In this document: positions 1-64,000 of the stretch, in pieces
Numbering within the stretch: position 1 is the stretch's first letter
Layout: every line of letters starts with the position of its first letter
Assembly (NCBI RefSeq): GCF_002208135.1
Contig: NZ_CP021646.1
Span: 2,544,001 to 2,608,000, forward strand
Source: Pseudoalteromonas piscicida
GTDB taxonomy: Bacteria; Pseudomonadota; Gammaproteobacteria; Enterobacterales; Alteromonadaceae
Direction of reading: 5' to 3'
DNA: 64,000 nucleotides
Program-made: the position numbers and the translations under genes
Notes under the pieces: generated by a model
Told to the model about the DNA's origin: nothing
The model's database searches: none
Seen by the model: the letters and a program-made list of their open reading frames with translations, nothing else

Positions 1-971
1 ATGCCGTGCAACAGCAGCATATCCGCAAGTTGCATGCTGCTGGTCATGGCGTGCAACATGCCTTGCGAAGAGAGTGGATCAAAGCTCATGCTCGCATCAC
101 CTACCGCATACCAGTCTTTTGCTGCGCAACTATCCAAACGGGCCGAATTTGCACTTACCATTGGATGCAGGTGTGCTGTTTCTATATTCACCAAGTCCAC
201 TAAGGTGTTAAATCCCCTCACCTGCTTTACTTTGGCTAAAAAATCTCGAGCGTTGGTGATGTTGCACTTTTTGATCGCATCAGCGCAAGCCTGCCAAGAA
301 AACACCCGAGGCTGCATATTGGGGTCGAGTGAAGAGCATGCCGCGCTCGGCGCACTATACCACCAGCCATTTTCTTCATCGCTTATTACTGCAAACTGTT
401 TCGTAGTGGCAACCTCTGCGGTAAGCCACAGTGCCATTTGCTTATCAAACTGTTGTAGTTTTGCACCGAGTCGCCTCGCCAGATGACAGGCGCGACCGGT
501 GGCATCAATAAGCAGTGTTGTTGTGATAGACATGTCAGTGTCGCAACCTTCAACCCTAACTTGCCAACTTGATTGTGTTTGCACCACATCAGTAAGCTTT
601 GTGGACGATAGCAAAGGAATACCACGAAGCACTAATTGATCACGAAGCTGCTGTTCAAAATGCTGCCGATGAATGTGCCACCCCAAACCATCGGGGTTTT
701 TAACGTTATCCACTATGGTAGGCGATTCACTGCCCCAAAACGAAATCATACCGTGGCAAGTGAGATGTTCAGGGCTTTGTAGTAAGTGTAACAAGTTAAG
801 CTTTTTGAGAATTCTAGACGCCGCTGGCGGTAAACACTCGCCCACTTTGTCTTTAGCTGCGGCGAGCTTATCGACTACTATCACCTGATAGTGAGGATGC
901 AAAGCAAGTGCAGCAATGCATCCCGCAATACCCGCACCTACAATCACAATATCCGATTTCCTTTCAGCCAT
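1..971 (-). CDS. lodB: LodB-like FAD-dependent maturation oxidoreductase (3' end outside window)
   Basis: The frame is open from an ATG at 971 to the window edge, so the C-terminus is missing. The N-terminus has a Rossmann dinucleotide motif (DIVIVGAGIAGCIAALAL). Further on are LLIDATGRA and the flavoprotein motif WYAVGDASMSFDPLSSQG, as in the tryptophan-halogenase-like/LodB flavoproteins. In characterised LodA/LodB pairs the flavoprotein is needed to form the cysteine tryptophylquinone (CTQ) cofactor of the oxidase. The gene starts 8 bp after the lodA stop on the same strand, the expected pairing. Substrate and activity here are inferred from family and neighbour. Confidence 0.85.
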   Translation of the reverse strand, partial: MAERKSDIVIVGAGIAGCIAALALHPHYQVIVVDKLAAAKDKVGECLPPAASRILKKLNLLHLLQSPEHLTCHGMISFWGSESPTIVDNVKNPDGLGWHIHRQHFEQQLRDQLVLRGIPLLSSTKLTDVVQTQSSWQVRVEGCDTDMSITTTLLIDATGRACHLARRLGAKLQQFDKQMALWLTAEVATTKQFAVISDEENGWWYSAPSAACSSLDPNMQPRVFSWQACADAIKKCNITNARDFLAKVKQVRGFNTLVDLVNIETAHLHPMVSANSARLDSCAAKDWYAVGDASMSFDPLSSQGMLHAMTSSMQLADMLLLHG

Positions 972-979
972 ATTAGCCC

Positions 980-2910
980 TTATTGTTTGCGATTCCGGCG
1001 ATGTGCTTTGTCGGTTTGTGACAAATCAGGGCGACAATCTCGCTTGCTTTCATTACGACTTGCTGTCAACAGTTTTTCCGCTTTGGCTGGTGTTAATCCC
1101 ACTTGCATGGTGGTTGGAAAACCAGTTACGCCTTTTTCTGTCTTCGGTAACACCACCGCCAATTGACCAAACCCAGTGATCATACTGTTGATCTGCTCAA
1201 TATAGTTGGTTGAAGGGCCTATCGGTAAATCGTTTAGCCACAGCTCCCTGTCATTAAATGCTGCTTGTCGCTCTGCAAATGGCTTAGTTTCATCGACTAC
1301 CCGGTGATAATTTTGCTCGCTAAGCATATTATTTGGCACTCGTGCAGGCCAAAAGGTCGGTAAATAAGGGTCGTACGCTTCATTGTAGCCATCGCGACAA
1401 CTCGCGGTGTCGGTTTGCCAAGGAATGGCCATCCAACGCGTAATGCCACCAGCAACCTGCCCCGTTTTTAATGGGCCGCTTGAATGCAGCGCGATTTCTG
1501 ATGTCATTTCCACGCCATAATTGGTGCCGTGGGTCGGTGCAGTATCTTCTGCATGCTTAAGACGGAAAGCCTCGCTATACATGCCCGCTGTACGCATTGG
1601 CCAAGTCATTTCACATCCAGGGTGGAAAGCATCCGCTAAACAGAACTCCATCGCCGCCTTAGTTAACATCTCAGGCTGCTCAGCAACTGGTATTTCATCA
1701 ATGCTGGTTGGGGGCGATAACAAGGGTCGTAATCAGAATCAAACTCGCCATTCGACCACTGCTGTAACATATTCAACTGAATTTCTGTGAGGGTAACAAA
1801 CTGCCTTGGCGAGTCATCGGCATCTACACTCATCGCATCGCCATACAACCAAGGCCACAACTGCGGTGCGGTAGCGGCAAATTGAGGATCCCAACTGTGT
1901 TTTTCATCCGCCGTGGTGACTTTTTCTACCTGTCTAAAGTTATTAAAGAGATTACGTCTTGCTTCTTGCCATGTGCGTGAGTTGTCATTTAAACGGCTGA
2001 TCCAAGTCTCTGAAGTAAAATCAAAGGGGCTATTCCAGCCAAACCCTGCGGCAAATCCCGCATTGACCCATTGTAAATCGGTTAACCTTTGGAAAATTGG
2101 CAGAATGTCTTTACTAAAGGAGGGTTTACCTGACGGTGCTGGTAGCATCTTGGCATCGACTGCAACCTGACGCATTAAATCCCACATGGTTCGCGGAGAT
2201 TTTTGCATTGGCGCGTAATCTGGTGGCGCACAAATAACCCATGCAGGTTTCACATCAAGTGCTTTGCCTTGATACTTCACCTCAGCAGTTATTGGGCCGT
2301 CCGAAGTATCGTCGTACCAGCCTTCATTATTGCCGAACGTGATCGCCTCATGGCCTTGAGGATTCTCTGACACCCCGTGTCCACCAAGCATCAATAAGCG
2401 GCCTTTATCATCGGTACGCATTTCGCCTAAGTACACTTTTTTACCGGCAAAGTATCCTTCAAAGCGACTACAACCACATCCAGAAGCAGTACCACTGATC
2501 TGCTGCGCCCCACCATCAATGAGCAGGCTACTTCTGTCATTTACATTGAGGTTGCGCAATAAACTCGGCTCGGCCTCCATCGCCTCTGGAATATCCAACG
2601 CTAATTGAAACTCATACCAAGATGCTTTTTGATTAGCCAAGCGTGCATGCCAAATGATAGAAGTGCCATCGTCGCAAGTCAGTTCTTTAACGATGTTGCC
2701 CTCGGCGTCCAATCCATAAATACGAAAGCGCGCGGCTTGGCGCTTCAACGCTCCCGCGCTGTCGCGATAGTAATTCACCTCTCTTGGAATGGCGGTATCG
2801 ACCTCTGGCCCAATAAAAAATTCATCTGGGCTATTACCAACCCGCATGACTCCAATGGGTGGGTATATGGCTGCTGAAACTATGGGATTTTGATTGCAGT
2901 GATGTGACAT
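980..2910 (-). CDS. lodA: LodA-like quinoprotein amino-acid oxidase, interrupted by a frameshift
   Basis: Two overlapping frames (2910-1663 and 1723-980) together make one LodA-family protein of about 643 residues. The family comprises CTQ-containing amino-acid oxidases (lysine epsilon-oxidase LodA, glycine oxidase GoxA) that release H2O2 and ammonia. The N-terminal frame carries the family start (PPIGVMRVGNSPDEFFIGPE) and the region around GFGWNSPFDF. The C-terminal frame carries AFHPGCEMTWPMR and MAIPWQTDTASCR, whose Cys and Trp match the positions that form CTQ. The break is at the five Gs at 1710-1714; one extra base joins the frames as ...YRPPTSIDEIPVAEQP. An AAGGA ribosome site precedes the ATG at 2910. 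The amino-acid substrate cannot be read from sequence. Confidence 0.85.
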
Positions 2911-3182
2911 GTTGTAATCCTTTTGCAGTGGTTCAATTCATGAAGCATTACCGCAGTGTAGAAGCTATTTCTGACTGACACCATTACATCGAATTACAGG
3001 TAGGAAAGAGGCCAGAGCCTCAAAATGAGGGTGGCCCACATGGAGAAAGGGTGACATCTCACCTGTGATAGATGAGATAAAAGTACACCCTGTGCGGGAC
3101 ACAGGGAGAAAGGAAAAAATTAAGGAAGGAAGCGCTCAATGGGATAATCACTGACGCTTAGTGTAAAAATGTGGGATTTAAC
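2911..3182. other. Intergenic gap between tail locus and lodA
   Basis: No gene is seen. A hairpin at 3088-3106 (CCCTGTG / CACAGGG, 5-nt loop) sits between the end of the tail gene D and lodA. On the minus strand it is followed by GTGTACTTTTAT, so it is at best a weak terminator for the tail operon. The lodA promoter should lie in this gap, but I could not pick -35/-10 boxes with confidence. Confidence 0.4.
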
Positions 3183-4193
3183 TTAACCTAATGCTTCGCA
3201 TACTAAATAGCTTTTAAAGCCGGCGTGATTAATTACATGTTTGACCTCACAGACAAACCAGTCACCGTTGAGGTTATCATCAACCTCTTCGATAGTTATC
3301 ACGCCACCCGCCAATAAATTAGGATCGCCAACCACACAAATCTGCACACTGGTATGCGCTCGGTTCAAGCGCTGTAACATAGCCATCGCCGCTGTTTGTG
3401 CTTCAGCCTCATTAGGGTAAACGTAAGAGAGTGTAGTGTTAGGTGAACCGCCACCGACACTGACCAATGTTTTTTGCGCTAACGCTTTATCGTAAAAATA
3501 AGCCTGCACCCCTTTAACTAACTTGTTGTGGTTAGCATTAAGCTGCCATGAAACCAGCTGCTTTTTACTTACCGTCACGCTAGGTAAAGATTGGCCTGTT
3601 AACGACTTTCCGGTGCCTTTAGCCATAAATATAAGCTTGTCATCCGCAATCTTCATGATTGCATCAAACTGCACGGCAAGCTTGCTTAGCAATTGCATAT
3701 CGCTTTCACTTTGCTCAATGTGCGGTATTTCTCGGCCCTGAAAGGCATCACCTATTTTTGCCTGTAGTCCATACTCACCAGCAATGTCTTGGATAAGTTT
3801 GTCCAGCATCATCGGCTCATCCTTCCCCTCCTCCGGCCACGAGCGTATTTTTAACGCCTTAAAATCTTGATCCCACAGCACTTTATTACCGAAAAACGTC
3901 AACGAGCGATTGGGGCCAGTCAACTCATAAGCGCCCACTTCGAAAATACCTAATTTGGTTGAAGGAGCACTCTGATCTCTCGTGCCTTCTTTATATCCCA
4001 TCGCAATTTCTAGTTGATCCGTTGGTGCAGGTAAGGCAATGGGCGCGTCAGCTAAATTATCAAATCGTACATAGCAGGTATCACTCGCAAGCCCCGTGCG
4101 TGTTGTAACACTGAGCTCAGCTAAGCGGTTCTTCAGTGTTTTTGATACCTCATTGCCATTTGCCTTAATAGAATAATGCGGTTGTAAGTCCAT
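3183..4193 (-). CDS. Phage late control D / baseplate hub protein (P2 gpD-like)
   Basis: This 336-residue protein matches the gpD (late control D) family in length and plan. Those proteins form the trimeric hub under the tail tube, equivalent to T4 gp27, and hold the spike. Visible landmarks are the early DQLEIAMGYKEG segment, GIFEVGAYEL, the central SESDMQLLSKLAVQFDAIM block typical of the family, and the C-terminal GDWFVCEVKHVIN. It is the last gene of the tail locus on the minus strand, 1 bp after X, as in P2-type tails where X and D close the cluster. The family call is firm. Confidence 0.93.
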   Translation of the reverse strand: MDLQPHYSIKANGNEVSKTLKNRLAELSVTTRTGLASDTCYVRFDNLADAPIALPAPTDQLEIAMGYKEGTRDQSAPSTKLGIFEVGAYELTGPNRSLTFFGNKVLWDQDFKALKIRSWPEEGKDEPMMLDKLIQDIAGEYGLQAKIGDAFQGREIPHIEQSESDMQLLSKLAVQFDAIMKIADDKLIFMAKGTGKSLTGQSLPSVTVSKKQLVSWQLNANHNKLVKGVQAYFYDKALAQKTLVSVGGGSPNTTLSYVYPNEAEAQTAAMAMLQRLNRAHTSVQICVVGDPNLLAGGVITIEEVDDNLNGDWFVCEVKHVINHAGFKSYLVCEALG

Positions 4194-4194
4194 A

Positions 4195-4410
4195 TTAATC
4201 CCAAATATTGATCACTTTAGACACAGTAGGTTTAGCGATTTCGGGAAGAAAAATACTGATCTGCTCCGAATAAATTGGCCCAAGCTCTGCCAAGCCATGA
4301 TTGGCTTCTAGCACCTTTTCTACCATGCCACTACTGCGGCCGTAGTGCTTAAAACAGATGAGATCGAGACAATCGCCATCTCGCGTAATATAAGTTACCC
4401 CTTTGCTCAT
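4195..4410 (-). CDS. Tail protein X, LysM-like (P2 gpX-like)
   Basis: This short protein (71 residues) has the tail-X fold, a LysM-like domain that joins tape measure and hub. Visible signatures are YITRDGDCLDLICFKHYGRS at the N-terminus, the Asn-His-Gly (ANHGLAE) segment, and a C-terminus rich in Ile and Pro (ISIFLPEI). It lies between U and D, the usual position. An AAGGAGTCGTT ribosome site precedes the ATG. Confidence 0.92.
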   Translation of the reverse strand: MSKGVTYITRDGDCLDLICFKHYGRSSGMVEKVLEANHGLAELGPIYSEQISIFLPEIAKPTVSKVINIWD

Positions 4411-4435
4411 AACGACTCCTTAGTACCCAGCGCGC

Positions 4436-4867
4436 TTAATAGCGGCTAAGTTCCATTGAAAATTGGATTTCTCTTGGGATCCCATCATTGAAAAATAAGG
4501 TGCGCGTTTCACTTATCCGTTTGATGACCCACTTACCCATCACGCGCCCTACGCTTGGACTAGATTTCCCACTTTCTTCAACATAGCCAAGCGTCATCGG
4601 CTCCCCTTTGGCGGCTTCATCTCTCATCATGTCTAACTGCTTCAAGCCGTTATCCACAATTTGCGGGAAGATCACCCCTTCAATGTTTAAGGTTTGCTCT
4701 CCTACGCCAATAAATTGCATCGGCGGAGAATCCTTATCAGTCTGAGATTTGTGGGCTTCCCAGCGATATTGAGAATCGTACTGGAGCTTATTAAACGCTG
4801 CGGTGCTTACTGAAAACTTGTAGTCTCCCAGTTGCATCATATGTTTAGCATGATTAACTTTGCTCAT
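4436..4867 (-). CDS. Tail protein U (P2 gpU-like)
   Basis: A 143-residue gpU-family protein. It shows the typical opening (MQLGDYKFSVSTAAFNKLQ), the central GEQTLNIEGVIFPQ that is very characteristic of gpU, and WVIKRISETRTLFFNDGIPRE near the C-terminus. In P2 gpU acts in tail assembly with the tape measure and hub. It sits between the tape measure and X, the standard order. Confidence 0.93.
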   Translation of the reverse strand: MSKVNHAKHMMQLGDYKFSVSTAAFNKLQYDSQYRWEAHKSQTDKDSPPMQFIGVGEQTLNIEGVIFPQIVDNGLKQLDMMRDEAAKGEPMTLGYVEESGKSSPSVGRVMGKWVIKRISETRTLFFNDGIPREIQFSMELSRY

Positions 4868-4881
4868 TTAGTCCTCTATCG

Positions 4882-5685
4882 TTATGCCACTTGATTGTAA
4901 TATCGAGCACTAAGCTCTTGCTCTGCTTGTTGTTGCTGCTGATCCAACATTTGCTTCACTTGCTGAGCAACCTCATAAGCCTGTTGGCCATCATTTGCAT
5001 TGACTGTAATATTGGCGTTCACCGTTACCGATGCAGCGCCCGGCTGCGGCGCCGATGAATGCTCAGATGCTTTATTCGCACTTACATTCAGTTGATTTAA
5101 ACTATTCGGATCCGGTGCTTTAGCCTCATTGGTGGCTGATGTTTTGTCATCGCTAAACCAACCTTTAATGGCATCACCAACCATGTTGTTGGTAAGGTAA
5201 CCCGCCATAGGGGCCGCCATTCTCACATAGGGATTTTTGCTTTTTGACAGTGCACCAGATACAGCATCGGCAGAAAACATGCCGCCTAACGTGCTGCCAA
5301 TGCCTGCCGCTTTTTCTTTAACAGAAAGCCCATCATTATTGAGCGTTTCCCATACCGTGTGTGCGTTTAGCGCTCTGCCTGCCAAATCACCCGCCTTGCT
5401 GACGCCGTGTATTTTGCTGGTTGTCATCCCTTGATTAGCAGCAAACGCAGCAGCCGTGCCTGTGGCTAAATTCAGCTCATTAATGACATTATTTTTAACA
5501 AAGTCGAGTGCATTGTTTTTTGTTGCTTCACCGTGTTGAGGCGTACTAATCGCAGCCGTTTTGTTGTCTGTTTGCGCAACGTGTTCATCGCCTTTTGATA
5601 ACCAACCGCCGAGGGTGTCGCTAATTAAGCCCAGCGGCCCCATAGTGGCAAAACTCGTTGCGCTATCGAGCAAGCGATCTGTCAC
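4882..5685 (-). CDS. Tape measure protein, C-terminal part (or separate downstream gene)
   Basis: This 267-residue frame opens with GTG and its first bases overlap the stop of the preceding frame (GTGA). No ribosome-binding site is visible upstream. Content is tape-measure-like: repeated short GGW(L/F)S segments shared with the end of the preceding frame, a Gly/Ala-rich middle (AGIGSTLGGMFSADAVSGAL), and a Gln-rich C-terminal helix (QQVKQMLDQQQQQAEQEL). Adding one C to the CCC just upstream would fuse it in frame (...SSPSVTDRLLDS...). It is therefore either the end of a single ~1,050-residue tape measure or a translationally coupled gene. I lean to the former. Confidence 0.7.
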   Translation of the reverse strand: MTDRLLDSATSFATMGPLGLISDTLGGWLSKGDEHVAQTDNKTAAISTPQHGEATKNNALDFVKNNVINELNLATGTAAAFAANQGMTTSKIHGVSKAGDLAGRALNAHTVWETLNNDGLSVKEKAAGIGSTLGGMFSADAVSGALSKSKNPYVRMAAPMAGYLTNNMVGDAIKGWFSDDKTSATNEAKAPDPNSLNQLNVSANKASEHSSAPQPGAASVTVNANITVNANDGQQAYEVAQQVKQMLDQQQQQAEQELSARYYNQVA

Positions 5686-6572
5686 CGAGGGCTTGAGGTG
5701 CCTGACGCTGAGTCCTGAGCATCGTCAGAGAACCAACCACCAAGTTTGTCACCAAACCAACCACCGATTGACTCACCGCCCATAGCGCCGAGTGCACCAC
5801 CGACTAAGCCGCCGATTGCAGTGCCAACCACAGGAATAACCGAGCCAATTGCCGCGCCTGCTGCGGCGCCAGCGAGTGCACCGCCCGCGCCACCCGCAGC
5901 CGCTCCAACCTGAGTGGTTTTTTCTTTAGTCGTTAACGTGTCATCAGTTAATGCCGTGAACGCATCGAATGCCCCTAACGCTACGCTAAGCGGTGCAGCC
6001 GCACGCCCAAGTAACTTTTTAGACCCCTTGAATAACTGACCAAGTTTGCCACCTTTAGCTGGAGAGAAACTGCCAAGCTTTTGATAACTAGCATCATTTG
6101 CGGCAGTCATCATTTTGACTTTTTTGGCTTTTGCTTTGGACTTTGGTTGCGATGCTTGATTAGCTAACTGTGCTTTTACGCTGGGAGCTTTCCCGCCGTC
6201 CAACAGTTTCAAAGCGGGTTTATTGGCGCTTCGTTTGTGGATTTTGCGCGGCTTATGCTCGCGATCCGCCGATGCTTCTTGTTGATCCGCGAGATTAGAG
6301 GACCTAGCTCGCTTGTTACGCTTTCTACCTCGCTTCTTGCGTCCTTTTTCACGCGTAGATTTCTTCTCTTCAACATCACTTTCTAACTCAGCAAACGACT
6401 CGGATAAATCATCGCTAATACCGTCTAATCCAAACTCACCAAATAAATCTGGTAAGCTGTTGGTAAGAGAAGATAGATCTCCCTTGAGAACGCCTTTTAA
6501 ATCAATATTGGAGAGTAGATCAGCGTGTTGCTCAAGTACACTTGCCGCATCGTTTAGCCCAAATGCATTCAA
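5682..6572 (-). CDS. Tape measure protein, middle part (separated by a frameshift)
   Basis: The frame begins inside the seventh 43-residue repeat of the tape measure and contains the eighth, so the apparent TTG start at 6572 is not a true start. After the repeats comes a strongly basic Lys/Arg stretch (residues ~70-120), then a hydrophobic Gly/Ala-rich stretch (residues ~220-275, GGALAGAAAGAAIGSVIPVV) like the membrane-active segments of tape measures. One extra G in the run at 6610-6614 joins it to the upstream frame and restores the repeat register exactly. Confidence 0.85.
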   Translation of the reverse strand: MNAFGLNDAASVLEQHADLLSNIDLKGVLKGDLSSLTNSLPDLFGEFGLDGISDDLSESFAELESDVEEKKSTREKGRKKRGRKRNKRARSSNLADQQEASADREHKPRKIHKRSANKPALKLLDGGKAPSVKAQLANQASQPKSKAKAKKVKMMTAANDASYQKLGSFSPAKGGKLGQLFKGSKKLLGRAAAPLSVALGAFDAFTALTDDTLTTKEKTTQVGAAAGGAGGALAGAAAGAAIGSVIPVVGTAIGGLVGGALGAMGGESIGGWFGDKLGGWFSDDAQDSASGTSSPR

Positions 6573-7417
6573 CAGTTCAGGTCCTGCGCTTACAAGCGAC
6601 TTGATGTCGCCCCCAAAATCGCGTCGACATCCAGTTTTTCTAATGCCGGTAATGCGCCTTCGAGTACGCCAGCTGCACCGTCTAATTCAAATGCCTTTAG
6701 CAATGAAGGACCTGCCGCCATAAGGCTAGATACGTCACCACTGGCAATTTGCTTGAGATTCAGTTGTTTTAAGCCAGGAACCGCAGCTTGTAACTTATCC
6801 GCAGCGTCGCCAAGTTCAAATGCTCTAAGCACTTCAGGTGCGGCATCCACTAAGCTGCTCAGCTCACCATCCATTAAGCCCTTAAAATCTAGTTTTTCAG
6901 CGATAGGAAGAACAGAACCAAAAGCCTGTGACGCACCTTGCATATCCAATGCATCTAATAATGCCGGAGCACTTTGTAGCAACGACTGGATATCACCATC
7001 TGCAATTGCGCCCAAGTCCAATTGTTGTAGCGCTGGCAAAGCCGCAGATACCGAGTTTGCGGCACCATCAAGTCCCGCTGCCTCAAGTAAGTTTGGTAGC
7101 GTTGCGGCCAACGACCCCAGCTCACCATTAGCAAGCCCGGCTAAATCAAGTTGTGCAAGCGCCGGTATTTCTTGCGCAAGAGTTTGGTTTAATGCCTTAA
7201 GATCAACGGCTTCTAGCAAGCTTGGTAAAGCCTGCTGCAAACTTTGTAAATCGCCTTGAATAAGTGCTGGAATATCCAATTGGTTCACAGCTGGCGCAAA
7301 CTGCGTGACCACATTTGCCGCGTCGTCAAAGCCAAATTGAGTTAATAACGCAGGAGCAGCTTCTGTTAGCGAACCAAACTCTCCTTTGAGTACCTCTGCA
7401 AACTCAATATTGCTCAA
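6387..7417 (-). repeat. Eight tandem 43-codon repeats inside the tape measure gene
   Basis: Eight units, each exactly 43 residues (129 bp), run from codon 208 of the first frame into the second frame. The full span is 1,031 bp, which is 8 x 129 minus one, so the array itself shows that a single base is missing in unit 7. Units are diverged in DNA but share LDL...GDL.SL....P.LL in fixed spacing, so this is an old protein repeat and not a recent DNA duplication. Confidence 0.9.
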
Positions 7418-8038
7418 CAAATTGCCTGTTTCGAGCAGCTGCTTTGGCAAAGCAGCTAAATCTAAATTCGATGCAAATTCCGGTAAAGCTTGACCCAATG
7501 ACGCTGCATCTAGGCAAAATTGCTGCTGAGCATCGATTGCAGATTGGCTTTGCTTCGATGCATTTGTCGCCGCAGTCACGGCTGGTGCAACGGAAATTGC
7601 GTTAAAAAGTGAAGGCACCTGTTCGGCTAATGCCGCCAATTCAACTTGTACCGTTTGGCTTGCGGCGCTGAAATCCAGTTCTGCAACCCGTTCAGACAAG
7701 CCGCTTATTGCATCTTGTAAAGAATCGGGCAACGCCAACATGACCTGCTCAGCCTGTTGAACCAACTGGCCAGTAGGCACTGTATTTTCACCAGTGGCAG
7801 GTGCCTGAAACTCAGGTACTGAGACCGAAGCCTGTGGACTTAACACCGCGCTGGCATTAAGTTGAGTCATGATGGAGATTAATTGCTGGATCTGCGCACT
7901 GGTCGCAGAATTGGCGTTGAGTTTTGCAACTAGACTACCTAAATGTGCAACTTGGTTAGCAAGCGAAGTTACCTGCGGCAACTTATTTTTGACTTTGTTC
8001 GCCTCTCGTGAACGAACCTGTTTACCTTGTTTTGTCAT
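6590..8038 (-). CDS. Tape measure protein, N-terminal part with 43-residue repeats (P2 gpT position)
   Basis: 482 residues starting at the ATG at 8038. It sits where P2 encodes the tape measure T, after E/E' and before U. Residues 1-60 are predicted helical and basic. From residue 208 it consists of tandem 43-residue helical repeats with consensus LxxLDLxxLxxGDLxSLxxAxPxLLxAfxLxxA. Tape measures fix tail length, so the repeats should contribute to length. The frame ends in repeat 7 at a G5 run (6610-6614), and the reading continues in the next frame. Weak primary conservation is normal for this family, so the call rests on position and repeat structure. Confidence 0.85.
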   Translation of the reverse strand: MTKQGKQVRSREANKVKNKLPQVTSLANQVAHLGSLVAKLNANSATSAQIQQLISIMTQLNASAVLSPQASVSVPEFQAPATGENTVPTGQLVQQAEQVMLALPDSLQDAISGLSERVAELDFSAASQTVQVELAALAEQVPSLFNAISVAPAVTAATNASKQSQSAIDAQQQFCLDAASLGQALPEFASNLDLAALPKQLLETGNLLSNIEFAEVLKGEFGSLTEAAPALLTQFGFDDAANVVTQFAPAVNQLDIPALIQGDLQSLQQALPSLLEAVDLKALNQTLAQEIPALAQLDLAGLANGELGSLAATLPNLLEAAGLDGAANSVSAALPALQQLDLGAIADGDIQSLLQSAPALLDALDMQGASQAFGSVLPIAEKLDFKGLMDGELSSLVDAAPEVLRAFELGDAADKLQAAVPGLKQLNLKQIASGDVSSLMAAGPSLLKAFELDGAAGVLEGALPALEKLDVDAILGATSSRL

Positions 8039-8070
8039 GGCGTTACCTGAGGAAAATAGAGAAAAGTGAA

Positions 8071-8147
8071 ACGCTTTAGCTTAAGCTGAGGCCTAAGCTA
8101 AAGCGTCTAAAAGTATGAAAATGCGCCCCTTAAAGGGTTAAGGGGCG
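8071..8147 (-). other. Two stacked hairpins between E' and the tape measure gene
   Basis: Two perfect inverted repeats lie in the 124-bp gap: ACGCTTTAGCTTA/TAAGCTAAAGCGT (8071-8083 with 8094-8106) and CGCCCCTTAA/TTAAGGGGCG (8124-8133 with 8138-8147). In minus-strand transcripts the second is followed by ATTTTCATACTTTTAG, an imperfect U-tract. They may be partial terminators or RNA-processing elements that lower tape measure output relative to tube and sheath. That role is inferred. Confidence 0.6.
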
Positions 8148-8162
8148 GTTGCGGTCATCGGT

Positions 8163-8288
8163 TTAGCCCGCTTCTGTCGCTTGTTTGTAATCAAGCGCTG
8201 CTTCAAACCACTCGATGAGTTCGTCTTCGGTCAGCGCGTTGAGTTCGGCCAAGCCCCAGCCAGTATATTTGGCCAGAGCGATAACCAT
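8163..8288 (-). CDS. P2 GpE-type tail chaperone extension (E')
   Basis: A 41-residue frame from the ATG at 8288. It has the P2 GpE signature: an aromatic/Leu opening (YTGWGLAELNALTEDEL) followed by IEWFEAALDY. In P2 this segment is made as a -1 frameshift extension of E. Here it lies in the -1 frame relative to E and the two overlap openly from about 8365 to the E stop at 8294. I see no good slippery heptamer in that overlap, so it may instead be translated from its own ATG, 5 bp after the E stop. Confidence 0.8.
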   Translation of the reverse strand: MVIALAKYTGWGLAELNALTEDELIEWFEAALDYKQATEAG

Positions 8289-8293
8289 GGCTT

Positions 8294-8551
8294 TTAAGCG
8301 CTTTGGCGGGACACGAGAAAAGCTTGTAGCGTTTCTCGCAGCTTCACAAAATCACTCCAATCAAGCTCTTCGATGATATCTGGAGAAACTTCGCATAAGT
8401 GCGAGAAATAACGAATTTCGCTTTCAGACTCGCTGATATCCGCTCTATCCACCATTAACCGATCGCGTACTTTTGGTCGTCTCATTGTCAGTTCTGCATA
8501 CTCATGCCCATCGACCGTAATTGGGAATGCTAAGGTAATGATTTCTTTCAT
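8294..8551 (-). CDS. Phage tail assembly chaperone E
   Basis: 85 residues with the tail-assembly-protein E family pattern: ITLAFPITVDGHEYAELTMRR at the start (the short beta-hairpin plus 'RRPKVRD'), then an acidic helical C-terminus. These chaperones coat the tape measure before tube polymerisation. It sits directly after the tube gene and before E', as in P2. The last residues (SRQSA) are the overlap zone with the E' frame. Confidence 0.9.
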   Translation of the reverse strand: MKEIITLAFPITVDGHEYAELTMRRPKVRDRLMVDRADISESESEIRYFSHLCEVSPDIIEELDWSDFVKLRETLQAFLVSRQSA

Positions 8552-8554
8552 GGA

Positions 8555-9064
8555 TTAAGCTCCGATTGCTGCGCGAAGTGCTGCCATTTGGTCCTTACCA
8601 TTAACGGTACGAACGTCGTTGTATAGGTCAATTTCGTAAATCACATCTTGACCGATCTGTAGCTTGTACTTCTGAATTGCATATTGCAGCGTTAGCTTAG
8701 CTTCTTCGCCATCTTTCCAGCTGCCCATATCCACTTCTTTGAAGAAGCCTTCAAGCGTTACCACTACAGGTACTGGCGCTTCGCCTTGCGCTTGGATTGC
8801 ACCACGAGCCGTTAATGGCGTTGTCGCACCGCTCCAATCGCCAAGTAGCTTCATCATGTCCGCGTTGTATTCAAGTAACGTGATTGTGCCTTCTAGCTTT
8901 TCAAGTTGGCCAACATCAAGCTCAACCGGCGCTTGGAAACCCGACGTCACTTCGCGAGTTTTTACGGTTACTTTTGGTAGCTGGATTTCATCAGCAATAC
9001 CTAGATAGCCTTTACCGTCTACAAACAGCTTGAATTTTTTAAGAATTTTTGGAGAGATTGCCAT
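8555..9064 (-). CDS. Major tail tube protein (P2 FII-like)
   Basis: 169 residues, standard FII length. Recognisable features: the opening MAISPKILKKFKLFVDGKGYLG, the ELDVGQLEKLEGTITLLEYN segment, ARGAIQAQGE, and a C-terminal NDVRTVNGKDQMAALRAAIG, which is typical of contractile-tail tube proteins. It is translationally coupled to the sheath gene through a TAATG overlap at 9062-9066. Confidence 0.95.
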   Translation of the reverse strand: MAISPKILKKFKLFVDGKGYLGIADEIQLPKVTVKTREVTSGFQAPVELDVGQLEKLEGTITLLEYNADMMKLLGDWSGATTPLTARGAIQAQGEAPVPVVVTLEGFFKEVDMGSWKDGEEAKLTLQYAIQKYKLQIGQDVIYEIDLYNDVRTVNGKDQMAALRAAIGA

Positions 9065-10227
9065 TATACGATTTCCTCTAGGTAGTTGTTAGTTAGAATA
9101 CTCTTGAAGGTGATGTGCTCAGCCGGTGTTGGCGGCGTGAAGTCAAAGCTAAAATACACTTTACCCGCTTGAATATTGGCCGGTGTGTTTAACTCTTCGT
9201 CAGCCCAAATTTGACCGCCAAGAATTGCACCTTGTGCTTTTAAGCTATCAAGGTACGACTGCACACTTTGCGTAACATCTTCGATATAAGTTTTGGTGAT
9301 ATTGCGGTCAACCGCCCACATGTGCGCACGCAGTAGTGAGTCGTTGATCATATCTGCGGTACGTACCACTGACAGGAATGCCCATTTAGGGTCGTCAGAA
9401 CAAGTACGGTTACCCCAAAGCTTAAAGCCGTTTTGACGAATAATGGTCGACACTTCTTTTTCGTTCAGCATATTCGCACGTGCGTTAGCATCGCCCAGCT
9501 GGAAGTCGATTGGGCGCGCAGTTGCCACAATACCGTTCATATTGGTATTACTTGGGCTCCACCAAAAGCCTCGGTCGTTGTCCGACTTTGCAATCATGCC
9601 CGCAACACGTGCACTTGCAGGTTCAACTTCTGTTTTACCATCGCGGAATACTTTGACATGAGGGTCAACAACGAACACACGACGCGAACCAAAGTCGGCA
9701 CGATATGCTTTCGCATCTTCATCGTTTGTGTTTGGACCATCTGCGATGATAACCGCACGAAGACGCTCAGCCACATTCACAAGTTCTGTGATGACTGGGT
9801 TACGATTACCTTCAGGGCGTTGATGCGCATAACCTGGCGCCACAAGAATACGTGGTGTTACCCCAAGTACTGACTCAGCACCAAGAAAAGCTTGCACACC
9901 TTCATAAGAACCGTCTGCTGCCACACCGCCAACCATGTTTGACATAATTGCCGCTTCATCAGCGCCATCGACACGAACCACAACGACTACCGCACCAGCT
10001 TGGTCAAAAATACCGTCCATTGCCGCAGGTAGTGTTCCTTCTGTACCCAACGGTGCAGCTTCAGCACGTTTACCAGCAACCAATACAGGTGTGTTAAGTG
10101 GAAACTTTTCTGGATCTGCACTAGGTGCAGTACCAATCACACCAATTACTGAGCTTTTTACTGTTTTGATTGGACGCGTGCCGGATTGCGCCTCAATGAC
10201 TTCTACACCGTGTAGAAATTTTGACAT
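9064..10227 (-). CDS. Contractile tail sheath protein (P2 FI-like)
   Basis: Start chosen at the ATG at 10227 because AAGGAGATAACT lies just upstream; this gives 387 residues (MSKFLHGVEVIEAQSGTRPI...). The N-terminal VIGVIGTAPSAD block, RILVAPGY, GFWWSPSNTN, RTADMINDSL, and a C-terminal GGQIWADEELNTP with FDFTPPTPAEHITF are classic sheath signatures. The complete sheath shows that this is a contractile (R-type) particle. A strong intrinsic terminator lies only 35 bp upstream, so expression depends on read-through or on an unrecognised local promoter. Confidence 0.97.
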   Translation of the reverse strand: MSKFLHGVEVIEAQSGTRPIKTVKSSVIGVIGTAPSADPEKFPLNTPVLVAGKRAEAAPLGTEGTLPAAMDGIFDQAGAVVVVVRVDGADEAAIMSNMVGGVAADGSYEGVQAFLGAESVLGVTPRILVAPGYAHQRPEGNRNPVITELVNVAERLRAVIIADGPNTNDEDAKAYRADFGSRRVFVVDPHVKVFRDGKTEVEPASARVAGMIAKSDNDRGFWWSPSNTNMNGIVATARPIDFQLGDANARANMLNEKEVSTIIRQNGFKLWGNRTCSDDPKWAFLSVVRTADMINDSLLRAHMWAVDRNITKTYIEDVTQSVQSYLDSLKAQGAILGGQIWADEELNTPANIQAGKVYFSFDFTPPTPAEHITFKSILTNNYLEEIV

Positions 10228-10261
10228 AGTTATCTCCTTTAAAGACATGTCAGTTAGAGAA

Positions 10262-10294
10262 TAAAAAAGGCCATACAAGCTGCCTTGTATGGCC
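10262..10294 (-). terminator. Strong intrinsic terminator directly upstream of the sheath gene
   Basis: Perfect 11-bp stem GGCCATACAAG/CTTGTATGGCC (10269-10279 with 10284-10294), 4-nt loop, followed on the minus strand by six Ts (10268-10263). It stands between W and the sheath start at 10227 and abuts the insertion element at 10296. Confidence 0.85.
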
Positions 10295-10295
10295 C

Positions 10296-10610
10296 AGGGT
10301 CTGTTGAGCTTTGCTGTTTGATTTTTGTTCTCTTGAGTGTGTTTTGATCGCGACGCTCGACTTGCCGCTTAGTAATCTAAGCAAAAGTTGAGCAACAATG
10401 AACAAAGCGCACTCAGGTGAACCCAAAGGGCAGCGCTTGATTGGCATTTCTTCTGTGTTGCCCCACAAGGATGTGGGGTAAGGTGACTTTGCAGGAGCAC
10501 AAAGTCTTTATCGCCTGACTCACATAGAATAACTATGCTACGTAGGCTCTGCCTTGTATAAACACCAATCAAACTGCTGCAAAAACAAACTTGAAAGATA
10601 AACAGGCCCT
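10296..10610. mobile_element. Non-autonomous ~315-bp element (MITE-like), copy 1
   Basis: Nearly identical to 52277-52590 over its whole length. The ends form an imperfect inverted repeat: AGGGTCTGTT at 10296 and AACAGGCCCT ending at 10610; copy 2 has the cleaner AGGGCCTGTT. It has no coding capacity; short frames in it are chance. An internal hairpin CCCCACA-aggA-TGTGGGG is conserved in both copies. It is inserted between W and the sheath gene. Confidence 0.85.
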
Positions 10611-10676
10611 AATAACTTCATAAAAATTAGCGTTTGTTGACCTTATACCTAATGGATAAGGTGGATAAAAAATGAC

Positions 10677-11012
10677 TTAGATTTGGATACCCTCGATGGT
10701 GACAGGCTCCCCGTTGATTAAATACAATCCTTTTATTTCGATAGACAACTTGCCCTCACCTGCTGGATGTACCGCAACACCATCAAGTTGAAAACGTGGT
10801 TCCCACTTCTCCAGTGCATTGGCGATGGTCATAGTGATATCCCCCACCAAAGAGTGAGAAAAAGGCCTATCTACAAGCTCATATAAGCCGCAGCCATAAT
10901 CGCGTCGCATCACGCGACTCCCAAGCGGTGTGGTCACAATATCGCGAATACTCTGTTTTAGATGCTCAACACCACCGAGCGGCTTGCCCGTTTTGGCATT
11001 CATTCCTATCAT
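10677..11012 (-). CDS. Baseplate wedge protein W (gp25-like)
   Basis: 111 residues with the GPW/gp25 pattern: HLKQSIRDIVTTPLGSRVMRRDYGCGLYELVDRP and a C-terminal half of beta strands ending EPVTIEGIQI. In T4 and P2 this protein nucleates sheath attachment at the baseplate. It follows V and the small 65-residue protein. Only one W is present although there are five J-I-H cassettes, so W must serve all of them. Confidence 0.95.
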   Translation of the reverse strand: MIGMNAKTGKPLGGVEHLKQSIRDIVTTPLGSRVMRRDYGCGLYELVDRPFSHSLVGDITMTIANALEKWEPRFQLDGVAVHPAGEGKLSIEIKGLYLINGEPVTIEGIQI

Positions 11013-11021
11013 GACGACTCC

Positions 11022-11219
11022 TTAAGTCACTTTGTAAATACCCGCGCTGGAGCCTCCTGATACAGGAACCTCCGCAGCCTGAGTCATATGTTCAACTACG
11101 GCTTTAGCAATCGCAGTAGCCAGTTTGCCAGCTCCTGCATGCGCACCTGCCAACACAAAACCCTCAGCTTCAAGCTCCGCTTTGATCATGTTTTCTAATG
11201 CATTTGCATCTAATGCCAT
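11022..11219 (-). CDS. Small conserved tail-locus protein between V and W
   Basis: Start taken at the ATG at 11219 (MALDANALENMIKAELEAEG), giving 65 residues; the GTGA stop of the frame-corrected V gene ends 1 bp upstream. Features are an acidic helix, an Ala-rich middle with AGAGKLATAIAKAVVEHM, and a flexible Gly/Ser tail. I do not recognise a domain. Its fixed place between spike and gp25 suggests a baseplate accessory role (inference). Confidence 0.65.
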   Translation of the reverse strand: MALDANALENMIKAELEAEGFVLAGAHAGAGKLATAIAKAVVEHMTQAAEVPVSGGSSAGIYKVT

Positions 11220-11220
11220 G

Positions 11221-11909
11221 TCACTTCCCCGCTGTAACTGTCGATGAGCCGTCACCATGAGGACTGCCAGTAAAATGACAAACATGTGCCGTAGTCACAC
11301 AAGGGGAGCCACCATTTAAGGCAATACTTGCTCCTTCAACACTGACGTCCCCCCCGCTTGAACAGCAGCACTTCCATCACACTTCAAAGTTGCATCTTTT
11401 GCACTCAACACAGTCGCATTAGCTTGTGTTTCTACTCGGATATCTTTGGCTGTTGTAATATTCAGCGTCCCTGCTGAAAGCACATCCACAGTGGCATCCG
11501 CTCCTTGAATATCAATCAGATAACGATGGCTCTTTCGGTCATACGTGATTGAGCTGCCATCTTGATATCGAACCTTATGAACATCAGGGCGATTTTCAGG
11601 CGTTACTCCCAATTGTTTTGGCGCAAATTGTTGACTATATAAGCTGCCAAGTACTACTCCTTGGGAAGTATCTCCACAGGGAGATAACACCATCACTTGC
11701 TCACCAACTTCAGGTGCTTGCCAAGTCATATCATGAGCAGCTTGTGCCGTTAGCCAAGGTAACTTTGCTGTGATCCAATCACCCATTTTGACCTTGACGG
11801 TCGCCGTTTCGTAGTCCACTTCATGCACCGTTCCTAGGCTAATTAACTTAGTAAGACGCTGCTGTAGGTCGGACATGGCTAAATCTGAAAAATGTTGATT
11901 GGCTATCAC
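11221..11909 (-). CDS. Baseplate spike protein V with PAAR-like tip, interrupted by a frameshift
   Basis: The apparent frame stops at 11316 after 197 residues. Adding one G to the seven-base run at 11349-11355 continues it to a stop at 11221 (about 229 residues). The added tail reads AGGDVSVEGASIALNGGSPC, then a His/Cys-rich VTTAHVCHF and SPHGDGSSTVTAGK, a PAAR-like metal-binding tip. Upstream parts are standard gpV: an OB-fold-like region (VKVKMGDWITAKLPWL, GEQVMVLSPCGDTSQGVVLG) and a repetitive beta C-terminus. The spike is the membrane-piercing point of the tail. It overlaps the upstream gene by ATGA. Confidence 0.88.
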
Positions 11910-12484
11910 GCTATCGGTCCTTCTTCTGGGGTTTTGTAAATTAAGCGATGCTCGCCACCATGCGGACCAAGATACACTTCTGTTACCTCAACACCGGCCT
12001 CCTCAGGGTACTCAACTTGGTAATAAAACTGCCAAGTCAGCGTCGCCTTAGCGAGCATTGAATTGACTTGGTTGCTATAACTAAAACTGCTTTTTTCGCA
12101 AATAAAGTGTTGCCAAGGGACGGGCGTTTCGTCCTTTATAATCGAAGCCTCAGCGGCACTGACCAAGTTATCCAACCGCGCCATCAACGCCGAGGCATCA
12201 GCCTCTTCAAGCGCCAGTTCAAGCTGCAAAGTCATCACTCGTCTGTCGAGTGCATTTGGGCTCAGGTTTTTATTGTACGCAGGCCCATAAGTCACGCCTT
12301 TGTCGGCGCCTTTCGCTTGCAGTTCACTGGCTTGTCGCTCAGCGATTGGGATTAGGGTAAGCTGTGCACGCTCTGTTAAATCCGGTTGTGGCTGGCTTGC
12401 TTTTAGTAAATCAACTTGAGCAAGCTCAGACAGACCGGCACTCAGGCACGCCAACACCTTAGCTATCAAGGTTTGTCGATGCAT
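11906..12484 (-). CDS. Probable tail terminator/completion protein
   Basis: 192 residues, unrecognised at family level. The layout suggests a tail-terminator fold: an N-terminal helix (HRQTLIAKVLACLSAGLSEL), a beta strand with LTLIPIAER, a second with RRVMTLQLELALEEAD, a helix ALMARLDNLVSAAEASI, and a late strand LTWQFYYQVEYPE. It lies between the cassette array and V and overlaps V by ATGA. A headless tail still needs a terminator to cap tube and sheath, and no other candidate is seen. The function is inferred from context. Confidence 0.45.
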   Translation of the reverse strand: MHRQTLIAKVLACLSAGLSELAQVDLLKASQPQPDLTERAQLTLIPIAERQASELQAKGADKGVTYGPAYNKNLSPNALDRRVMTLQLELALEEADASALMARLDNLVSAAEASIIKDETPVPWQHFICEKSSFSYSNQVNSMLAKATLTWQFYYQVEYPEEAGVEVTEVYLGPHGGEHRLIYKTPEEGPIA

Positions 12485-12562
12485 AGTTGTGCTCTCAAAT
12501 TATAAATTGGCTAGATTAAAAAGCCGAAGATGGACGAAACGCCCGAAAGAAGGTTAGGGATT

Positions 12563-12790
12563 TTAGAGTTCAGGTTTTGTCGGCCAAACGACCTGATCCG
12601 GAGATTCAAAACTTTGAGGCAAATCTCGCAAAGCCTGACGATAGTCTTTTAAAGGCTGAGGTACTTGGCCATCCATTTCTTGATACTTTAATGCCATCCA
12701 ATCCGTAGCTCTGAGGTAGGCATCACGCAAAGCTCGTGCTGTTTCCCATTCATCGAATTCAGTTCCTTCAATGCTCACTTGATCTAACAT
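12563..12790 (-). CDS. Tail fibre assembly chaperone-like protein, cassette 1
   Basis: Start taken at the ATG at 12790 (MLDQVSIEG), which leaves 2 bp after the upstream fibre stop; GGGAGAAC is upstream. The 75 residues match the phage tail assembly chaperone pattern: ARALRDAYLRATDWMALKYQ ... PLKDYRQALRDLPQ. Such proteins assist folding or attachment of the adjacent fibre. It closes cassette 1. Confidence 0.8.
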   Translation of the reverse strand: MLDQVSIEGTEFDEWETARALRDAYLRATDWMALKYQEMDGQVPQPLKDYRQALRDLPQSFESPDQVVWPTKPEL

Positions 12791-12792
12791 TT

Positions 12793-13620
12793 TTAGTTCT
12801 CCCAACTAGGTTGTGTATGAGTAATCCGATCGGCACAGGGTTGGCCATTACTTGATGTGTACTTTCCACTCACAGTAACCGCCTTAGTTGCACCACAATG
12901 ATAACGCGTATCTACTTTCATGGTGATCCGAGCTAGCCCACTGTACCCTTTACCTATTTTTCTAAAATAGATTGGGATCGTAGCCCCTTCCAAATCTTTA
13001 GAAATCTCAATTTCTTGAGCCTCGTTATCTGGCTCTGAAATAAACAACTTCAGAGCACCATTCCTAGATACTTTTTTAATTTCAAGCTGACCCGATACAC
13101 AGTCATGATATGACGTCCCCGTAAACTGAATTTGATCTGCATAGTGAGGTGAGGCGAACATGCCCCTATGAGCCATAATGAAGTCCAACTTAAAATAGTC
13201 GCCTTGTCCACCAAAGCCACCATTGCCAGAAAACTCTAGCATGTTTACGTAATATGGAGGCTTAGGTGTACCACATCTTGGAAAGTCAGAGTCAGGACCT
13301 GTTGCGTCTGAAGAATAACTACCAGCACTTAAGTAACCTCGAAAAAAGAAGCTCTTTTCATTACCATTTACAGTAACTGGCAAACCGTTAATTTCTTGAG
13401 TATATTGATCTTTCCATTGATTAAACTGTTCTTCGGCTTGCTCTAATTGATTATTAATACTCGTAATTTCACCCGCTACTACATTTTTAGTATGCGTCAC
13501 CGTTTCCGATAAAGTACTTTGAATAATCCCAACCTGATCTTCAACCGTTTGGCACAGTGCATTGGCACGTGTGGCAACCTGGCTCAGGCGCTCCGTCATG
13601 GTTAAATTGTCATTTGACAT
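12793..13620 (-). CDS. Tail fibre/receptor-binding protein, cassette 1
   Basis: 275 residues. The first ~90 form a helical coiled-coil-like segment (MTERLSQVATRANALCQTVEDQVG...) followed by a beta-rich C-terminal half with aromatic and Gly-rich patches (FRGYLSAGSYSSDATGPDSD, HRGMFASPHYADQIQFTG), as in adhesive fibre tips. It sits between the H protein and its chaperone-like partner. The role is inferred from position and architecture; the receptor is unknown. Confidence 0.7.
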   Translation of the reverse strand: MSNDNLTMTERLSQVATRANALCQTVEDQVGIIQSTLSETVTHTKNVVAGEITSINNQLEQAEEQFNQWKDQYTQEINGLPVTVNGNEKSFFFRGYLSAGSYSSDATGPDSDFPRCGTPKPPYYVNMLEFSGNGGFGGQGDYFKLDFIMAHRGMFASPHYADQIQFTGTSYHDCVSGQLEIKKVSRNGALKLFISEPDNEAQEIEISKDLEGATIPIYFRKIGKGYSGLARITMKVDTRYHCGATKAVTVSGKYTSSNGQPCADRITHTQPSWEN

Positions 13621-13629
13621 AGTGTTTCC

Positions 13630-14382
13630 TTATTGATGCTCAAGATTGGTTAATCTAATTTCTTGATTGGTTTGGCGGTTCATGGTGTCTAGCTGTACCG
13701 TCGTCACACTGGCAAGTTCTGCGTTAAATAAGCCATGGAATGCTGCTACGCGATTATCTAGCCGAGCGGCATGTGTTGTATCTAATCGTGTCACTTCACT
13801 GGTGAGCAATTGTTTCAGCTCACTTAGCTCCGTTTCCTGTTGTTGCAAACGAAATTCCTGTTTGATTTGCCGATGCATCGTATCTAGCTGCGTTAGCGTC
13901 ATTTCGGCCAGCTCTTTGTCGACGATCAGATTGAGATTGTCGACCCCCAGTTTTACCTCGATACTCTCACTAGGCAGTTGTGCCAAACTTAGCGTTAACC
14001 ACTGTAGTACTTTGACGTCAGGTGTGCGGTAGCCAAGTGTGGTGTTGGCTTTTGAGTAAACCCCCAGCAAAATCAGCTCCGGCTCACCGCTTGCGTCTAC
14101 TTCGCCGCTATCTAAATAAACACCAATTTCTCTGATGGCATATTCAAGTGGTGCGTCGAATTTGCCTGCAATTTTAAGGCTCGTACTTTCACCGTCTTGA
14201 TAGTCGCTGTCGGCAATAGCTACACGCTCTTTAAGGCTGCGTAGCTCAGTTTGATTTTGTGATGGCGTATAAGCGGCATCGCCAAACGCCATATGGCTGA
14301 TTTGCCCCTTAAAGCCTCGCGCTTGAGCGCTGAGCAGGGCATCAAGTCCCGCATGGGTAAACTGCAGCGTTAGTGCAGACAT
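13630..14382 (-). CDS. Phage tail-collar fibre protein H1 (DUF3751-type N-terminus), cassette 1
   Basis: 250 residues. The first ~150 carry the tail-collar fibre domain: LQFTHAGLDALLSAQARGFKGQI, then MAFGDAAYTPSQNQTELRSL, and AIREIGVYLDSGEVDASGEPELILLGVYS. This domain joins fibres to tail protein I at the baseplate. The rest is helical with a duplicated short motif (LTQLDTMHRQIKQEFRLQ / TVQLDTMNRQTNQEIRLT). The start overlaps the I1 stop by one base. Confidence 0.88.
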   Translation of the reverse strand: MSALTLQFTHAGLDALLSAQARGFKGQISHMAFGDAAYTPSQNQTELRSLKERVAIADSDYQDGESTSLKIAGKFDAPLEYAIREIGVYLDSGEVDASGEPELILLGVYSKANTTLGYRTPDVKVLQWLTLSLAQLPSESIEVKLGVDNLNLIVDKELAEMTLTQLDTMHRQIKQEFRLQQQETELSELKQLLTSEVTRLDTTHAARLDNRVAAFHGLFNAELASVTTVQLDTMNRQTNQEIRLTNLEHQ

Positions 14383-15491
14383 TAAGTCGCTCCTTGTAAA
14401 TGATAATGTTGATATTGAAGTCGGTGCATACCACTGGCGAGTACCACTCCTTGCATTAACTCATCAGGATGAATGCCCATTCCTTGGCTGGTATGCATTT
14501 GTGCATTCAGCTGCTTTGCAACCGCAAACACACCTAAACTCACCTGCGTTTCATTAGGTAAAACACCTGCGCCTTCTGTATTTAGCATTTGATAGCCATA
14601 GTGATTTATATGGCCACATGCCCCCAATGCGGCTTTGCCTTGCTCAGGTTTTACCCCTAACCCCGACACTTGGGTATTGCTCAAACCCAAAGGCGCTTTG
14701 CCAATACCTGCTGCACCAATTTGCTCTTTAAGTGCAATACCCAATTGTAAATCAACATTGATAGCACCGCGTTTCACTGCGTTTACCACACAGCGAATAC
14801 GTTTGAGCATCTGAGAGGTCAACAATCCTTGTTGTCGGTCGTCCAAATTCTGATTAATAAGCGCCCAGATCTGTACAGTGCCAGGCAAACCACCTTCCTG
14901 CTGCCACCATTCCTTGATCTCGGTTTCAATATTGAGACTATCGAGCGCTTTTTGCAGCGCAAATGGGGTCCCCTTGCACTGATGAACCGTGAACGCATCC
15001 GTAATGACCTGGCGTTTAATCGCCACTGGCCAATGTTCATCCCACTCATCCACTGAGTAGTTCCACGCCAAAAAAGGCAGTAAAGGCTCAGGGCAAAGCT
15101 CCGGTTGCCAAAGACTCGTTAAGAGCAGCCGTGTATCGTTCAGTACACAAGCATCACGCAATTGGGTTCGTGCTTCATCATCCTTGAGGGAGAGCCCACT
15201 TAGTCCGACACTTATCGCTAGCCGCTCAAGTGCATCTCTTGGGAAAAACACTTGAGAATAAATAATTGGCAGCAATTTATTGCTTGATAAGCGTTTAATT
15301 GCGCTGCGTAAATCAAGACAATCGGCCTCCGTCAATGAGAGATAACGCGCGATTTCTACTAGCTCGTCATCGCTGCGCTGTTCAAGTTCTAAGGCCGCTA
15401 ATAAACCCGCTCGGATAGTTCGAGGTTTGACTTGCAGCTCTGCTAACCACTGCTCCAGCGTTGACGCATTATGAGGTAAAAGCTTAGTCAT
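14382..15491 (-). CDS. Tail protein I1 (P2 gpI-like) with long C-terminal extension, cassette 1
   Basis: 369 residues, far above the ~180-200 of a standard gpI. The core motif is present: WQPELCPEPLLPFLAWNYSV, then DEWDEHWPVAIKRQVI and HQCKGTPFALQKALDSL. Residues ~240-369 form an extra Gly/Leu-rich beta-like domain (IGAAGIGKAPLGLSNTQVSG...). gpI links J to the fibre H. It overlaps J1 by 8 bp (ATGACTAA). The extension may be a fibre-docking or adhesin module particular to this cassette (inference). Confidence 0.88.
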   Translation of the reverse strand: MTKLLPHNASTLEQWLAELQVKPRTIRAGLLAALELEQRSDDELVEIARYLSLTEADCLDLRSAIKRLSSNKLLPIIYSQVFFPRDALERLAISVGLSGLSLKDDEARTQLRDACVLNDTRLLLTSLWQPELCPEPLLPFLAWNYSVDEWDEHWPVAIKRQVITDAFTVHQCKGTPFALQKALDSLNIETEIKEWWQQEGGLPGTVQIWALINQNLDDRQQGLLTSQMLKRIRCVVNAVKRGAINVDLQLGIALKEQIGAAGIGKAPLGLSNTQVSGLGVKPEQGKAALGACGHINHYGYQMLNTEGAGVLPNETQVSLGVFAVAKQLNAQMHTSQGMGIHPDELMQGVVLASGMHRLQYQHYHLQGAT

Positions 15492-16368
15492 CCAGCCCCC
15501 TCACCTTTACTCGCAAATCCATTTGCTGACAATACGCCACCTCAATATCTAGAGGTATAATGTCCTCACTTGGCGACTCCAACCTGATGTTTTCGACACC
15601 GGACAAAAACAAAGCGTTGCTAATGCCCGCTCGCGTGATCTGCCGACCAAGCTGACGTCTTTCAGTTAAGTAAGCGTCGAGCGCGGCTGAGGCACTGTCC
15701 ACAATCACCTCAGGCGACGGGCCAGGTAAAATTTCAAGTTCCGCTGCAATGTTAAACGTCAATACCTGTGGCTGCTTGATTGTGACTCTATCGCCAAGCG
15801 GTCTCACTTTAGAGACTTCAGGCTGAGTTGACGATTCGGGGGTAAAGGCGACGTGTAATTTATTCAGCAGCTCCGCGCTTAGTGTACCTTTCCCTATTCG
15901 ACTCAAGACGGTTAGTTCTATTTCACATGGCCTCGGACTATGAACTTGCACGTCGCAAATCTCATTACTCACCGACAATGCATGAAAGCGATAAGAGGCC
16001 GCGCTCCCTGCGGTATTCAGTCCATCAAACGCTAATTGCGTTCTCGCTCTTAAGCGCTCATCATCCTCATTCCCAAGCCTTGCAACATTAAACCTCGCTG
16101 CGATTGCGTCTAAGTCACTCCCTGAAGCACTCGCGAGCAAGTTCGCTTCTATTGCATCATTTAGTATGCTTTGCTGAGTCAGTCCTTGATATGCCATGAC
16201 TTCTAACAATTTAGTCAGAGGTTCACTTTCCAAGTTTACTACCGCTTGGAGTGCATCATCCTTTTGCAGCAATGCTTGCTTTAATGCTTCTAGACGCTGC
16301 TCAAAGTTTAAGGGTTTTAATACTTTAGGAATGGGCAACTGCGATAAGTCCAACCGCTCAAATGCCAT
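15484..16368 (-). CDS. Baseplate wedge protein J1 (P2 gpJ-like), cassette 1
   Basis: Start set at 16368 (MAFERLDLSQLPIPKVL) because AAGGAGG lies 5 bp upstream; 294 residues. The Baseplate-J pattern is clear: LESEPLTKLLEVMAYQGL near residue 55-75, SGSDLDAIAARFNVARL, DERLRARTQLAFDGLNTAGSAASYRFHAL, VRPLGDRVTI, and RAGISNALFLSGVENIRL. gpJ forms the wedge that holds the tail fibre network. It has its own promoter-leader block upstream (16392-16519). As the J nearest V and W it may be the default wedge. Confidence 0.93.
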   Translation of the reverse strand: MAFERLDLSQLPIPKVLKPLNFEQRLEALKQALLQKDDALQAVVNLESEPLTKLLEVMAYQGLTQQSILNDAIEANLLASASGSDLDAIAARFNVARLGNEDDERLRARTQLAFDGLNTAGSAASYRFHALSVSNEICDVQVHSPRPCEIELTVLSRIGKGTLSAELLNKLHVAFTPESSTQPEVSKVRPLGDRVTIKQPQVLTFNIAAELEILPGPSPEVIVDSASAALDAYLTERRQLGRQITRAGISNALFLSGVENIRLESPSEDIIPLDIEVAYCQQMDLRVKVRGLDD

Positions 16369-16391
16369 CATCACCTCCTTGCTTTGCGCCA

Positions 16392-16425
16392 TAAAAAAAC
16401 CCACAGCAAACACTTGCTTGTGGGT
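16392..16425 (-). terminator. Intrinsic terminator in the leader of J1
   Basis: Stem ACCCACA/TGTGGGT (16399-16405 with 16419-16425), extended by an inner GCAA/TTGC pairing, and followed on the minus strand by seven Ts (16398-16392). It lies downstream of the promoter at 16476-16519 and upstream of the J1 start, so transcripts from that promoter must pass it. It also blocks read-through from cassette 2. The same block recurs before J2. Confidence 0.85.
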
Positions 16426-16475
16426 CTTGGAGATTGGAAACCTGTGTGCTTGTTAACTTCCTCAAGCATAGGTGT

Positions 16476-16519
16476 ATCTTACTGGTTTTTAGGGAGTAAA
16501 ACAGGTCAATCCTGACCTG
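16476..16519 (-). promoter_or_regulatory. Dyad-activated promoter of cassette 1
   Basis: An 18-bp dyad, CAGGTCA-ATCC-TGACCTG (16502-16519), lies exactly 21 bp upstream of a -10-like hexamer TAAGAT (minus strand, 16481-16476). No -35 box is visible. If transcription starts near 16469, the dyad is centred at -41.5, the position of class II activator sites. A 5' hairpin (GCTTG/CAAGC, 16448-16467) would open the leader. Identical geometry occurs at 22456-22499 and 44919-44962. Confidence 0.7.
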
Positions 16520-16551
16520 CTTTATTAAAATAATGTTCTTTAAAACCAACG

Positions 16552-17091
16552 TTAGCTGACAGCTGGTAGATACACATCAAATTCCATCGTTTCAAAAATA
16601 AGCCGAAAAGGAGCACCGATCCGCTCTAAGCCTCGATTGACTCGTTCTGCTGAGAGTAAATAATTACCACTAATATCGAACTCAAGAGCAAGAGTAAAAG
16701 TACCGTTTTCGACGTTTGCTATAAAACGTATATCTTCTACTGGCTGTGTGGCATTAACAACACGTTCAATCATAATCATAATTTCAATATCTGGTAACCC
16801 TGTAACACTTGCTGTAACTAGACACTTATCATTTTTCGCTACCCACCAAATATTACCTATTAGCCTGGCACTGGAAGAAGCAAGCGCTACATCCGATAAA
16901 ATTATTTCTGCATGTTCAACTGGGGGCTCTTCCATCAATGTTTGTGGGTGGAATTGCTTATTCTCTGGATTATAAATATCCCCTAAACTGGCATTGCTGC
17001 ATTGTATATAGTGTTCAACATCAACAGCTTCGTCGAACTGATAGCACCCAACAACTACATTGTCACTATCTACATGTGCGTAGTTATACAT
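16552..17091 (-). CDS. Hypothetical fibre-accessory protein, cassette 2
   Basis: Start taken at the ATG at 17091 (MYNYAHVDSDNVVVGCYQFDE), 179 residues, overlapping the preceding gene by 8 bp. The opening (protein describes a short 'VDSDNVVVG' strand followed by YIQCSNASLGDIYNPENKQF) resembles the N-terminus of tail fibre assembly/adhesin accessory proteins. The rest is beta-rich (VTASVTGLPDIEIMIMIERV). I do not recognise the family. It ends cassette 2. Confidence 0.65.
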   Translation of the reverse strand: MYNYAHVDSDNVVVGCYQFDEAVDVEHYIQCSNASLGDIYNPENKQFHPQTLMEEPPVEHAEIILSDVALASSSARLIGNIWWVAKNDKCLVTASVTGLPDIEIMIMIERVVNATQPVEDIRFIANVENGTFTLALEFDISGNYLLSAERVNRGLERIGAPFRLIFETMEFDVYLPAVS

Positions 17092-17422
17092 ACTCAATAA
17101 CCTCCCATGACACTGGCACATACCGATCCCAAATCGGCATTGACGAGCCCCCCATGTACATATCAACTCTATTCACTATCTTAAGTGTTGTACTATCCAC
17201 GAGTTCACAATATATAGCGTCAGCCCAGCCACCAAACTCACTGCTAGAGTCACTCGTCCTCTTCGCCCCATAGTAAGCAGATGACAGCATGTTGACGACT
17301 GTCTTATTAGTATCAACTTCCGGCAGCGTTATTATTCCGCCATTTCTCTCACTCCCATTATACTTACCTCTAAATACTCGCTTCACTCCTCCACCAACTA
17401 AACTGCTCACAGGTGTAGCCAT
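17084..17422 (-). CDS. Hypothetical small protein of cassette 2
   Basis: 112 residues from the ATG at 17422, which overlaps the stop of the long fibre gene. Sequence features: KRVFRGKYNGSERNGGIITLPEVDTNKTVVNMLSS, a motif seen in small proteins that accompany tail fibres, then a Trp/Tyr-rich second half (YMGGSSMPIWDRYVPVSWEVIEYV). No catalytic motif. A fibre-tip cap or accessory role is only suggested by its place. Confidence 0.65.
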   Translation of the reverse strand: MATPVSSLVGGGVKRVFRGKYNGSERNGGIITLPEVDTNKTVVNMLSSAYYGAKRTSDSSSEFGGWADAIYCELVDSTTLKIVNRVDMYMGGSSMPIWDRYVPVSWEVIEYV

Positions 17423-20400
17423 CACTGCATCTCCCAATTCTTTTCAGCATTTAATATAAAAGTTAAAGTTAGGTTTAGGTCGTATACAATCTGTGTATCT
17501 GTGACGACCTTTCCTTGCTTCGCCATCAAAATAACCTCACTCGATATACCATCTACTACTATTGTAGGCGTAGCCCCCAAACGCTTAGAAACAACAATCA
17601 CGGCGTCTTCTGGCGTTTCTGCAACTGGTGGTAGAGTGAATGTACCACTCGTTTTTAGGTGTACATTGCTATGCGCGGGTATAACACCACTTACCAGCGG
17701 CTTTTTCCTTTCTCCGACTAGGTACTCATCAACGTTGCCTGAATGTATAGAGGTGAATATTGGCTTTTTAAAACCGCCTTCAGGCTCCGCCTCTTGCGAT
17801 TCGTTTGTATGAAGTTTAATTGAATTGGAACTACAATCTGTGCCTGACATCAACGCTGAAGCGCCAGTAAATGTCCCAAATCTAGCCCAAACGGTAAACC
17901 ATGTATTTTGTCCTGACACATCTTCACTGGTAACTTTCAAGTCGCCTATTAGGCTACTACCAGTATCGGAAACACAATGGTTGTACGCAACCACATTTAA
18001 GTTATTGGCTGACCCGTCATTTGCTTTTGTAACATATATCGTTGCACCACCGCTTTGGTCGTTAAAGCCCGCTCCATAACCTCTAGTTCCAGCGAGATTA
18101 ATCAACCAACGATAAGAGTCGTTTGTGTTGCTGGCATAAAATGAAGCGACCTTATACCAGCGAACTACATTTGAAGTGCTTTTGACTACATTCCAATCTC
18201 TGACGTTCGTATTACCAGTATGAAGTACATATTGCCCACAGTACTTAAATTCCCTTGGACTGACGACAATACCTTTATTGCCATCCCATGGTGTCTCACC
18301 TAATCCTAGATAAGCATGCGCGCCGTCCTCTTTTCCGTTACTGGCATAGATACCTGCACTACCGACTCTCTGCTGTTTAGTGTCGGAATAAACATGGAGA
18401 CCAACAGCGTTAGGGTTTGGAACAAGCGAGCCGCTAAATGAACTTCCTTGCTTACTGAAGACAGTATCTGGGAATGTCCCACCACCGATATCTGACGCTG
18501 TGGGTTTATAACCTTCGTGGTAAACAGCTTTACCGTTAATATCGAAGTTGCCAAAGTGATCGAATTGATAGTAAGCACCTGTTTTAGTGCTTTGAACTCT
18601 AAATTCATTTCCATTGTCACCTTCAGTACTACCAACATACTTGAGCTGCCAGCTGTACATCCCATTACCAATTTCATGCCAAGCATCAGCATCATCTACT
18701 AACCTAGAGGCAAGTGAAGTTAGAACACCAGCTTTCTCAAATTGTAGGGGCTTTGTTAGCTTGCCTGTCACCTCATCAAATGACGGCTTATGCCCTTCGT
18801 GGTAAACACGTTGGTTGTAACTTGAGCCAGCGTAAATTTCCCCTTTTACGTGCACGGGTTTGCCGAAGTGGAACTTTGGAGTACTAGTATAAAAATGACA
18901 CCAATCTTGATTTTGGGAGCCAATTTCTAAATAGCCATGAGGTGTTACAACCTTCAGGGAATCATTATAACCTTTAGATAGCTTGGTTTTGTAATCCCCA
19001 AAACGAATTTCGCTACGAAAACAAACCCATGTCGACGTCCAATCCATCTGCATAGCCCAGTTATTTGGTATATTATCTGAACCAAGCAGCCCCATGCCTA
19101 TGTAACTTAATCCATCCCCGGTGTAAGAGATGTGTAACGATGCAGCATTGCTCCTGCCACTTTCTCCAATTGATATTCCTGCTGCCTGCTCATCATTAAC
19201 ACTCCCTTCTGTGTTGCTTTTGAGTGTTAACCACGGATTGTTTTTGGTGATGGTGATATCACCAAAAAAGCTCCAGTTACCTTGAGCGTACACTCGCTGC
19301 CAATCTGTACCATAATTGATATAAAGGTTATCTGTGGCGCCAACGAGTGCTCTTTTTTCTCTTATTTTTAGGTCTTGAACACCATTGGTATCTACAAAAG
19401 ACCTTTCGAACCTATCAAGCTTGGTGCTTTTAGGGTGATATTTAGCAGACAATAAAGTTCCGTTTTCTTCAAAAGAAGCAGCCTTAACATTAGCCCTAAA
19501 CTCCCAGTTATTGTTTTCAACAAAATTTCTCGCTGTCCAGTGTTCAATGCCGTACGCTCTTCTAAAAAAAGTAAAGAAGTCTGCGCCAGCGCCAGTTGTG
19601 GCAGGCGAACCATCACCATTGTACTCTATACCACCGCCGTGTGATGGGCTTTGGCCTACATAGACTGTACCTGTTGATTGAGCACCTGCAACGGGTGAAA
19701 ATACATTTAAGACAGCTCTGCCACCATCATCGGCTTGGATGTTTACTGTTGTGTTGGTGCCATTATCAAAGGTTGCGTTTCTGGTGGATAGTCCAGACTT
19801 CCTTAGCGACATCCATTCAGAATAACTAGTTCCTGAGCGGTGCCGCCACTTAAAGTATTCATTAGCGTTATCGGATGTTTCAAAGAATAGATAACTATCG
19901 GCGTCTGAGTCAGCGTCGTTCTTAAATCCAATTTTCGCACCATCGGTATTTTTCGACCAAATAATATCTTGGTCTGCAAGATTTATAGACTCACCCTTGG
20001 CAACAGCACCAATATCTGCAGGTGTTGGTTTGTTATATGTCGAGTAAGTATTCGCGAAAAATTCAAATGGATTAGCATTTCCCTCTGATTGGGTCGCTAT
20101 CCAACATTTAAATGCAAATGAGTATGTGCCGATGTCATGGGGGTTTCTAAATGTAGGCACATTATCAATAATTTCTATTGACGGATGATTATACCTATTC
20201 GTGTTTCCATAAATCGTATTTGCACTCCATGTCGAACCATATTTTGCAAAACGGCCTACAAAGTTAGTGTTTGTCGACGTTCCATCCGTCAAACCAAATA
20301 CCAGAATATCGCACGCGGTATCGGGCAAATCAGGAAAGGGTTTTGACTCGCCAGCGCCAAGTCTAAGCTCAAACGTACGGTCAAAGAAGTTCGCTGATTG

Positions 20401-20886
20401 GTGGCTAATTTGAGTACCTAGTCCATGCGGATTTATTGCATCTCCAACCCACTCTCTCGTCGCATAGGTCAGCGACGGATCTATTTTTTCGGCAACTGAA
20501 TGATTGTTCTCTACATCAATCACCGCTTTTATTTTTAGCTCAGCGGCGGCATTTTCGTCACCTGAAGGCTTATAGGTTTCAGGGTGTTTAACTAATGCAA
20601 AGGGACGCCCGTCTGGCATATAAAACGCAGCTTCACGAACATAAAACCCACCAACCCCTACTGGCAAAACTCCAATTATTTCAGCTAGATTGCCCGTATC
20701 TAACAGCTTAACTGAATTTATGGCTCCTCGGTATTTTTCTTGCGTCAATGTTTCTTGTAATGGCGTGAGATGTCCGTCCCCAACCCCAAACTCGCTGATC
20801 TCAACCGTCTGGTCATTAGCTATGGCATCAAGAATTGCTTGCCTCCCAGCCGAAGTTAAGCGGGTCCAATAATGTGAATTAGTCAT
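17422..20886 (-). CDS. Long tail-collar fibre protein H2 (1,154 residues), cassette 2
   Basis: Start set at the ATG at 20886 (MTNSHYWTRLTSAGRQAILDAI), 7 bp after the I2 stop, with AAGGATC upstream. The first ~170 residues are the tail-collar domain (ISEFGVGDGHLTPLQETLTQ, GGFYVREAAFYMPDGRPFALVK). The remainder is a long beta-rich fibre with many repeated short motifs (YHEGHKP / YHEGYKP / VYHEG, GDITI...), typical of phage side-tail fibres. It ends in a small Val-rich domain like those capping fibres. It is the longest gene in the window and probably the main receptor-binding element of cassette 2. Confidence 0.9.
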   Translation of the reverse strand: MTNSHYWTRLTSAGRQAILDAIANDQTVEISEFGVGDGHLTPLQETLTQEKYRGAINSVKLLDTGNLAEIIGVLPVGVGGFYVREAAFYMPDGRPFALVKHPETYKPSGDENAAAELKIKAVIDVENNHSVAEKIDPSLTYATREWVGDAINPHGLGTQISHQSANFFDRTFELRLGAGESKPFPDLPDTACDILVFGLTDGTSTNTNFVGRFAKYGSTWSANTIYGNTNRYNHPSIEIIDNVPTFRNPHDIGTYSFAFKCWIATQSEGNANPFEFFANTYSTYNKPTPADIGAVAKGESINLADQDIIWSKNTDGAKIGFKNDADSDADSYLFFETSDNANEYFKWRHRSGTSYSEWMSLRKSGLSTRNATFDNGTNTTVNIQADDGGRAVLNVFSPVAGAQSTGTVYVGQSPSHGGGIEYNGDGSPATTGAGADFFTFFRRAYGIEHWTARNFVENNNWEFRANVKAASFEENGTLLSAKYHPKSTKLDRFERSFVDTNGVQDLKIREKRALVGATDNLYINYGTDWQRVYAQGNWSFFGDITITKNNPWLTLKSNTEGSVNDEQAAGISIGESGRSNAASLHISYTGDGLSYIGMGLLGSDNIPNNWAMQMDWTSTWVCFRSEIRFGDYKTKLSKGYNDSLKVVTPHGYLEIGSQNQDWCHFYTSTPKFHFGKPVHVKGEIYAGSSYNQRVYHEGHKPSFDEVTGKLTKPLQFEKAGVLTSLASRLVDDADAWHEIGNGMYSWQLKYVGSTEGDNGNEFRVQSTKTGAYYQFDHFGNFDINGKAVYHEGYKPTASDIGGGTFPDTVFSKQGSSFSGSLVPNPNAVGLHVYSDTKQQRVGSAGIYASNGKEDGAHAYLGLGETPWDGNKGIVVSPREFKYCGQYVLHTGNTNVRDWNVVKSTSNVVRWYKVASFYASNTNDSYRWLINLAGTRGYGAGFNDQSGGATIYVTKANDGSANNLNVVAYNHCVSDTGSSLIGDLKVTSEDVSGQNTWFTVWARFGTFTGASALMSGTDCSSNSIKLHTNESQEAEPEGGFKKPIFTSIHSGNVDEYLVGERKKPLVSGVIPAHSNVHLKTSGTFTLPPVAETPEDAVIVVSKRLGATPTIVVDGISSEVILMAKQGKVVTDTQIVYDLNLTLTFILNAEKNWEMQ

Positions 20887-20893
20887 ATGATCC

Positions 20894-21445
20894 TTACTGT
20901 TTAGATAACGGATAAACCGTGGTTGATGTTGCACTACAAGAAACAGTTCGAGTGGAAAGAGCAAGGTTACTCTGTAAATTCATTTGGAGCTGATAATCCA
21001 CAGATTTTCGCTTTGCTCTGTCGATTAATTTTCTGGTTTCTCGGATCAGAGGTAAATCGATCCCCCTGTGAGAAATAAATACATCAACTTTAAATGTACC
21101 AGCGGGTGCCATAGGGGTTTGCTCAAACCACTCGGTGATTTCGGCGCCCATATCGAAGTGAGATAGCGATTGTATAATTGCATACCGTGTACCTAAGTAC
21201 TTATGCTGCTCAAAGCTATCAGCAATCACTTTACGTTTTACCGATTCGTGCCAGTTTTCATCCCATTCTTTTACGCCTTGACTCCATGCCAACCAGGGAA
21301 GGAATGGCAAGGGACAGTGAAATGGACTCCATAGAGTGGAAAGCTTGCTGATTTCATCGCTCAATAATAAAAAGATTAAGCTATTCGCTTCTAGTATTGC
21401 GTGACTCAGCTTATTTGGTGGTTGGGTGTCTTCACTCTCACTCAA
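20894..21445 (-). CDS. Tail protein I2 (P2 gpI-like), cassette 2
   Basis: 183 residues, the normal gpI length. The family core is present: LWSPFHCPLPFLPWLAWSQG, VKEWDENWHESVKRKVIADS and HKYLGTRYAIIQSLSHF, then TEWFEQTPMAPAGTFKVDVFI. It overlaps the J2 stop by ATGA. It is the minimal version of I in this locus, lacking the extensions seen in I1, I3, I4 and I5. Confidence 0.9.
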   Translation of the reverse strand: MSESEDTQPPNKLSHAILEANSLIFLLLSDEISKLSTLWSPFHCPLPFLPWLAWSQGVKEWDENWHESVKRKVIADSFEQHKYLGTRYAIIQSLSHFDMGAEITEWFEQTPMAPAGTFKVDVFISHRGIDLPLIRETRKLIDRAKRKSVDYQLQMNLQSNLALSTRTVSCSATSTTVYPLSKQ

Positions 21446-22347
21446 AGCGACACCTCAAAATCGATCTCAGTGGTACCATTGACACACCATGCAACTTCAT
21501 TTTTTAATACTTCTATATTGCTTGTAGGAGAAATAAGATTTACTTCTTCTACTCCTACCTGATGCAACACGGCAAATAAAGCGGATTGCTTAACCGACTT
21601 ACCCAGTGAACTTTGCTGCTGCAGAAATTGTCGCAGCTTCGTAATCACATTTAATCTAACTTGCTCGTGGCCGGGCCCGAGTTCAAGCTTGACTTTTGCT
21701 TTTATATTGAAAGGTTTAATTACTGCGGGAACAATTTCAACACGATCTCCAATTGGTCGAACCCTTTGTGCAAGCAAGACTTCAGACACACTGTCTTGAT
21801 CTCCTGGTGTGAGGCCAAATGCAGCCGCAAGCGTATTTATTAATTCTGTTGACGGAGCACCATTTTCGGTTTCATTACTTAAAATGCTCAAAACCACATG
21901 GCAAGGAGATGGACTCGCAACGTGAATATCTTTAACTCTGCTATCTGCCGTCAGCGCATGATAGCGATAACTTTCTTCAGTTCCAGCCGTATTTAAACTA
22001 TGAAAAGCCTGTTGAATACGGCTTCTAAACCGTTCATCTGACTCTTCTGGCAAACGACTTACACCATAACGTGTTGCAATATGGTCTAGGTCACTATTTG
22101 TTGCTGTCGCCAACAAGTTACCTTTGACGGTGTCATTTATTCGTCCTTTAAGCAGCATGCTGTGATATGCAGATGTATTGAGTACCTGTGTTAAAGGCTC
22201 TGATTCTAGTTCTAGCGTCTTACTAACATCTGGAACTAACTCGCTCAATTTACTTTTCAACTGTTCCAGAATTTGTTCATATTCCAGATTTTCTAATAGC
22301 TCTGGAGGTGTTAGCTTAGATAAATCGATCAACTGAGATGATGGCAT
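21442..22347 (-). CDS. Baseplate wedge protein J2 (P2 gpJ-like), cassette 2
   Basis: Start set at the ATG at 22347 (MPSSQLIDLSKLTPPELLENLEY), with GGAGGG 4 bp upstream; 301 residues. It shares the J landmarks with J1: LESEPLTQVLNTSAYHSML, NSDLDHIATRYGVSRL, DERFRSRIQQAFHSLNTAGTEESYRYHAL, VRPIGDRVEI, and SALFAVLHQVGVEEVNLISP. Cassette 2 carries its own promoter-leader-terminator (22371-22499), nearly identical to that of J1. Confidence 0.93.
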   Translation of the reverse strand: MPSSQLIDLSKLTPPELLENLEYEQILEQLKSKLSELVPDVSKTLELESEPLTQVLNTSAYHSMLLKGRINDTVKGNLLATATNSDLDHIATRYGVSRLPEESDERFRSRIQQAFHSLNTAGTEESYRYHALTADSRVKDIHVASPSPCHVVLSILSNETENGAPSTELINTLAAAFGLTPGDQDSVSEVLLAQRVRPIGDRVEIVPAVIKPFNIKAKVKLELGPGHEQVRLNVITKLRQFLQQQSSLGKSVKQSALFAVLHQVGVEEVNLISPTSNIEVLKNEVAWCVNGTTEIDFEVSL

Positions 22348-22370
22348 TGCACCCTCCGGTACTAAACAGA

Positions 22371-22407
22371 AAATAAAAAAGCCCACAGCAAACACTTGCT
22401 TGTGGGC
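22371..22407 (-). terminator. Intrinsic terminator in the leader of J2
   Basis: Stem GCCCACA/TGTGGGC (22381-22387 with 22401-22407), inner GCAA/TTGC pairing, and an A-rich stretch at 22371-22380 that reads as TTTTTT(A)TTT on the minus strand. It sits between the dyad promoter and the J2 start, as at J1. Confidence 0.85.
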
Positions 22408-22455
22408 CTTGGAGATTGGAAACCTGTGCTTGTTAACTTTCTCAAGCATAGGTCT

Positions 22456-22499
22456 ATCTTACTGATTTTTTGGGAGTAAAACAGGTCAATCCTGACCTG
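22456..22499 (-). promoter_or_regulatory. Dyad-activated promoter of cassette 2
   Basis: Dyad CAGGTCA-ATCC-TGACCTG (22482-22499) and -10-like TAAGAT (22461-22456) with the same 21-bp gap as at J1. The spacer and leader are almost the same sequence as at J1, so one was copied from the other or they recombine. Confidence 0.7.
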
Positions 22500-22510
22500 C
22501 TGTGAAATTA

Positions 22511-22930
22511 TTAGAACGCAATCACAAACTGTAGTAATTCAGCTTGAGTAGTAAGGCTAAGCACCGCTGCTTCTAACTCACCGCTTTTTTCACGCACCAC
22601 TTCTCTTTGCTGCAAAATGTCTAGTAGGTTTGCACGCTCTGTTGCTGCACTTTCTTCATTACCGTTCAACCGCTCACTCAACTCGCGCTCTTTTGCGCGC
22701 TCTACTCGCCACTGCTCCGATTGCAATTTGCTATAAGCAAGTTGCTTTATGCGCGTTATGACTTGCTGTTTTAAATACTCAACTTCAGAGTTTTCTTCAG
22801 TCTCTAACTGAGTCTCTGCAATAAACTGTGCTACCGACTCTTTATTCCATTGCTCACCCGTTTGCGGGTGTACCAACCAAAAGTTACCCGCAATAGACAT
22901 CCCTTTATTATTGTCGTAATAAATATTCAT
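22511..22930 (-). CDS. Hypothetical fibre-accessory protein, end of cassette 3
   Basis: Start taken at the ATG at 22930 (MNIYYDNNKGMSIAGNFWLV) with AAGGAG 5 bp upstream; 139 residues. After the short beta opening (VHPQTGEQWNKESVAQFIAE) it becomes a charged, Gln/Glu-rich helix. It resembles small fibre-assembly chaperones in plan, but I do not recognise a family. It immediately follows the 489-residue fibre. Confidence 0.6.
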   Translation of the reverse strand: MNIYYDNNKGMSIAGNFWLVHPQTGEQWNKESVAQFIAETQLETEENSEVEYLKQQVITRIKQLAYSKLQSEQWRVERAKERELSERLNGNEESAATERANLLDILQQREVVREKSGELEAAVLSLTTQAELLQFVIAF

Positions 22931-22939
22931 TTTCACTCC

Positions 22940-24409
22940 TTAAATCGCGCGACAGGTTCTGGCAAGGCCATACTGGTTATATAGGTAGTGCTCATTAATA
23001 ACACCGATATGTGAGTATGGATTCATCGCTTGAATGGCTGTTGCTATTACGCCCCCGTCACGGCCCCAATTATCTGCTTTTGAGCAAAAGTAATATGATC
23101 CTAAGAGCTCTCCATTGAAAGTCTCGATTGACACATTAACCTCGCCGTCTGAGCTACCGTATGCCGTGTTATAGGGTTCACTATTACTGGTAAAAATATA
23201 ATTGATCGGCTGAAGCTTCTGCTCTTCGGTAAAGAGATAATGCGCATTAAATTTATCACCTGCCATTTTTACTTCACTACCGAGTAAACCAAAATAGCCA
23301 TAGTAATTTTGCGCATAGTTCGACATCGCCGCTTCACTGTGGTTATAGCGATTTATTCCATGCGGCTGCGCTAAGGTATTTGCGATAAATACCATCGTTG
23401 TAAAGTCACCGCTATCCACATAATTCTGATATTCAGCTGCATTCGCAATGGCAATGTTAGTAATGTGATTGCCATCACGGTATTTTTCCACAACCAAGTT
23501 AGTACCCGAGTCGATAACCACTAAGCAATGCTTTTGGTTGTTATACAACGCAGCTACCTCGTTATGGTTGTAACTAGAGCGTGTTGGAATACCAAATTTA
23601 TCTCGGGCATTGAGATCTTGCTTCGGCAGAGTACGTGATGTGAAGCCTTGGCCTAAAACAAAAATACCACCATATTCCGTTGCATTAGCCGACTGAGACT
23701 CTTGAGTGCTATAAACGATTTCAAAACTAATATTATTAGGTTGTGCTTTTAAACCCAGCGGCACAATGGCGCTAGAGCCATGTTGATACACCTTAGTCGC
23801 AGGGTTTTGCTCAAAGGCATTATTATGGACAAAGCTTGATTTTAGTACGGTGGATGACGTGCCATCTTGGCTAATTTTTAGATGATCTAACCGGCATGTG
23901 TCCGTTGCGGCATTTGCGGTATAACTTGGTCGAGTGAGATAGGAAGTCCCATCACTATTATAGATAGCCAAAACCGATGTGGAGCGGCGAAAATTAGCAT
24001 GACTATTCGCCGTATCAATATTTTTTATCGCGAATAAGGTTTTTGGTGTTGCAGCAGTATTGTTCGCGACCACTTCATTAATTTGTTGCGTCAATGGACC
24101 TATTTGATCCAATAGCGCCAGTTTTGCCGCTCTGGTAACCAGCTCAGCGGTCGACGCGGTTAAATCAGCTTTAGCAGAATCAATATTGTTGATCGCTGAA
24201 GTTGCAACCTGTTGCAATAGCTGGGTTGAGTCATCCAAATGTTCCTGTGCAACGGCTACAACGGCTTGCTCAAGCTTGGCGTTATCTGTGAGCCGTGCAA
24301 TTGCATTCGTGACTAAGGTTTGCTCCTCTGCACTCAGCGGAGTGCTGCCGTTCATATCAGCGACCAGTTTGTCGACCATTACCTGAACGGCTTGTTGAAT
24401 TGTTGCCAT
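22940..24409 (-). CDS. Tail fibre-type protein, cassette 3 second sub-block
   Basis: 489 residues. The N-terminal ~130 are helical and Ala/Gln-rich (MATIQQAVQVMVDKLVADMN...), a trimerisation-type stem. The rest is beta-rich with aromatic and Asn-rich patches (SYNHNEVAALYNNQKH, NYAQNYYGYFGLLGSEVKM, NEHYLYNQYGLARTCRAI). No enzyme motif. Position among fibre genes and the stem-plus-tip plan suggest a receptor-binding fibre. Confidence 0.65.
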   Translation of the reverse strand: MATIQQAVQVMVDKLVADMNGSTPLSAEEQTLVTNAIARLTDNAKLEQAVVAVAQEHLDDSTQLLQQVATSAINNIDSAKADLTASTAELVTRAAKLALLDQIGPLTQQINEVVANNTAATPKTLFAIKNIDTANSHANFRRSTSVLAIYNSDGTSYLTRPSYTANAATDTCRLDHLKISQDGTSSTVLKSSFVHNNAFEQNPATKVYQHGSSAIVPLGLKAQPNNISFEIVYSTQESQSANATEYGGIFVLGQGFTSRTLPKQDLNARDKFGIPTRSSYNHNEVAALYNNQKHCLVVIDSGTNLVVEKYRDGNHITNIAIANAAEYQNYVDSGDFTTMVFIANTLAQPHGINRYNHSEAAMSNYAQNYYGYFGLLGSEVKMAGDKFNAHYLFTEEQKLQPINYIFTSNSEPYNTAYGSSDGEVNVSIETFNGELLGSYYFCSKADNWGRDGGVIATAIQAMNPYSHIGVINEHYLYNQYGLARTCRAI

Positions 24410-24429
24410 AATTTCCTCTTATAAATCCT

Positions 24430-24651
24430 TTAAATTGGTAGCAGGGTTTCACCCAAAACTTGATTGAGCCGAAGCCGTCTGAAGCGCTTGTCGATATCTA
24501 CTTGGGCTTGTTGATGTGCTAATTGCTGCTGGAGGATATCTGCATCAATTGCCTTAAGCGCATTGATCAATCGCTGTACGTCTTGTTCAAGTAGATTATC
24601 TGGGTGAGGGAGTGGATATTGCTGAAATGGAGTAAATTGGTTGATGTCCAC
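24430..24651 (-). CDS. Small hypothetical protein of cassette 3
   Basis: 73 residues. A Pro/Gln-rich opening (FTPFQQYPLPHPDNLLEQDVQ) is followed by a single long amphipathic helix ending in basic residues (DKRFRRLRLNQVLGETLLPI). It lies between the DUF4815-type protein and the next fibre. Unrecognised; probably structural or a small connector. Confidence 0.6.
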   Translation of the reverse strand: MDINQFTPFQQYPLPHPDNLLEQDVQRLINALKAIDADILQQQLAHQQAQVDIDKRFRRLRLNQVLGETLLPI

Positions 24652-24659
24652 AATTTCTC

Positions 24660-25856
24660 CTACAAGGTAAATGTGCGTAGGTTTCGTACTCTAGGGCGCT
24701 GTGCCGGAGTCCCCTTCAGTACCAGTTTCACCCGTGTTGTCGCAGTATCAACACCATTAAAGGTGTAATTAAACTGCTGCCAACCATCGCTCAGTACTGA
24801 ACTGCTATCTAGCTCAAGCGGTAGCCAAACGTCCCCTTTTTGCATCAAGGGTTGTACTTCTGAGTGGCTTTGAATGTTCGCTTCAAAGCTCACCGTTAAA
24901 TCACCGCCTAAACGACAGCGCAGCTCACGAGAAATATAGTCTCCGGTTTGTGCGACTTGCCCATGAACGCACTGGCTGCCCGCAAAAAGTACTGGCGTTA
25001 AGCTTTGTGTTCCCGTCAATACAGCAGCGACCTTAACCTTGCCAGTGATGGTTTCTCCAAGCGAACTTGGTTGCCACTCTTGAACGCTTAGCACTTTTTC
25101 TTTATTGCCAGTAGGATACGTGAGTTCAAAGGTAACTTGAGTATCTGCACTTGGGCGCTGGACTACAGCTAATAGCATTAAATCCGTTACTTGTTCAACC
25201 TCTACCTCGCCGAGTTCAATCCATCTACTTTGCTCTGTGAATTTGGCGGCCTTTAACCTAAATGTGAGATCTTTATCCTGATGTGGCGTCCAGGTGCTAG
25301 CGTTGCTTGATGATAACAACACCCCTACTTGATATGGCTGAGAGGTAACCCAGTTGTGCGCCTGATCAAGCTTACCCAGCTCAGCAATAGCAACACTGTG
25401 CTCGTCCCCATCAGTTAACACAACCAACGCATATTCCTGATCGGCATTTAAAAAGGTTGGAGTAAAGGTAAACAGTGTCGGTTGGTCATTTAGCTTTATC
25501 TCATCACTGTTTAATTTGCTACTTGCCAGCACGGTTTGTGTAGGAATACCTTGTACTACTTCACGAATTTGTACTTCTACCGCCTCCTGTCCTTTGGCGG
25601 TAAACCATAATTCAACACCGGCAATAAATCGCGATTGCTCCAAAATAAAGGTTTGTGCGAGTGGGTCAAAACGCTGAGTAATAATGCTATTTACGCGCCT
25701 CAATGTTTCCACTTCAATCACGCCACTACCTGTATAACTAGCGCTTCCTGCTGAACCTTGCTTACCAATAAATCGCACCAGTTTAGTTCCGGCGGGAACA
25801 TTATTTGGCACTTTAAATCGACCAGCTAATTCACCGCGTGTATTTGCTTGGATCAT
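24660..25856 (-). CDS. DUF4815-type fibre protein, C-terminal part (or coupled separate gene)
   Basis: 398 residues, opening with ATG overlapping the upstream stop (ATGA). The sequence begins with an Ig-like beta segment (RGELAGRFKVPNNVPAGTKLVRFIG), continues with FDPLAQTFIL and TPTFLNADQEYALVVLTDGD, and ends with a jelly-roll-like part (LPLELDSSSVLSDGWQQFNYTF). In related tail loci these segments belong to one long DUF4815-containing protein. Whether the ATGA is a real gene boundary or a further one-base break cannot be settled here. Confidence 0.6.
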   Translation of the reverse strand: MIQANTRGELAGRFKVPNNVPAGTKLVRFIGKQGSAGSASYTGSGVIEVETLRRVNSIITQRFDPLAQTFILEQSRFIAGVELWFTAKGQEAVEVQIREVVQGIPTQTVLASSKLNSDEIKLNDQPTLFTFTPTFLNADQEYALVVLTDGDEHSVAIAELGKLDQAHNWVTSQPYQVGVLLSSSNASTWTPHQDKDLTFRLKAAKFTEQSRWIELGEVEVEQVTDLMLLAVVQRPSADTQVTFELTYPTGNKEKVLSVQEWQPSSLGETITGKVKVAAVLTGTQSLTPVLFAGSQCVHGQVAQTGDYISRELRCRLGGDLTVSFEANIQSHSEVQPLMQKGDVWLPLELDSSSVLSDGWQQFNYTFNGVDTATTRVKLVLKGTPAQRPRVRNLRTFTL

Positions 25857-26461
25857 GCTTGCACCTCTGAAATAATTTCAATGCCATCGAATAACAGTGA
25901 GTCCAGTTGCTCACCTGGATCAAACCCAGAAATAGCAAAGTTGACCCACCGAGTGCGCAAGAACTCGGCTTGCTGACGGCGCACACCAACTCGCTCAGTA
26001 CTCGTTTGAGTAATAACGCGACGAACACGCCCTCCACCGCGAGTTAACCTGCGAGTAATAGGGCTTGTCCACTGAGTCTGGGTTTGTGTCCAATGATCAA
26101 CACTTGGGGTTAACGTGACATCCGCAGGCAGTGGTTCAAATGCCATATACGGGTTAATTTTCATCTCCCCAGTACGGCTTTCTTGTACTAAGACATCTTC
26201 GAGTTCATACGATAATGTCTGGACTTGTGGTTGTGACAGCTGAGTTATTTCTGCGGCCATTGGCAGCATAAGTTCGCCATCCACAATAGCAGCGCTTTGT
26301 TCAAGTCCAATATCGCGCATATCGTCATCTAAAAACGGGTCAACAAATACACCGTATTTGCTAGCTGGTGACTGGGCATTGGTATCGTTACGTAGGCGTT
26401 CAATGGCCAACAATTGGTATAAATCTGAGATCTGCTGTTGCATCAACGCAAGATCTGTCAT
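25853..26461 (-). CDS. DUF4815-type fibre protein, middle part
   Basis: 202 residues. The frame holds ASKYGVFVDPFLDDDMRDIG and AAIVDGELMLPMAAEITQL, which fit the middle of a DUF4815-type protein, then a region with RRLTRGGGRVRRVITQTSTE and GFDPGEQLDSLLFDGIEI. Adding one G to the run at 26507-26510 joins the upstream frame through ...HWGSAPPHIQNIAIEAVQMTD, which reads better than the basic tail of the uncorrected frame. The ATG at 26461 is therefore probably internal. Confidence 0.6.
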   Translation of the reverse strand: MTDLALMQQQISDLYQLLAIERLRNDTNAQSPASKYGVFVDPFLDDDMRDIGLEQSAAIVDGELMLPMAAEITQLSQPQVQTLSYELEDVLVQESRTGEMKINPYMAFEPLPADVTLTPSVDHWTQTQTQWTSPITRRLTRGGGRVRRVITQTSTERVGVRRQQAEFLRTRWVNFAISGFDPGEQLDSLLFDGIEIISEVQA

Positions 26462-27636
26462 TTGTACCGCTTCAATCGCAATATTTTGGATATGCGGTGG
26501 CGCACTCCCCAGTGTTGCTGCACTTGGGCAAGCCCCAGATGTTGATGAGGCACTAAAGGCGCTTGCGGGTTGATTCTGTCCGGTGCACCTTTGATCCGCT
26601 CAACCTGGCCATTAGGGGTAAGCACGAGCAGGTCGATACGTGGCATAAACCAGTGATAATCGACGACCACAAGGCCATTTTCGAGCATTTCCTCAGCCTC
26701 GCTTAACTGTTGCTCGAGCCAAAATCCGGTTTCGTCGGCATCAACTTCAATAAGTCGGCGATAGGTATACACCACGTCATACGACGTGCCTGAAGCTGGC
26801 TTATTGCCACCATCGCGCCAGCTAATATGATTACGGGTAAAGATAAAGTCGATACCCTGCTGATATTCAATACCACCTTGCGAGATCTGCAAAATTTCAA
26901 TCACAGAGTCATCATCAAAGGGATCGGTGTTTTGGCCGGTTTGCGCGTGGCCTCGAGTCAGAGAGGTTCGCTTTTTCACCTCTACGGTCACCTGATCAAT
27001 GCGCTGCACCGGAGCAAAGTCTAAATCGACTCGCATAGCGCCTTGGGCATTGGCACTAAATCGGCTCGGCTCATTGATCACCTCACGCACATCGGGGTCG
27101 TTTGGCAGCGTAACAGGCAGTGCGGTGTTAAACGCTATTTCATAGCCATTGATATGCGCTTTTCCCTCTTGCACATTAAAGTGCTGGTGGCTTGCCGTGC
27201 TCTCTCGATAGCTGACATTGAGCCCGCTCACCACATAACTCCCGCCATTTGACTCTCGGTCATAACGCGCAAGCGCGCTGGTAATTGAGTCTAGTTGTGG
27301 CGGCGGCTGTTTAACGATAAGCGTGCCATGATCGATTTGGTAAACGGGAAAAAAGTCGCTATTGGGATAGTCAAGGCTGTCGCTCAATCCCCAACGGCCC
27401 GAGATTTTCAGTCGCGCGGCACCCGCTTCGTCAAAATTGTGTGCACCAATGGCTGGATCTCTAAGTGTTGAATCTTCAAGCTCTGTCACCACTTCCTTTG
27501 CTAACCACACCCCGACAATTTCGAGTTTATTTAGCGCAATCGCTAACTGTTTGGTGCCGACATCATGTACCGCACCTTGCAGATATACTGAGGATGCGCC
27601 AATGGTTGCAACGGCATGAGCTTGGTCAATAACCAC
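26458..27636 (-). CDS. DUF4815-type fibre protein, N-terminal core (frameshifted at both ends)
   Basis: 392 residues whose beginning (VVIDQAHAVATIGASSVYLQ) continues the frame of the N-terminal piece at 27543-27815 if one G is added at 27641-27645. Recognisable parts: YLQGAVHDVGTK, RISGRWG-like LKISGRWGLSDSLDYPNSDFFPVY, VSGLNVSYRESTASHQHFNV, EGKAHINGYEIAF, and FIFTRNHISWRDGGNKPASG. These fit the DUF4815 fibre-stem family. The protein is predicted to be a structural appendage of the tail. Read together with its neighbours the gene would span 24660-27815 (about 1,050 residues). Confidence 0.7.
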   Translation of the reverse strand: MVIDQAHAVATIGASSVYLQGAVHDVGTKQLAIALNKLEIVGVWLAKEVVTELEDSTLRDPAIGAHNFDEAGAARLKISGRWGLSDSLDYPNSDFFPVYQIDHGTLIVKQPPPQLDSITSALARYDRESNGGSYVVSGLNVSYRESTASHQHFNVQEGKAHINGYEIAFNTALPVTLPNDPDVREVINEPSRFSANAQGAMRVDLDFAPVQRIDQVTVEVKKRTSLTRGHAQTGQNTDPFDDDSVIEILQISQGGIEYQQGIDFIFTRNHISWRDGGNKPASGTSYDVVYTYRRLIEVDADETGFWLEQQLSEAEEMLENGLVVVDYHWFMPRIDLLVLTPNGQVERIKGAPDRINPQAPLVPHQHLGLAQVQQHWGVRHRISKILRLKRYK

Positions 27637-27815
27637 CTCGCCCCCTTAACCACATCCCCATCTTTCATCAATACATCAGCGATGCCTTTGACATGGTGCT
27701 GAGACTGCAGTTGCAGGTCGTTAAGTTCACGACTTTGCAACCCTTTACTCGCTCGAAACAATAGCTGACTGTAACGCTTTGCAGGATCAAACTGCTGGTA
27801 ATAATCTTTTATCAT
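27543..27815 (-). CDS. DUF4815-type fibre protein, N-terminal fragment
   Basis: True start of the DUF4815-type gene: MIKDYYQQFDPAKRYSQLLF, then GLQSRELNDLQLQSQHHVKG and ADVLMKDGDVVKG. Real homology ends near 27645; beyond the C5 run at 27641-27645 the frame is out of register and the last ~30 residues are spurious. One extra G continues ...GDVVKGGEVVIDQAH into the next frame. Confidence 0.7.
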   Translation of the reverse strand: MIKDYYQQFDPAKRYSQLLFRASKGLQSRELNDLQLQSQHHVKGIADVLMKDGDVVKGARWLLTKLMPLQPLAHPQYICKVRYMMSAPNS

Positions 27816-27825
27816 TGCTTTCTTC

Positions 27826-28308
27826 TTAAAAACTGATCACAAACTCAAACGTTTCGCGTACCCCTTGGTCACGAAATAGCGCCGTGCGATGTTCAAGCAA
27901 AATAAGCTCACCAGCCTCTGCAACCTCGTCTGGTAAGAGGTAATATTTTCCCGCTGGAATGCCCGTTTTTGGTGTCGTGCCAAGCATTAAACCTAGCTCT
28001 CGAATATGCTCACCTAAGCCATCTTCAAAGTCGTAGGTGAATTGGCAATATAGATGTTGGCTGGCGGTATCGCTTAAGCGGAACTTTCCGGTTGGTACTT
28101 GAATTTCGCCCTGTTCATCTGGCTCGCAAAAGCGAATTTGCTTTGCCTTGCGATAACCAATGAGATTGGTGAGTTGTGTGGTATTGGTAGGGGTTGGCGG
28201 CAAAGTATTATCCCAACTTGATTCGCCGTTTCCCCATGCCAAATAAATAGCCTGCTGCTGCATTAGCCGTGCAAGCGCCTTTCGGCCTTGAAGTGTTAAA
28301 GTGGCCAA
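27826..28308 (-). CDS. Collar/fibre-associated protein, cassette 3 second sub-block
   Basis: Start chosen at the TTG at 28308 (MATLTLQGRKALARLMQQQ) because AAGGAG lies 7 bp upstream, whereas the longer frame would begin inside the terminator at 28325-28358. 160 residues, beta-rich, with LAWGNGESSWDNTLPPTPTN and GEHIRELGLMLGTTPKTGIP, a pattern close to the tail-collar domains of the H proteins (IRE.G..L). It is probably the baseplate connector for the DUF4815-type appendage. Confidence 0.65.
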   Translation of the reverse strand: MATLTLQGRKALARLMQQQAIYLAWGNGESSWDNTLPPTPTNTTQLTNLIGYRKAKQIRFCEPDEQGEIQVPTGKFRLSDTASQHLYCQFTYDFEDGLGEHIRELGLMLGTTPKTGIPAGKYYLLPDEVAEAGELILLEHRTALFRDQGVRETFEFVISF

Positions 28309-28324
28309 GGACTGCTCCTTAAAG

Positions 28325-28358
28325 AAATAAAACCGAGCCAAAGATTAAGCTCGGTGAA
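28325..28358 (-). terminator. Intrinsic terminator inside cassette 3
   Basis: Stem ACCGAGC/GCTCGGT (28332-28338 with 28349-28355) followed on the minus strand by TTTTATTT. It separates the H3/1,027-residue fibre block from the DUF4815-type sub-block. Confidence 0.75.
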
Positions 28359-28369
28359 AAAGTAGAGGT

Positions 28370-29074
28370 TTAGTAAGATTCAATCCAGAGGTCGGATTGT
28401 TGCTCTGCGGCAAGTAAACAAGCTTGGGTAAGTTGTGCTTTAGTGACTTCGGCCACGGCGTTATTGGCAAGCACCCAGCGCTGCGTGTCACTGTCTGTCA
28501 TCAGCAGTATGGCTCGAACCATACGTTGCTGACTTTGTTCATCACCATCAAACACCAGACCATCAACTTCAACGGCGATTGACGCCACATTCGCTGCGCG
28601 CTGACTTTTAAAGCGTTCACGTTTAGTTTCTGCAATTTGTTGTTCAGTATGTGAAATGGTCGCAGGATGGTGATAAGCCACTCGCGCTTCGTCGTCGTAC
28701 TCTATGCGCGAGTTAACAGTTTCAGTGGTTAATGCTAAATCCACCTCCACATGCTCAACACGATAGCAAGCTCTTCTCGCTTGCAAGTCCAGCATAGGCT
28801 CCATTGGTAGTGGCGGCACAGGCATTAGTTCATCTGGATTAGCGGCATTGTGCGCTTGCGCCTCTGCTATCTGTGCTTGCACTTCAGTCGTTTCAGTCTG
28901 CCACGCGGCATGCGCTTCACGATATGCCGCTTCTTCTTGCTCAATGGCAAGTTGTAGCACCTCATCAACTTGTTCTTGAGGGTGACGCAGCATGATTTTT
29001 GTTTGCACATCTGCATAGCTCACCGCAGCGGCCTCTGCTGCATCAGCTGTGAGGTTCTCAGCCTCAGTATTCAT
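28370..29074 (-). CDS. Fibre-associated protein with DUF4376-like C-terminus, cassette 3
   Basis: Start set at the ATG at 29074 (MNTEAENLTADAAE) because AAGGAG lies 6 bp upstream and it follows the fibre stop. 234 residues. The N-terminal two thirds are acidic and helical. The last ~85 residues resemble DUF4376: RERFKSQRAANVASIAVEVDG, LVFDGDEQSQQRMVRAILLM, and ending EQQSDLWIESY. DUF4376 proteins commonly accompany tail fibres as assembly factors. It ends just before the internal terminator. Confidence 0.7.
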   Translation of the reverse strand: MNTEAENLTADAAEAAAVSYADVQTKIMLRHPQEQVDEVLQLAIEQEEAAYREAHAAWQTETTEVQAQIAEAQAHNAANPDELMPVPPLPMEPMLDLQARRACYRVEHVEVDLALTTETVNSRIEYDDEARVAYHHPATISHTEQQIAETKRERFKSQRAANVASIAVEVDGLVFDGDEQSQQRMVRAILLMTDSDTQRWVLANNAVAEVTKAQLTQACLLAAEQQSDLWIESY

Positions 29075-29084
29075 CGCACTCTCC

Positions 29085-32000
29085 TTATCCATTATGTGCA
29101 ATTCCTATTGGGAATAGGGTGTGATGGCAGAACACTTTGACGGTATTGCCGTTAAGATCGGTTTTGGTGTTTTCGCCGCTGATGATAGGGATGGTTTGAT
29201 CGTCGCCCCAAGAGCCTTTTGCACTTGATGCAATACCGATTACGTTGCCAGTTGTGAAGCTGACAATTTCTCCTTCGCTGTTTAAGTAACATTTCTCTTC
29301 CATTATGCAAGTTACGTCTATAAGCAATTGCACCACTAGTCCTTTGAATGCACCAACCACAAAATGATATAGCTTGCCTTTACTGTAAGCCTGTAAAATG
29401 CTCGAGTTAACTGGTAGCACCTCTTTATATTGGTATTTAAGTTCAGCACCATTAAGCTGGAAGTACATCAATCCATTTTTCTCAACTATCGAGTATATTG
29501 CTTTAACAGCCTCGGTATTCGGTGACAAATCAGTAATCGGAGTATGTTTGGGTTGGTGCTCCACTCGAGTACTGATATAAATATCACCAATATTTTTGTA
29601 CTCCAGTTTGTAATAACCTCTTGGGTTATCCCTGTCCGCTCCCCCACTTTTATCTATCAAGCTTTCTTTTAACCGATTACCTAAAGATGGCTGAGAGTAG
29701 TTACCACTCCAAACATCTGATGACATATTTAACAGCTTTGAAAGTGATGCTGCTTCTGTGAACTTAGCTTTTGCCTCGTAACACCATAGTTCAACGTTTC
29801 CAGCAGAAGGAGCTACATTGCGAATATTTGCATAAGGATGAATTGTTGAACTCGTTTGGATCCATGTACTGCCGTTATCTTCAGTGACATAGAGAGTTGG
29901 CGACGTTGACACTGCTTTTTTATTCAATTGATAGCTTTTACCTGTGCCATCTGGGATTGTGGGAATCCACTGCCCTACAACACCGTCAGGGAAGGTAGCC
30001 GCGATGTTTTCAGGGCTTCCGATGATATCTACCCACGGGAGTGAGTCGAATTCAGCATCGATTTCATCTGCTTTAATCACATATACATCAATATCCGTTC
30101 CTATCGGAAAAAACTCATCAACCTGCTGTCTAATTGACTCTCGTACTGAAGTAAGTATTTTCCCGTTAATATCACCCTCAATCCAAGGCAAGAAATAATG
30201 CTGATTTTCTCCATAAGAAAAGTGCACAATACTTGCTGACAAAAACGACTGACCATTACTGCCGACATAGTATACCCAATCACCGCTAGGCTTATCTGCA
30301 CCTGTTTTATAACCATTGAAACTGCCACCACTATTGCCGAACGTTGAGTTGGAAACTTCAAAAGACAAACGCCATTGTGAAGGGTTAAAACTGCCGTGAG
30401 TCTCATAAGCCGTGTCACTTCGCTTTGTAAAAGAGCCGGCCTTTTTAATGTGAGTAAAAGGTACTTTGCTCTTTCCGCGTAATGTCCCAGCAACCGCTTT
30501 ACGCATGGTTTCTTCACGTAGCTCGTTAACATCTAGCTTTTTCGCACTTAGGCGCAAATCTTCAACCTGTCCTGCGTAGATGGCGTCATGATATTTGTAT
30601 TGGTCCGGCCGTCCGCTATAAGCAACACTAATGCTACCCCAATCGATTCCACCTGCAGGTATTCTCGCGATATCGGAATCAAAACACTGCTGTGTGGATA
30701 CTGGTTTTTGCTTTAAAGCTGGACTATTCCATGTCACAGCATGACCTTGACTATCAGGCATATCACTACGTGAAAAACCTGCCGTTCCCAGTGGGTTGTA
30801 ACTCGGATGATAGGCACCTTGGTTGAGACGCTGTACCAAAGCAATTGGTAAAGCATAACATTTGTTATTTGACGATACGCCAGACACTGGTGAACCATCG
30901 TACTGACAAGCCACGAACGCGCCTAGACCTGCTTCAGAATTTGATAGTACTGTAAATGGTGTTTTATACATCCCCCTATTACCTGCAGGGTGAGCACCTA
31001 AATCAAGTAATTCAGTACTTGCTCCTTGGGGCTTAACTACACTTGTTTGGTTGCCAGAACTGTAGCCTAAAAATTGATTGACGACTGTAACGCCGTCGGC
31101 TTGAACTCGATACCAATTATCCCCAACCCCCTCGACAACCCTAATTCGATATCTAACCTGAATATACGCTTTGGCTTCTGGGTCGTAGTAAATATTATGC
31201 TCGGGCTCTCCAAGGAAAGTAGCCTTTTGCGCCTCTGTTAGCGATGACCACTTAATACCATGCCCCTTTGTACCAGTGTCCCATTCACCGAATGCAGAGT
31301 ACCCCTGAGTAACGAGGTTATTGCGAAGCGCAATGCCTTTATAATTATTTGCGCCATATTGCACATTGCCTAGCGGATACACGACGTCTTTATCAGCAAT
31401 TTTCTCATGCCAAGATTCCAGAAATACTAAGTCTTTACGAGAGGTGATCACCTTATTAGTATCGGTTTCTGCAGCAAATGCGGCTTCGGCATTACTATGC
31501 TGGGTGACGGTGCCAGAAGCTGAATCATAGGTTTTAGTGCCGTCGGGTGCAGGAGGGAACAGAACTCTTTTCCACTCGTCACCATTTGTAACCGCTGTAC
31601 CATCTCCTCTTAAACCTGCGCCATCCGATAGTTCAAAGGTTATTCCATCTATGACAACTATTGGCAAATAAGATTTTGAGCTTCCAGTCGAAGATTTGTG
31701 TTTACTACCCAGCTTTAAAAAGTTTAGATATTGCTGTCCGTAGAGTAGATCCATCCCCTCGTTCACTGTTTCAGCATTTACACCAGAATCATAATGCTTC
31801 CCCCACTCAACAAACCCTGAACCCGCATATTGCTGTTTACGCATGTCGCGTAGTGCATCAAACTGGGCTTTGGTCATTACATGGGGGTGTGGATTCACGC
31901 TTTGTGCATCTGCAACAAGTGATTTCAAGGTTGGCAGTGTATGGCTGTTGCCGTTTAGATCTTTGAGGTTGACGCTGCCAGACTGAGTTTGCCAATCATT

Positions 32001-32168
32001 CAGTGCTTGGTTGTTCTGATTAACCGTTTGATAGGTATGAGCAATATCTTGCTTAACCTGATCAATTTCCTGTAAGCCTTCGGTGATATTATTGGCAAGT
32101 TGAACACTTGCTTCGGTTTGCTCAGTTGCAGCCTGTTGCAACTGAGCAAGTTGTGATTCTATGGTCAT
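29085..32168 (-). CDS. Long tail fibre protein (1,027 residues), cassette 3
   Basis: The N-terminal ~90 residues are helical (MTIESQLAQLQQAATEQTEASVQ...), followed by a long Gly/Asn/Trp-rich beta region. Segments such as HVMTKAQFDALRDMRKQQYAGSG, AFGEWDTGTKGHGIKWSSLT and GTAGFSRSDMPDSQGHAV are typical of large phage fibres and adhesins. It begins 3 bp after H3. It is the largest protein of cassette 3 and the likely receptor-binding fibre. No enzymatic motif was noticed. Confidence 0.8.
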   Translation of the reverse strand: MTIESQLAQLQQAATEQTEASVQLANNITEGLQEIDQVKQDIAHTYQTVNQNNQALNDWQTQSGSVNLKDLNGNSHTLPTLKSLVADAQSVNPHPHVMTKAQFDALRDMRKQQYAGSGFVEWGKHYDSGVNAETVNEGMDLLYGQQYLNFLKLGSKHKSSTGSSKSYLPIVVIDGITFELSDGAGLRGDGTAVTNGDEWKRVLFPPAPDGTKTYDSASGTVTQHSNAEAAFAAETDTNKVITSRKDLVFLESWHEKIADKDVVYPLGNVQYGANNYKGIALRNNLVTQGYSAFGEWDTGTKGHGIKWSSLTEAQKATFLGEPEHNIYYDPEAKAYIQVRYRIRVVEGVGDNWYRVQADGVTVVNQFLGYSSGNQTSVVKPQGASTELLDLGAHPAGNRGMYKTPFTVLSNSEAGLGAFVACQYDGSPVSGVSSNNKCYALPIALVQRLNQGAYHPSYNPLGTAGFSRSDMPDSQGHAVTWNSPALKQKPVSTQQCFDSDIARIPAGGIDWGSISVAYSGRPDQYKYHDAIYAGQVEDLRLSAKKLDVNELREETMRKAVAGTLRGKSKVPFTHIKKAGSFTKRSDTAYETHGSFNPSQWRLSFEVSNSTFGNSGGSFNGYKTGADKPSGDWVYYVGSNGQSFLSASIVHFSYGENQHYFLPWIEGDINGKILTSVRESIRQQVDEFFPIGTDIDVYVIKADEIDAEFDSLPWVDIIGSPENIAATFPDGVVGQWIPTIPDGTGKSYQLNKKAVSTSPTLYVTEDNGSTWIQTSSTIHPYANIRNVAPSAGNVELWCYEAKAKFTEAASLSKLLNMSSDVWSGNYSQPSLGNRLKESLIDKSGGADRDNPRGYYKLEYKNIGDIYISTRVEHQPKHTPITDLSPNTEAVKAIYSIVEKNGLMYFQLNGAELKYQYKEVLPVNSSILQAYSKGKLYHFVVGAFKGLVVQLLIDVTCIMEEKCYLNSEGEIVSFTTGNVIGIASSAKGSWGDDQTIPIISGENTKTDLNGNTVKVFCHHTLFPIGIAHNG

Positions 32169-32171
32169 GTA

Positions 32172-32720
32172 TTATCCTATGTTTGCTTTGCGCAGGCGCA
32201 TCGCCAGTTGCATGGTTTGGTTGGCTTGCTGAATCAGACTTTTACCTTGTCTAAGATGTGCATACACAGAGGTAGCCAGCTCTTTTGCCATAAAAATATT
32301 GGTGTTAAGCACGCCAGTTTCAAAACTAACTTGCTGTGCAGGCAGCGCTGCGAGGTTAAGCGAAATGACCTCTAACCAGGCTACGTCTTTGCTTTTATGA
32401 TTCAGCACTTCGCCCCCTGCGCTATATACCGCGACTAAGGTGCTGCCAGACCAAATTCCTAATTCTTTAACTGGGTAATCGGCTTCCCCTTCAAACACTG
32501 CGCTAAAACGCACTTGTGTTGCAGTGAGTTGCTCCGCCTGTAAAATCGGGACCTTTTGGCGCTCTTGTCGTAACTGGGTTTGCAAGTGAGACGCGATATA
32601 ACCTGCGCTTCCTGCGGACAAATGTGTCAACGTAAAAGCTTGTCCTTGCTCTAGCGCCTGCGTCAATTTGGCAAGCCCCGACGTCGTCCATACAACAGAG
32701 GCAAATTGTGATGATTGCAT
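32172..32720 (-). CDS. Phage tail-collar fibre protein H3, cassette 3
   Basis: Start placed at the ATG at 32720 (MQSSQFASVVWTTSGLAKL) with GGAAC upstream; an ATG 12 bp earlier is possible. 182 residues. The collar pattern is visible: TSGLAKLTQALEQGQAFTLTHLS, then YPVKELGIWSGSTLVAVYSAGG and AWLEVISLNLAALPAQQVSF. This is the short form: collar domain only, without a fibre domain; the fibre is the next gene. Confidence 0.82.
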   Translation of the reverse strand: MQSSQFASVVWTTSGLAKLTQALEQGQAFTLTHLSAGSAGYIASHLQTQLRQERQKVPILQAEQLTATQVRFSAVFEGEADYPVKELGIWSGSTLVAVYSAGGEVLNHKSKDVAWLEVISLNLAALPAQQVSFETGVLNTNIFMAKELATSVYAHLRQGKSLIQQANQTMQLAMRLRKANIG

Positions 32721-32746
32721 TGAGAGTTCCATTTATTTGGGGAGTA

Positions 32747-33673
32747 TTATTCAGGGAGCACCACTTGAAAACGACTACAGTGAACGTTAAGCCGTCCAGT
32801 AGTGGCGAGCGCAGCTGAGAGCGGCATCATTTGACGATGTTGCCAATGGACAGTCGTTGCATGAAGCGGATCACCGATAAAGGCGTCGGCTTTATTCCAG
32901 CTCTGTTGCCACTCCCCTAGCCATGTTCTTGTCGACCACACCCGATGCTGCGAAATCAGCCTAATTCGGGCTGAACTCACAGGCAGTTGTGAAGGCTCTT
33001 TGTCACTGAGCTTATATTCACTCAAGCGTTTTGTGGTGAGGTAATGACTGCGCTGACTATGTGTTCTACTGAGGTGTACGGAGGCATTCGCCATATCATG
33101 ACTCACACCTTGCTGGTGGCTGCGGCCAAAGCTGACTTTGCACAGCGTGTTATCGCCATCATGAAATGGCACGCCAGAAACATCGGATAGAAGCGCTCCA
33201 AAACCACTTTGAGACAACTTCAGTTCACGCACATCATAACCATGATAAATACGTGAAAGTTTGGCTCTTACTGGGGCAGATAGTCCAAGCAGCTGGTGTA
33301 TATCTTTAAGCGCCTTATTCCCTGGAATTTTGCCAGATGCCAATTGATAGCGATAAAAGTGGCGTCCGGGTTTATCAACCTCAAGCTCAGCCTCGTCAAA
33401 ATTGAGCCAGTTGAGCGCGATGTCTACACTTTTTGGCGTACCGCGAAGTCGCTGCCAAACCAGACCTTCCTTGATGGTTTCGCGAAGGTCTTGGCTGTAG
33501 GGCAAAATAGCTTCTAAGCCATACTCCCAAACGAGCCACATCAGCAAGTTGTCATGCGGCTCGGCCTTAAACCCAGATAACCTTGAGATACTCGAATGAG
33601 TATCGTCACTCACGGCAACACTTTGCTGTAATCGCCGTTGCAGCAAAGTGTGATTAGGAGGTAATAACGTCAT
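32747..33673 (-). CDS. Tail protein I3, diverged gpI-like, cassette 3
   Basis: 308 residues between J3 and H3, the gpI position. The family core is changed: LLMWLVWEYGLEAILPYSQDL replaces CPE..LPWLA..., but KEGLVWQRLRGTPKSVDIALNWLNF keeps the helix-KGT-helix plan. The C-terminal half is beta-rich with repeated strands (KRLSEYKLSDKEPS, ARIRLISQHRVWS) like the extension of I1. I assign it to gpI by place and partial motif; it is the most diverged of the five. Confidence 0.7.
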   Translation of the reverse strand: MTLLPPNHTLLQRRLQQSVAVSDDTHSSISRLSGFKAEPHDNLLMWLVWEYGLEAILPYSQDLRETIKEGLVWQRLRGTPKSVDIALNWLNFDEAELEVDKPGRHFYRYQLASGKIPGNKALKDIHQLLGLSAPVRAKLSRIYHGYDVRELKLSQSGFGALLSDVSGVPFHDGDNTLCKVSFGRSHQQGVSHDMANASVHLSRTHSQRSHYLTTKRLSEYKLSDKEPSQLPVSSARIRLISQHRVWSTRTWLGEWQQSWNKADAFIGDPLHATTVHWQHRQMMPLSAALATTGRLNVHCSRFQVVLPE

Positions 33674-33674
33674 C

Positions 33675-34517
33675 TTAGCCTCGCTTTAATGTCAGCGAGA
33701 TTGACTTGGGCATAACGTACTGATGAGCCGCCACATCAATTAACTGTGTTGGCGCGAGCAGCTCGATATGCTTAATTCCCGTACTATGTAATTGCGCATG
33801 TAGCCAGCTTGGCGTTAAGTCCCAACCAAGTGTCGTGACCTTGAGCCAGTTGTCTTGCAACGTTTGCTCCAGCTTATTAATAATAAGTTCAGAAGCATGA
33901 GTATTGAGATAAAGCTCAGCTTCAACATCTACCCAAATGGGCTGTGCAAGCTCGACCTCTAGCGTGTCCGTTAGCATTTTCACCGAGCCATCAAATAGCC
34001 TCTCTTTCACTTGTGCTAAAACCTGTTCTGCATCAGTGTCAAACTTTGCAAGTACCGTTACCACCACCAGCCCATCCCCAGGGCTTTGCACCGACACATC
34101 CTTGATTAATCCCGGTGCCGCTTCAATGGCTTGATGACGATAATGCGCCGCACTACCTGCCGTACTAGACGCGATGGTGCTGTTGCGAATACGCATTCGT
34201 AAGGTTTCGTCATGCTCATCGGGCAACCGAGCCACCCCATAAAAAGCACCAAGATGCTCAAGATCAGCGCCTTGGCTGGTGGCTAACAAATTAGCCGCCG
34301 CGGCTTCATTGACGCGCTGTCGTAATAGCAGCTCGCGATAACTTTCGACTTGCAAACAAATCGTAAGCGGCGAGCTTTCGAGCGCTAACGCGTCGGCATA
34401 TTCAGGTGCAAGTTCGATAAAGCGTTGTTTACGTGCTTGGAATAAGCTTTCGAAATCAAGTGGTTCAAGGATATTTGGCGCTGGCAAAGTGGAAAGATCG
34501 ATTGATTGATTTGCCAT
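33675..34517 (-). CDS. Baseplate wedge protein J3 (P2 gpJ-like), cassette 3
   Basis: 280 residues. J landmarks: LESSPLTICLQVESYRELLLRQR, ATSQGADLEHLGAFYGVARL, DETLRMRIRNSTIASSTAGSAAHYRHQAI, and SWLHAQLHSTGIKHIELLAP. The stop is 1 bp upstream of I3. Unlike J1 and J2 there is no promoter-leader block upstream; the gene starts 8 bp after a small cassette 4 gene, so transcription must come from further upstream. Confidence 0.92.
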   Translation of the reverse strand: MANQSIDLSTLPAPNILEPLDFESLFQARKQRFIELAPEYADALALESSPLTICLQVESYRELLLRQRVNEAAAANLLATSQGADLEHLGAFYGVARLPDEHDETLRMRIRNSTIASSTAGSAAHYRHQAIEAAPGLIKDVSVQSPGDGLVVVTVLAKFDTDAEQVLAQVKERLFDGSVKMLTDTLEVELAQPIWVDVEAELYLNTHASELIINKLEQTLQDNWLKVTTLGWDLTPSWLHAQLHSTGIKHIELLAPTQLIDVAAHQYVMPKSISLTLKRG

Positions 34518-34525
34518 AGAGTGCC

Positions 34526-34753
34526 TTATTCTGGATCTGGACGCGGATACCTTAATTTAATCTCGGTGTCCTTTTCTTTAACTTCTAACCTAGCGGCTTC
34601 GATTTCCTCTGCGGTGTAACGCGCAGCAATTTTACGTTGTAGCTCTAAAACGAGAGGATCCAACTCTATTCGCCTCACTGAGCTTATTTCATCCTCCCAA
34701 ATCACTACTTCAATCGGTTTGATTCCTGACTTTGTTACTATATTCACTGACAT
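34526..34753 (-). CDS. Small fibre-associated protein, end of cassette 4
   Basis: 75 residues: a beta hairpin (IKPIEVVIWEDEISSVRRIEL) followed by a charged helix and the C-terminal motif EIKLRYPRPDPE. The same ending (TIKNRYPKPQ) closes the 104-residue protein at 39371-39685 in cassette 5, so the two are related accessory proteins, probably fibre chaperones. Confidence 0.65.
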   Translation of the reverse strand: MSVNIVTKSGIKPIEVVIWEDEISSVRRIELDPLVLELQRKIAARYTAEEIEAARLEVKEKDTEIKLRYPRPDPE

Positions 34754-34764
34754 TCAATTTCTCC

Positions 34765-35655
34765 TTAAACGGTATCTCTTGCTGGATCGCCACCATTTGC
34801 CGTATTTGTATCTCTCCATGCATCATGGGCAGTTACATCATGCCAAGCAGCACCACGGCGTATAAGCTCACTTTTTGGGTTGTACAGATTGCCGAGCACT
34901 CTGTCTTCAGGCCAGACTCCAGCAACAATACTCGGTAATGCTAAATAAAGTTCACCACCAGCTTCATGCATGTAAACATCAACATGAACATACGGGCCAG
35001 GGTTTGCAGATGGCCTCCACGCTCTACGAACTTGTTTCCATTCTAAATTAGTATCCATTCCCCAATTAAAGCCTTTACCTTTAGCCCATAGGATTAAGGA
35101 CGCACCTTGCATATGCTTAATATGCTGATTTGGAATATGAAATACCCATTTACTTGGAATTGGCATATTCTCTTTATGCTTGATATGAAGAATCTTAAAA
35201 CTGCTGGAAAAATGTAATGTGTTAGCACCAATATTCATTGCTGTAAGTAGCTCTTTGGCAACATCTGAACGACCGTCAACATCTCCACTCCTCACTGGGA
35301 TCATTTCTATATCGAAATACTCAGTGATTGGATTATTACTATGAGTTCCAATTCCGACTGGCAATTCAATTTCACCATTTGCTGTTGTATAGGTATCTAA
35401 AAAGTCATGATTATAATTAAGGGCTGTAAACCCTAGCTCCTCTCTCGCGCCCGAAAGATAACTGTTAACTCTTTGCTCAAGCTCTTGCTTTTTAGATTCT
35501 ACTTGTGCCTGCGCATCACTTAGCGCATGATTAATCTCCCCCATTTTGCCGATCACGGTTTGGGTTAGGGCATTATTCGAATCGATTAATTTGCCGTTCT
35601 CGGCTTGCAGTGCGGCGATGCGCTGCTCTAATGTCATTGGCTGATAATCCGCCAT
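34765..35655 (-). CDS. Tail fibre/receptor-binding protein, cassette 4
   Basis: 296 residues. The first ~75 are a helical stem (MTLEQRIAALQAENGKLIDSN...), followed by a beta-rich head with Trp/His/Gly patches (WAKGKGFNWGMDTNLEWKQV, YVHVDVYMHEAGGELYLALPS). The head plan is like those at 38474-39244 and 39696-40472 (short stem, ~200-residue head ending in YLALPSIVAG / IQIALPAVVTG). The three appear to be one fibre-tip family with diverged heads. Confidence 0.72.
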   Translation of the reverse strand: MADYQPMTLEQRIAALQAENGKLIDSNNALTQTVIGKMGEINHALSDAQAQVESKKQELEQRVNSYLSGAREELGFTALNYNHDFLDTYTTANGEIELPVGIGTHSNNPITEYFDIEMIPVRSGDVDGRSDVAKELLTAMNIGANTLHFSSSFKILHIKHKENMPIPSKWVFHIPNQHIKHMQGASLILWAKGKGFNWGMDTNLEWKQVRRAWRPSANPGPYVHVDVYMHEAGGELYLALPSIVAGVWPEDRVLGNLYNPKSELIRRGAAWHDVTAHDAWRDTNTANGGDPARDTV

Positions 35656-35656
35656 A

Positions 35657-36193
35657 TTACACTCCTAGCTGTAATAGTCTGTCGTTGAATTGAATTTGTC
35701 GGTGATTCGCTTGAATTTGCGCACTCAGTTGTTGGGTTTGTGCCACCAGCATGTCGAGAAATTCGCCGGCATAGAAAAGCGTTAAATCGCCTGTGGTATT
35801 AATCGTGATAGCGTCTACGGGTGCAGCACTTAACAGCAGATCAAACCCTTGTACGATTTGTGCAATGGGTGTTTGATAAAAAAGTACATTTTGCGGGTGA
35901 GACCAAACGGCAAACAAAGTGCCATCGGCAAGATAAAAACCCACTTCTCGCACCGCATACTCAGCATCGTCAATAAAATGTCCGGTAATATGAAATTGTC
36001 CGTCACCAACAACTTGCCCGCCGGCAATCGCCACGCGATTTTTTTCGCCTCGCAGCCTGGTTTGGCTACGAGACGGCGTATAGCCAGAAGTGCCTACCGC
36101 AATCGCGCTAATATCAATGGTAAAACCATTAGCTTTGGCATTAACGGCCGCGTTTAATCCCGCCTGCGTAATAAGCGGCGTAAATTGTTCCAT
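35657..36193 (-). CDS. Phage tail-collar fibre protein H4, cassette 4
   Basis: 178 residues from the ATG at 36193 with AAGGAATG upstream. Collar landmarks: ITQAGLNAAVNAKANGFTIDISAIAVG, YTPSRSQTRLRGEKNRVAI, YAVREVGFYLADGTLFAVWSHP. It ends in a short helix (QIQANHRQIQFNDRLLQLGV) that would join the fibre encoded next. Collar-only form. Confidence 0.88.
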   Translation of the reverse strand: MEQFTPLITQAGLNAAVNAKANGFTIDISAIAVGTSGYTPSRSQTRLRGEKNRVAIAGGQVVGDGQFHITGHFIDDAEYAVREVGFYLADGTLFAVWSHPQNVLFYQTPIAQIVQGFDLLLSAAPVDAITINTTGDLTLFYAGEFLDMLVAQTQQLSAQIQANHRQIQFNDRLLQLGV

Positions 36194-36206
36194 GAGTCAT
36201 TCCTTT

Positions 36207-36255
36207 AGAGTCTGTTAATCTTCAAGTTTGTTTTGCAGCAGCTTTGTTTAGGTAT
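36207..36255. repeat. Remnant end of the ~315-bp element
   Basis: About 50 bp resembling, in the opposite direction, the end of the elements at 10296-10610 and 52277-52590 (AGGGCCTGTT, then TTCAAGTTTG and TTTTGCAGCAG with a few gaps). It lies between H4 and I4 and overlaps the I4 stop region, so it is an old truncated copy. Confidence 0.65.
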
Positions 36256-37001
36256 TAATAGCAATAAAACGACTGTCGCTGGATTTGGATAGCAAAGGGC
36301 GCTGCGTGAACATAAAGGCTAGAAGCACTTTTGAGATCAGAGCGCACTTCACCAGATATTTTGCCCACCCCTTGCAAAACAGAAGTACCAGCAAGATACG
36401 ACTGGCTTACATTTGCAACATTATCTGTGTGTTGAGGCATCCACGTTCGCTGGAGACTCGCAGACTGACTGACGGTATTGAGCGATAAGCTTGCACTTTG
36501 TTGTACGCCTACATGCAAACTAATTTGGCTGCGACATGGTTTTGTCATCACCACAGCTTGCCAAAGTTGTGCCTGCAACTTAGGAGTCAGTAGCGTGCTA
36601 CCAGCTGGATCTAGGTTCTGAGCGGCCAACGCAATGATCTGTGCAGAATGCGGCGTAAACGCGTGAGGATTTTCTTGTTGCCACCACTCTTTAAGCTCAA
36701 CTTTTGCAGCTAGAGTGGAGAGCGCGCTTTTTATTGCAGTAACCGTGCCTTTTATTCGATGATCGGGCACGCTATTCGCTATAATCTTGCGCTTCACTTC
36801 AACTGGCCAAGCGCTATCCCAAAAGTCCACGCTGAGTGCATCCGCAAGCCAAGGTAAAAAATGCTCGGGACATCGCCATGGATCCCAAAGACTACCAAGT
36901 GGAACAGGAGTCGCAGAAACTTTACTTAGCGCCTTTGCCAACGCATGCTCAAGCTTAGTGCTTGCGTGCGGTAATAGCGTATTAAATATCTCTTCCTGCA
37001 A
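36255..37001 (-). CDS. Tail protein I4 (P2 gpI-like), cassette 4
   Basis: 248 residues, overlapping J4 by 20 bp. It has the gpI core in its clearest form: LWDPWRCPEHFLPWLADALS, VDFWDSAWPVEVKRKIIANS, DHRIKGTVTAIKSALSTL, then LKEWWQQENPHAFTPHSAQI. Residues ~185-248 form a Ser-rich extension (SASLSLNTVSQSASLQRTWM) with tandem-looking short strands, as in I5. It ends inside the remnant element, which may have altered the C-terminus. Confidence 0.92.
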   Translation of the reverse strand: MQEEIFNTLLPHASTKLEHALAKALSKVSATPVPLGSLWDPWRCPEHFLPWLADALSVDFWDSAWPVEVKRKIIANSVPDHRIKGTVTAIKSALSTLAAKVELKEWWQQENPHAFTPHSAQIIALAAQNLDPAGSTLLTPKLQAQLWQAVVMTKPCRSQISLHVGVQQSASLSLNTVSQSASLQRTWMPQHTDNVANVSQSYLAGTSVLQGVGKISGEVRSDLKSASSLYVHAAPFAIQIQRQSFYCY

Positions 37002-37938
37002 TGTTTATCTCCACTTGTGTACAAAACGCTGCCTGCCAAGGGGTATTGATAATGTCGGCGGCGGGTGAGAGCAGCTCAACACGTTGCACACCTGCTTGGT
37101 GTAGCGCACTGTAAAGCCCAGACAACCGAATATCATGATTAAGTTTATGATGTGTTTTCAACCATTGCTGCACGCTTTGCTCTACCGTAGATCTCACGTT
37201 TTCTTCATCAGGGCCTGGATATAAATAAAGCGTGGCGCGGAGGGTAAATTCTTTTACCTCAGCTGAGAGTACTCGTGGCCTATCTGTCAGAGGCCTAATG
37301 TCTTCTTGAAACAAATGCTCTGTAATTGCTGTGATTTCGTCTTGATTTGGTATGCCATTGCCTCTATCTGTCAGCACCGTTATGGCAACATCCCCCGGCG
37401 CAGCATCTTGAAGCCTAGCGGCATGGCTACAATGCAGCAATTTCGTATGCTCTGGTACTAAGTCTGATAATGGCGGCTCGACCTGAAGCAGCTCAAACTC
37501 GGGAGACTCAACAAAAACATCCTTAACTTGAGGTAAGGCTTTAAGCGTGTGAAAACAATAAGCACCAATAGGCCCTGCCGTACTAAACCCTTCTAGTGCC
37601 AACTGAATACGCGCTCGAAAGCGCTCATCACTTTCCCCAGCTTCTCGTATCACCGCAAAACGATTACCCAAATAATCGAGTTCACTGCTCGTGGCTTTTG
37701 CCAGCAACACCTGCTGCGCGCCTTCATTAATTTGTTGACGTAATAGTAGCTCTCGATAAGCAAAGACTTCCATCAGCTTGACGATGGGGTCGCTAGGTAG
37801 TAGCTCAGAAAGTTCTGGGCAGGTGTGTTCTACGGCTTGTTTTAGTTCGTTATAAAGCGTTTTAAATTCAACGGGTTCAAGTAAATCGGATGCGGGTAAT
37901 TGACTAAGACTGACCGCACTGAAGTTAGTTAAAGACAT
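36982..37938 (-). CDS. Baseplate wedge protein J4 (P2 gpJ-like), cassette 4
   Basis: Start set at the ATG at 37938 (MSLTNFSAVSLSQLPASDLL), 318 residues. J landmarks: LPSDPIVKLMEVFAYRELLLRQQ, TSSELDYLGNRFAVIREAGE, DERFRARIQLALEGFSTAGPIGAYCFHTL, IRPLTDRPRVL, and GLYSALHQAGVQRVELLSP. Compared with J3 and J5 it carries about 35 extra residues after VFVESPE (ending near HCSHAARLQDAAPGD). No strong ribosome site is visible and a hairpin lies just upstream. Confidence 0.92.
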   Translation of the reverse strand: MSLTNFSAVSLSQLPASDLLEPVEFKTLYNELKQAVEHTCPELSELLPSDPIVKLMEVFAYRELLLRQQINEGAQQVLLAKATSSELDYLGNRFAVIREAGESDERFRARIQLALEGFSTAGPIGAYCFHTLKALPQVKDVFVESPEFELLQVEPPLSDLVPEHTKLLHCSHAARLQDAAPGDVAITVLTDRGNGIPNQDEITAITEHLFQEDIRPLTDRPRVLSAEVKEFTLRATLYLYPGPDEENVRSTVEQSVQQWLKTHHKLNHDIRLSGLYSALHQAGVQRVELLSPAADIINTPWQAAFCTQVEINIAGRDI

Positions 37939-37956
37939 AATGGGGCCTGTTGTAAG

Positions 37957-37982
37957 GCACCCAATCAAAAATGACTGGGTGC
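37957..37982 (-). other. Hairpin upstream of J4
   Basis: Inverted repeat GCACCCA/TGGGTGC (37957-37963 with 37976-37982) in the 59-bp gap between the end of cassette 5 and J4. It has no U-tract on either strand, so it is a weak terminator or an RNA-processing/attenuator structure. There is no dyad promoter here, unlike before J1 and J2. Confidence 0.5.
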
Positions 37983-37997
37983 TTGTGGTGGGTATGT

Positions 37998-38462
37998 TTA
38001 AGCGTTGCTTTGCAGTGCTTGACTTACGCCATTTGCACGCTCAGCGATTTCATGCATCACCTGAGCTTCACCTTTCACTTGGTATGGAAAAGTTAAGCTT
38101 CCCGATTGCACATCAGCGTGGATATGGCCAATTTTATCTTTAAGTCCGCTCACGGAAGCTCTAACGTCATCCAGTGATTGCGCGGTACTAAGTGAAGTAA
38201 CCAAACTGCTCAGCTCTTTCAGCAATAATTGAGCCGTGTCTGCCGTTGTACCGAGCAATGTGTCTGTGTCTGCAACTTGTTGAGCAATTTGCTCACGCGC
38301 AGATTGCTTGCTCTGAAGGGCTGTCTCAGCTGCACTAAGCTCTAGTGTGAAGGTTGTTCCCACTCCAAATGTATCTTCAACAAACTCTTGCGTTACAAAA
38401 TGTGGGGTTTTGGCGTCGTAGAACTTGTCAACAATTTGGTTATTTACTATTAGTTTTGCCAT
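37998..38462 (-). CDS. Small fibre-associated protein, end of cassette 5
   Basis: 154 residues: a beta opening (AKLIVNNQIVDKFYDAKTPHF), then helical (ETALQSKQSAREQIAQQVAD..., HIHADVQSGSLTFPYQVKGE). I do not recognise a family. It follows the second cassette 5 fibre by 11 bp, the same fibre-then-small-protein arrangement seen elsewhere in the locus. Confidence 0.6.
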   Translation of the reverse strand: MAKLIVNNQIVDKFYDAKTPHFVTQEFVEDTFGVGTTFTLELSAAETALQSKQSAREQIAQQVADTDTLLGTTADTAQLLLKELSSLVTSLSTAQSLDDVRASVSGLKDKIGHIHADVQSGSLTFPYQVKGEAQVMHEIAERANGVSQALQSNA

Positions 38463-38473
38463 TTTTATTCTCC

Positions 38474-39244
38474 TTAGTCGTAAGCATTTTGTGTAGCGTC
38501 ACCTAAATAGGCGAATTGTCCCCAACCGTCTAGCGGAACATCTCCAGTTACCACAGCAGGAAGGGCAATTTGAATCACGCCAGTCTCATCTTCTGGCTTC
38601 CCTTGACCATGAACATAAGGGTGACAATGGCTATATTGATTTCGACCGTAATAGATGGTTTTACCGCAAAGCTTTGCATCTTGATTTGCTTCTAAGCCTT
38701 CACACCACCAATTGTTTGGTACTGTCCCTCGAATATGCTTTACGATCGCCGCGACAGTGACCATTGTTGGTGCTCTAAAGTATTGATACATTAAATATGC
38801 ATATTGATCGGCATTACTTCCCCTTTTGTTGGGGTAATATTCCAGCTCCCAAATATTAAATTTACCTGCAAAGTATTTGGTGTCAGAATTAATTGCTCGT
38901 AAAAACTCTCTTGCAAGCGGCGTTCTTTGGTCTGTTTCGACTCCGGTTGTAACTGTTTCTAAAAGTCTCGCTTCTTTTACATAACCACCATTCCAAGAGT
39001 GTGGAAAAGTCCCTGCCTCATTGGGAATTAATGCTTGGTTTCTAGTCACGCGAAAATGCGACTGCTTTTTGCGGGCAGAGTCAAACCTTTGATCTATTTT
39101 GCCTAACTCCGCGTTGACTTTATTTTTTGCATCAACAACGCTGCTAGTTAAAGTCGCCGTAATATCTTGAATTTTATTATCGACGGTTGCGGTGAGGTCG
39201 TTTGACGCCTCAATCAATTTGGCAATATCTTGTTCTAATGCCAT
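38474..39244 (-). CDS. Tail fibre/receptor-binding protein B, cassette 5
   Basis: 256 residues. The stem (MALEQDIAKLIEASNDLTATVDNK) is almost the same as that of the fibre at 39696-40472, while the head is different (KYFAGKFNIWELEYYPNKRG, GRNQYSHCHPYVHGQGKPED). Shared stem plus divergent head suggests duplication and head swapping. It is separated from fibre A by an intrinsic terminator (39315-39342). Confidence 0.75.
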   Translation of the reverse strand: MALEQDIAKLIEASNDLTATVDNKIQDITATLTSSVVDAKNKVNAELGKIDQRFDSARKKQSHFRVTRNQALIPNEAGTFPHSWNGGYVKEARLLETVTTGVETDQRTPLAREFLRAINSDTKYFAGKFNIWELEYYPNKRGSNADQYAYLMYQYFRAPTMVTVAAIVKHIRGTVPNNWWCEGLEANQDAKLCGKTIYYGRNQYSHCHPYVHGQGKPEDETGVIQIALPAVVTGDVPLDGWGQFAYLGDATQNAYD

Positions 39245-39314
39245 ATTTTTTCTCCATATGGTTAATACAATTTGTAAAAGGAATACTGAGTGCTATCTCA
39301 GCGGTAAATCAGGC

Positions 39315-39342
39315 ACAAAAAAGCCCACCGAATGGTGGGCTT
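39315..39342 (-). terminator. Intrinsic terminator between two fibres of cassette 5
   Basis: Stem AAGCCCACC/GGTGGGCTT (39321-39329 with 39334-39342), 4-nt loop, and a minus-strand T-run from 39322 to 39316. It follows fibre A and its small partner and precedes fibre B. Confidence 0.85.
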
Positions 39343-39370
39343 AATAGCCTAAAGTCGTTGTAGATTGGTG

Positions 39371-39685
39371 TTATTGCGGTTTTGGGTAGCGATTTTTAAT
39401 GGTGCTTCGCGCTTGCAGCCACGCAGTTTTTGCCGCTTGTGCTGCTTCACTCGCTTCACCAAATTCGGCCATTGCCGCTAAGTAATCGAAGGCAAGACCA
39501 TCTGACTCGCACTGGTAAGCAAAACTTCTAGCGTGCACACATTGCGCTGCAAGCTGAGCCTGCTTTGCCTCAGCTAGAATACTCGGAATATCAGCGCTGG
39601 CTACGCCTAAGTCTGCCAGTGTTTTTTCATCTGCCGGCACATTAATCAGTTCATCATCACCGATTTTTAAGGTTTTAATTTCCAT
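39371..39685 (-). CDS. Small fibre-associated protein, cassette 5
   Basis: 104 residues, opening IKTLKIGDDELINVPADEKT, then an Ala-rich helix with LAFDYLAAMAEFGEASEAAQ and a C-terminus TIKNRYPKPQ. It shares its ending with the 75-residue protein of cassette 4. Probably a fibre chaperone or connector. Confidence 0.65.
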   Translation of the reverse strand: MEIKTLKIGDDELINVPADEKTLADLGVASADIPSILAEAKQAQLAAQCVHARSFAYQCESDGLAFDYLAAMAEFGEASEAAQAAKTAWLQARSTIKNRYPKPQ

Positions 39686-39695
39686 TGTGACTCCT

Positions 39696-40472
39696 TTAAG
39701 CTGTTGGTGGTGTGTATGGATGGTGTGCGTAAGGGATTGAGCTTAGTGTTGGTGCTAAGCGCCCGGCAAATGGAATTGGCTCTGCGTACCAACGAACAGT
39801 CCAACTATCCCAGCTTCTTGCATATAGATTCCGTCTCTCTTGATCGCTACCGTCATGGAACCATACGTCGCCTTTCCAGTTTTTAATAATTCGATATTTA
39901 AGACCGCCACCTCTTAAGTAAACCCCGCTATGAGTAGCACAGAATGCACCAAAGGCACCTTCTTCACCGCCACCATATAGATCTAAACTTGAGTCCGCTT
40001 TTTCGCGTTTGCAGTACATAGCAAAACTGGCATGGCTTACGGTTGGGTTATAACGCTCATGAAAGCGTTTAACATGTAGAAAATTTGAATCACCGTGCCA
40101 AGCCGTTGCATTTCCTTCCAACTCAAGTAAAAGTGCCGCTTGGTGAGGGCTTGTGGTGTTTAAGGGTTTTGTGTCACCATTCCATGAATACTGGCGAGCA
40201 ATCGTTAACTTACTCACTCCCGCAGCATTACTGGGCATAACCCACCACACCGGATAAAAATAATCCTTTGAACCACCGATAAAAATATCCTGAACATAGC
40301 GTGTTTCAGGCATCGCTTCTTGAATAAATTTGTCGACATCTTGCTCTTTTTTTGCAATACGCGTGTCAAAGGCAGCCATTTGGTTGTCGAGCTGCTGCGC
40401 TTTGTTATCCACCACTGCCGTTAAGGCATCGGTAGACTGAATGAGATTAGCAATATCTTGTTCTAATGCCAT
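39696..40472 (-). CDS. Tail fibre/receptor-binding protein A, cassette 5
   Basis: 258 residues. The short helical stem (MALEQDIANLIQSTDALTAV) is shared with fibre B. The head is beta-rich with Trp/Gly/Tyr patches (YPVWWVMPSNAAGVSKL, GGGEEGAFGAFCATHSGVYL, VRWYAEPIPFAGRLAPTLSS). It starts 9 bp after H5. Confidence 0.75.
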   Translation of the reverse strand: MALEQDIANLIQSTDALTAVVDNKAQQLDNQMAAFDTRIAKKEQDVDKFIQEAMPETRYVQDIFIGGSKDYFYPVWWVMPSNAAGVSKLTIARQYSWNGDTKPLNTTSPHQAALLLELEGNATAWHGDSNFLHVKRFHERYNPTVSHASFAMYCKREKADSSLDLYGGGEEGAFGAFCATHSGVYLRGGGLKYRIIKNWKGDVWFHDGSDQERRNLYARSWDSWTVRWYAEPIPFAGRLAPTLSSIPYAHHPYTPPTA

Positions 40473-40481
40473 GAGTTGCTC

Positions 40482-41027
40482 CTATAAAATTCCTTTGTCC
40501 ATCAACTCAAACTTCTGTTTAAGATGACGAGTCATATTGTTAATTTGCGCAGCGCCTAGCTTGGCAAGTTCAGGGGCGATAAGAATATTCAGATTAACGC
40601 CGTTATCGACGATGGTAACGGCGTCGGCAGGTACGCCCGTTAGCACCAAATCAAAAGCAAGAAGTAAATCGACTTCCGCCGATTTATAAGCAATGGGTCT
40701 ATCTGGTGAAGAATACACCGCAAATAGCACCTCTTGTGTTTGGCCATTTGCTTCGCTTTCGATATAAAAGCCCACTTCATTGACCCAAAAGTTGTGATCG
40801 GTATCATCAATCACACTCATATGGATTTGGGCATTCCCCTTATCTTCGCCACTTGCCACCATAATGCGGTGGACTTCTTGTTGTAGCTGTCGGCGGCCTT
40901 GATCTGGCGTATAGTTGCCAGTGCCAAGCCCTACCTTGCTGATCTTCGCTTGAAAGCCATTTTTTTGGGCGTTAAATACTGCTTCCAAACCCGCGGTGGT
41001 GATGGTCGGCCGTAAAATCGTGCTCAC
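40482..41027 (-). CDS. Phage tail-collar fibre protein H5, cassette 5
   Basis: Start chosen at the GTG at 41027 (MSTILRPTITTAGLEAVF), with GGAG about 9 bp upstream; the longer frame has no collar homology before it. 181 residues. Landmarks: TAGLEAVFNAQKNGFQAKIS, GNYTPDQGRRQLQQEVHRI, FWVNEVGFYIESEANGQTQE, VLFAVYSS. Collar-only form. The 205-bp gap upstream (to I5 at 41233) has no gene; it contains ATACCAATAGGTA. Confidence 0.87.
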   Translation of the reverse strand: MSTILRPTITTAGLEAVFNAQKNGFQAKISKVGLGTGNYTPDQGRRQLQQEVHRIMVASGEDKGNAQIHMSVIDDTDHNFWVNEVGFYIESEANGQTQEVLFAVYSSPDRPIAYKSAEVDLLLAFDLVLTGVPADAVTIVDNGVNLNILIAPELAKLGAAQINNMTRHLKQKFELMDKGIL

Positions 41028-41232
41028 AGCACCTGTCTCCTTTTGTTGAGTGATATCAACCCGCATCAATACACAGCTCGTTTGATAAGCTGGTTTATGA
41101 AGCACATTGATATGAAATGACAGCAATGGGTTTTATACCAATAGGTACTACCGCTGGGTAAACGCTGATGACATCAATTGAAGTGTTTATTCGCTATTCC
41201 AATAGCGGTTGTAGGCTAAATTGCTGCGATGG

Positions 41233-42129
41233 TTATACGTGGCAGTAGAATCTAGCCACTTGAAAACGACGATTAGTAAAGTGCAAAGTGCTCGCAAGTT
41301 CCGTCGTAAAGTCAAACTTGGCGGCAGGCAATCTTTGCTCATTGGTTAAATAAATTCGGCTAACCACATGACGGCGATTATTTAAGTGAAGCCCTACTCG
41401 CGCAGAGCTCTGTAAATACGCATTCACATGCTGGCTTTTCATATACCGGCCTGTCGCTGCGATTTGCTTATTGCTTGCCAATGCAAATGCCGCTGATACG
41501 GTGGCAGCGGGTGCTTTTATGGCCTCAGTTTGCGCTGACTTTCTCGCAACCTGCAAACCACTGGCAATAGAGGCAGTTTGCAGTGTTAGGCTCATTTTGG
41601 CACCAACTAGAAAATCGAAGTGGGCACGTTTTGGTTTAGTACTATCAGTAACATCTTTAACGGCTTGGTAAAGCTCTGGGCTTAAGATCACAGCGTCACT
41701 GGTATACGGAATTTCATTCGCCCACGCGATAAACATAAAGGTATGCGGCTGCTTTGATTGATAAGGCGCCAGTGCTATATCATCAATTTCTTGAAACCAT
41801 TCAAAAAACTCAACACTTACCCCTAGCGCTGCCAATGCTCGCTTTACCGAGCCAACAGTACCTTTGTGCTTATGTACTTTGACCGAATTGGCGATAAATG
41901 CCCGTTTAGTATCTACCGGCCAGCTTTCATCCCACTCATCTACTGATAAAGACCATGCAAGCCAAGGTAATAAAGCCTCTGGGCAGGTCTCTGGGTGCCA
42001 TTGCTTGCCCACATATTCTGGGATAGTTGGTGTTACCTCAAGCTTACTCGGTAAGTCTTCAGCTTGCTCAGCAATAGTGCGAACCAGCTTTGATGTGCCA
42101 GGTGGCAGTAATTTATGATAACTTGTCAT
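41233..42129 (-). CDS. Tail protein I5 (P2 gpI-like) with C-terminal extension, cassette 5
   Basis: 298 residues. Core: QWHPETCPEALLPWLAWSLS, VDEWDESWPVDTKRAFIANS, VHKHKGTVGSVKRALAALGV, FEWFQEIDD. Residues ~190-298 form a beta-rich, Ala/Ser-rich extension ending FTNRRFQVARFYCHV, similar in plan to the ends of I3 (LNVHCSRFQVVLPE) and I4. Confidence 0.92.
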   Translation of the reverse strand: MTSYHKLLPPGTSKLVRTIAEQAEDLPSKLEVTPTIPEYVGKQWHPETCPEALLPWLAWSLSVDEWDESWPVDTKRAFIANSVKVHKHKGTVGSVKRALAALGVSVEFFEWFQEIDDIALAPYQSKQPHTFMFIAWANEIPYTSDAVILSPELYQAVKDVTDSTKPKRAHFDFLVGAKMSLTLQTASIASGLQVARKSAQTEAIKAPAATVSAAFALASNKQIAATGRYMKSQHVNAYLQSSARVGLHLNNRRHVVSRIYLTNEQRLPAAKFDFTTELASTLHFTNRRFQVARFYCHV

Positions 42130-42137
42130 AGCTCACC

Positions 42138-42980
42138 TTACTCCGTTGGAAAATGTAATTGCACATCGCGACAGTAAGCTGCATTTTTAGCACTTGGTGA
42201 GAGGTCGTCATGCATCGAGCGAAGCTTCACTTTTCTTACTCCTCCTTGATGCAAGGCATCAATAAGTCCCGAACTGGGTACTTCTTTCCCGAGCAAGTAA
42301 TGTGATTGAATAAAGTTTTCAATTGCACGATGGATGGACACTTTAACCTGCTCCGTATTAATACCTGCATTAAAGTAAATATCGGCTTCAATCGTGTAGG
42401 CCGTTGGCTCTACCAAATGCACGCGTACAAGGTCCGTAAGCGGTCTAACATCTTCGTCGTTGAGATAACGTAACACCTCTGTTCTCAGTGCTTCTTTATC
42501 TTCCAAAGTCACCACATCAGCAACTGGTAACACATGGACTTCAACAATGCCCGGTAATGTTGACTCAACAAATACGTCTTTCACTTTTGCAGAAGCGGTA
42601 AACGCGTGGTACTGATAAGCACCAGACGTGCCTCCCATTGAGTGACTTTCAAGAGAAAGTGGGATCCGCAAACGATAGCGTTCATCCGATTCCGCTTCTT
42701 CTCGCGCTACACCGAACAAAACACCCAAATGATCCAAATCACTGCCCGTGGCATATGCCACCATCACAGATTGTGCGGCGTCATTTACACGCTGCCTCAG
42801 CAATACCTCACGATAGGCAAAAAGCTCCATCAGCTTTATTGCTGGATCTGAGGGAAGAAATGGATAATCTGGAAACTGCTGTTGCAATTGCGCTTCTAAT
42901 TCCTGATAAATAGCTTCATAGCTGACTGTCTCCAACACATCAGGTGCAGATAGGCGCGTCAAATCAATAGCATTATTCAT
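42138..42980 (-). CDS. Baseplate wedge protein J5 (P2 gpJ-like), cassette 5
   Basis: 280 residues. J landmarks: LPSDPAIKLMELFAYREVLLRQR, YATGSDLDHLGVLFGVAREE, DERYRLRIPLSLESHSMGGTSGAYQYHAF, VRPLTDLVRV, SGLIDALHQGGVRKVKL. It is the first J transcribed after the lysis genes, 60 bp downstream of them, and has no dyad promoter of its own. It is closest to J4 in the wedge core. Confidence 0.93.
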   Translation of the reverse strand: MNNAIDLTRLSAPDVLETVSYEAIYQELEAQLQQQFPDYPFLPSDPAIKLMELFAYREVLLRQRVNDAAQSVMVAYATGSDLDHLGVLFGVAREEAESDERYRLRIPLSLESHSMGGTSGAYQYHAFTASAKVKDVFVESTLPGIVEVHVLPVADVVTLEDKEALRTEVLRYLNDEDVRPLTDLVRVHLVEPTAYTIEADIYFNAGINTEQVKVSIHRAIENFIQSHYLLGKEVPSSGLIDALHQGGVRKVKLRSMHDDLSPSAKNAAYCRDVQLHFPTE

Positions 42981-43040
42981 GCTACTCTCCTTTTAAATGG
43001 GGTTGGATAAAGAAAGCCAATACGGCCGATAATAGCTGCG

Positions 43041-43289
43041 CTACGGACCCACTCTGCGGGCACCGAGCAACGTATCTAATTTTTTATCTATAGAATCTAA
43101 GCGCTTTTCGATGCGCTTTTGGTCTTCTTGGCGAATTTGCTTGAGGTGGTCAAGCTCTTGGGAGTTAGTGGTGATCCTTTTATCTAAGTCGCCAAGGTAA
43201 ATAACACCAGACACCAACAGCGCAATGGTGGTGAGAATGTGGGCCAAATTAAACTCCTTTTTCATTTGCCATTGTTCAGGATGATTCAC
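43041..43289 (-). CDS. Small membrane protein with coiled coil (possible spanin-type accessory)
   Basis: 82 residues: one hydrophobic segment (residues ~16-33, HILTTIALLVSGVIYLG) and then a charged coiled-coil-like helix (QEDQKRIEKRLDSIDKKLDTL). It overlaps the holin-like gene by ATGA, which places it in the lysis block. The topology fits an Rz-like or similar envelope accessory, but no spanin signature is decisive. Confidence 0.6.
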   Translation of the reverse strand: MNHPEQWQMKKEFNLAHILTTIALLVSGVIYLGDLDKRITTNSQELDHLKQIRQEDQKRIEKRLDSIDKKLDTLLGARRVGP

Positions 43290-43684
43290 TTGCTGACCCC
43301 TTTTACTTTCTCAACGGTTCTAAGCCCTGCAAGCCCTAACATGGCAAGCGTAAGCTCTAACATCACATCCAGCGGCAACTCAGGCGTACCATGTTCAGGC
43401 ATTAACCACTGTAGAATTGGATTAATCACGAACGAAAACAAAAAGCCTAGACCACACACCCACATCAAAAAAGGCCTCGCCCCCGCAACAAACACACTGC
43501 GATGCGCTGCTTGAACTTGATTGATCTGCGCTTGTACTAATGCATGCTTTGCTATTAGTCTCGCCTTTAAATGCTCTTGCTTGAGTACTTCTTCTTCACT
43601 GGTAAACAATTCATCAAGAATATTGCCAATTGCTTCTATCGGAGCCACTGTTTTTGCAGAAAATAGGCTACCTAATAGACTCAT
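43286..43684 (-). CDS. Holin-like protein (3TM gene-transfer-agent/phage type)
   Basis: Start at the ATG at 43684 (MSLLGSLFSAKTVAPIEAIG); 132 residues. An N-terminal amphipathic part and a charged helix (EEEVLKQEHLKARLIAKHAL) are followed by hydrophobic segments (RPFLMWVCGLGFLFSFVINPI and MLELTLAMLGLAGLRTVEKV). This matches the 'holin of 3TMs' family. It lies between lysozyme and the small membrane protein, so it probably releases the lysozyme. Confidence 0.8.
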   Translation of the reverse strand: MSLLGSLFSAKTVAPIEAIGNILDELFTSEEEVLKQEHLKARLIAKHALVQAQINQVQAAHRSVFVAGARPFLMWVCGLGFLFSFVINPILQWLMPEHGTPELPLDVMLELTLAMLGLAGLRTVEKVKGVSK

Positions 43685-44100
43685 GATTGCCATTCCCCAG
43701 AGATCATCTGTTGAGCAAGCTCTTGCGCGCGATTAGGCACTTGTCTTGCCCATCGGCTATCTAACATTTCTAGCGCGGCGGTATCAAAATCACCTTTTTC
43801 GACCGCTTGTAACATTCGACTAAAATTAAGTAATCCTGTGATCCCTAAGTTAAATGCCATATTTACCAGCACCGCCATCCGTGCATCGTTGCAGTGTTGG
43901 GTTGCAATCCTGCGCGCCACCGCCGCTTTGGCATTTTCTACATCGCTCGCAAGTAGTGATTCTGCTTCTTCTTCATCAATCCCCTTATCATCGAGATTTC
44001 GACCATAACCAATAGTCAGCTTTCCCGCGGTACAAAGGTAAGGAAATTGGCGAAACCCCTCATGTTTTTTGAGTTGCTCTACTGTATTCATTACGGACAT
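43681..44100 (-). CDS. Phage lysozyme (GH24 family endolysin)
   Basis: 139 residues with the GH24 active-site region: LKKHEGFRQFPYLCTAGKL followed by TIGYGRNLDDKG. The catalytic Glu is E14; C23 stands where T4 lysozyme has Asp20, and T29 follows, giving the Glu-Cys-Thr variant known in some phage lysozymes. The second half (NDARMAVLVNMAFNLGITGL) is also typical. No signal peptide is seen, so export needs the holin. It would lyse the producer to release tail particles. Confidence 0.92.
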   Translation of the reverse strand: MSVMNTVEQLKKHEGFRQFPYLCTAGKLTIGYGRNLDDKGIDEEEAESLLASDVENAKAAVARRIATQHCNDARMAVLVNMAFNLGITGLLNFSRMLQAVEKGDFDTAALEMLDSRWARQVPNRAQELAQQMISGEWQS

Positions 44101-44120
44101 ACAATTCCCCTTTATTGTTG

Positions 44121-44483
44121 CTAATGTGTCGACATATTAACCATCAAGCTTTGCTCAGCTTTCAATAACCAAAACTCCATTGAACGCTTGCTGTCAAAAC
44201 CCAATGTTTTTGCTGCATCGACCACCTTGTTATGCATCATGTATTTAGCTCGGATTGCACGCTTACATTCTGGCCTAAGTAACTCAATTGATGCGGTAAG
44301 TTGAGCAATTTCATCTGGCACATGCATCTGCTCTGCACTCACATACTTACTTGATGAACTGCCAATAGCTTCAGTTGCTGCTTGACGGCTAAAGCCCTTA
44401 CCTAGCTCTTTACTACACCAAAACTTACCCCAGCGCTTAAGGGCAGTACGTACCTGTTTAATTGTCACTTGCTTGTTGGTCAT
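44121..44483 (-). CDS. Late regulator, antiterminator Q / sigma-region-4-like
   Basis: 120 residues. The N-terminal part (VRTALKRWGKFWCSKELGKG) resembles phage Q-type antiterminators. The C-terminal third (RPECKRAIRAKYMMHNKVVD, then AAKTLGFDSKRSMEFWLLKAEQSL) looks like a sigma-region-4/HTH unit, as in ArpU/Q-like late regulators. It overlaps the upstream HTH gene by 26 bp. Assignment is by pattern only. An antitermination role fits the many intrinsic terminators inside the locus. Confidence 0.55.
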   Translation of the reverse strand: MTNKQVTIKQVRTALKRWGKFWCSKELGKGFSRQAATEAIGSSSSKYVSAEQMHVPDEIAQLTASIELLRPECKRAIRAKYMMHNKVVDAAKTLGFDSKRSMEFWLLKAEQSLMVNMSTH

Positions 44484-44736
44484 GGATTTTTCCTATCACT
44501 TCTAAAATATCGAGTAAGTACACATCTTCAACTAGGCCAATAACATCATTCCAGCGTGGGCTATATTCCCTATTTTCCCATCGTCTTAACGTACGCTCCT
44601 CAATACCATAATGAGCGGCTGATTCAGCTTGCGTGTAACCTCTGAGCTTTCGCGCAACACGAAGAATTTCGGCGCCTGTTGGAGCTGGTTTGCTTTGACC
44701 CACCAGTCTGGATGTGGTTGTGTTTATAAGTGTCAT
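44458..44736 (-). CDS. XRE-type helix-turn-helix regulator of the tail locus
   Basis: 92 residues. HTH: RVARKLRGYTQAESAAHYGI with EERTLRRWENREYSPRWNDV, an XRE/Cro-like DNA-binding unit. A clear AAGGAGAACA precedes the ATG at 44736. It is the first gene of the locus, downstream of the dyad promoter at 44919-44962. It may be the protein that binds the three shared dyads, either as activator or as repressor of its own operon. That link is inferred from position. Confidence 0.8.
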   Translation of the reverse strand: MTLINTTTSRLVGQSKPAPTGAEILRVARKLRGYTQAESAAHYGIEERTLRRWENREYSPRWNDVIGLVEDVYLLDILEVIGKIHDQQASDN

Positions 44737-44918
44737 TGTTCTCCTTACCTCAAAAAATAAACACGACTAGTGAAAATTTGTTCTGCTTAGCTGAATGGGG
44801 ATCGCTGAAAAGCGAAAACAACGTAGCCGTTCATCCTTGCCATCGAGTTTTTAGTTCCGGTAAAAACCCACCACGCCCGTTAACATGTTCATCTGATAAC
44901 TTTCTTCAGCGTAGTGAT

Positions 44919-44962
44919 ATAATAGCGATTTCTCGGATTGGAAACAGGTCAAAAATGACCTA
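44919..44962 (-). promoter_or_regulatory. Dyad promoter before the tail-locus regulators
   Basis: Dyad CAGGTCA-AAAA-TGACCTA (44945-44962) lies 21 bp upstream of TATTAT (minus strand, 44924-44919), the same geometry as before J1 and J2. The leader to 44736 is about 180 nt and shows no clear terminator. It is also the region between the divergent regulator and ettA genes (44737-45160), in which no other gene is seen. Confidence 0.68.
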
Positions 44963-45160
44963 TGAATGATATGCTTACAATTAATAACTGGATAAATAAA
45001 CAGTTCAATTATTTAACTTATTAAAAGGCAAATAAAAAATTACAATAGTTAACCAACTTTAGCTTGGGCATTGTTTTTTCCTCGTTCTGAACTATCAACA
45101 TTGCAGCACTGGAAGGCTTTCTCTAAAATACATCTAACTTAAAAAAGAGATTGGAAACTA

Positions 45161-46825
45161 ATGGCTCAATATATTTATACCATGTCGCGGGTGAGCAAAG
45201 TTGTGCCACCTAAGCGCACTATTCTGAAAGACATTTCTTTATGCTTTTTCCCGGGCGCTAAAATTGGTGTTTTAGGTCTTAATGGTGCAGGTAAATCGAC
45301 CTTACTTCGTATTATGGCGGGTGTGGATAATGAATTCGAGGGCGAGGCACGTCCGCAACCTGGTACTAAGATTGGTTACCTACCGCAGGAACCTGTACTA
45401 GATGAAAGCAAAACCGTTCGTGAAACGATTGAAGAAGCAGTTGGCGAAGTTAAGCGCGCACTTACTCGATTAGACGAAGTGTACGCAGAGTACGCAATGG
45501 AAGACGCTGACTTTGATGCGCTAGCTAAAGAGCAAGGCGAATTAGAAGCTATCATCCAAGCACACGACGGTCACAACCTAGATAATGCCCTTGAGCGCGC
45601 TGCCGATGCGCTTCGTTTACCAGAATGGGATGCAAAAATTGAGCACCTCTCAGGTGGTGAAAGACGCCGTGTTGCTATCTGCCGATTGTTACTTGAAAAG
45701 CCAGATATGCTGCTTCTTGACGAACCAACTAACCACTTAGATGCCGAGTCAGTTGCGTGGCTGGAGCGCTTCCTTCATGACTACGAGGGCACAGTGGTGG
45801 CGATCACCCACGACCGCTACTTCCTAGATAATGTAGCTGGCTGGATTTTAGAGCTTGACCGTGGCCATGGTATTCCGTGGGAAGGTAACTATTCTTCATG
45901 GCTTGAGCAAAAAGATGCACGTTTGAAGCAAGAAGAAAAATCAGAGAAAGCACGCCAGAAGTCGATTGAAAAAGAACTTGAATGGGTGCGCTCAAATCCG
46001 AAAGGTCGCCAAGCTAAGTCTAAAGCACGTATGGCGCAGTTTACCGAGCTTCAGCAAAACGACTATCAAAAGCGTAACGAAACCAACGAGCTATTCATTC
46101 CACCAGGTCCTCGCTTAGGCGACCAAGTGATTGAAGTGAGCAACTTACGTAAAAGCTTCGGTGACAGATTATTGATTGACGACTTGAACTTCAACGTACC
46201 TAAAGGTGCAATCGTAGGGATCATCGGTGCGAACGGCGCGGGTAAATCAACGCTATTTAGAATGTTGAGCGGTCAAGAGCAGCCAGATAGTGGTAACATC
46301 ACCATAGGTGAGACGGTTGAAATCGCCACTGTTGAACAGTTCCGTGATGACATGGACGGTAATAACACCGTATTCCAAGAGATCTCTAACGGCCAAGACA
46401 TTCTTAAAATTGGCAACTTTGAAGTACCAAGCCGCGCTTATGTTGGCCGCTTTAACTTCAAAGGTAATGACCAGCAAAAATTTGTAAAAGAGCTTTCTGG
46501 TGGTGAGCGCAATCGTCTGCACTTAGCAAAACTACTAAAAGCGGGCGGTAACGTGCTATTGCTGGATGAGCCAACCAACGATCTAGACGTTGAAACGTTG
46601 CGAGCGCTAGAAAATGCGATTTTGGAATTCCCGGGTTGCGTTATGTGTATCTCGCATGATCGTTGGTTCCTAGACCGTATCGCGACTCACATCCTAGATT
46701 ACCGTGATGAAGGTCAAATCAATTTCTTTGACGGCAACTACACTGAATACGAAGAGTGGCTGAAGAAGACCTTTGGTGCTGAGGCTGCTGAGCCTAAGCG
46801 TATCAAATATAAGAAGATTGGCTAA
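45161..46825 (+). CDS. ettA: Energy-dependent translational throttle protein EttA
   Basis: 554 residues, the length of E. coli EttA. Two ABC-F ATPase domains: Walker A GLNGAGKST and GANGAGKST, signatures LSGGERRRVA and LSGGERNRLH, Walker B MLLLDEPTNHLD and VLLLDEPTNDLD. Between them is the basic linker with KGRQAKSKARMAQFTEL. The C-terminus (EPKRIKYKKIG) also fits. EttA binds the ribosomal E site and gates translation with energy status. It is a conserved host gene and marks the right edge of the tail locus. Confidence 0.97.
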   Translation: MAQYIYTMSRVSKVVPPKRTILKDISLCFFPGAKIGVLGLNGAGKSTLLRIMAGVDNEFEGEARPQPGTKIGYLPQEPVLDESKTVRETIEEAVGEVKRALTRLDEVYAEYAMEDADFDALAKEQGELEAIIQAHDGHNLDNALERAADALRLPEWDAKIEHLSGGERRRVAICRLLLEKPDMLLLDEPTNHLDAESVAWLERFLHDYEGTVVAITHDRYFLDNVAGWILELDRGHGIPWEGNYSSWLEQKDARLKQEEKSEKARQKSIEKELEWVRSNPKGRQAKSKARMAQFTELQQNDYQKRNETNELFIPPGPRLGDQVIEVSNLRKSFGDRLLIDDLNFNVPKGAIVGIIGANGAGKSTLFRMLSGQEQPDSGNITIGETVEIATVEQFRDDMDGNNTVFQEISNGQDILKIGNFEVPSRAYVGRFNFKGNDQQKFVKELSGGERNRLHLAKLLKAGGNVLLLDEPTNDLDVETLRALENAILEFPGCVMCISHDRWFLDRIATHILDYRDEGQINFFDGNYTEYEEWLKKTFGAEAAEPKRIKYKKIG

Positions 46826-46860
46826 AAGCTCAAACGTTAGCCTATCGACGATGATAATCT

Positions 46861-46887
46861 GAGGCTCCTCATTAGGGGCCTTTTTTA
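46861..46887 (+). terminator. Intrinsic terminator after ettA
   Basis: Hairpin AGGCTCC/GGGGCCT (46862-46868 with 46875-46881, one G-T pair) followed by a T-rich tract. It ends the ettA transcript about 36 bp after the stop. Confidence 0.75.
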
Positions 46888-47052
46888 TTTTTTAGTACCT
46901 GCTTAACTTTATTCATGTCGCACTGTGGAGGCAAGTCGCAAATCAAATTACAGTGGCAATTCCATCCAAGCGGTGTAATTTATTGTCATTTTTTGGTAGC
47001 GAGCACAATGATATAAGCTATTCTTTAGCTATACGGACTATTAGGATCAGCA

Positions 47053-47418
47053 ATGAAAGAACGTCGACGTTATTCCAGAGTTATTTTTTCAAACGAGGCA
47101 CAATTTATGGCCTCAAGCGGTGATTTTAGCTGCGAAATCTTGGATTTATCGCTCAATGGCGCGTTACTCACCCTGCCAGATGGCTATGTGCCACTCAAAA
47201 ACGATCCAGCAAGTTTAAACTTTTATCTACCTGGTAGTGATATCCAAATTACGATGGAGGTAGAAGTTCGTCACGTTGAAGAAGGTCACCTGGGCGTACA
47301 TTGCCGTCAAATCGATCTCGATAGTGTGACGCATTTAAAGCGCCTTATTGAACTCAACCTTGGAGATGATGATATACTACATCGCGAGCTGGAGCAGCTC
47401 ACCTACGATGATGATTAA
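47053..47418 (+). CDS. PilZ-domain c-di-GMP-binding protein
   Basis: 121 residues consisting of a single PilZ domain. The c-di-GMP motif RxxxR appears as RRRYSR at residues 3-8, and the D/NxSxxG motif as LDLSLNGALL near residue 32. The rest is the expected beta barrel (MEVEVRHVEEGHLGVHCRQID). It has no output domain, so it would act by binding a partner. It stands alone between ettA and the yjfL-type operon. Confidence 0.9.
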   Translation: MKERRRYSRVIFSNEAQFMASSGDFSCEILDLSLNGALLTLPDGYVPLKNDPASLNFYLPGSDIQITMEVEVRHVEEGHLGVHCRQIDLDSVTHLKRLIELNLGDDDILHRELEQLTYDDD

Positions 47419-47462
47419 TACCCATCGAATTTCATATTCGATTTTATAACAAAGAGAAAACT

Positions 47463-47867
47463 ATGATTTTGGATTCTTTACAAGGATTTGTCCCTTTTAT
47501 TTCCTACTTCGGCCTTGCCTACTTACTTACCTTAGCCTTTTTATTTATATACTCCAAAGTTACTCCCCATTGTGAGTGGAAGCTAGTTAAAGAAAACAAC
47601 CCCGCTGCTGCAACTGCGTTTTGCGGTACCTTAATTGGTTTTGTCTTGCCTATCGCCAGTGCTGCAATCAATGCAGTCTCTCTTATTGATTTTGCCGTTT
47701 GGGGTGTTATTGCGGGAGTAATGCAATTAATTACCTTCTTCATGGTAAGAATGTATATGCCAAAGCTATCTGAGAAAATCGAAAATAATCACGTCAGTGC
47801 AGGTTTGTTCTTAGGTGGTGCGTCGCTTGCGACCGGAATTTTGAATGCCGCTTGCATGACCTATTAA
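47463..47867 (+). CDS. DUF350 inner-membrane protein (YjfL-like)
   Basis: 134 residues with four hydrophobic segments (about 12-31, 48-70, 75-97 and 112-132), including AATAFCGTLIGFVLPIASA. This matches DUF350/YjfL. In E. coli the order yjfL-yjfM-yjfC is the same as here (DUF350, DUF1190 lipoprotein, glutathionylspermidine-synthase-like). It starts 44 bp after the PilZ gene and 9 bp before the next. The function of DUF350 proteins is not established. Confidence 0.85.
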   Translation: MILDSLQGFVPFISYFGLAYLLTLAFLFIYSKVTPHCEWKLVKENNPAAATAFCGTLIGFVLPIASAAINAVSLIDFAVWGVIAGVMQLITFFMVRMYMPKLSEKIENNHVSAGLFLGGASLATGILNAACMTY

Positions 47868-47876
47868 GGAGTCAAG

Positions 47877-48473
47877 ATGAAAAGGAGTAGAACAATCAAA
47901 TTGACTTTATTAATGGGCGCCACAGGAGGGCTGACCGCGTGTGGTGATAGCGACGAATCAGCCTTACTTTTTAAAAACGTCGATGAATGTACATCATTCG
48001 GTATTGAAGAAGAAGCATGCCAGTTTCAATACCAACAAGCACTCGATAGCCATCGCCAAGAAGCGCCCAAATATGCCTCTGAACAGCTATGCGAAAGCGA
48101 CTTTGGTTTTGACCGTTGTGAGCATTCAAGTGGTGGGATCTGGCGTCCAATTATGGCGGGCTTTATGGTTGCTGCGCTTGCAGAGGCCGTAGACGAAGGC
48201 CTAGACATGATGAAAAAGCGCAAGAAGAAAAAGGCAGCGTACTTAGGCGGCACCTACTATTCAGGCGCAAAACCGTTGTATCGCTCTCGTGATGACTTCT
48301 TTAGCTATCGAAATGCACAAAATGGTTTTGTCGCGTCAGCAAAATCGTCGGGTACAACGTCGGTCAAAAGCTCAACCATCAATTACAAGCCGCGTGCCAG
48401 CTCAGTTTCGCGAAGCCGTGGTGGGTTTGGTCGCAGCGCTTCTCGTAGTAGTGGTGGCAGTTGGGGCAGCTAA
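47877..48473 (+). CDS. DUF1190 lipoprotein (YjfM-like)
   Basis: 198 residues with a lipoprotein signal (hydrophobic TLLMGATGG then lipobox LTAC at residues ~19-22). It has Cys-containing segments CTSFGIEEEACQFQYQQAL and LCESDFGFDRCEHSSGGIWRP, characteristic of DUF1190, and a Ser/Arg/Gly-rich C-terminus (SRGGFGRSASRSSGGSWGS). It is the middle gene of the yjfLMC-type operon. Function unknown. Confidence 0.87.
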   Translation: MKRSRTIKLTLLMGATGGLTACGDSDESALLFKNVDECTSFGIEEEACQFQYQQALDSHRQEAPKYASEQLCESDFGFDRCEHSSGGIWRPIMAGFMVAALAEAVDEGLDMMKKRKKKKAAYLGGTYYSGAKPLYRSRDDFFSYRNAQNGFVASAKSSGTTSVKSSTINYKPRASSVSRSRGGFGRSASRSSGGSWGS

Positions 48474-48499
48474 GTCAGTCTTAGTTTGATAAAAAATAA

Positions 48500-48521
48500 G
48501 CCGAGGTCCACTCGGCTTTTT
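48500..48521 (+). terminator. Intrinsic terminator between yjfM- and yjfC-like genes
   Basis: GCCGAG/CTCGGC stem (48500-48505 with 48511-48516), 5-nt loop, then TTTTT. It lies 27 bp after the DUF1190 stop, so the ATP-grasp gene is reached by read-through or from its own promoter. Confidence 0.75.
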
Positions 48522-48586
48522 ATCGAGTGCTTTGTAGTTTCCCAAGTATCTATGCAATTGGTATTAGACGGATCGATTTTACACTT

Positions 48587-49756
48587 ATGTTAAGAATTTC
48601 TATTGATGAACGCCCACACTGGCGTGAACAAGCCAAAGCCCATGGCTTTGAATTTCATACTATGTATGGCGAAAAGTACTGGGACGAAAGTGCTTATTAT
48701 CAATTTACGTTAAAGCAAATTGAGCAAGACTTGGAAGACCCAAGCGATGAACTCCATCAAATGCTCTTACATCTTGTCGAAATAGTGTGTAACGACGAGT
48801 CGCTGCTGCAACAGTTTGCAATTCCTGAGTCTCAATGGGAACTAGTGACTCGCTCATGGCGTCGTCGAGATCAAGCGCTCTACGGCCGCTTTGACTTTAG
48901 TTACGATGGTAAGTCCCCAGCTAAACTGCTGGAGGCCAATTACGACACGCCCACCAGCTTATTCGAAACGGGTTACTGGCAGTGGCTATGGCTTGAAGAA
49001 CAAGTGCAAGCAGGCAAGCTACCTCGCAATGCGGATCAATTTAATGGCCTACAAGAAGCGCTGATAGAACGGTTTTATCAGCTGCATAAACTCTACCGTG
49101 GTGCTCCCCTGCACTTTTCTTGTTGCAAAGAAAGCATTGAAGATTTGGGCACCATTCAGTATATGCGCAGCTGCGCGATGGAAGCTGGACTCAAGACTAA
49201 ACAAGTCTTTATCGAAGATATCGGATTTCACGATAAGTACTTTGTCGACCTTGGTGATCGCAAAATCCAATGGATGTTTAAGTTATACCCGTGGGAATTT
49301 ATGTTTCAAGATGAATATAGTGAACAATTATCAAAAGCAAAAGTGCAATGGCTAGAGCCCACGTGGAAAGCGATTTTATCTAATAAAGCAATCTTGCCTT
49401 TGCTATGGCAAACCTTTCCAAATCACCCAAACCTGTTGCCAGCATACTTTGAACGGGATAAACATAAGATTGCAAAAAGTGAGTCCGGCTATGTGAAAAA
49501 GCCGTTATTTTCTCGCGAAGGCGCTAACATTGAGATCCGAAAGGACCAACAGCTGCTTGCACAGTCCGCTGGTGGATATGGCGAAGAAGGTTATATCTAT
49601 CAGGCTTACTCACCTTTGCCCAAGTTTGCAGGCTTCAATACGCTCATAGGCTCATGGATTGTAGGCGATAAAGCGGTTGGAATTGGTGTTCGTGAAGATA
49701 AAAGCCTGATCACCCAAGACCTCAGTCGCTTCTTACCCCATATTATTGTTGGTTAA
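48587..49756 (+). CDS. Glutathionylspermidine synthase-like ATP-grasp protein (YjfC-like)
   Basis: Start taken at the ATG at 48587 (MLRISIDERPHWREQAKAHG), 389 residues, close to the E. coli YjfC length. Family landmarks: YWDESAYYQFTLKQIEQDLE, RFDFSYDGKSPAKLLEANYD, TPTSLFETGYWQWLW, LYPWEFMFQDEYS, YVKKPLFSREGANIEI. It is the C-terminal synthetase domain only, without the amidase of true Gsp. The exact amide bond made is unknown. A short element end (48552-48569) lies just upstream. Confidence 0.88.
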   Translation: MLRISIDERPHWREQAKAHGFEFHTMYGEKYWDESAYYQFTLKQIEQDLEDPSDELHQMLLHLVEIVCNDESLLQQFAIPESQWELVTRSWRRRDQALYGRFDFSYDGKSPAKLLEANYDTPTSLFETGYWQWLWLEEQVQAGKLPRNADQFNGLQEALIERFYQLHKLYRGAPLHFSCCKESIEDLGTIQYMRSCAMEAGLKTKQVFIEDIGFHDKYFVDLGDRKIQWMFKLYPWEFMFQDEYSEQLSKAKVQWLEPTWKAILSNKAILPLLWQTFPNHPNLLPAYFERDKHKIAKSESGYVKKPLFSREGANIEIRKDQQLLAQSAGGYGEEGYIYQAYSPLPKFAGFNTLIGSWIVGDKAVGIGVREDKSLITQDLSRFLPHIIVG

Positions 49757-49863
49757 TATCCATTGGACCAACCTAAATACAGTCAGAATGGAGCAAACTT
49801 GTTCCATACCTCAATGGGCTTAGAGAACAAAAACTTATTAAATTCATATCATCAGCACTTTTC

Positions 49864-50058
49864 ATACCAATTGCATTAAGTAAATGAGCTATTTTGAAAG
49901 CAGAGAAATAGCTTTAGTAGCTCCGCTTTCGCGTCCAGCTATCGCCAAGGTACCTATATCCAACTTTGCTATTTAGTTGTTCTAAATGAGAAGTTTTTAA
50001 CGACGCTAATATGATATTTCACCCTTCAAATAGGTTGGAGAATTAATGCAATTGGTAT
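49864..50058. mobile_element. 195-bp MITE-like element with 16-bp perfect terminal inverted repeats
   Basis: ATACCAATTGCATTAA at 49864-49879 is the exact reverse complement of TTAATGCAATTGGTAT at 50043-50058. The interior has no gene. The outer end ATGCAATTGGTATTAGAC recurs at 48552-48569 as a solo end. It sits in the ~540-bp gap between the YjfC-like gene and the amino-acid oxidase gene. Confidence 0.8.
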
Positions 50059-50297
50059 TAGACAAACACTGGTTAAACCCTCCGCAAAAATTAACACAAA
50101 CTTAACCAGTGTACTAAAGTAGTATCTAGGCTTTGTATTAAGCTGATAGAGCAGCGCTTGGCTTGGATAAATTACGATTTTTTGGAAGGTGCGCTCACTG
50201 TTTGAGTGTGCCAGACGCGTTATAGATCACTTAGCGAGTTAGGAAGTAAAAGCTACCTGTCTCAAAAGTGTGAGACATAGTCGATTAAGGAACTCAC

Positions 50298-52265
50298 ATG
50301 ACTCACTACAAAATAGGTTCAGATATTAGTCAAAAACCCAGTCCAAAAGCGGTCAAAGTCGCGGTGATCGGAGCTGGTATGTCTGGTCTATATAGTGCGT
50401 GGCGATTACAGTGCGAAACTGATATTTGTGACTTCGCGATTTTTGAACGCAGTGACCGTACAGGTGGACGATTGGACTCTGATCTTATCCATTTCAAAGA
50501 TAATCGCGCAGGAGCAAAGCCCGGCAGCATCATTACAGTCAAAGAAGAACAAGGTGGCATGCGGTTTTTATTTGAAGGTATGGATGACCTAATGGCTCTC
50601 TTTCTAAAATTGGGTTTGGAAGATCAAATAGTCCCCTTTCCCATGAACAGCAGCGGCAATAACCGACTCTACTTTCGCGGTACCAGCTTTTCGGTAAACG
50701 ATGCCGAACAAGACAACTATCATATTTGGTCCACACTGTATAACCTTGACCCGAGCGAACAAGACATTAATCCTAAAGACATTATTAATGTTGTTTTTAA
50801 TCGTATCTTGCAAGTGAACCCACAGTTCGATTCAAGGCCTGAGGTTCGAGATCCTGAGTTTTGGCAGGACTTCCGCCTGCATTGCCAATGGCAAGGTGAG
50901 CCCCTGTATAACTGGTCTCTGTGGGATTTACTCACAGATATGGGTTATAGCCAAGAATGTATCACCATGCTGTATCGTGTTTTGGGCTTCAATGGCACTT
51001 TCTTATCGAAAATGAATGCCGGCGTCGCCTATCAGCTTTTGGAAGACTTTCCAGCGGATGTTAAATTTAAAACTTTTAAAGACGGCTTTAGCACCCTGCC
51101 AAACGCACTGGTGGATAAAATAGGTAAAGAGAAGATCCACCTGCAAACCAGTATTGATAGCATCGCCTTTGATAACTCTGACAATCTATATGTACTCAAG
51201 TACACCAAAACCGAGCAAGATGGGCAGGTAAGTGAAGGAACATTTAAAGCTGAAAAGCTTATTTTAGGGCTACCAAGGCTCGCACTTGAAAAGTTGTTCA
51301 TTGCGTCAGATGTCTTTAAACAATTACCAAAACAACGACGAGACGAGTTATGGGATACATTGCAAAGCACAAGTAATCAGCCGCTCCTTAAGATTAATTT
51401 GTACTACGACACCGCATGGTGGGGAACTGGTATGACAGGCCGTCCAGCGGTAAGCTTTGGACCTAACTTTGCAGACTTACCAACTGGGTCGGTTTATCCC
51501 TTTTATGCCTTAAATGATGAGCTCGCAGCCGCGCTTATGTATAACGAGCGCCATGCAGAGCCAAACTCAGACACACAACACAAACTCGAAGGGATAGAAG
51601 CAGCTAAATACAGTCGCCCGGCCGCACTGACTATTTACTGTGATTATGTAAATATTAACTTTTGGAGTGCACTGCAAAACAAAGGAGAGCTTTATCATCA
51701 CCCCCGCGAGTCTGAACTCATTGAATCTATTCCCAGCGATATTTTCCCAGCCTCAGAAGCGGTTGTACGACAAGCGACACAATTCTTCAAAGACATCTTT
51801 AATACGCATTATGTCCCACAACCCACCCTCACCAGCGCCCGAATTTGGGAAGGGAATGTGAATTTCAATGTCCCTGAAAATCTTCAATTTGGTTTTGGCG
51901 TACATCAATGGGCGATTGGTGCGAATGATAAAGATGTTATCGAAAGTTTAGTGGAACCTTTGCCAAACCTATTTACCTGCGGTGAAGCTTACTCAGACTA
52001 TCAGGGTTGGGTAGAGGGCGCGTTACGTTCAACGGATTTAGTACTACAAAAAGGGTTTGGTTTAGCACCACTAAGCGAAGTTTTTGAAGCAGACGAAGGC
52101 CGTAGCTCGTCAGAAGCAATACAAATCGCCTATCGGAAAATTTCTAATAAAATGATTGTGGAATATATCGATCCTAACTTTTCACCAAATACCAAAGACA
52201 AAGTACCGCTTGATGAAGTCAATAGTGTTTTTGGCGTAAACCTAAGTTATTTCGATAAGCCCTGA
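50298..52265 (+). CDS. Flavin-dependent L-amino-acid oxidase-like protein
   Basis: 655 residues of the FAD amine-oxidoreductase family. N-terminal dinucleotide motif KVAVIGAGMSGLYSAWRL and ERSDRTGGRLDS (the second FAD motif RxGGR); substrate-domain residues around QGGMRFLFEGMDDLM; C-terminal FAD motif LFTCGEAYSDYQGWVEGAL. No signal peptide is seen. Length and motifs fit the bacterial L-amino-acid oxidases that some Pseudoalteromonas release as H2O2-producing antibacterial proteins. The substrate cannot be told from sequence. It is a single-gene unit. Confidence 0.82.
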   Translation: MTHYKIGSDISQKPSPKAVKVAVIGAGMSGLYSAWRLQCETDICDFAIFERSDRTGGRLDSDLIHFKDNRAGAKPGSIITVKEEQGGMRFLFEGMDDLMALFLKLGLEDQIVPFPMNSSGNNRLYFRGTSFSVNDAEQDNYHIWSTLYNLDPSEQDINPKDIINVVFNRILQVNPQFDSRPEVRDPEFWQDFRLHCQWQGEPLYNWSLWDLLTDMGYSQECITMLYRVLGFNGTFLSKMNAGVAYQLLEDFPADVKFKTFKDGFSTLPNALVDKIGKEKIHLQTSIDSIAFDNSDNLYVLKYTKTEQDGQVSEGTFKAEKLILGLPRLALEKLFIASDVFKQLPKQRRDELWDTLQSTSNQPLLKINLYYDTAWWGTGMTGRPAVSFGPNFADLPTGSVYPFYALNDELAAALMYNERHAEPNSDTQHKLEGIEAAKYSRPAALTIYCDYVNINFWSALQNKGELYHHPRESELIESIPSDIFPASEAVVRQATQFFKDIFNTHYVPQPTLTSARIWEGNVNFNVPENLQFGFGVHQWAIGANDKDVIESLVEPLPNLFTCGEAYSDYQGWVEGALRSTDLVLQKGFGLAPLSEVFEADEGRSSSEAIQIAYRKISNKMIVEYIDPNFSPNTKDKVPLDEVNSVFGVNLSYFDKP

Positions 52266-52276
52266 CCCGTCTCCCT

Positions 52277-52590
52277 AGGGCCTGTTGACCTTTACTGTTT
52301 GATTTTTGTTCCCTGAGTGGGTTTTGGTCGCGGCGCTCGACTCGCCGCCTAGTAATCTAAGCAAAAGTTGAGCAACAATGAACAAAGCGCACTCAGGGGA
52401 GCCCAAAGGGCAGCGCTTGATTGGCATTTCTTCTGTGTTGCCCCACAAGGATGTGGGGTAAGATGACTTTGCAGGAGCACAAAGTCTTTATCGCCTGACT
52501 CACATAGAGCAACTATGCTACGCAGGCTCTGCCTTGTATAAATACCAATCAAACTGCTGCAAAAATAAACTTGAAAGATAAACAGGCCCT
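52277..52590. mobile_element. Non-autonomous ~315-bp element (MITE-like), copy 2
   Basis: Starts AGGGCCTGTT at 52277 and ends AACAGGCCCT at 52590, forming inverted ends, and is near-identical to 10296-10610. It lies 12 bp after the oxidase stop codon. Flanking bases read CT|AGGG...CCCT|AA, so a TA target is possible. Confidence 0.87.
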
Positions 52591-52823
52591 AATAACGAGG
52601 AGTTTTTTACTCCTCATTATTCCCACCTTACAGAACGAGTTGATAGTTCTAAATCAAGTAAAACCGTTCCAGCGTACGTCAAATTAACCCAAGCTCCGCA
52701 GCTCTGAGCCCTGTGATAAGTATTCTACTCTTTTGTGATAAAAACGTGATAACTCCGTGAGCCTATCTCAATATCTTACAGCCATGATAAGGGAACTGTT
52801 AATCCTAATAAGAAGAGTACATC
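52591..52823. other. Intergenic region upstream of the spondin operon
   Basis: No gene is seen. A short inverted repeat GAGGAGT/ACTCCTC (52598-52613 region) follows the element. The segment before the ATG at 52824 must carry the promoter of the spondin genes, but no unambiguous boxes were found. GAAGAG is a modest ribosome site. Confidence 0.35.
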
Positions 52824-53522
52824 ATGAAAGCAAAAATCCTGACCACCCTAGTCGCAACGTGTTTGTCTAGCACTGCGCTGGCACAAGACCTTGAAGTAAA
52901 AATCACTAACCTCACTCACGGTATTTACTATACGCCTTTACTGGTGGCTGCTCATAACCAAGATACCGCTCTTTTTAAACTCGGTGAGCCAGCTTCCGAA
53001 GCATTGCAAACGATGGCCGAGGGCGGTGACATTTCAGCTTTAGGACAACTCCTCGAAAGCGCAAACGCCAATATGGTCGCCAACCCAGCCGAGGGACTAC
53101 TTGCACCCGCGAGTTTTACAATGACCATGATATCAACCGCTGAAGGAAACACCCATCTTTCAATTGTGGCGATGCTACTCCCTACCAACGATGGATTCGT
53201 AGGATTAAATGCGTGGCCTATTCCAAGCACTGCAGGCACCTATGAAGTTTACCTCAATGCCTATGATGCAGGAACTGAAGCCAATAACGAGCTCATTGTT
53301 GAAGGCTCTGGCGCACCCGGTGTGTTAGGGATCCCTGCATCGCCCGGTGTTGCGCCCGGAACTCAAGGTGCAGGCGTCACCACAAGCGAAGAGAACACGA
53401 TGGTTCATATTCACAGAGGCAACGTAGGTGACGCTGAGCAAGTCGGTGGTAATAGCGATCTGCATAACACTGTGCACCGTTGGTTAAATCCTGTAGCTAA
53501 AGTAACGATAACTGTGAAATAA
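52824..53522 (+). CDS. Secreted spondin-domain protein 1
   Basis: 232 residues with a Sec signal peptide (MKAKILTTLVATCLSSTALA, cleavage after ALA-QD). The mature protein matches the bacterial spondin_N domain: LEVKITNLTHGIYYTPLLVAAH, the ASEALQTMAEGGD motif, LLPTNDGFVGLNAW, YLNAYDAGTEANNEL, and a His-containing end (MVHIHRGNVGD, HNTVHRWLNPVAKVTI). It is paired with a lipoprotein homologue and followed by a two-component system, a recurring arrangement. The role may be surface adhesion or signalling; it is not established. Confidence 0.9.
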   Translation: MKAKILTTLVATCLSSTALAQDLEVKITNLTHGIYYTPLLVAAHNQDTALFKLGEPASEALQTMAEGGDISALGQLLESANANMVANPAEGLLAPASFTMTMISTAEGNTHLSIVAMLLPTNDGFVGLNAWPIPSTAGTYEVYLNAYDAGTEANNELIVEGSGAPGVLGIPASPGVAPGTQGAGVTTSEENTMVHIHRGNVGDAEQVGGNSDLHNTVHRWLNPVAKVTITVK

Positions 53523-53531
53523 GGGGGAGCT

Positions 53532-54239
53532 ATGAAAGCAAAATTAGCACTAATTGCCGCGTCTGCACTCCTGCTTAGTGCATGTGGAGACAATGACAAC
53601 AATATGGTGATGCCTGAGCCTCCCGTTGCACCAGAGCCAGTTGAGTATGAGTTTGCCATCACCATCACCAACCTTACACATGCACAGCCTATGTCACCAA
53701 TTGCGGTGCTGCTTCATCAGTCTGGTCATTACTTTACTGTCGGCATGCCAGCAAGTGAAGCACTAGAGCAACTTGCTGAAGGCGGAAATAACAGTGACAT
53801 TATAGCCGACGAACTGACACAAGCATCCATCTCAACGGATGGACCTTTAGGCCCTGGTGCGACAACCAACCTTGCCATCAAAGCCACAGATCTATCTGAG
53901 CTTAAATTATCTCTTTTAACCATGATGGTGAATACCAATGATGGATTCTCCGGTCTAAATGCTATAGACGTCTCTGCGCTGCCCGTAGGCGAGATGCAAA
54001 TGTATCGAACGCTTGCCTACGATGCCGGTACTGAGCTGAATAGCGAAGCCACTGGAACCATACCCGGCCCTGCAGATAGTGGCGAGGGCTTTAACGCAGA
54101 GCGCAACGATAATCACAATGTAGTGACGATGCACAGTGGTGTGGTTGGTAGTGATGATGGACTCCAAAGTTCAACCCTCACTAGTATCCATAAATTTGAT
54201 AACCCGCTGCTTGCAGTCACTATCGAGAGAGTTAAATAG
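53532..54239 (+). CDS. Spondin-domain lipoprotein 2
   Basis: 235 residues. Lipoprotein signal: LIAASALLLSACGDN with lipobox LSAC. The mature part repeats the spondin pattern of gene 1: FAITITNLTHAQPMSPIAVLLH, ASEALEQLAEGGNNSD, MMVNTNDGFSGLNAIDV, LAYDAGTELNSE, VTMHSGVVG and FDNPLLAVTIERV. It starts 9 bp after gene 1, with GGGGAGC as ribosome site, so the two form an operon and arose by duplication. Confidence 0.9.
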   Translation: MKAKLALIAASALLLSACGDNDNNMVMPEPPVAPEPVEYEFAITITNLTHAQPMSPIAVLLHQSGHYFTVGMPASEALEQLAEGGNNSDIIADELTQASISTDGPLGPGATTNLAIKATDLSELKLSLLTMMVNTNDGFSGLNAIDVSALPVGEMQMYRTLAYDAGTELNSEATGTIPGPADSGEGFNAERNDNHNVVTMHSGVVGSDDGLQSSTLTSIHKFDNPLLAVTIERVK

Positions 54240-54244
54240 CCTAT

Positions 54245-54276
54245 GCGCAAACGCCTGCCATAGGCGTTTGCGCTTT
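54245..54276 (+). terminator. Hairpin terminator after the spondin genes
   Basis: Perfect 12-bp inverted repeat GCGCAAACGCCT/AGGCGTTTGCGC (54245-54256 with 54262-54273), 5-nt loop, then TTTC. It separates the spondin pair from the response regulator. The short T-tract suggests partial termination. Confidence 0.7.
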
Positions 54277-54291
54277 CATAAAGGGCTATTT

Positions 54292-55023
54292 ATGTTAGAA
54301 AACGTGTTGCTAGTTGAAGATGACTTAGACATAGCGAGATTACTCCAAGTGCATTTAGAGGAGTTAGCTCTAGAGGTAACGCATGTTGCCGACGGCAGCC
54401 AAGTATTGTCGGTTGCTAAAACGAACGATTTTGCCGTGATCTTACTGGATTTAATGCTACCTAATATGGATGGACTAACTCTTTGTCGAGAACTTAAGGC
54501 GCTTTACCCTATGAGTAGTGTCATCATCGTCACCTCAAAAAGTAGCGATATCGATAGGATCATTGGACTTGAAGTTGGTGCGGACGACTATATATGCAAG
54601 CCTTTTAATACGAGAGAATTGCAAGCAAGAGTGAAAGCGCAGCTACGCCATGTCAGGCAACTTAAGCAACCAATGCAGACTGAAAATGCGGACTTCCCAA
54701 GCGATAAAATTGCAGTTGGGAGCCTAGTTATCGATACCTGTTGTCATGAAATTTCGTTGGCTAATGTTAGATTAGACCTTACCGCAACCGAATTTGAGCT
54801 GCTGCAGTTCTTTGCTAAACACCCAAATCACGTATTTTCTCGAACCCAGCTATTAGAATCAGTATGGGGCTACCAACACTCAGGATACGAGCATACCGTT
54901 AACTCCCATATTAATCGTCTGAGGGCAAAGCTTGAAACTATATCAAATAATACGGTGATCGAAACGGTATGGGGCGTTGGTTACAAATTAAATTCAGCCT
55001 CTCTTAGCGGGCAAAGCGTATGA
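54292..55023 (+). CDS. OmpR/PhoB-type response regulator
   Basis: Start taken at the ATG at 54292 (MLENVLLVEDDLDIARLLQV), 243 residues; a longer frame from 54136 runs back through the spondin gene and is spurious. Receiver domain with acidic pair ED, phosphoacceptor Asp in VILLDLMLPNMDG, and the switch region ADDYICKPFN. The C-terminal winged helix has LDLTATEFELLQFFAKHPNHV, VWGYQHSGYEHTVNSHINRL and VIETVWGVGYKL. It overlaps the sensor kinase gene by 4 bp and probably controls the spondin genes (inference). Confidence 0.94.
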   Translation: MLENVLLVEDDLDIARLLQVHLEELALEVTHVADGSQVLSVAKTNDFAVILLDLMLPNMDGLTLCRELKALYPMSSVIIVTSKSSDIDRIIGLEVGADDYICKPFNTRELQARVKAQLRHVRQLKQPMQTENADFPSDKIAVGSLVIDTCCHEISLANVRLDLTATEFELLQFFAKHPNHVFSRTQLLESVWGYQHSGYEHTVNSHINRLRAKLETISNNTVIETVWGVGYKLNSASLSGQSV

Positions 55024-56477
55024 AGCTTTCACTTTACAAAAAACTCGCACTGACCTTATTTGTCACTTTCGTTGTCATTGCAGCAATTTTTGTGTGGTGG
55101 GCTCAAGCGCTATCTCAAGTCTCCAAATCTCAAGCAGAACAACAATTACACCTCGCACTTGCGACTCATCTTGTTGACGATAACCCCTTGATAAAAGAGG
55201 GAGTGTACGACTATGATGGTTTGAGTAATCTATTTCACACCTTGATGATCTTAGGCCCCTCATTCGAATTTTATTTTGTCTCTCCTGAAGGTAAGCTATT
55301 AACTTACTCTGCAACCCCTGGAGAGGTTAAACGTCAGCAAGTTGATGTTATCCCGTTAAAAAAGCTCCTAAAGAGCGATAGCCAACTTCCTGTATTTGGT
55401 GATGATCCGAGAAGCGTTAATGGCAGTAAAATTTTCTCAGTGGCTCCTGTATTTAATCAAGATATTTTGCAGGGTTATCTATATATCATCATCGGCTCGT
55501 CAAAGTACGATAGCATTATTGAGCAACTAAAAAATTCAGATAAGGTGATGCTTGGAGTAAGTTGGTTATTAGGCACATTGTTCTTTTTGCTGGTTGTCGT
55601 CCTGCTACTGCTTAATAAAATCACCAAGCCCGTATCCAGACTGACTCAATATATAGATCGAGTCAGCCAAAACCATTTTAATATTAGTCGTGATGCCCAA
55701 ATAAACTGGCCCGAAGAACATGATGAGATCCATCAGCTGGGTCGCAGCGTCAATGCTATGCTGGATAAAATTCAGCAACAATTAAGCATACTTAACCTCA
55801 AAGATGAACAACGTACAGAACTACTTTCGCAGCTAAGCCACGATCTCCGCACACCACTTGCTTCACTTAAAGGTTACATTGAACTGATAGAAAAACAAAC
55901 GAGTGACAAAAATATCGTTTCGCACATAGAAATTGCCAGCAAAAATATAAATCAGCTCAATCATCTAATCGCACAAATTTTTGAACTCGCCCATCTAGAA
56001 GCAGGACATACCAAACTTCATATTGAGCCCTTTAATCTACTTGAACTCATGTATGACGTTGCGGCTAAATTTACATTGCAGGCTAAACAGCGCGGAATAA
56101 CCATCTCAATAAGTCCAAAAGCAAGCGAAGTTTGTGTACACAGTGATATCGGGAAATTAGACAGGATCCTATCCAACCTCATCGATAACGCTATCAGACA
56201 CACTCATGCTGGTGGTGAGGTACAGCTCTCATTACAGCAGCAACAAGATACTGCTTTAGTGAGCGTTAATGATACTGGGATTGGGATAAGCGCCACTGAT
56301 CTTCCCTATATATTCGACGCTAGCTTTCAGGCTAGAAATAGCCTAAGTAACCGCAAACACAATGCAGGGCTTGGCCTTGCAATTACAAACGAGCTGATTA
56401 AATTATTAAAAGGAAACATTAGCGTATCAAGTAAGCTAAACCGAGGTTGTGAGTTTACAATTTCCTTACCGCTTTGA
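55020..56477 (+). CDS. Sensor histidine kinase
   Basis: 485 residues. Two membrane segments (about 9-27 and 180-200, LGTLFFLLVVVLLLL) flank a ~150-residue periplasmic sensor region. Then come a HAMP linker (KITKPVSRLTQYIDRVSQ), the HisKA box LLSQLSHDLRTPLASLKGY, and the ATPase N-box NLIDNAIRHTHAGG, with DTGIGI and GLGLAI motifs. It is the partner of the upstream response regulator. The signal sensed is unknown. Confidence 0.94.
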   Translation: MKLSLYKKLALTLFVTFVVIAAIFVWWAQALSQVSKSQAEQQLHLALATHLVDDNPLIKEGVYDYDGLSNLFHTLMILGPSFEFYFVSPEGKLLTYSATPGEVKRQQVDVIPLKKLLKSDSQLPVFGDDPRSVNGSKIFSVAPVFNQDILQGYLYIIIGSSKYDSIIEQLKNSDKVMLGVSWLLGTLFFLLVVVLLLLNKITKPVSRLTQYIDRVSQNHFNISRDAQINWPEEHDEIHQLGRSVNAMLDKIQQQLSILNLKDEQRTELLSQLSHDLRTPLASLKGYIELIEKQTSDKNIVSHIEIASKNINQLNHLIAQIFELAHLEAGHTKLHIEPFNLLELMYDVAAKFTLQAKQRGITISISPKASEVCVHSDIGKLDRILSNLIDNAIRHTHAGGEVQLSLQQQQDTALVSVNDTGIGISATDLPYIFDASFQARNSLSNRKHNAGLGLAITNELIKLLKGNISVSSKLNRGCEFTISLPL

Positions 56478-56920
56478 TTTGCTATCTTTCTTTGCCTTGA
56501 TGTTTGCGAGGACGTGACATCCAAAGTGCCACAACCTTTGATGCATAATCACCGTAAAGGATAAAGCAACGGCACAACCCGTCGCGTGCTAGGTGATAGT
56601 GTTCAAGAAGGCTCTGTGTATATACGTCACAGGGCGAGCCCCAGAGTTAGGGAGATGGAGGTTTAATCGCTTAAAAGCTTAACCGCAGCTCTTGTAATGG
56701 TGAAAACCCGATTCCCTTGATTATTGTAACAAGGGATCAAAAGACCTAAAGAAGATAACTAATTTAGGTCGTCATACACAAAACGAAAGTCGTCAATCTT
56801 TATATACGAACTTGGGTTAGAGCATCTAATAAACCAAGGTCTACTTGGTCTATATGTTTCATACCATTAAGTAGTGATTTGTGATCTAATTGTATTTATT
56901 TTCCAACCAACAAGTAAGCT
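56478..56920. other. Intergenic region upstream of the decayed transposase
   Basis: 440 bp without a convincing gene. It contains several short dyads (for example TCCCTTG/CAAGGGA at 56731-56755) but no recognised RNA family or insertion-sequence end. It may be remnant mobile DNA like the transposase that follows. Confidence 0.3.
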
Positions 56921-57835
56921 TTGAATACTCATACTTCTGCCGAACTTTTCAAGTTCGCTAAATCAGAAAAATACGCGCGTAAAAAGATCCGTTATTTAGC
57001 GGTCGCGCACTACCGTGATAAACACAATAAAACGCAAATTGCTGCCATGCTACATGTCAGCAGAAGAATGATAAATGAGTGGATGAAGCGCTACCTTAAC
57101 GAGGGGCTCACTGGCCTCGACCTTAAAAGCCTATCGGTAAACGTTGTTATCTAAACGATGCGCAGCAGACACAACTGTTCCAATATATTGAAAAATACAG
57201 TCGAAATAGACAACGGTTGTAGGCTGACAGGGTATCGTATAAAGCAATACATTGAAGATGGATTTAACGTCTCTTATCACCCGAATGCGATTTATAAATT
57301 ATCGAAAAATTTAGGCTTTAGCTGGATAACCAGCCGCTCTCGCCACCCTAAACAGTCCGAGCAAGTTCAACAGGGCTTTAAAAAAACTGCAAATGGAATT
57401 GATCAAAACGATCCCGCTATTTATCAATCTGAATGACGCCGATATCTGGTTTCAAGACGAAGCCAGATTTGGCCAGCAAAACACCACGACACGCCTTTGG
57501 GCAAAAAAGGGAACTCGACCGAGGGCCGTCAAACAACAACCGTTTGATTATGCGGCGCTGTATGCCCTTCAACGGGGCATACTGAAGCACTCATCACACC
57601 ATGGGTGAACATGAGTGTCATGAAACAGCATTTGCAGCAAATATCAGCGAAGACAGCAGCAGGCCGACATGCTGTTGTGTTAATGGACGGTGCTGGATGG
57701 CACCTAGCGTCACTGGTAACAGATATTGATAATGTCGCCATTATCAAGCTACCTCCCTATTCTGATCCAATGTACAAAAACTCTATAGCTAATTGTGCGA
57801 AAACTACGGGAATATGTGGGAGAGTTCGGGATTGA
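56921..57835 (+). pseudogene. Decayed IS630-family transposase
   Basis: The coding trace is spread over several frames with internal stops. It begins with an HTH segment (RDKHNKTQIAAMLHVSRRMINEW), continues with GYRIKQYIEDGFNVSYHPNA and LGFSWITSRSRHPKQ, then the DDE-domain pieces DADIWFQDEARFGQQNTTTR, LWAKKGTRPRAVKQQ and AVVLMDGAGWHLASLVTDID with LPPYSDP. The order is that of an IS630 transposase of ~340 residues, but frames change near 57150, 57400 and 57590 and the C-terminus after PPYS is lost. I could not find terminal repeats. Confidence 0.85.
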
Positions 57836-57876
57836 GTGAGAGCCTATTTTAAAATGAGTTTGATATTGTGAAAATC

Positions 57877-57907
57877 AGCGGCGCTCAAAAATTTGCGCCG
57901 CTTTTTT
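57877..57907 (+). terminator. Strong plus-strand terminator at the end of the Mu-like region
   Basis: Stem GCGGCGC/GCGCCGC (57878-57884 with 57895-57901, AT-rich loop) followed by TTTTTT. It lies between the decayed transposase and the convergent Mu-like genes. Confidence 0.8.
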
Positions 57908-57913
57908 GTTTTG

Positions 57914-58117
57914 CTAATTGATAGACGGAACAGTTACCGCTTTTTGAGCCTCACCATTCTGTGCATACGCAGTTTGCGTTTCTTTACTTGTATCGATCAT
58001 CACTTGCATTGCCTCCGCAACCTCTGCAAATGTCTCACAGCCACACTTTGATAAAAACGCTGCTATATAATGCGGGGCTAATTGTTCTGCTATATTACTC
58101 TTCATTTTCTTCCTCAC
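57914..58117 (-). CDS. Hypothetical small protein of the Mu-like early region
   Basis: 67 residues (MRKKMKSNIAEQLAPHYIAA), mostly helical, with CGCETFAEVAEAMQVMIDTS and a polar C-terminus. It overlaps the preceding gene by 23 bp. No domain is recognised. It is the last Mu-like gene before the terminator and transposase remnant. Confidence 0.55.
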   Translation of the reverse strand: MRKKMKSNIAEQLAPHYIAAFLSKCGCETFAEVAEAMQVMIDTSKETQTAYAQNGEAQKAVTVPSIN

Positions 58118-58340
58118 TCATTAGCTCCCAAATCACTCTATATAAAGGTGGTGCTTCGGGTTCCATTGGCGGAATTGATGGGCCACCATTTCGGCCTATT
58201 CGTGATGCTTGCTGTGGTGTTTCCAATTGCTCTTCTATATATAGCCTTTTTCCAAACTCAAAACCAATTAATAGAAAGGTGAAGAGTGCTAGCAACAACA
58301 GCCATTTGTTTACTGTGATTTCATCTTCGGGTCTTAACAT
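58095..58340 (-). CDS. Small membrane protein of the Mu-like region
   Basis: 81 residues with one hydrophobic segment (NKWLLLLALFTFLLIGFEFG, residues ~11-30) and a Pro/Glu-rich cytosolic-type tail. It overlaps Mor by 7 bp (ATG inside the Mor end). Position after Mor, where Mu-like phages begin their lysis/late genes, suggests a lysis accessory, but there is no direct motif. Confidence 0.6.
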   Translation of the reverse strand: MLRPEDEITVNKWLLLLALFTFLLIGFEFGKRLYIEEQLETPQQASRIGRNGGPSIPPMEPEAPPLYRVIWELMSEEENEE

Positions 58341-58723
58341 AACTCCGGCTCTCCATCATTAGCGCCTTTACCTTTGCTAGAATCAAACAAGTCGCCTTGG
58401 ATTTCGGCCCGTTTTAGCTTTGTCATTGTACGAACAACGCTATAAACCCACTGCACCGAGCAATCATATTTCTTGCTCAACTCCACATGATTTTTGCCGT
58501 TAAACTCAGCCCATATCTGATTGCTTGTAAGGATCGCATCAAGCGAACGCCCTTTGCATACATAGACCAACTCACCACCAAATGTATGCCGGATTCTATC
58601 CACAACATCACGACCAAGCGCAATGGCTGATTCATCATCCAACTGAGCTTTAACGCCTTCAGTAACCAGCTCGAAAATAGTTAGCAACATGCCATCTGCT
58701 CTATGACTTGATGAGTTATCCAT
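58334..58723 (-). CDS. Mor-family middle transcription activator
   Basis: 129 residues. Mor pattern: an N-terminal dimerisation helix pair (AIALGRDVVDRIRHTFGGEL), VYVCKGRSLDAILTSNQIWAEF with FNGKNHVELSKKYDCSVQWVYSVV as the HTH. Mor turns on middle transcription in Mu. Here the genes it would activate are absent downstream, which suggests a broken prophage. It overlaps GemA by 8 bp. Confidence 0.88.
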   Translation of the reverse strand: MDNSSSHRADGMLLTIFELVTEGVKAQLDDESAIALGRDVVDRIRHTFGGELVYVCKGRSLDAILTSNQIWAEFNGKNHVELSKKYDCSVQWVYSVVRTMTKLKRAEIQGDLFDSSKGKGANDGEPELC

Positions 58724-59189
58724 GCTCTACCTCCAATCGTTTACGCCATTGCTTCAACTGCTCAATAAGCGAGTGAAGCATACTAGGCTGAAGCCACTCT
58801 AAACGTTCAACGGCAACCCCTTTATTGAACCGCTTAGCTTGCCCCTTGGCCCAGCTTAATAACGCCTGTTCTGAACCGTCCCGCAATAAGCCAGCATGAG
58901 CCATTTCTATCCAAACTTGGCGCAGTTTATCCAGCGGGGTTTTATCCTTCGGCTCTTTGTCTCGGGTGATTGGTGAGTTACGGCCTTTGCCACTCTTTTT
59001 AACCTCGACTTTAAAGCCCTTGTCTTTCATATGATCCAAGACCTTTTTAAGCTCCCCTGCGTTCATATCTTTGCAGCTCTTTTTTTTAGTTAGGCCAGTT
59101 AATACTTGGCGATAAAGCTCGTCGTCCCAAGCAAGCTGGCCTTTAGCAATATGAATAAGTTGGATGTATCTAGATTTTGATAAATACAT
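58716..59189 (-). CDS. gemA: GemA / Mu gp16-type regulatory protein
   Basis: 157 residues with the gp16/GemA (DUF1018) features: YIQLIHIAKGQLAWDDELYR, QVLTGLTKKKSCKDMNAGEL, LKKVLDHMKDKGFKVE, DKLRQVWIEMAHAGLL and RFNKGVAVERLEWLQP. In Mu, gemA alters host gene expression and gyrase-related supercoiling. It follows the DUF3164 gene by 10 bp, the usual Mu early order. Confidence 0.9.
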   Translation of the reverse strand: MYLSKSRYIQLIHIAKGQLAWDDELYRQVLTGLTKKKSCKDMNAGELKKVLDHMKDKGFKVEVKKSGKGRNSPITRDKEPKDKTPLDKLRQVWIEMAHAGLLRDGSEQALLSWAKGQAKRFNKGVAVERLEWLQPSMLHSLIEQLKQWRKRLEVEHG

Positions 59190-59199
59190 AATGCCACCT

Positions 59200-59829
59200 T
59201 TATAGAGACTTGCTTACCAATGGGATATGAACCCAGCTACCTAGCGCATTACGCTCATAAAAGCGCACGTACGTTTTGGTGCTGGACAAGATGATTGCAT
59301 CATCAAGTGCCTGCATCGCGTTGGCCCAGTCTTCGCTATCGCTGGCTAGGCGGTATTTACGCAATGCCATGATCCGCGCTTTGTTGTAATTACCATCACT
59401 GTTTGTGCTAAACGCATCTTGTACAATTTGGCGCAGTAATTTGTCTTCGCCTAGTGTTTCCAGCTTTTCATTGATCACCTTGTCGATGAGTTCTTTTGCC
59501 ACATTTATCTCAGGGCCAAACGTGATCTGATCAGCAACGCCAACCTCTACTTTGCGCTTGGCATCATAGCTAGTTAACGTAACATTGCCTTTATTACCGC
59601 CTATCTCAACGTTATAGCTTGCAAACAAATCCGCTATAAATGTGTTCACACTCTTAAACACTTTGCGCTTAAATTCGTCATGCAACTCGGATAGCGCCTT
59701 AGCCTCATCAACAAACCCGTTAACCAGATCATGCTTTTGAATGTCGTGGGCTGCAATTTTGTCTAGTGGTACTTGATAGCCGCGCGGGTTTGCTAAAAAT
59801 GTGCGTGCTGTATTGTCTTGTGTATTCAT
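59200..59829 (-). CDS. DUF3164 protein of Mu-like phages
   Basis: 209 residues with the DUF3164 pattern: YQVPLDKIAAHDIQKHDLVN, ALSELHDEFKRKVFKSVNTF, the TLTSYDAKRKVEVGVADQIT segment, VAKELIDKVINEKLE, and DDAIILSSTKTYVRFYERNA. The family is a regular member of Mu-like early operons; its role is not established. Confidence 0.88.
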   Translation of the reverse strand: MNTQDNTARTFLANPRGYQVPLDKIAAHDIQKHDLVNGFVDEAKALSELHDEFKRKVFKSVNTFIADLFASYNVEIGGNKGNVTLTSYDAKRKVEVGVADQITFGPEINVAKELIDKVINEKLETLGEDKLLRQIVQDAFSTNSDGNYNKARIMALRKYRLASDSEDWANAMQALDDAIILSSTKTYVRFYERNALGSWVHIPLVSKSL

Positions 59830-59841
59830 GATGATCCCTTA

Positions 59842-60159
59842 CTACCGTGGTTGAATAGATTGAAATTTGTGAAAGCGTTGGCCTTGGCATTTGGGGCAAA
59901 CGCTCACGCCTTCCCCAACCCAACCGCAATGCGTGGTTAAACACCGAATACCCGTAGGCTCAACTGTTTCTATCAGCTCTCGCTTACCAAAAACGTTGTC
60001 CCAAGCCTTCACTGGTGCATTTACCGCACTGGCTAACAGGTGTTGCATTGCGCCATCATCAGCTAAAAGTGCCTTTGATTGCTCTTGTGAAACCGTTACT
60101 GTTTTAGTCACTTGAACCAACGCCATACCCGTTAATTGAATTTCTACCTGTTGACTCAT
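59842..60159 (-). CDS. Small zinc-ribbon-like protein of the Mu-like region
   Basis: Start taken at the ATG at 60159 (MSQQVEIQLTGMALVQVTKT), which removes an overlap with MuB; 105 residues. The C-terminal part has two Cys pairs, CLTTHCGW and CPKCQG (C-x4-C ... C-x2-C), suggesting a zinc ribbon. Unrecognised family. It starts 2 bp after MuB, so it is part of the same operon. Confidence 0.65.
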   Translation of the reverse strand: MSQQVEIQLTGMALVQVTKTVTVSQEQSKALLADDGAMQHLLASAVNAPVKAWDNVFGKRELIETVEPTGIRCLTTHCGWVGEGVSVCPKCQGQRFHKFQSIQPR

Positions 60160-60161
60160 GG

Positions 60162-61310
60162 CTATACCCTCAACATAAATTTTTCGTCGATGAAATCCAC
60201 TTTGATCGTGGCTGCCAAGTTCATCGCTTTTGCCATCCATACCTGCATTTCCATAGGGTAGGATTTGTCTAATTGCTCAGGGTCGTATGACAAGCCTTTC
60301 TCAATTTTGCCGATACACTTACCTTTAACCGCTGACAAAGCATCATCAGAAAAGTACTTTGAGACATCTAGCCCAACACACTTAAACTTATGCCGAATGT
60401 AATCGACCGCATTTGTTCCCAACGGTTGCATATAGATTCTATGGCTTCGCCACGTAAACTCTCGTAGCTTCGGTTGGTCTAACTGTGCATCCAGTTCTGG
60501 TTGTCCAAATAGAGCGATCCCAATGACTCGCTGAAACCCCGACTCAACCTCCCAGATACATTTCAAGTGTCGGATCATGTCATCTGTGAGATCCTGAGCT
60601 TGGTCAATAATCAAAATGTGTTTGTTGCCACTATTGCAGCTTTCAATCAGCCCTCTCTTTACCTCATTATCTAGCTTTTCCCCACGGGCTGAGCACTGGA
60701 TACCCAGTTCACGGCCGATTGCCATAGAGATCCCATCTGCCGTGAGTTTCTTACGGTCAAAACGTGCAGGTTCTATTACCATGATATTTTCGTGATCTTC
60801 TTTGATTTTGGTAACAAATGCTCGGCGTAGTGTTGACTTACCGCTGCCACATTCTCCTGTGACCGCAACCATCGAACTAGCTTCAGCGACAGCGAGTAAT
60901 TCTTCCAACTGCTGAATATGCGAATCCAACAAAAACAGTTCATCCCATGATCTCGGGTCGTCAAATGGGTTTCGCCTAACCTTAAAGTGACTCATTGCCG
61001 AAGGTGTTAACTGGGGGGACTTTTTCTTGGACATCTCATCTTCCTCATCGTCTTCTAGTTGCTCTGGCTCATCCCATCCAAACAAATCAGATAGTTGCTC
61101 GTCAGTTGCGCCATACGCCCGTAAATACTCTGTTATATGTTGTTCAATTTCAGGCCGTTTACAGTGTTTTGGCCATTCGTTTTGTGTTTTTAAGCGGCTA
61201 AGGCTGGTTGTACTAAATTTGATACCTTTGGCCGCTAATGCGCGAACTACTTGCGCTTGCTTTATACTCAGCACATCAAATACAACGCTGAGTTTTGTTT
61301 GTTTTTCCAA
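60162..61310 (-). CDS. MuB-type AAA+ transposition ATPase
   Basis: 382 residues. An N-terminal HTH region (SIKQAQVVRALAAKGIKFST...NEWP) as in MuB, then the AAA+ core: Walker A VTGECGSGKST, Walker B HILIIDQAQDL, and sensor segment GIALFGQPELDAQLDQPKL. MuB polymerises on target DNA, delivers it to MuA and stimulates transposition. It starts 3 bp after MuA. Family and context agree. Confidence 0.92.
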   Translation of the reverse strand: MEKQTKLSVVFDVLSIKQAQVVRALAAKGIKFSTTSLSRLKTQNEWPKHCKRPEIEQHITEYLRAYGATDEQLSDLFGWDEPEQLEDDEEDEMSKKKSPQLTPSAMSHFKVRRNPFDDPRSWDELFLLDSHIQQLEELLAVAEASSMVAVTGECGSGKSTLRRAFVTKIKEDHENIMVIEPARFDRKKLTADGISMAIGRELGIQCSARGEKLDNEVKRGLIESCNSGNKHILIIDQAQDLTDDMIRHLKCIWEVESGFQRVIGIALFGQPELDAQLDQPKLREFTWRSHRIYMQPLGTNAVDYIRHKFKCVGLDVSKYFSDDALSAVKGKCIGKIEKGLSYDPEQLDKSYPMEMQVWMAKAMNLAATIKVDFIDEKFMLRV

Positions 61311-61313
61311 GGC

Positions 61314-63095
61314 TTATCTCGCCATTTTTAACACTGGGGTCTCCGCTATCCCGTTGTGCAATTGTTCAACGACTACATCAACTTCCGTTTCAACAACTTC
61401 TTGCTGCTTTAACCAATCAACTTCATTTGGGCGCAGGTTTCTACCTAACCGTTCAGCAATAATGATCCTCAGATCTAAATCATCCAGCACCTTGCCTTTG
61501 CGCTTGGGCGCTTCGCTGATTTGTTTCGCAATCGCGTGGTCTGGCTCAATAGTTTCTCCCTTAGGCGCAATACGGGTGTCATGCTCAACATTTTTGAGGT
61601 GTGTGTGAGCGACCAAAGCGCCTCCAAATGGAGCTAGCTTTTTCTTCTTAGCCTGCTTGATTTCTGCATCACTGAGATTTTCAAAAGCTAGCCTGTCCGC
61701 TGCTTTAGCTGCGCTTTGAGTCGCCGTGTCTTTGTTTTGGATGTGTTCTTCACCAATTACAGGGGCATCTAACCTAAAGCCATCTTCACCAACATCTGCT
61801 GGTTGAACTTGGTGATACACCACTTCATCAAGGGGGGTTGTAACACCTACTAATAAATCCGGCGTACCACCCACAATAATTGGACTAACCGAAACCGTGA
61901 TCCCGTTACGTACATGCTCCAGTTCACCAACGTCATAGCGGTGTTGCTGCTTGGTACGTGGATGAACATAAGTGATTTCCAGATCACCGTTCACCTTTCG
62001 AGTTTCACCTGTTTTGGTCAGTAGTAACCTGCAAACTTGCTCATCTGGCAGCATGCGCAGGTAGTCGCGGTTTTGTGGTTGGTAAATGGTTAGCCACACA
62101 TCTGAACGTGCTTGTTTGTGCCGACTATGCTTGCAGTTCATGCCAGGTATTTTGTTGGCGTTAAATGCCTCTTGCCATGCCCATACCGACTCGTTCAGCT
62201 CATCAACACTGCTAACCGGTTCAAACAAAATGCGGCTTTCAAATTGTTTTTCAACAATGTTGTTTGCCACTTCCACAGCCCCTTTAGCACGTGGGTTTCC
62301 AGCCTCATGAGGTATGTTCTTAACTTTGAGTGCATCTAATACATTGGTAATTGCTTTACCTGTGTTAGCACTGCCTTTATCCCACAACAAAATTTGTGGC
62401 ACGCCCATAAATGGCGAGCCTTCGTGTTGCTTCCAACACCACATTAAAAAGTCGAACATGTTGGCTTGTGTTTCACCCGCTGACTCGTAATAACGCACGC
62501 GGATCATGCCGCTGTTGTGGTCAACCAATACATAACGCCACACTCGCAAGTGCTTTATGCGCTCTAAGTTCTCTGGCTTGTTTGCGTAAAACTCAGAGTC
62601 ATTCGCGTAGCGCTGCACTTTGCCTTTTTTACCTGGCGGGTAATAAAGTAAGCAGTAAGACGGGTCTACTTGATGTACATGATTAGGCGCTAAACTGCGC
62701 ATTTGAACATGCGGTGTTGCTCTGTCTAACGCGCTAACTGAGGCATTACGTTTAGCTAGTACACGGCTGATCTGGCTGGTGCTTAAACAGGCATAGCCAT
62801 TAGCAACCAAGATTGATTTAGCCGTGGTAACATCCATGATCCGCTTACCATTATCACGTACCCCTTGGTTTAAAATGGCCACCAGCATATTCAAGGCTTC
62901 ATCGTCCATCGCTGTTGTGCCTGCATCACTGCGTTTAGCCTTACCACTTTGCCAACCTAGCTTTTTGAGTTTGCGATATAGCGCGTCTTTGCTTAGGCCC
63001 AGTGTTTCACATGCCTTTTCGCGGATTGTGCCTTTTTGGCCGTGGCCTGCGTTGTCTAGCTGCTCTGCCCAGTACTCTAGAGATAATGCGTTCAT
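61314..63095 (-). CDS. Mu-type DDE transposase (MuA-like)
   Basis: 593 residues. The N-terminus has HTH-like end-binding segments (GTIREKACETLGLSKDALYR). The rve-type catalytic core shows the DDE residues in NHVHQVDPSYC, ILLWDKGSANTGKA and GAVEVANNIVEKQF. A beta-barrel domain follows (TYVHPRTKQQHRYDVGELEH), and the C-terminal part is helical (LDDLDLRIIIAERLGRNLRP), where MuB contacts would lie. It overlaps the upstream gene by ATGA. All three catalytic residues are present, so the transposase itself looks functional. Confidence 0.93.
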   Translation of the reverse strand: MNALSLEYWAEQLDNAGHGQKGTIREKACETLGLSKDALYRKLKKLGWQSGKAKRSDAGTTAMDDEALNMLVAILNQGVRDNGKRIMDVTTAKSILVANGYACLSTSQISRVLAKRNASVSALDRATPHVQMRSLAPNHVHQVDPSYCLLYYPPGKKGKVQRYANDSEFYANKPENLERIKHLRVWRYVLVDHNSGMIRVRYYESAGETQANMFDFLMWCWKQHEGSPFMGVPQILLWDKGSANTGKAITNVLDALKVKNIPHEAGNPRAKGAVEVANNIVEKQFESRILFEPVSSVDELNESVWAWQEAFNANKIPGMNCKHSRHKQARSDVWLTIYQPQNRDYLRMLPDEQVCRLLLTKTGETRKVNGDLEITYVHPRTKQQHRYDVGELEHVRNGITVSVSPIIVGGTPDLLVGVTTPLDEVVYHQVQPADVGEDGFRLDAPVIGEEHIQNKDTATQSAAKAADRLAFENLSDAEIKQAKKKKLAPFGGALVAHTHLKNVEHDTRIAPKGETIEPDHAIAKQISEAPKRKGKVLDDLDLRIIIAERLGRNLRPNEVDWLKQQEVVETEVDVVVEQLHNGIAETPVLKMAR

Positions 63096-64000
63096 TCCAT
63101 CACCTCCGTACCTTCAAAGCCCATTTCGGCCAGCCACTCACCACTGGGGCGCGCATCGTCTAAGTCGCCATAGGTGCGGTGTATCTCGTTCCACACATGC
63201 GCGAGTTGAGTTAGTAAAATTTTGCTGTCGGCGTAAAACGCGGATTTAGCGGCATCGTAGGTTTTATCATCAATCTTTACCGTCTCAAGCTGCTCACTGA
63301 GCACCAGCATCTGGTTAAACCCTTCACGCACTTGGTTTTGGGTTTTAGCCAGCGCTTCAAAAAAGCTTTTGGCTTCGCCTTTCCATTTCTCGGCACTAAA
63401 CTTTTTGCTTTCTAAATCAGCGGTGAGTTGAATAATCTTGCAGTCCTTTTCAGACGCAGAGTTACGCGATGCTTTGAGCATGCGCTCGGTTGCGTCCAGT
63501 TCCTGTGCTAACTTGTCTTTCTCCTTTGAATGCTTAGCCTTTAATTCGTCGATTAACTCTTTTACAGCTTCAGTATCACCTGTTTCAACAGCCTCTGATT
63601 CAATAACCAGCGCTTGTTCATCTTCAGGTAATTGACGTAAAGCTCGTAAGTCCCGATAACCAAGCTTCATTTGTTGCGCAGCTTCGAAGAACTCTTCACC
63701 AAACTGCTGAAGGTTTACTAGTCTGCGGTCCAAGTTTTGACAATCAGTTTTTAAAATATGTTTGCAGCATTGTTCCCAAGTCGTCAAAGTGACGACTTTT
63801 CCTTTATCATCTTGATACGTTAACCCTTTGTAGCTCTTGGTTTCTTTAATTTGCAGAGCTAGCTTCAATTCCGTCACTGTGACGAGTTTTCCCATAAAGC
63901 TGAATGCTTGAATTTGACCTAGTTGCAGCAGCGCATCTTGCTTTGAAGCAAGCAAGTCTTTCCCGTCAACTAGGGCTTTCTCAACCGTCGGTGTTATATC
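63092..64000 (-). CDS. Coiled-coil protein upstream of MuA (5' end outside window)
   Basis: The frame is open to the window edge, so the start is missing; at least 302 residues are visible. The first visible third includes QIQAFSFMGKLVTVTELKLA, YQDDKGKVVTLTTWEQCCKH and MKLGYRDLRALRQLPEDEQ. The middle (residues ~150-220) is a long charged coiled-coil-like stretch, and the end is YGDLDDARPSGEWLAEMGFE. I do not recognise the family. It overlaps the transposase gene by ATGA and so belongs to the phage early operon, perhaps as a regulatory or host-takeover protein. Confidence 0.6.
   Translation of the reverse strand, partial: DITPTVEKALVDGKDLLASKQDALLQLGQIQAFSFMGKLVTVTELKLALQIKETKSYKGLTYQDDKGKVVTLTTWEQCCKHILKTDCQNLDRRLVNLQQFGEEFFEAAQQMKLGYRDLRALRQLPEDEQALVIESEAVETGDTEAVKELIDELKAKHSKEKDKLAQELDATERMLKASRNSASEKDCKIIQLTADLESKKFSAEKWKGEAKSFFEALAKTQNQVREGFNQMLVLSEQLETVKIDDKTYDAAKSAFYADSKILLTQLAHVWNEIHRTYGDLDDARPSGEWLAEMGFEGTEVME

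What the first reader, a model, noticed from the sequence alone, without database searches (positions are those of the whole stretch)
12563..42980. Five baseplate-wedge/tail-protein-I/fibre cassettes on one contractile tail core
One headless P2-like tail locus has a single sheath, tube, spike, W, U, X and D, but five successive J-I-H sets (J at 15484, 21442, 33675, 36982 and 42138). Each is followed by different fibres and small chaperone-like genes. P2-type tails and R-type pyocins normally have one J-I-H set. All cassettes point the same way and all J frames are intact, so they look maintained. One particle type could be given alternative or mixed baseplate ends, widening target range in one cell. 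That the cassettes are used as alternatives or mixtures is inference.
Basis: partly seen in the sequence, partly recalled or inferred. Interest (0 to 1): 0.85.

Follow-up and report, generated by a model that had tools for sequence, protein, structure and literature searches.

The report
Tailocin with five swappable baseplate kits
A marine bacterium carries one headless, spring-loaded phage-tail weapon whose single barrel is encoded with five different tip kits, an arrangement of three to five kits kept across many species of its genus that could let one cell make the same weapon with several kinds of target-recognising tips.

Summary
The window is a Pseudoalteromonas chromosome with a headless P2-type contractile tail locus: one sheath, tube, spike, W, U and D, and five J-I (baseplate wedge) sets on one strand. 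The genome's only five J and five I lie here. It is not a strain oddity: of 108 genus genomes 43 have three or more J, 13 have one, none has two. In 30 loci compared, J5 and J1 occur in 30, J3 in 29, J4 in 26 (two more broken), J2 in 13; apart from J2's place the order is constant, each J stands with its own class of I, and dN/dS is low. In samples outside the genus I saw no such cluster; 371 of 371 phage records had one J place each. Set 3 is not a plain J-I-H set: it carries Herelleviridae-type wedge-3/fibre-network proteins and is the sole wedge kit of Aeromonas phage HJ05 and of an Alteromonas tail locus. So these look like complete, interchangeable baseplate ends on one core. W is more, and J less, conserved than in one-set tails, which fits several kits sharing one docking protein. 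Whether a particle carries one kit or a mixture is undetermined. New variant of the tailocin kind; I found no description.

The parts
44458..44736 (-). helix-turn-helix regulator, first gene of the locus
   Evidence: Pfam HTH_31 27 bits; homologue in 28 of 30 loci
43681..44100 (-). endolysin
   Evidence: Phage_lysozyme 70 bits
43286..43693 (-). holin
   Evidence: GTA_holin_3TM 45.8 bits
43041..43289 (-). 82-aa conserved lysis-region protein (TssO match is under cut-off; function unknown)
   Evidence: homologue in 29 of 30 loci
42138..42980 (-). J5, baseplate wedge (Tri1 homologue)
   Evidence: PF04865 68 bits; R2-pyocin PA0618 E 9e-42; class in 30 of 30 loci
41233..42129 (-). I5, wedge (Tri2 homologue)
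   Evidence: PF09684 118 bits; PA0619 E 4e-15
40482..41126 (-). H5, collar-fibre N-terminal domain (adaptor)
   Evidence: PF12571 34 bits
39696..40472 (-). fibre tip of set 5, shared N-terminal anchor
   Evidence: phrog_10758
39371..39685 (-). small chaperone-like gene of set 5
   Evidence: phrog_5714, function unlabelled; role inferred
38474..39244 (-). second fibre tip of set 5
   Evidence: phrog_8748; replaced in two of the four nearest relatives
37998..38462 (-). small tip-associated gene
   Evidence: recurs beside tips in other loci; role inferred; weak minor-head PHROG match
36982..37968 (-). J4
   Evidence: PF04865 77 bits; intact in 26 of 30 loci
36255..37001 (-). I4
   Evidence: PF09684 129 bits; 27 of 30 loci
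35657..36193 (-). H4, collar-fibre adaptor
   Evidence: PF12571 42.6 bits
34765..35655 (-). fibre tip of set 4
   Evidence: phrog_8748; only its first ~52 aa kept in the four nearest relatives
33675..34517 (-). J3
   Evidence: PF04865 49 bits; class in 29 of 30 loci; groups with HJ05 and Alteromonas J
32747..33673 (-). I3 (matches only positions 1-95 of 139 of Tail_P2_I)
   Evidence: 46.8 bits; 29 of 30 loci
32172..32732 (-). H3, weak collar-fibre match
   Evidence: PF12571 19.9 bits, under cut-off
29085..32168 (-). long fibre-like protein, 1027 aa
   Evidence: phrog_14489, function unlabelled; role inferred
28370..29101 (-). DUF4376 protein beside the long fibre
   Evidence: 28.6 bits
27826..28341 (-). 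baseplate wedge 3 / tail-fibre-network protein
   Evidence: BW3TFN 182 bits; A511 gp105 6hhk E 4e-11, ORF64 9tic E 9e-7; found in 29 of 30 loci, absent from the one without J3
25853..27815 (-). DUF4815 fibre-network gene in three frames (27543-27815, 26458-27636, 25853-26461)
   Evidence: single ORF in relatives; an intact relative matches ORF65 9euf_0
24660..25856 (-). second half of the fibre-network protein
   Evidence: aligns to residues 731-1096 of ORF65 9euf_0
22940..24409 (-). probable receptor-binding protein of the set 3 network
   Evidence: phrog_24331, unlabelled; N-terminal match in phage HJ05; only the N-terminus shared with some loci; role inferred
22511..22936 (-). small partner of the preceding protein
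   Evidence: phrog_26358, unlabelled; role inferred
21442..22449 (-). J2 (optional set)
   Evidence: PF04865 74 bits; class in 13 of 30 loci
20894..21445 (-). I2
   Evidence: PF09684 113 bits
17422..20964 (-). H2, 1180-aa fibre
   Evidence: PF12571 91 bits
16552..17437 (-). two small genes after H2, chaperone-like by place only
   Evidence: ORFs 16552-17166 and 17084-17437; no family
15484..16413 (-). J1
   Evidence: PF04865 73 bits; PA0618 E 7e-45; last J of the locus in 30 of 30
14382..15491 (-). I1, with a long N-terminal extension
   Evidence: PF09684 113 bits over 120-239
13630..14382 (-). H1, collar-fibre adaptor
   Evidence: PF12571 30 bits
12793..13620 (-). fibre tip of set 1
   Evidence: phrog_22727; replaced after the anchor in the four nearest relatives
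12563..12805 (-). tail fibre assembly protein
   Evidence: phrog_4912 84 bits
11906..12484 (-). conserved protein beside the spike
   Evidence: phrog_23383, unlabelled
11316..11909 (-). spike V
   Evidence: Phage_base_V 53 bits
10677..11012 (-). W, gp25-like, the single presumed docking protein for J-I
   Evidence: phrog_43 134 bits; 82-100% identical in nine relatives
9064..10278 (-). sheath
   Evidence: PF17482/PF04984
8555..9064 (-). tube FII
   Evidence: PF04985 156 bits
8294..8551 (-). tail assembly chaperone E
   Evidence: PF10109 67 bits
4882..8038 (-). tape measure, in three frames here (6590-8038, 5682-6572, 4882-5685)
   Evidence: 6590-8038 matches only positions 1-477 of the 1052 of phrog_24596; one 1052-aa ORF in G028, G088, G070; named by place and length
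4436..4867 (-). U
   Evidence: PF06995 92 bits
4195..4410 (-). candidate X, 71 aa
   Evidence: ORF only
3183..4193 (-). hub D
   Evidence: Phage_GPD 23 bits, under cut-off

Best explanation
It is a chromosomal R-type (P2-like) tailocin with one common core (hub, spike, W, tube, sheath, tape measure, lysis genes) and four conserved plus one optional interchangeable wedge-and-fibre kits. Each kit makes its own (J)2-I triplex. The triplexes dock on the single shared W around the spike, and each brings its own adaptor and receptor-binding tip; kit 3 brings a Herelleviridae-like wedge-3/fibre-network arm instead of, or beside, a simple fibre. All kits are read in one direction and would be made together after induction, so a lysing cell would release particles with the same barrel but different ends, widening the range of cells hit. 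I think most particles carry one kit, because J and I are inherited as matched pairs and wedges must fit each other round the ring; mixed rings are not excluded. Shown: the kits, their conservation and pairing, the single core, and that kit 3 stands alone elsewhere. Inferred: co-expression, docking on one W, completeness of the other kits, homotypic rings, wider target range.
For: Five J and five I, one core. Same classes in nearly fixed order in 30 loci. In 128 of 129 cases an I has the J of its class directly upstream; the exception is a J4 split in two ORFs. dN/dS 0.03-0.24 in 48 of 62 J and I comparisons of seven genome pairs, one saturated, 13 not computable. J1 and J5, and J3 through a profile, align along most of their length with R2-pyocin Tri1 PA0618 (24 chains in 2 entries) and I5 in part with Tri2 PA0619 (12 chains in 2 entries), so a ring has room for one triplex per wedge. 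Set 3 is the only wedge kit of phage HJ05 and of Alteromonas a30, near W. Tips share an N-terminal anchor; those of sets 1 and 4 differ beyond it between strains whose J-I-H are 87-100% identical. W against J: at tube identity 70-90%, 1252 of 1270 Pseudoalteromonas cells have W more than 8 points more identical than J (band medians +26 and +29), whereas in 54 of 55 P2-like one-set pairs W is at most 8 points above J.
Against: No expression or particle data. Retention of the same four kits in order is also what an obligate composite baseplate predicts. The W/J contrast rests on non-independent pairs; at matched tube identity (70-90%) the one-set comparison is only 4 P2-like pairs and 13 pairs all from one group of six alphaproteobacterial loci, and J exchange between lineages could also inflate J divergence. 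At lower identities the sheath-related one-set loci have band medians up to +11. Among close Pseudoalteromonas pairs (tube 95% or more) 111 of 275 cells show a gap of 8 or less. One set 5 tip is full-length in all four nearest relatives, so not every tip is being swapped. In this strain the tape measure and DUF4815 genes are not single ORFs, so its own particles may be defective unless these are assembly errors.
Confidence: 0.5

Rival explanations
1. Mosaic baseplates: kits compete for the six wedge positions and one particle carries several kits at once, so it can bind several receptors.
For: One W in 29 of 30 loci, none with two; all kits on one strand and no switch gene among the scanned ORFs; 31 J positions identical in all five window J.
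Against: J-I class-paired in 128 of 129 cases, and J3 is far from the others, which makes neighbour contacts between different kits doubtful.
Confidence: 0.25
2. Obligate composite: every kit has its own fixed place in one enlarged, layered baseplate and all are needed for any particle.
For: Four kits nearly universal and in constant order; kit 3 brings a network protein that in A511 makes the second baseplate layer (passages of PMC9863714).
Against: Kit 3 is the sole wedge kit elsewhere; R2-pyocin-type rings have 12 J and 6 I chains; J4 is missing or broken in 4 of 30 loci and J3 missing in 1; J are less conserved than in one-set tails (with the limits given there).
Confidence: 0.15
3. Reservoir or relic: one set is used, the others are silent stores for recombination or leftovers of other tails.
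For: Tips recombine; terminator-like hairpins recur between sets (no shuffled control for that scan; in the window their number is not clearly above shuffles); two kit or core genes of this strain are broken.
Against: Complete J-I pairs with low dN/dS in every class, four of them kept in 26-30 of 30 loci; a tip reservoir would not need its own J and I.
Confidence: 0.08

Closest known systems
R2 pyocin of Pseudomonas aeruginosa (PDB 6u5b/6u5k) and phage P2 tail
   Same: Sheath, tube, spike, W, J (Tri1), I (Tri2), headless in the case of pyocin; J1, J3 (profile), J5 and I5 match PA0618/PA0619 by sequence (J2, J4 and the other I were not searched).
   Different: One J-I-H set in P2; five here; kits first and core last, unlike P2's V-W-J-I-H order.
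Aeromonas phage HJ05 (OQ594355) and the Alteromonas sp. a30 tail locus (L099)
   Same: W-J3-I3-DUF4815-second half-receptor-protein order, with BW3TFN in Alteromonas, as in set 3.
   Different: There it is the only wedge kit; HJ05 is a deposited 79-kb complete phage genome.
Herelleviridae baseplates (Listeria phage A511 gp105/gp106; Staphylococcus phage ORF64/ORF65 in PDB 9tic/9euf)
   Same: Wedge-3 and fibre-network proteins.
   Different: Core here is P2-type; the network protein is two genes in the loci examined.
Tailocins with several fibre genes (xenorhabdicin, Pseudomonas chlororaphis, Pectobacterium)
   Same: Several receptor specificities from one tailocin locus; up to 13 fibre and fibre-assembly genes in Xenorhabdus (passages of PMC13280938).
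   Different: There the extra genes are fibres; the passages I saw name one each of wedge proteins BW1, BW2, BW3. Here the wedge genes J and I themselves are multiplied.
Ackermannviridae branched tail-spike complex
   Same: Several receptor binders on one tail (start of abstract of PMC11414711 in a search listing).
   Different: Branching by spike proteins, not by wedge kits (recalled).
MAC arrays of Pseudoalteromonas luteoviolacea
   Same: Contractile phage-tail device in the same genus.
   Different: Found only in P. luteoviolacea among the genomes compared in PMC10286705 (passages); the sheath of the present locus, with a J-I-H set beside it, also occurs in P. flavipulchra, piscicida, rubra, aurantia and peptidolytica. 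I did not compare the MAC genes themselves.

Membership tests
R-type (P2-like) tailocin | contractile sheath, tube, spike, gp25-like W, J and I | tested here: met
R-type (P2-like) tailocin | no head or packaging genes in the locus | tested here: met
   none over cut-off in scanned ORFs, one weak minor-head PHROG match at 37998-38462; no PF05125 in the genome; other capsid families not searched genome-wide
R-type (P2-like) tailocin | lysis genes in the locus | tested here: met
   lysozyme and holin
R-type (P2-like) tailocin | made and released as particles that kill | not testable with these tools
   needs induction and microscopy
R-type (P2-like) tailocin | one J-I-H set per core (usual, not strictly defining) | tested here: not met
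   five sets
Herelleviridae-type baseplate | gp105-like wedge 3 and gp106-like network protein | tested here: met
   set 3 only
Herelleviridae-type baseplate | SPO1/A511-type core | tested here: not met
   core matches P2-type families
eCIS (Afp/PVC/MAC type) | AAA+ ATPase in the locus (recalled as a hallmark) | tested here: not met
   no AAA family in locus ORFs scanned with Pfam; a few ORFs had PHROGs only

The most novel reading that the evidence does not exclude
Single particles with mosaic or composite baseplates: wedges from several evolutionarily separate phage-tail lineages, one of them with a Herelleviridae-like fibre network, assembled round one hub through a common W, so that one headless particle reads several receptor classes at once.
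Probability: 0.3. Interest if true: 0.9.

Novelty: new variant of a known kind. Interest (0 to 1): 0.7.

Why it matters
Known tailocins widen their range by swapping or adding fibre genes. Here the wedge ring itself, the part that links receptor binding to contraction, is multiplied up to fivefold and kept across much of a genus. It makes testable whether contractile baseplates are truly modular, whether one W can seat unlike J-I triplexes, and whether one ring can be heteromeric. The named relatives are cultured strains with many natural variants of the locus.

Tried and rejected
Duplication of one set within the genus: rejected, since all Pseudoalteromonas J do not form one clade (AU p 2.6e-5; 26 rows of 6 loci against 16 outsiders, quick tree; the group was tested after I had seen a first tree, and the rows were my choice). 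J1 and J2 may be an old duplication (one clade of 43 rows). Prophage with a head elsewhere: no P2 capsid. Identity with the MAC system: rejected on distribution only. Solved-structure search with the I3 profile: nothing. Structure prediction of a tip protein (A5) and of the set 3 receptor protein (A6): queue full, so no model. Promoter-like sites: no more than in shuffles (27 against 30.6 and 22 against 28.7); terminator-like sites 26 against 19.3 (sd 5.2) and 24 against 19.0 (sd 4.3), not clearly above (two stretches of the locus). DNA-level search of phages with 24.7 kb of the locus: no match. Rows dropped: of 43 genus genomes with three or more J, 13 were not fetched (split contigs or budget); J rows under 200 aa (a 79-aa fragment and a J4 split in two) were left out of the tree; of the P2-like records fetched, ENT90 lacked sheath and tube in the stretch, HP1 and K139 were not used (J annotated in another context and length), 500465-1 had no annotation. 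That the one-set loci have one set was read from stretches of about 21 kb; one search checked 12 genomes and one phage and found 1 to 6 J, the extra ones on other contigs apart from two weak matches on one Veronia contig; L086 and L071 were not held there, and L089, L090, L091, L097 were not asked.

Full report
What is there. The window lies in a 5.3-Mb, two-contig genome whose sheath is 98-99% identical to those of Pseudoalteromonas flavipulchra, peptidolytica, piscicida and an unnamed species. On the minus strand, from 44736 down to 3183, run a helix-turn-helix gene, a small gene, lysozyme, holin, another small conserved gene, then five wedge/fibre sets (5, 4, 3, 2, 1), then spike, W, sheath, tube, chaperone E, tape measure, U and D. 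Gaps between listed ORFs of the kit region do not exceed about 250 bases, and no recombinase or invertase was found among the scanned ORFs. The genome has five J and five I, all here.

Set by set. Sets 5, 4 and 1 are J, I, a short H carrying the collar-fibre N-terminal domain (178-250 aa), then one or two separate tip proteins of 256-296 aa with small partner genes. Set 2 has a long H of 1180 aa. Set 3 is different: a weak H, a 1027-aa fibre-like protein, then a wedge-3/fibre-network protein homologous to Listeria phage A511 gp105 (6hhk, E 4e-11) and a Staphylococcus phage ORF64, a DUF4815 protein and a following protein that align to residues 9-631 (through an intact relative) and 731-1096 of one phage protein, ORF65, and a probable receptor-binding protein. 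In A511 gp105 forms the proximal fibre and carries gp108 and gp106, the latter giving the double-layered baseplate (passages of PMC9863714, and PMC11406892). The wedge-3 and network genes are found in 29 of 30 loci and missing only from the one without J3.

Conservation. A Baseplate_J search of 108 genus genomes finds 56 with a match: 43 with three or more, 13 with one, none with two (counted from the genome table; its list of places was capped). I fetched the loci of 29 of the other 42 and compared 30 with the window. An HMM search and a FastTree tree put the J into classes: J5 (30 rows), J4 (26), J3 (29) and J2 (13) are each one side of a branch; J1 was named by place, the last J of each locus (30), and together with J2 makes one clade of 43, inside which J1 alone is not a clade. 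J4 is further seen split in two ORFs in one locus and as a 79-aa fragment in another, and not at all in two. The I classes number 30 (I5), 27 (I4), 29 (I3), 13 (I2) and 30 (I1), one per locus. In 128 of 129 cases an I has the J of its class directly upstream; for set 2 the J was first named by that neighbourhood, but it is also the 13-row clade of the tree. Order is J5-J4-J3-J1 in 15 loci, with J2 before or after J3 in ten; the other five lack an intact J4 or J3. Of 62 J and I comparisons in seven genome pairs, 48 give dN/dS of 0.03-0.24, one is saturated (0.015) and 13 could not be computed. V, sheath, tube and E are found once in 30 of 30 loci and W in 29; U and D are missing from four stretches, and D is in two pieces in one genome.

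Rarity outside. Of 394 genomes drawn from the order 68 have I matches, and of 398 from the phylum 52; both counts include this genus. Outside it I saw none with three I in one locus: three or four occur only far apart or on separate contigs of drafts, which a broken assembly could hide. J2 finds 371 phage records with 371 places, one each, and 175 plasmids with 187 places. These searches would miss J too far from J2. Viral-contig scans returned 5 and 11 loci from 11 contigs, all with this same kind of locus; ten carry names like isolate genomes and one like a metagenome, which I infer from the names only.

Origin of the kits. J3 groups with the J of phage HJ05, Alteromonas a30, Azospirillum, Tepidimonas and Extensimonas, away from the other classes; holding all Pseudoalteromonas J together is rejected (p 2.6e-5). 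In HJ05 and Alteromonas a30 the J3-type set lies near W as the only wedge kit: HJ05 has one J in its whole record, and a30 one P2-type J plus one weak match in a 1684-aa frame, under cut-off. Other loci with a related sheath carry a single J that best matches J4, J5 or, in one, J1. So set 3 is shown, and the others are likely, to be complete baseplate ends that work alone elsewhere.

Tips. Between the window and its four nearest loci, J1, J3, J4, J5, their I and H1, H4, H5 are 93-100% identical except one I3 (87%), while the set 1 tip matches over only 25-37% of its length and the set 4 tip over 18%, at the N-terminus; one set 5 tip is replaced in two of four, the other is full-length in all four at 77-97%. 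Across 30 loci, partial matches of the four tips begin within the first ten residues in 25 of 25, 38 of 39, 22 of 23 and 25 of 25 cases, usually ending between residues 40 and 80 (at most the first 30 shown for each); the four window tips are alike there. This is receptor-binding-module exchange, in more than one kit.

One docking protein for several kits. In one-set P2-like phages J is usually as conserved as W or more so: W minus J is at most +8 in 54 of 55 pairs of 11 records; the exception is 186/EtG (+19), whose other core proteins are 96-99% identical. In 11 loci with a related sheath and one set, band medians run from -8 to +11, and are below zero at tube identity 70-90%. In Pseudoalteromonas at tube identity 70-90% W is about 80-83% identical, J about 45-58%, and W minus J has medians of +26 and +29, with 18 of 1270 cells at +8 or less; at 95% or more, 111 of 275 cells are at +8 or less. 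A single W that must seat several unlike triplexes should be held back, and J that are one of several should be freer; both are seen. Pairs are not independent and matched one-set pairs are few (4 and 13, the 13 from one group), so I take this as support, not proof. It speaks more for interchangeable kits than for an obligate composite, in which every J should be as constrained as usual.

How it probably works. The two R2-pyocin entries hold 24 Tri1 (J) and 12 Tri2 (I) chains, 12 and 6 each on average, one triplex per wedge. With one W, each wedge can take one kit. The simplest reading is that a producing cell makes all kits and releases particles with different ends on one core. Homotypic rings seem likelier to me than mosaics because J and I are paired by class and J3 is so far from the rest, but no computation here tests ring neighbours.

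Cautions about this strain. The tape measure and the DUF4815 gene each run in three frames here and as single ORFs in relatives; the neighbouring lysine-oxidase gene runs in two, where relatives have one unlabelled ORF of 655-659 aa that I did not compare. Three such cases in about 27 kb suggest indel errors in the assembly; decay cannot be excluded. The five J and five I are unaffected.

Literature. Ten searches listed no paper that I could recognise as describing multiplied wedge sets in a tailocin or this Pseudoalteromonas locus; I looked at listings and at passages of seven papers only, and the library holds open-licence papers only. Multiple fibre genes in tailocins are known (passages of PMC13280938, and PMC10598620).

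Noticed in passing
window 58716-63095, minus strand: Early genes of a Mu-like phage (GemA, DUF3164, an AAA ATPase and a protein with a weak integrase-core match) near the right end of the window; the genome has no Baseplate_J beyond the five, so a tail of that phage, if any, is of another type.
   Followed up: no
window 980-2910, minus strand: A LodA-like lysine oxidase gene in two frames; relatives have one unlabelled ORF of 655-659 aa in that place (not compared).
   Followed up: partly
window 39321-39342, 28332-28355, 10268-10295, minus strand: Terminator-like hairpins inside the tip array of set 5, before the wedge-3 gene, and between W and sheath; hairpins recur at like places in many of the 30 loci. 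They may step expression along the locus; no shuffled control was run for the 30-locus scan.
   Followed up: partly
L184 (Aeromonas phage HJ05, OQ594355): The 45 listed genes of the stretch are all annotated hypothetical, although W, J, I, DUF4815, E, U and D homologues are recognisable.
   Followed up: partly
loci G066 and G072 (L136-L139, L143-L145): Long extra stretches with unrecognised proteins of about 960-1450 aa and long H2-like proteins between sets, without a J-I pair of their own.
   Followed up: no
L040 and L042 (P. denitrificans, Pseudoalteromonas sp. NBT06-2): The last set before the spike best matches J2-I2, where other genomes have set 1.
   Followed up: no
window 45161-46825, plus strand: An ABC-F gene flanks the locus; a homologue is found in 22 of 30 fetched stretches (at least one a weak hit elsewhere), suggesting a fixed chromosomal site.
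   Followed up: partly
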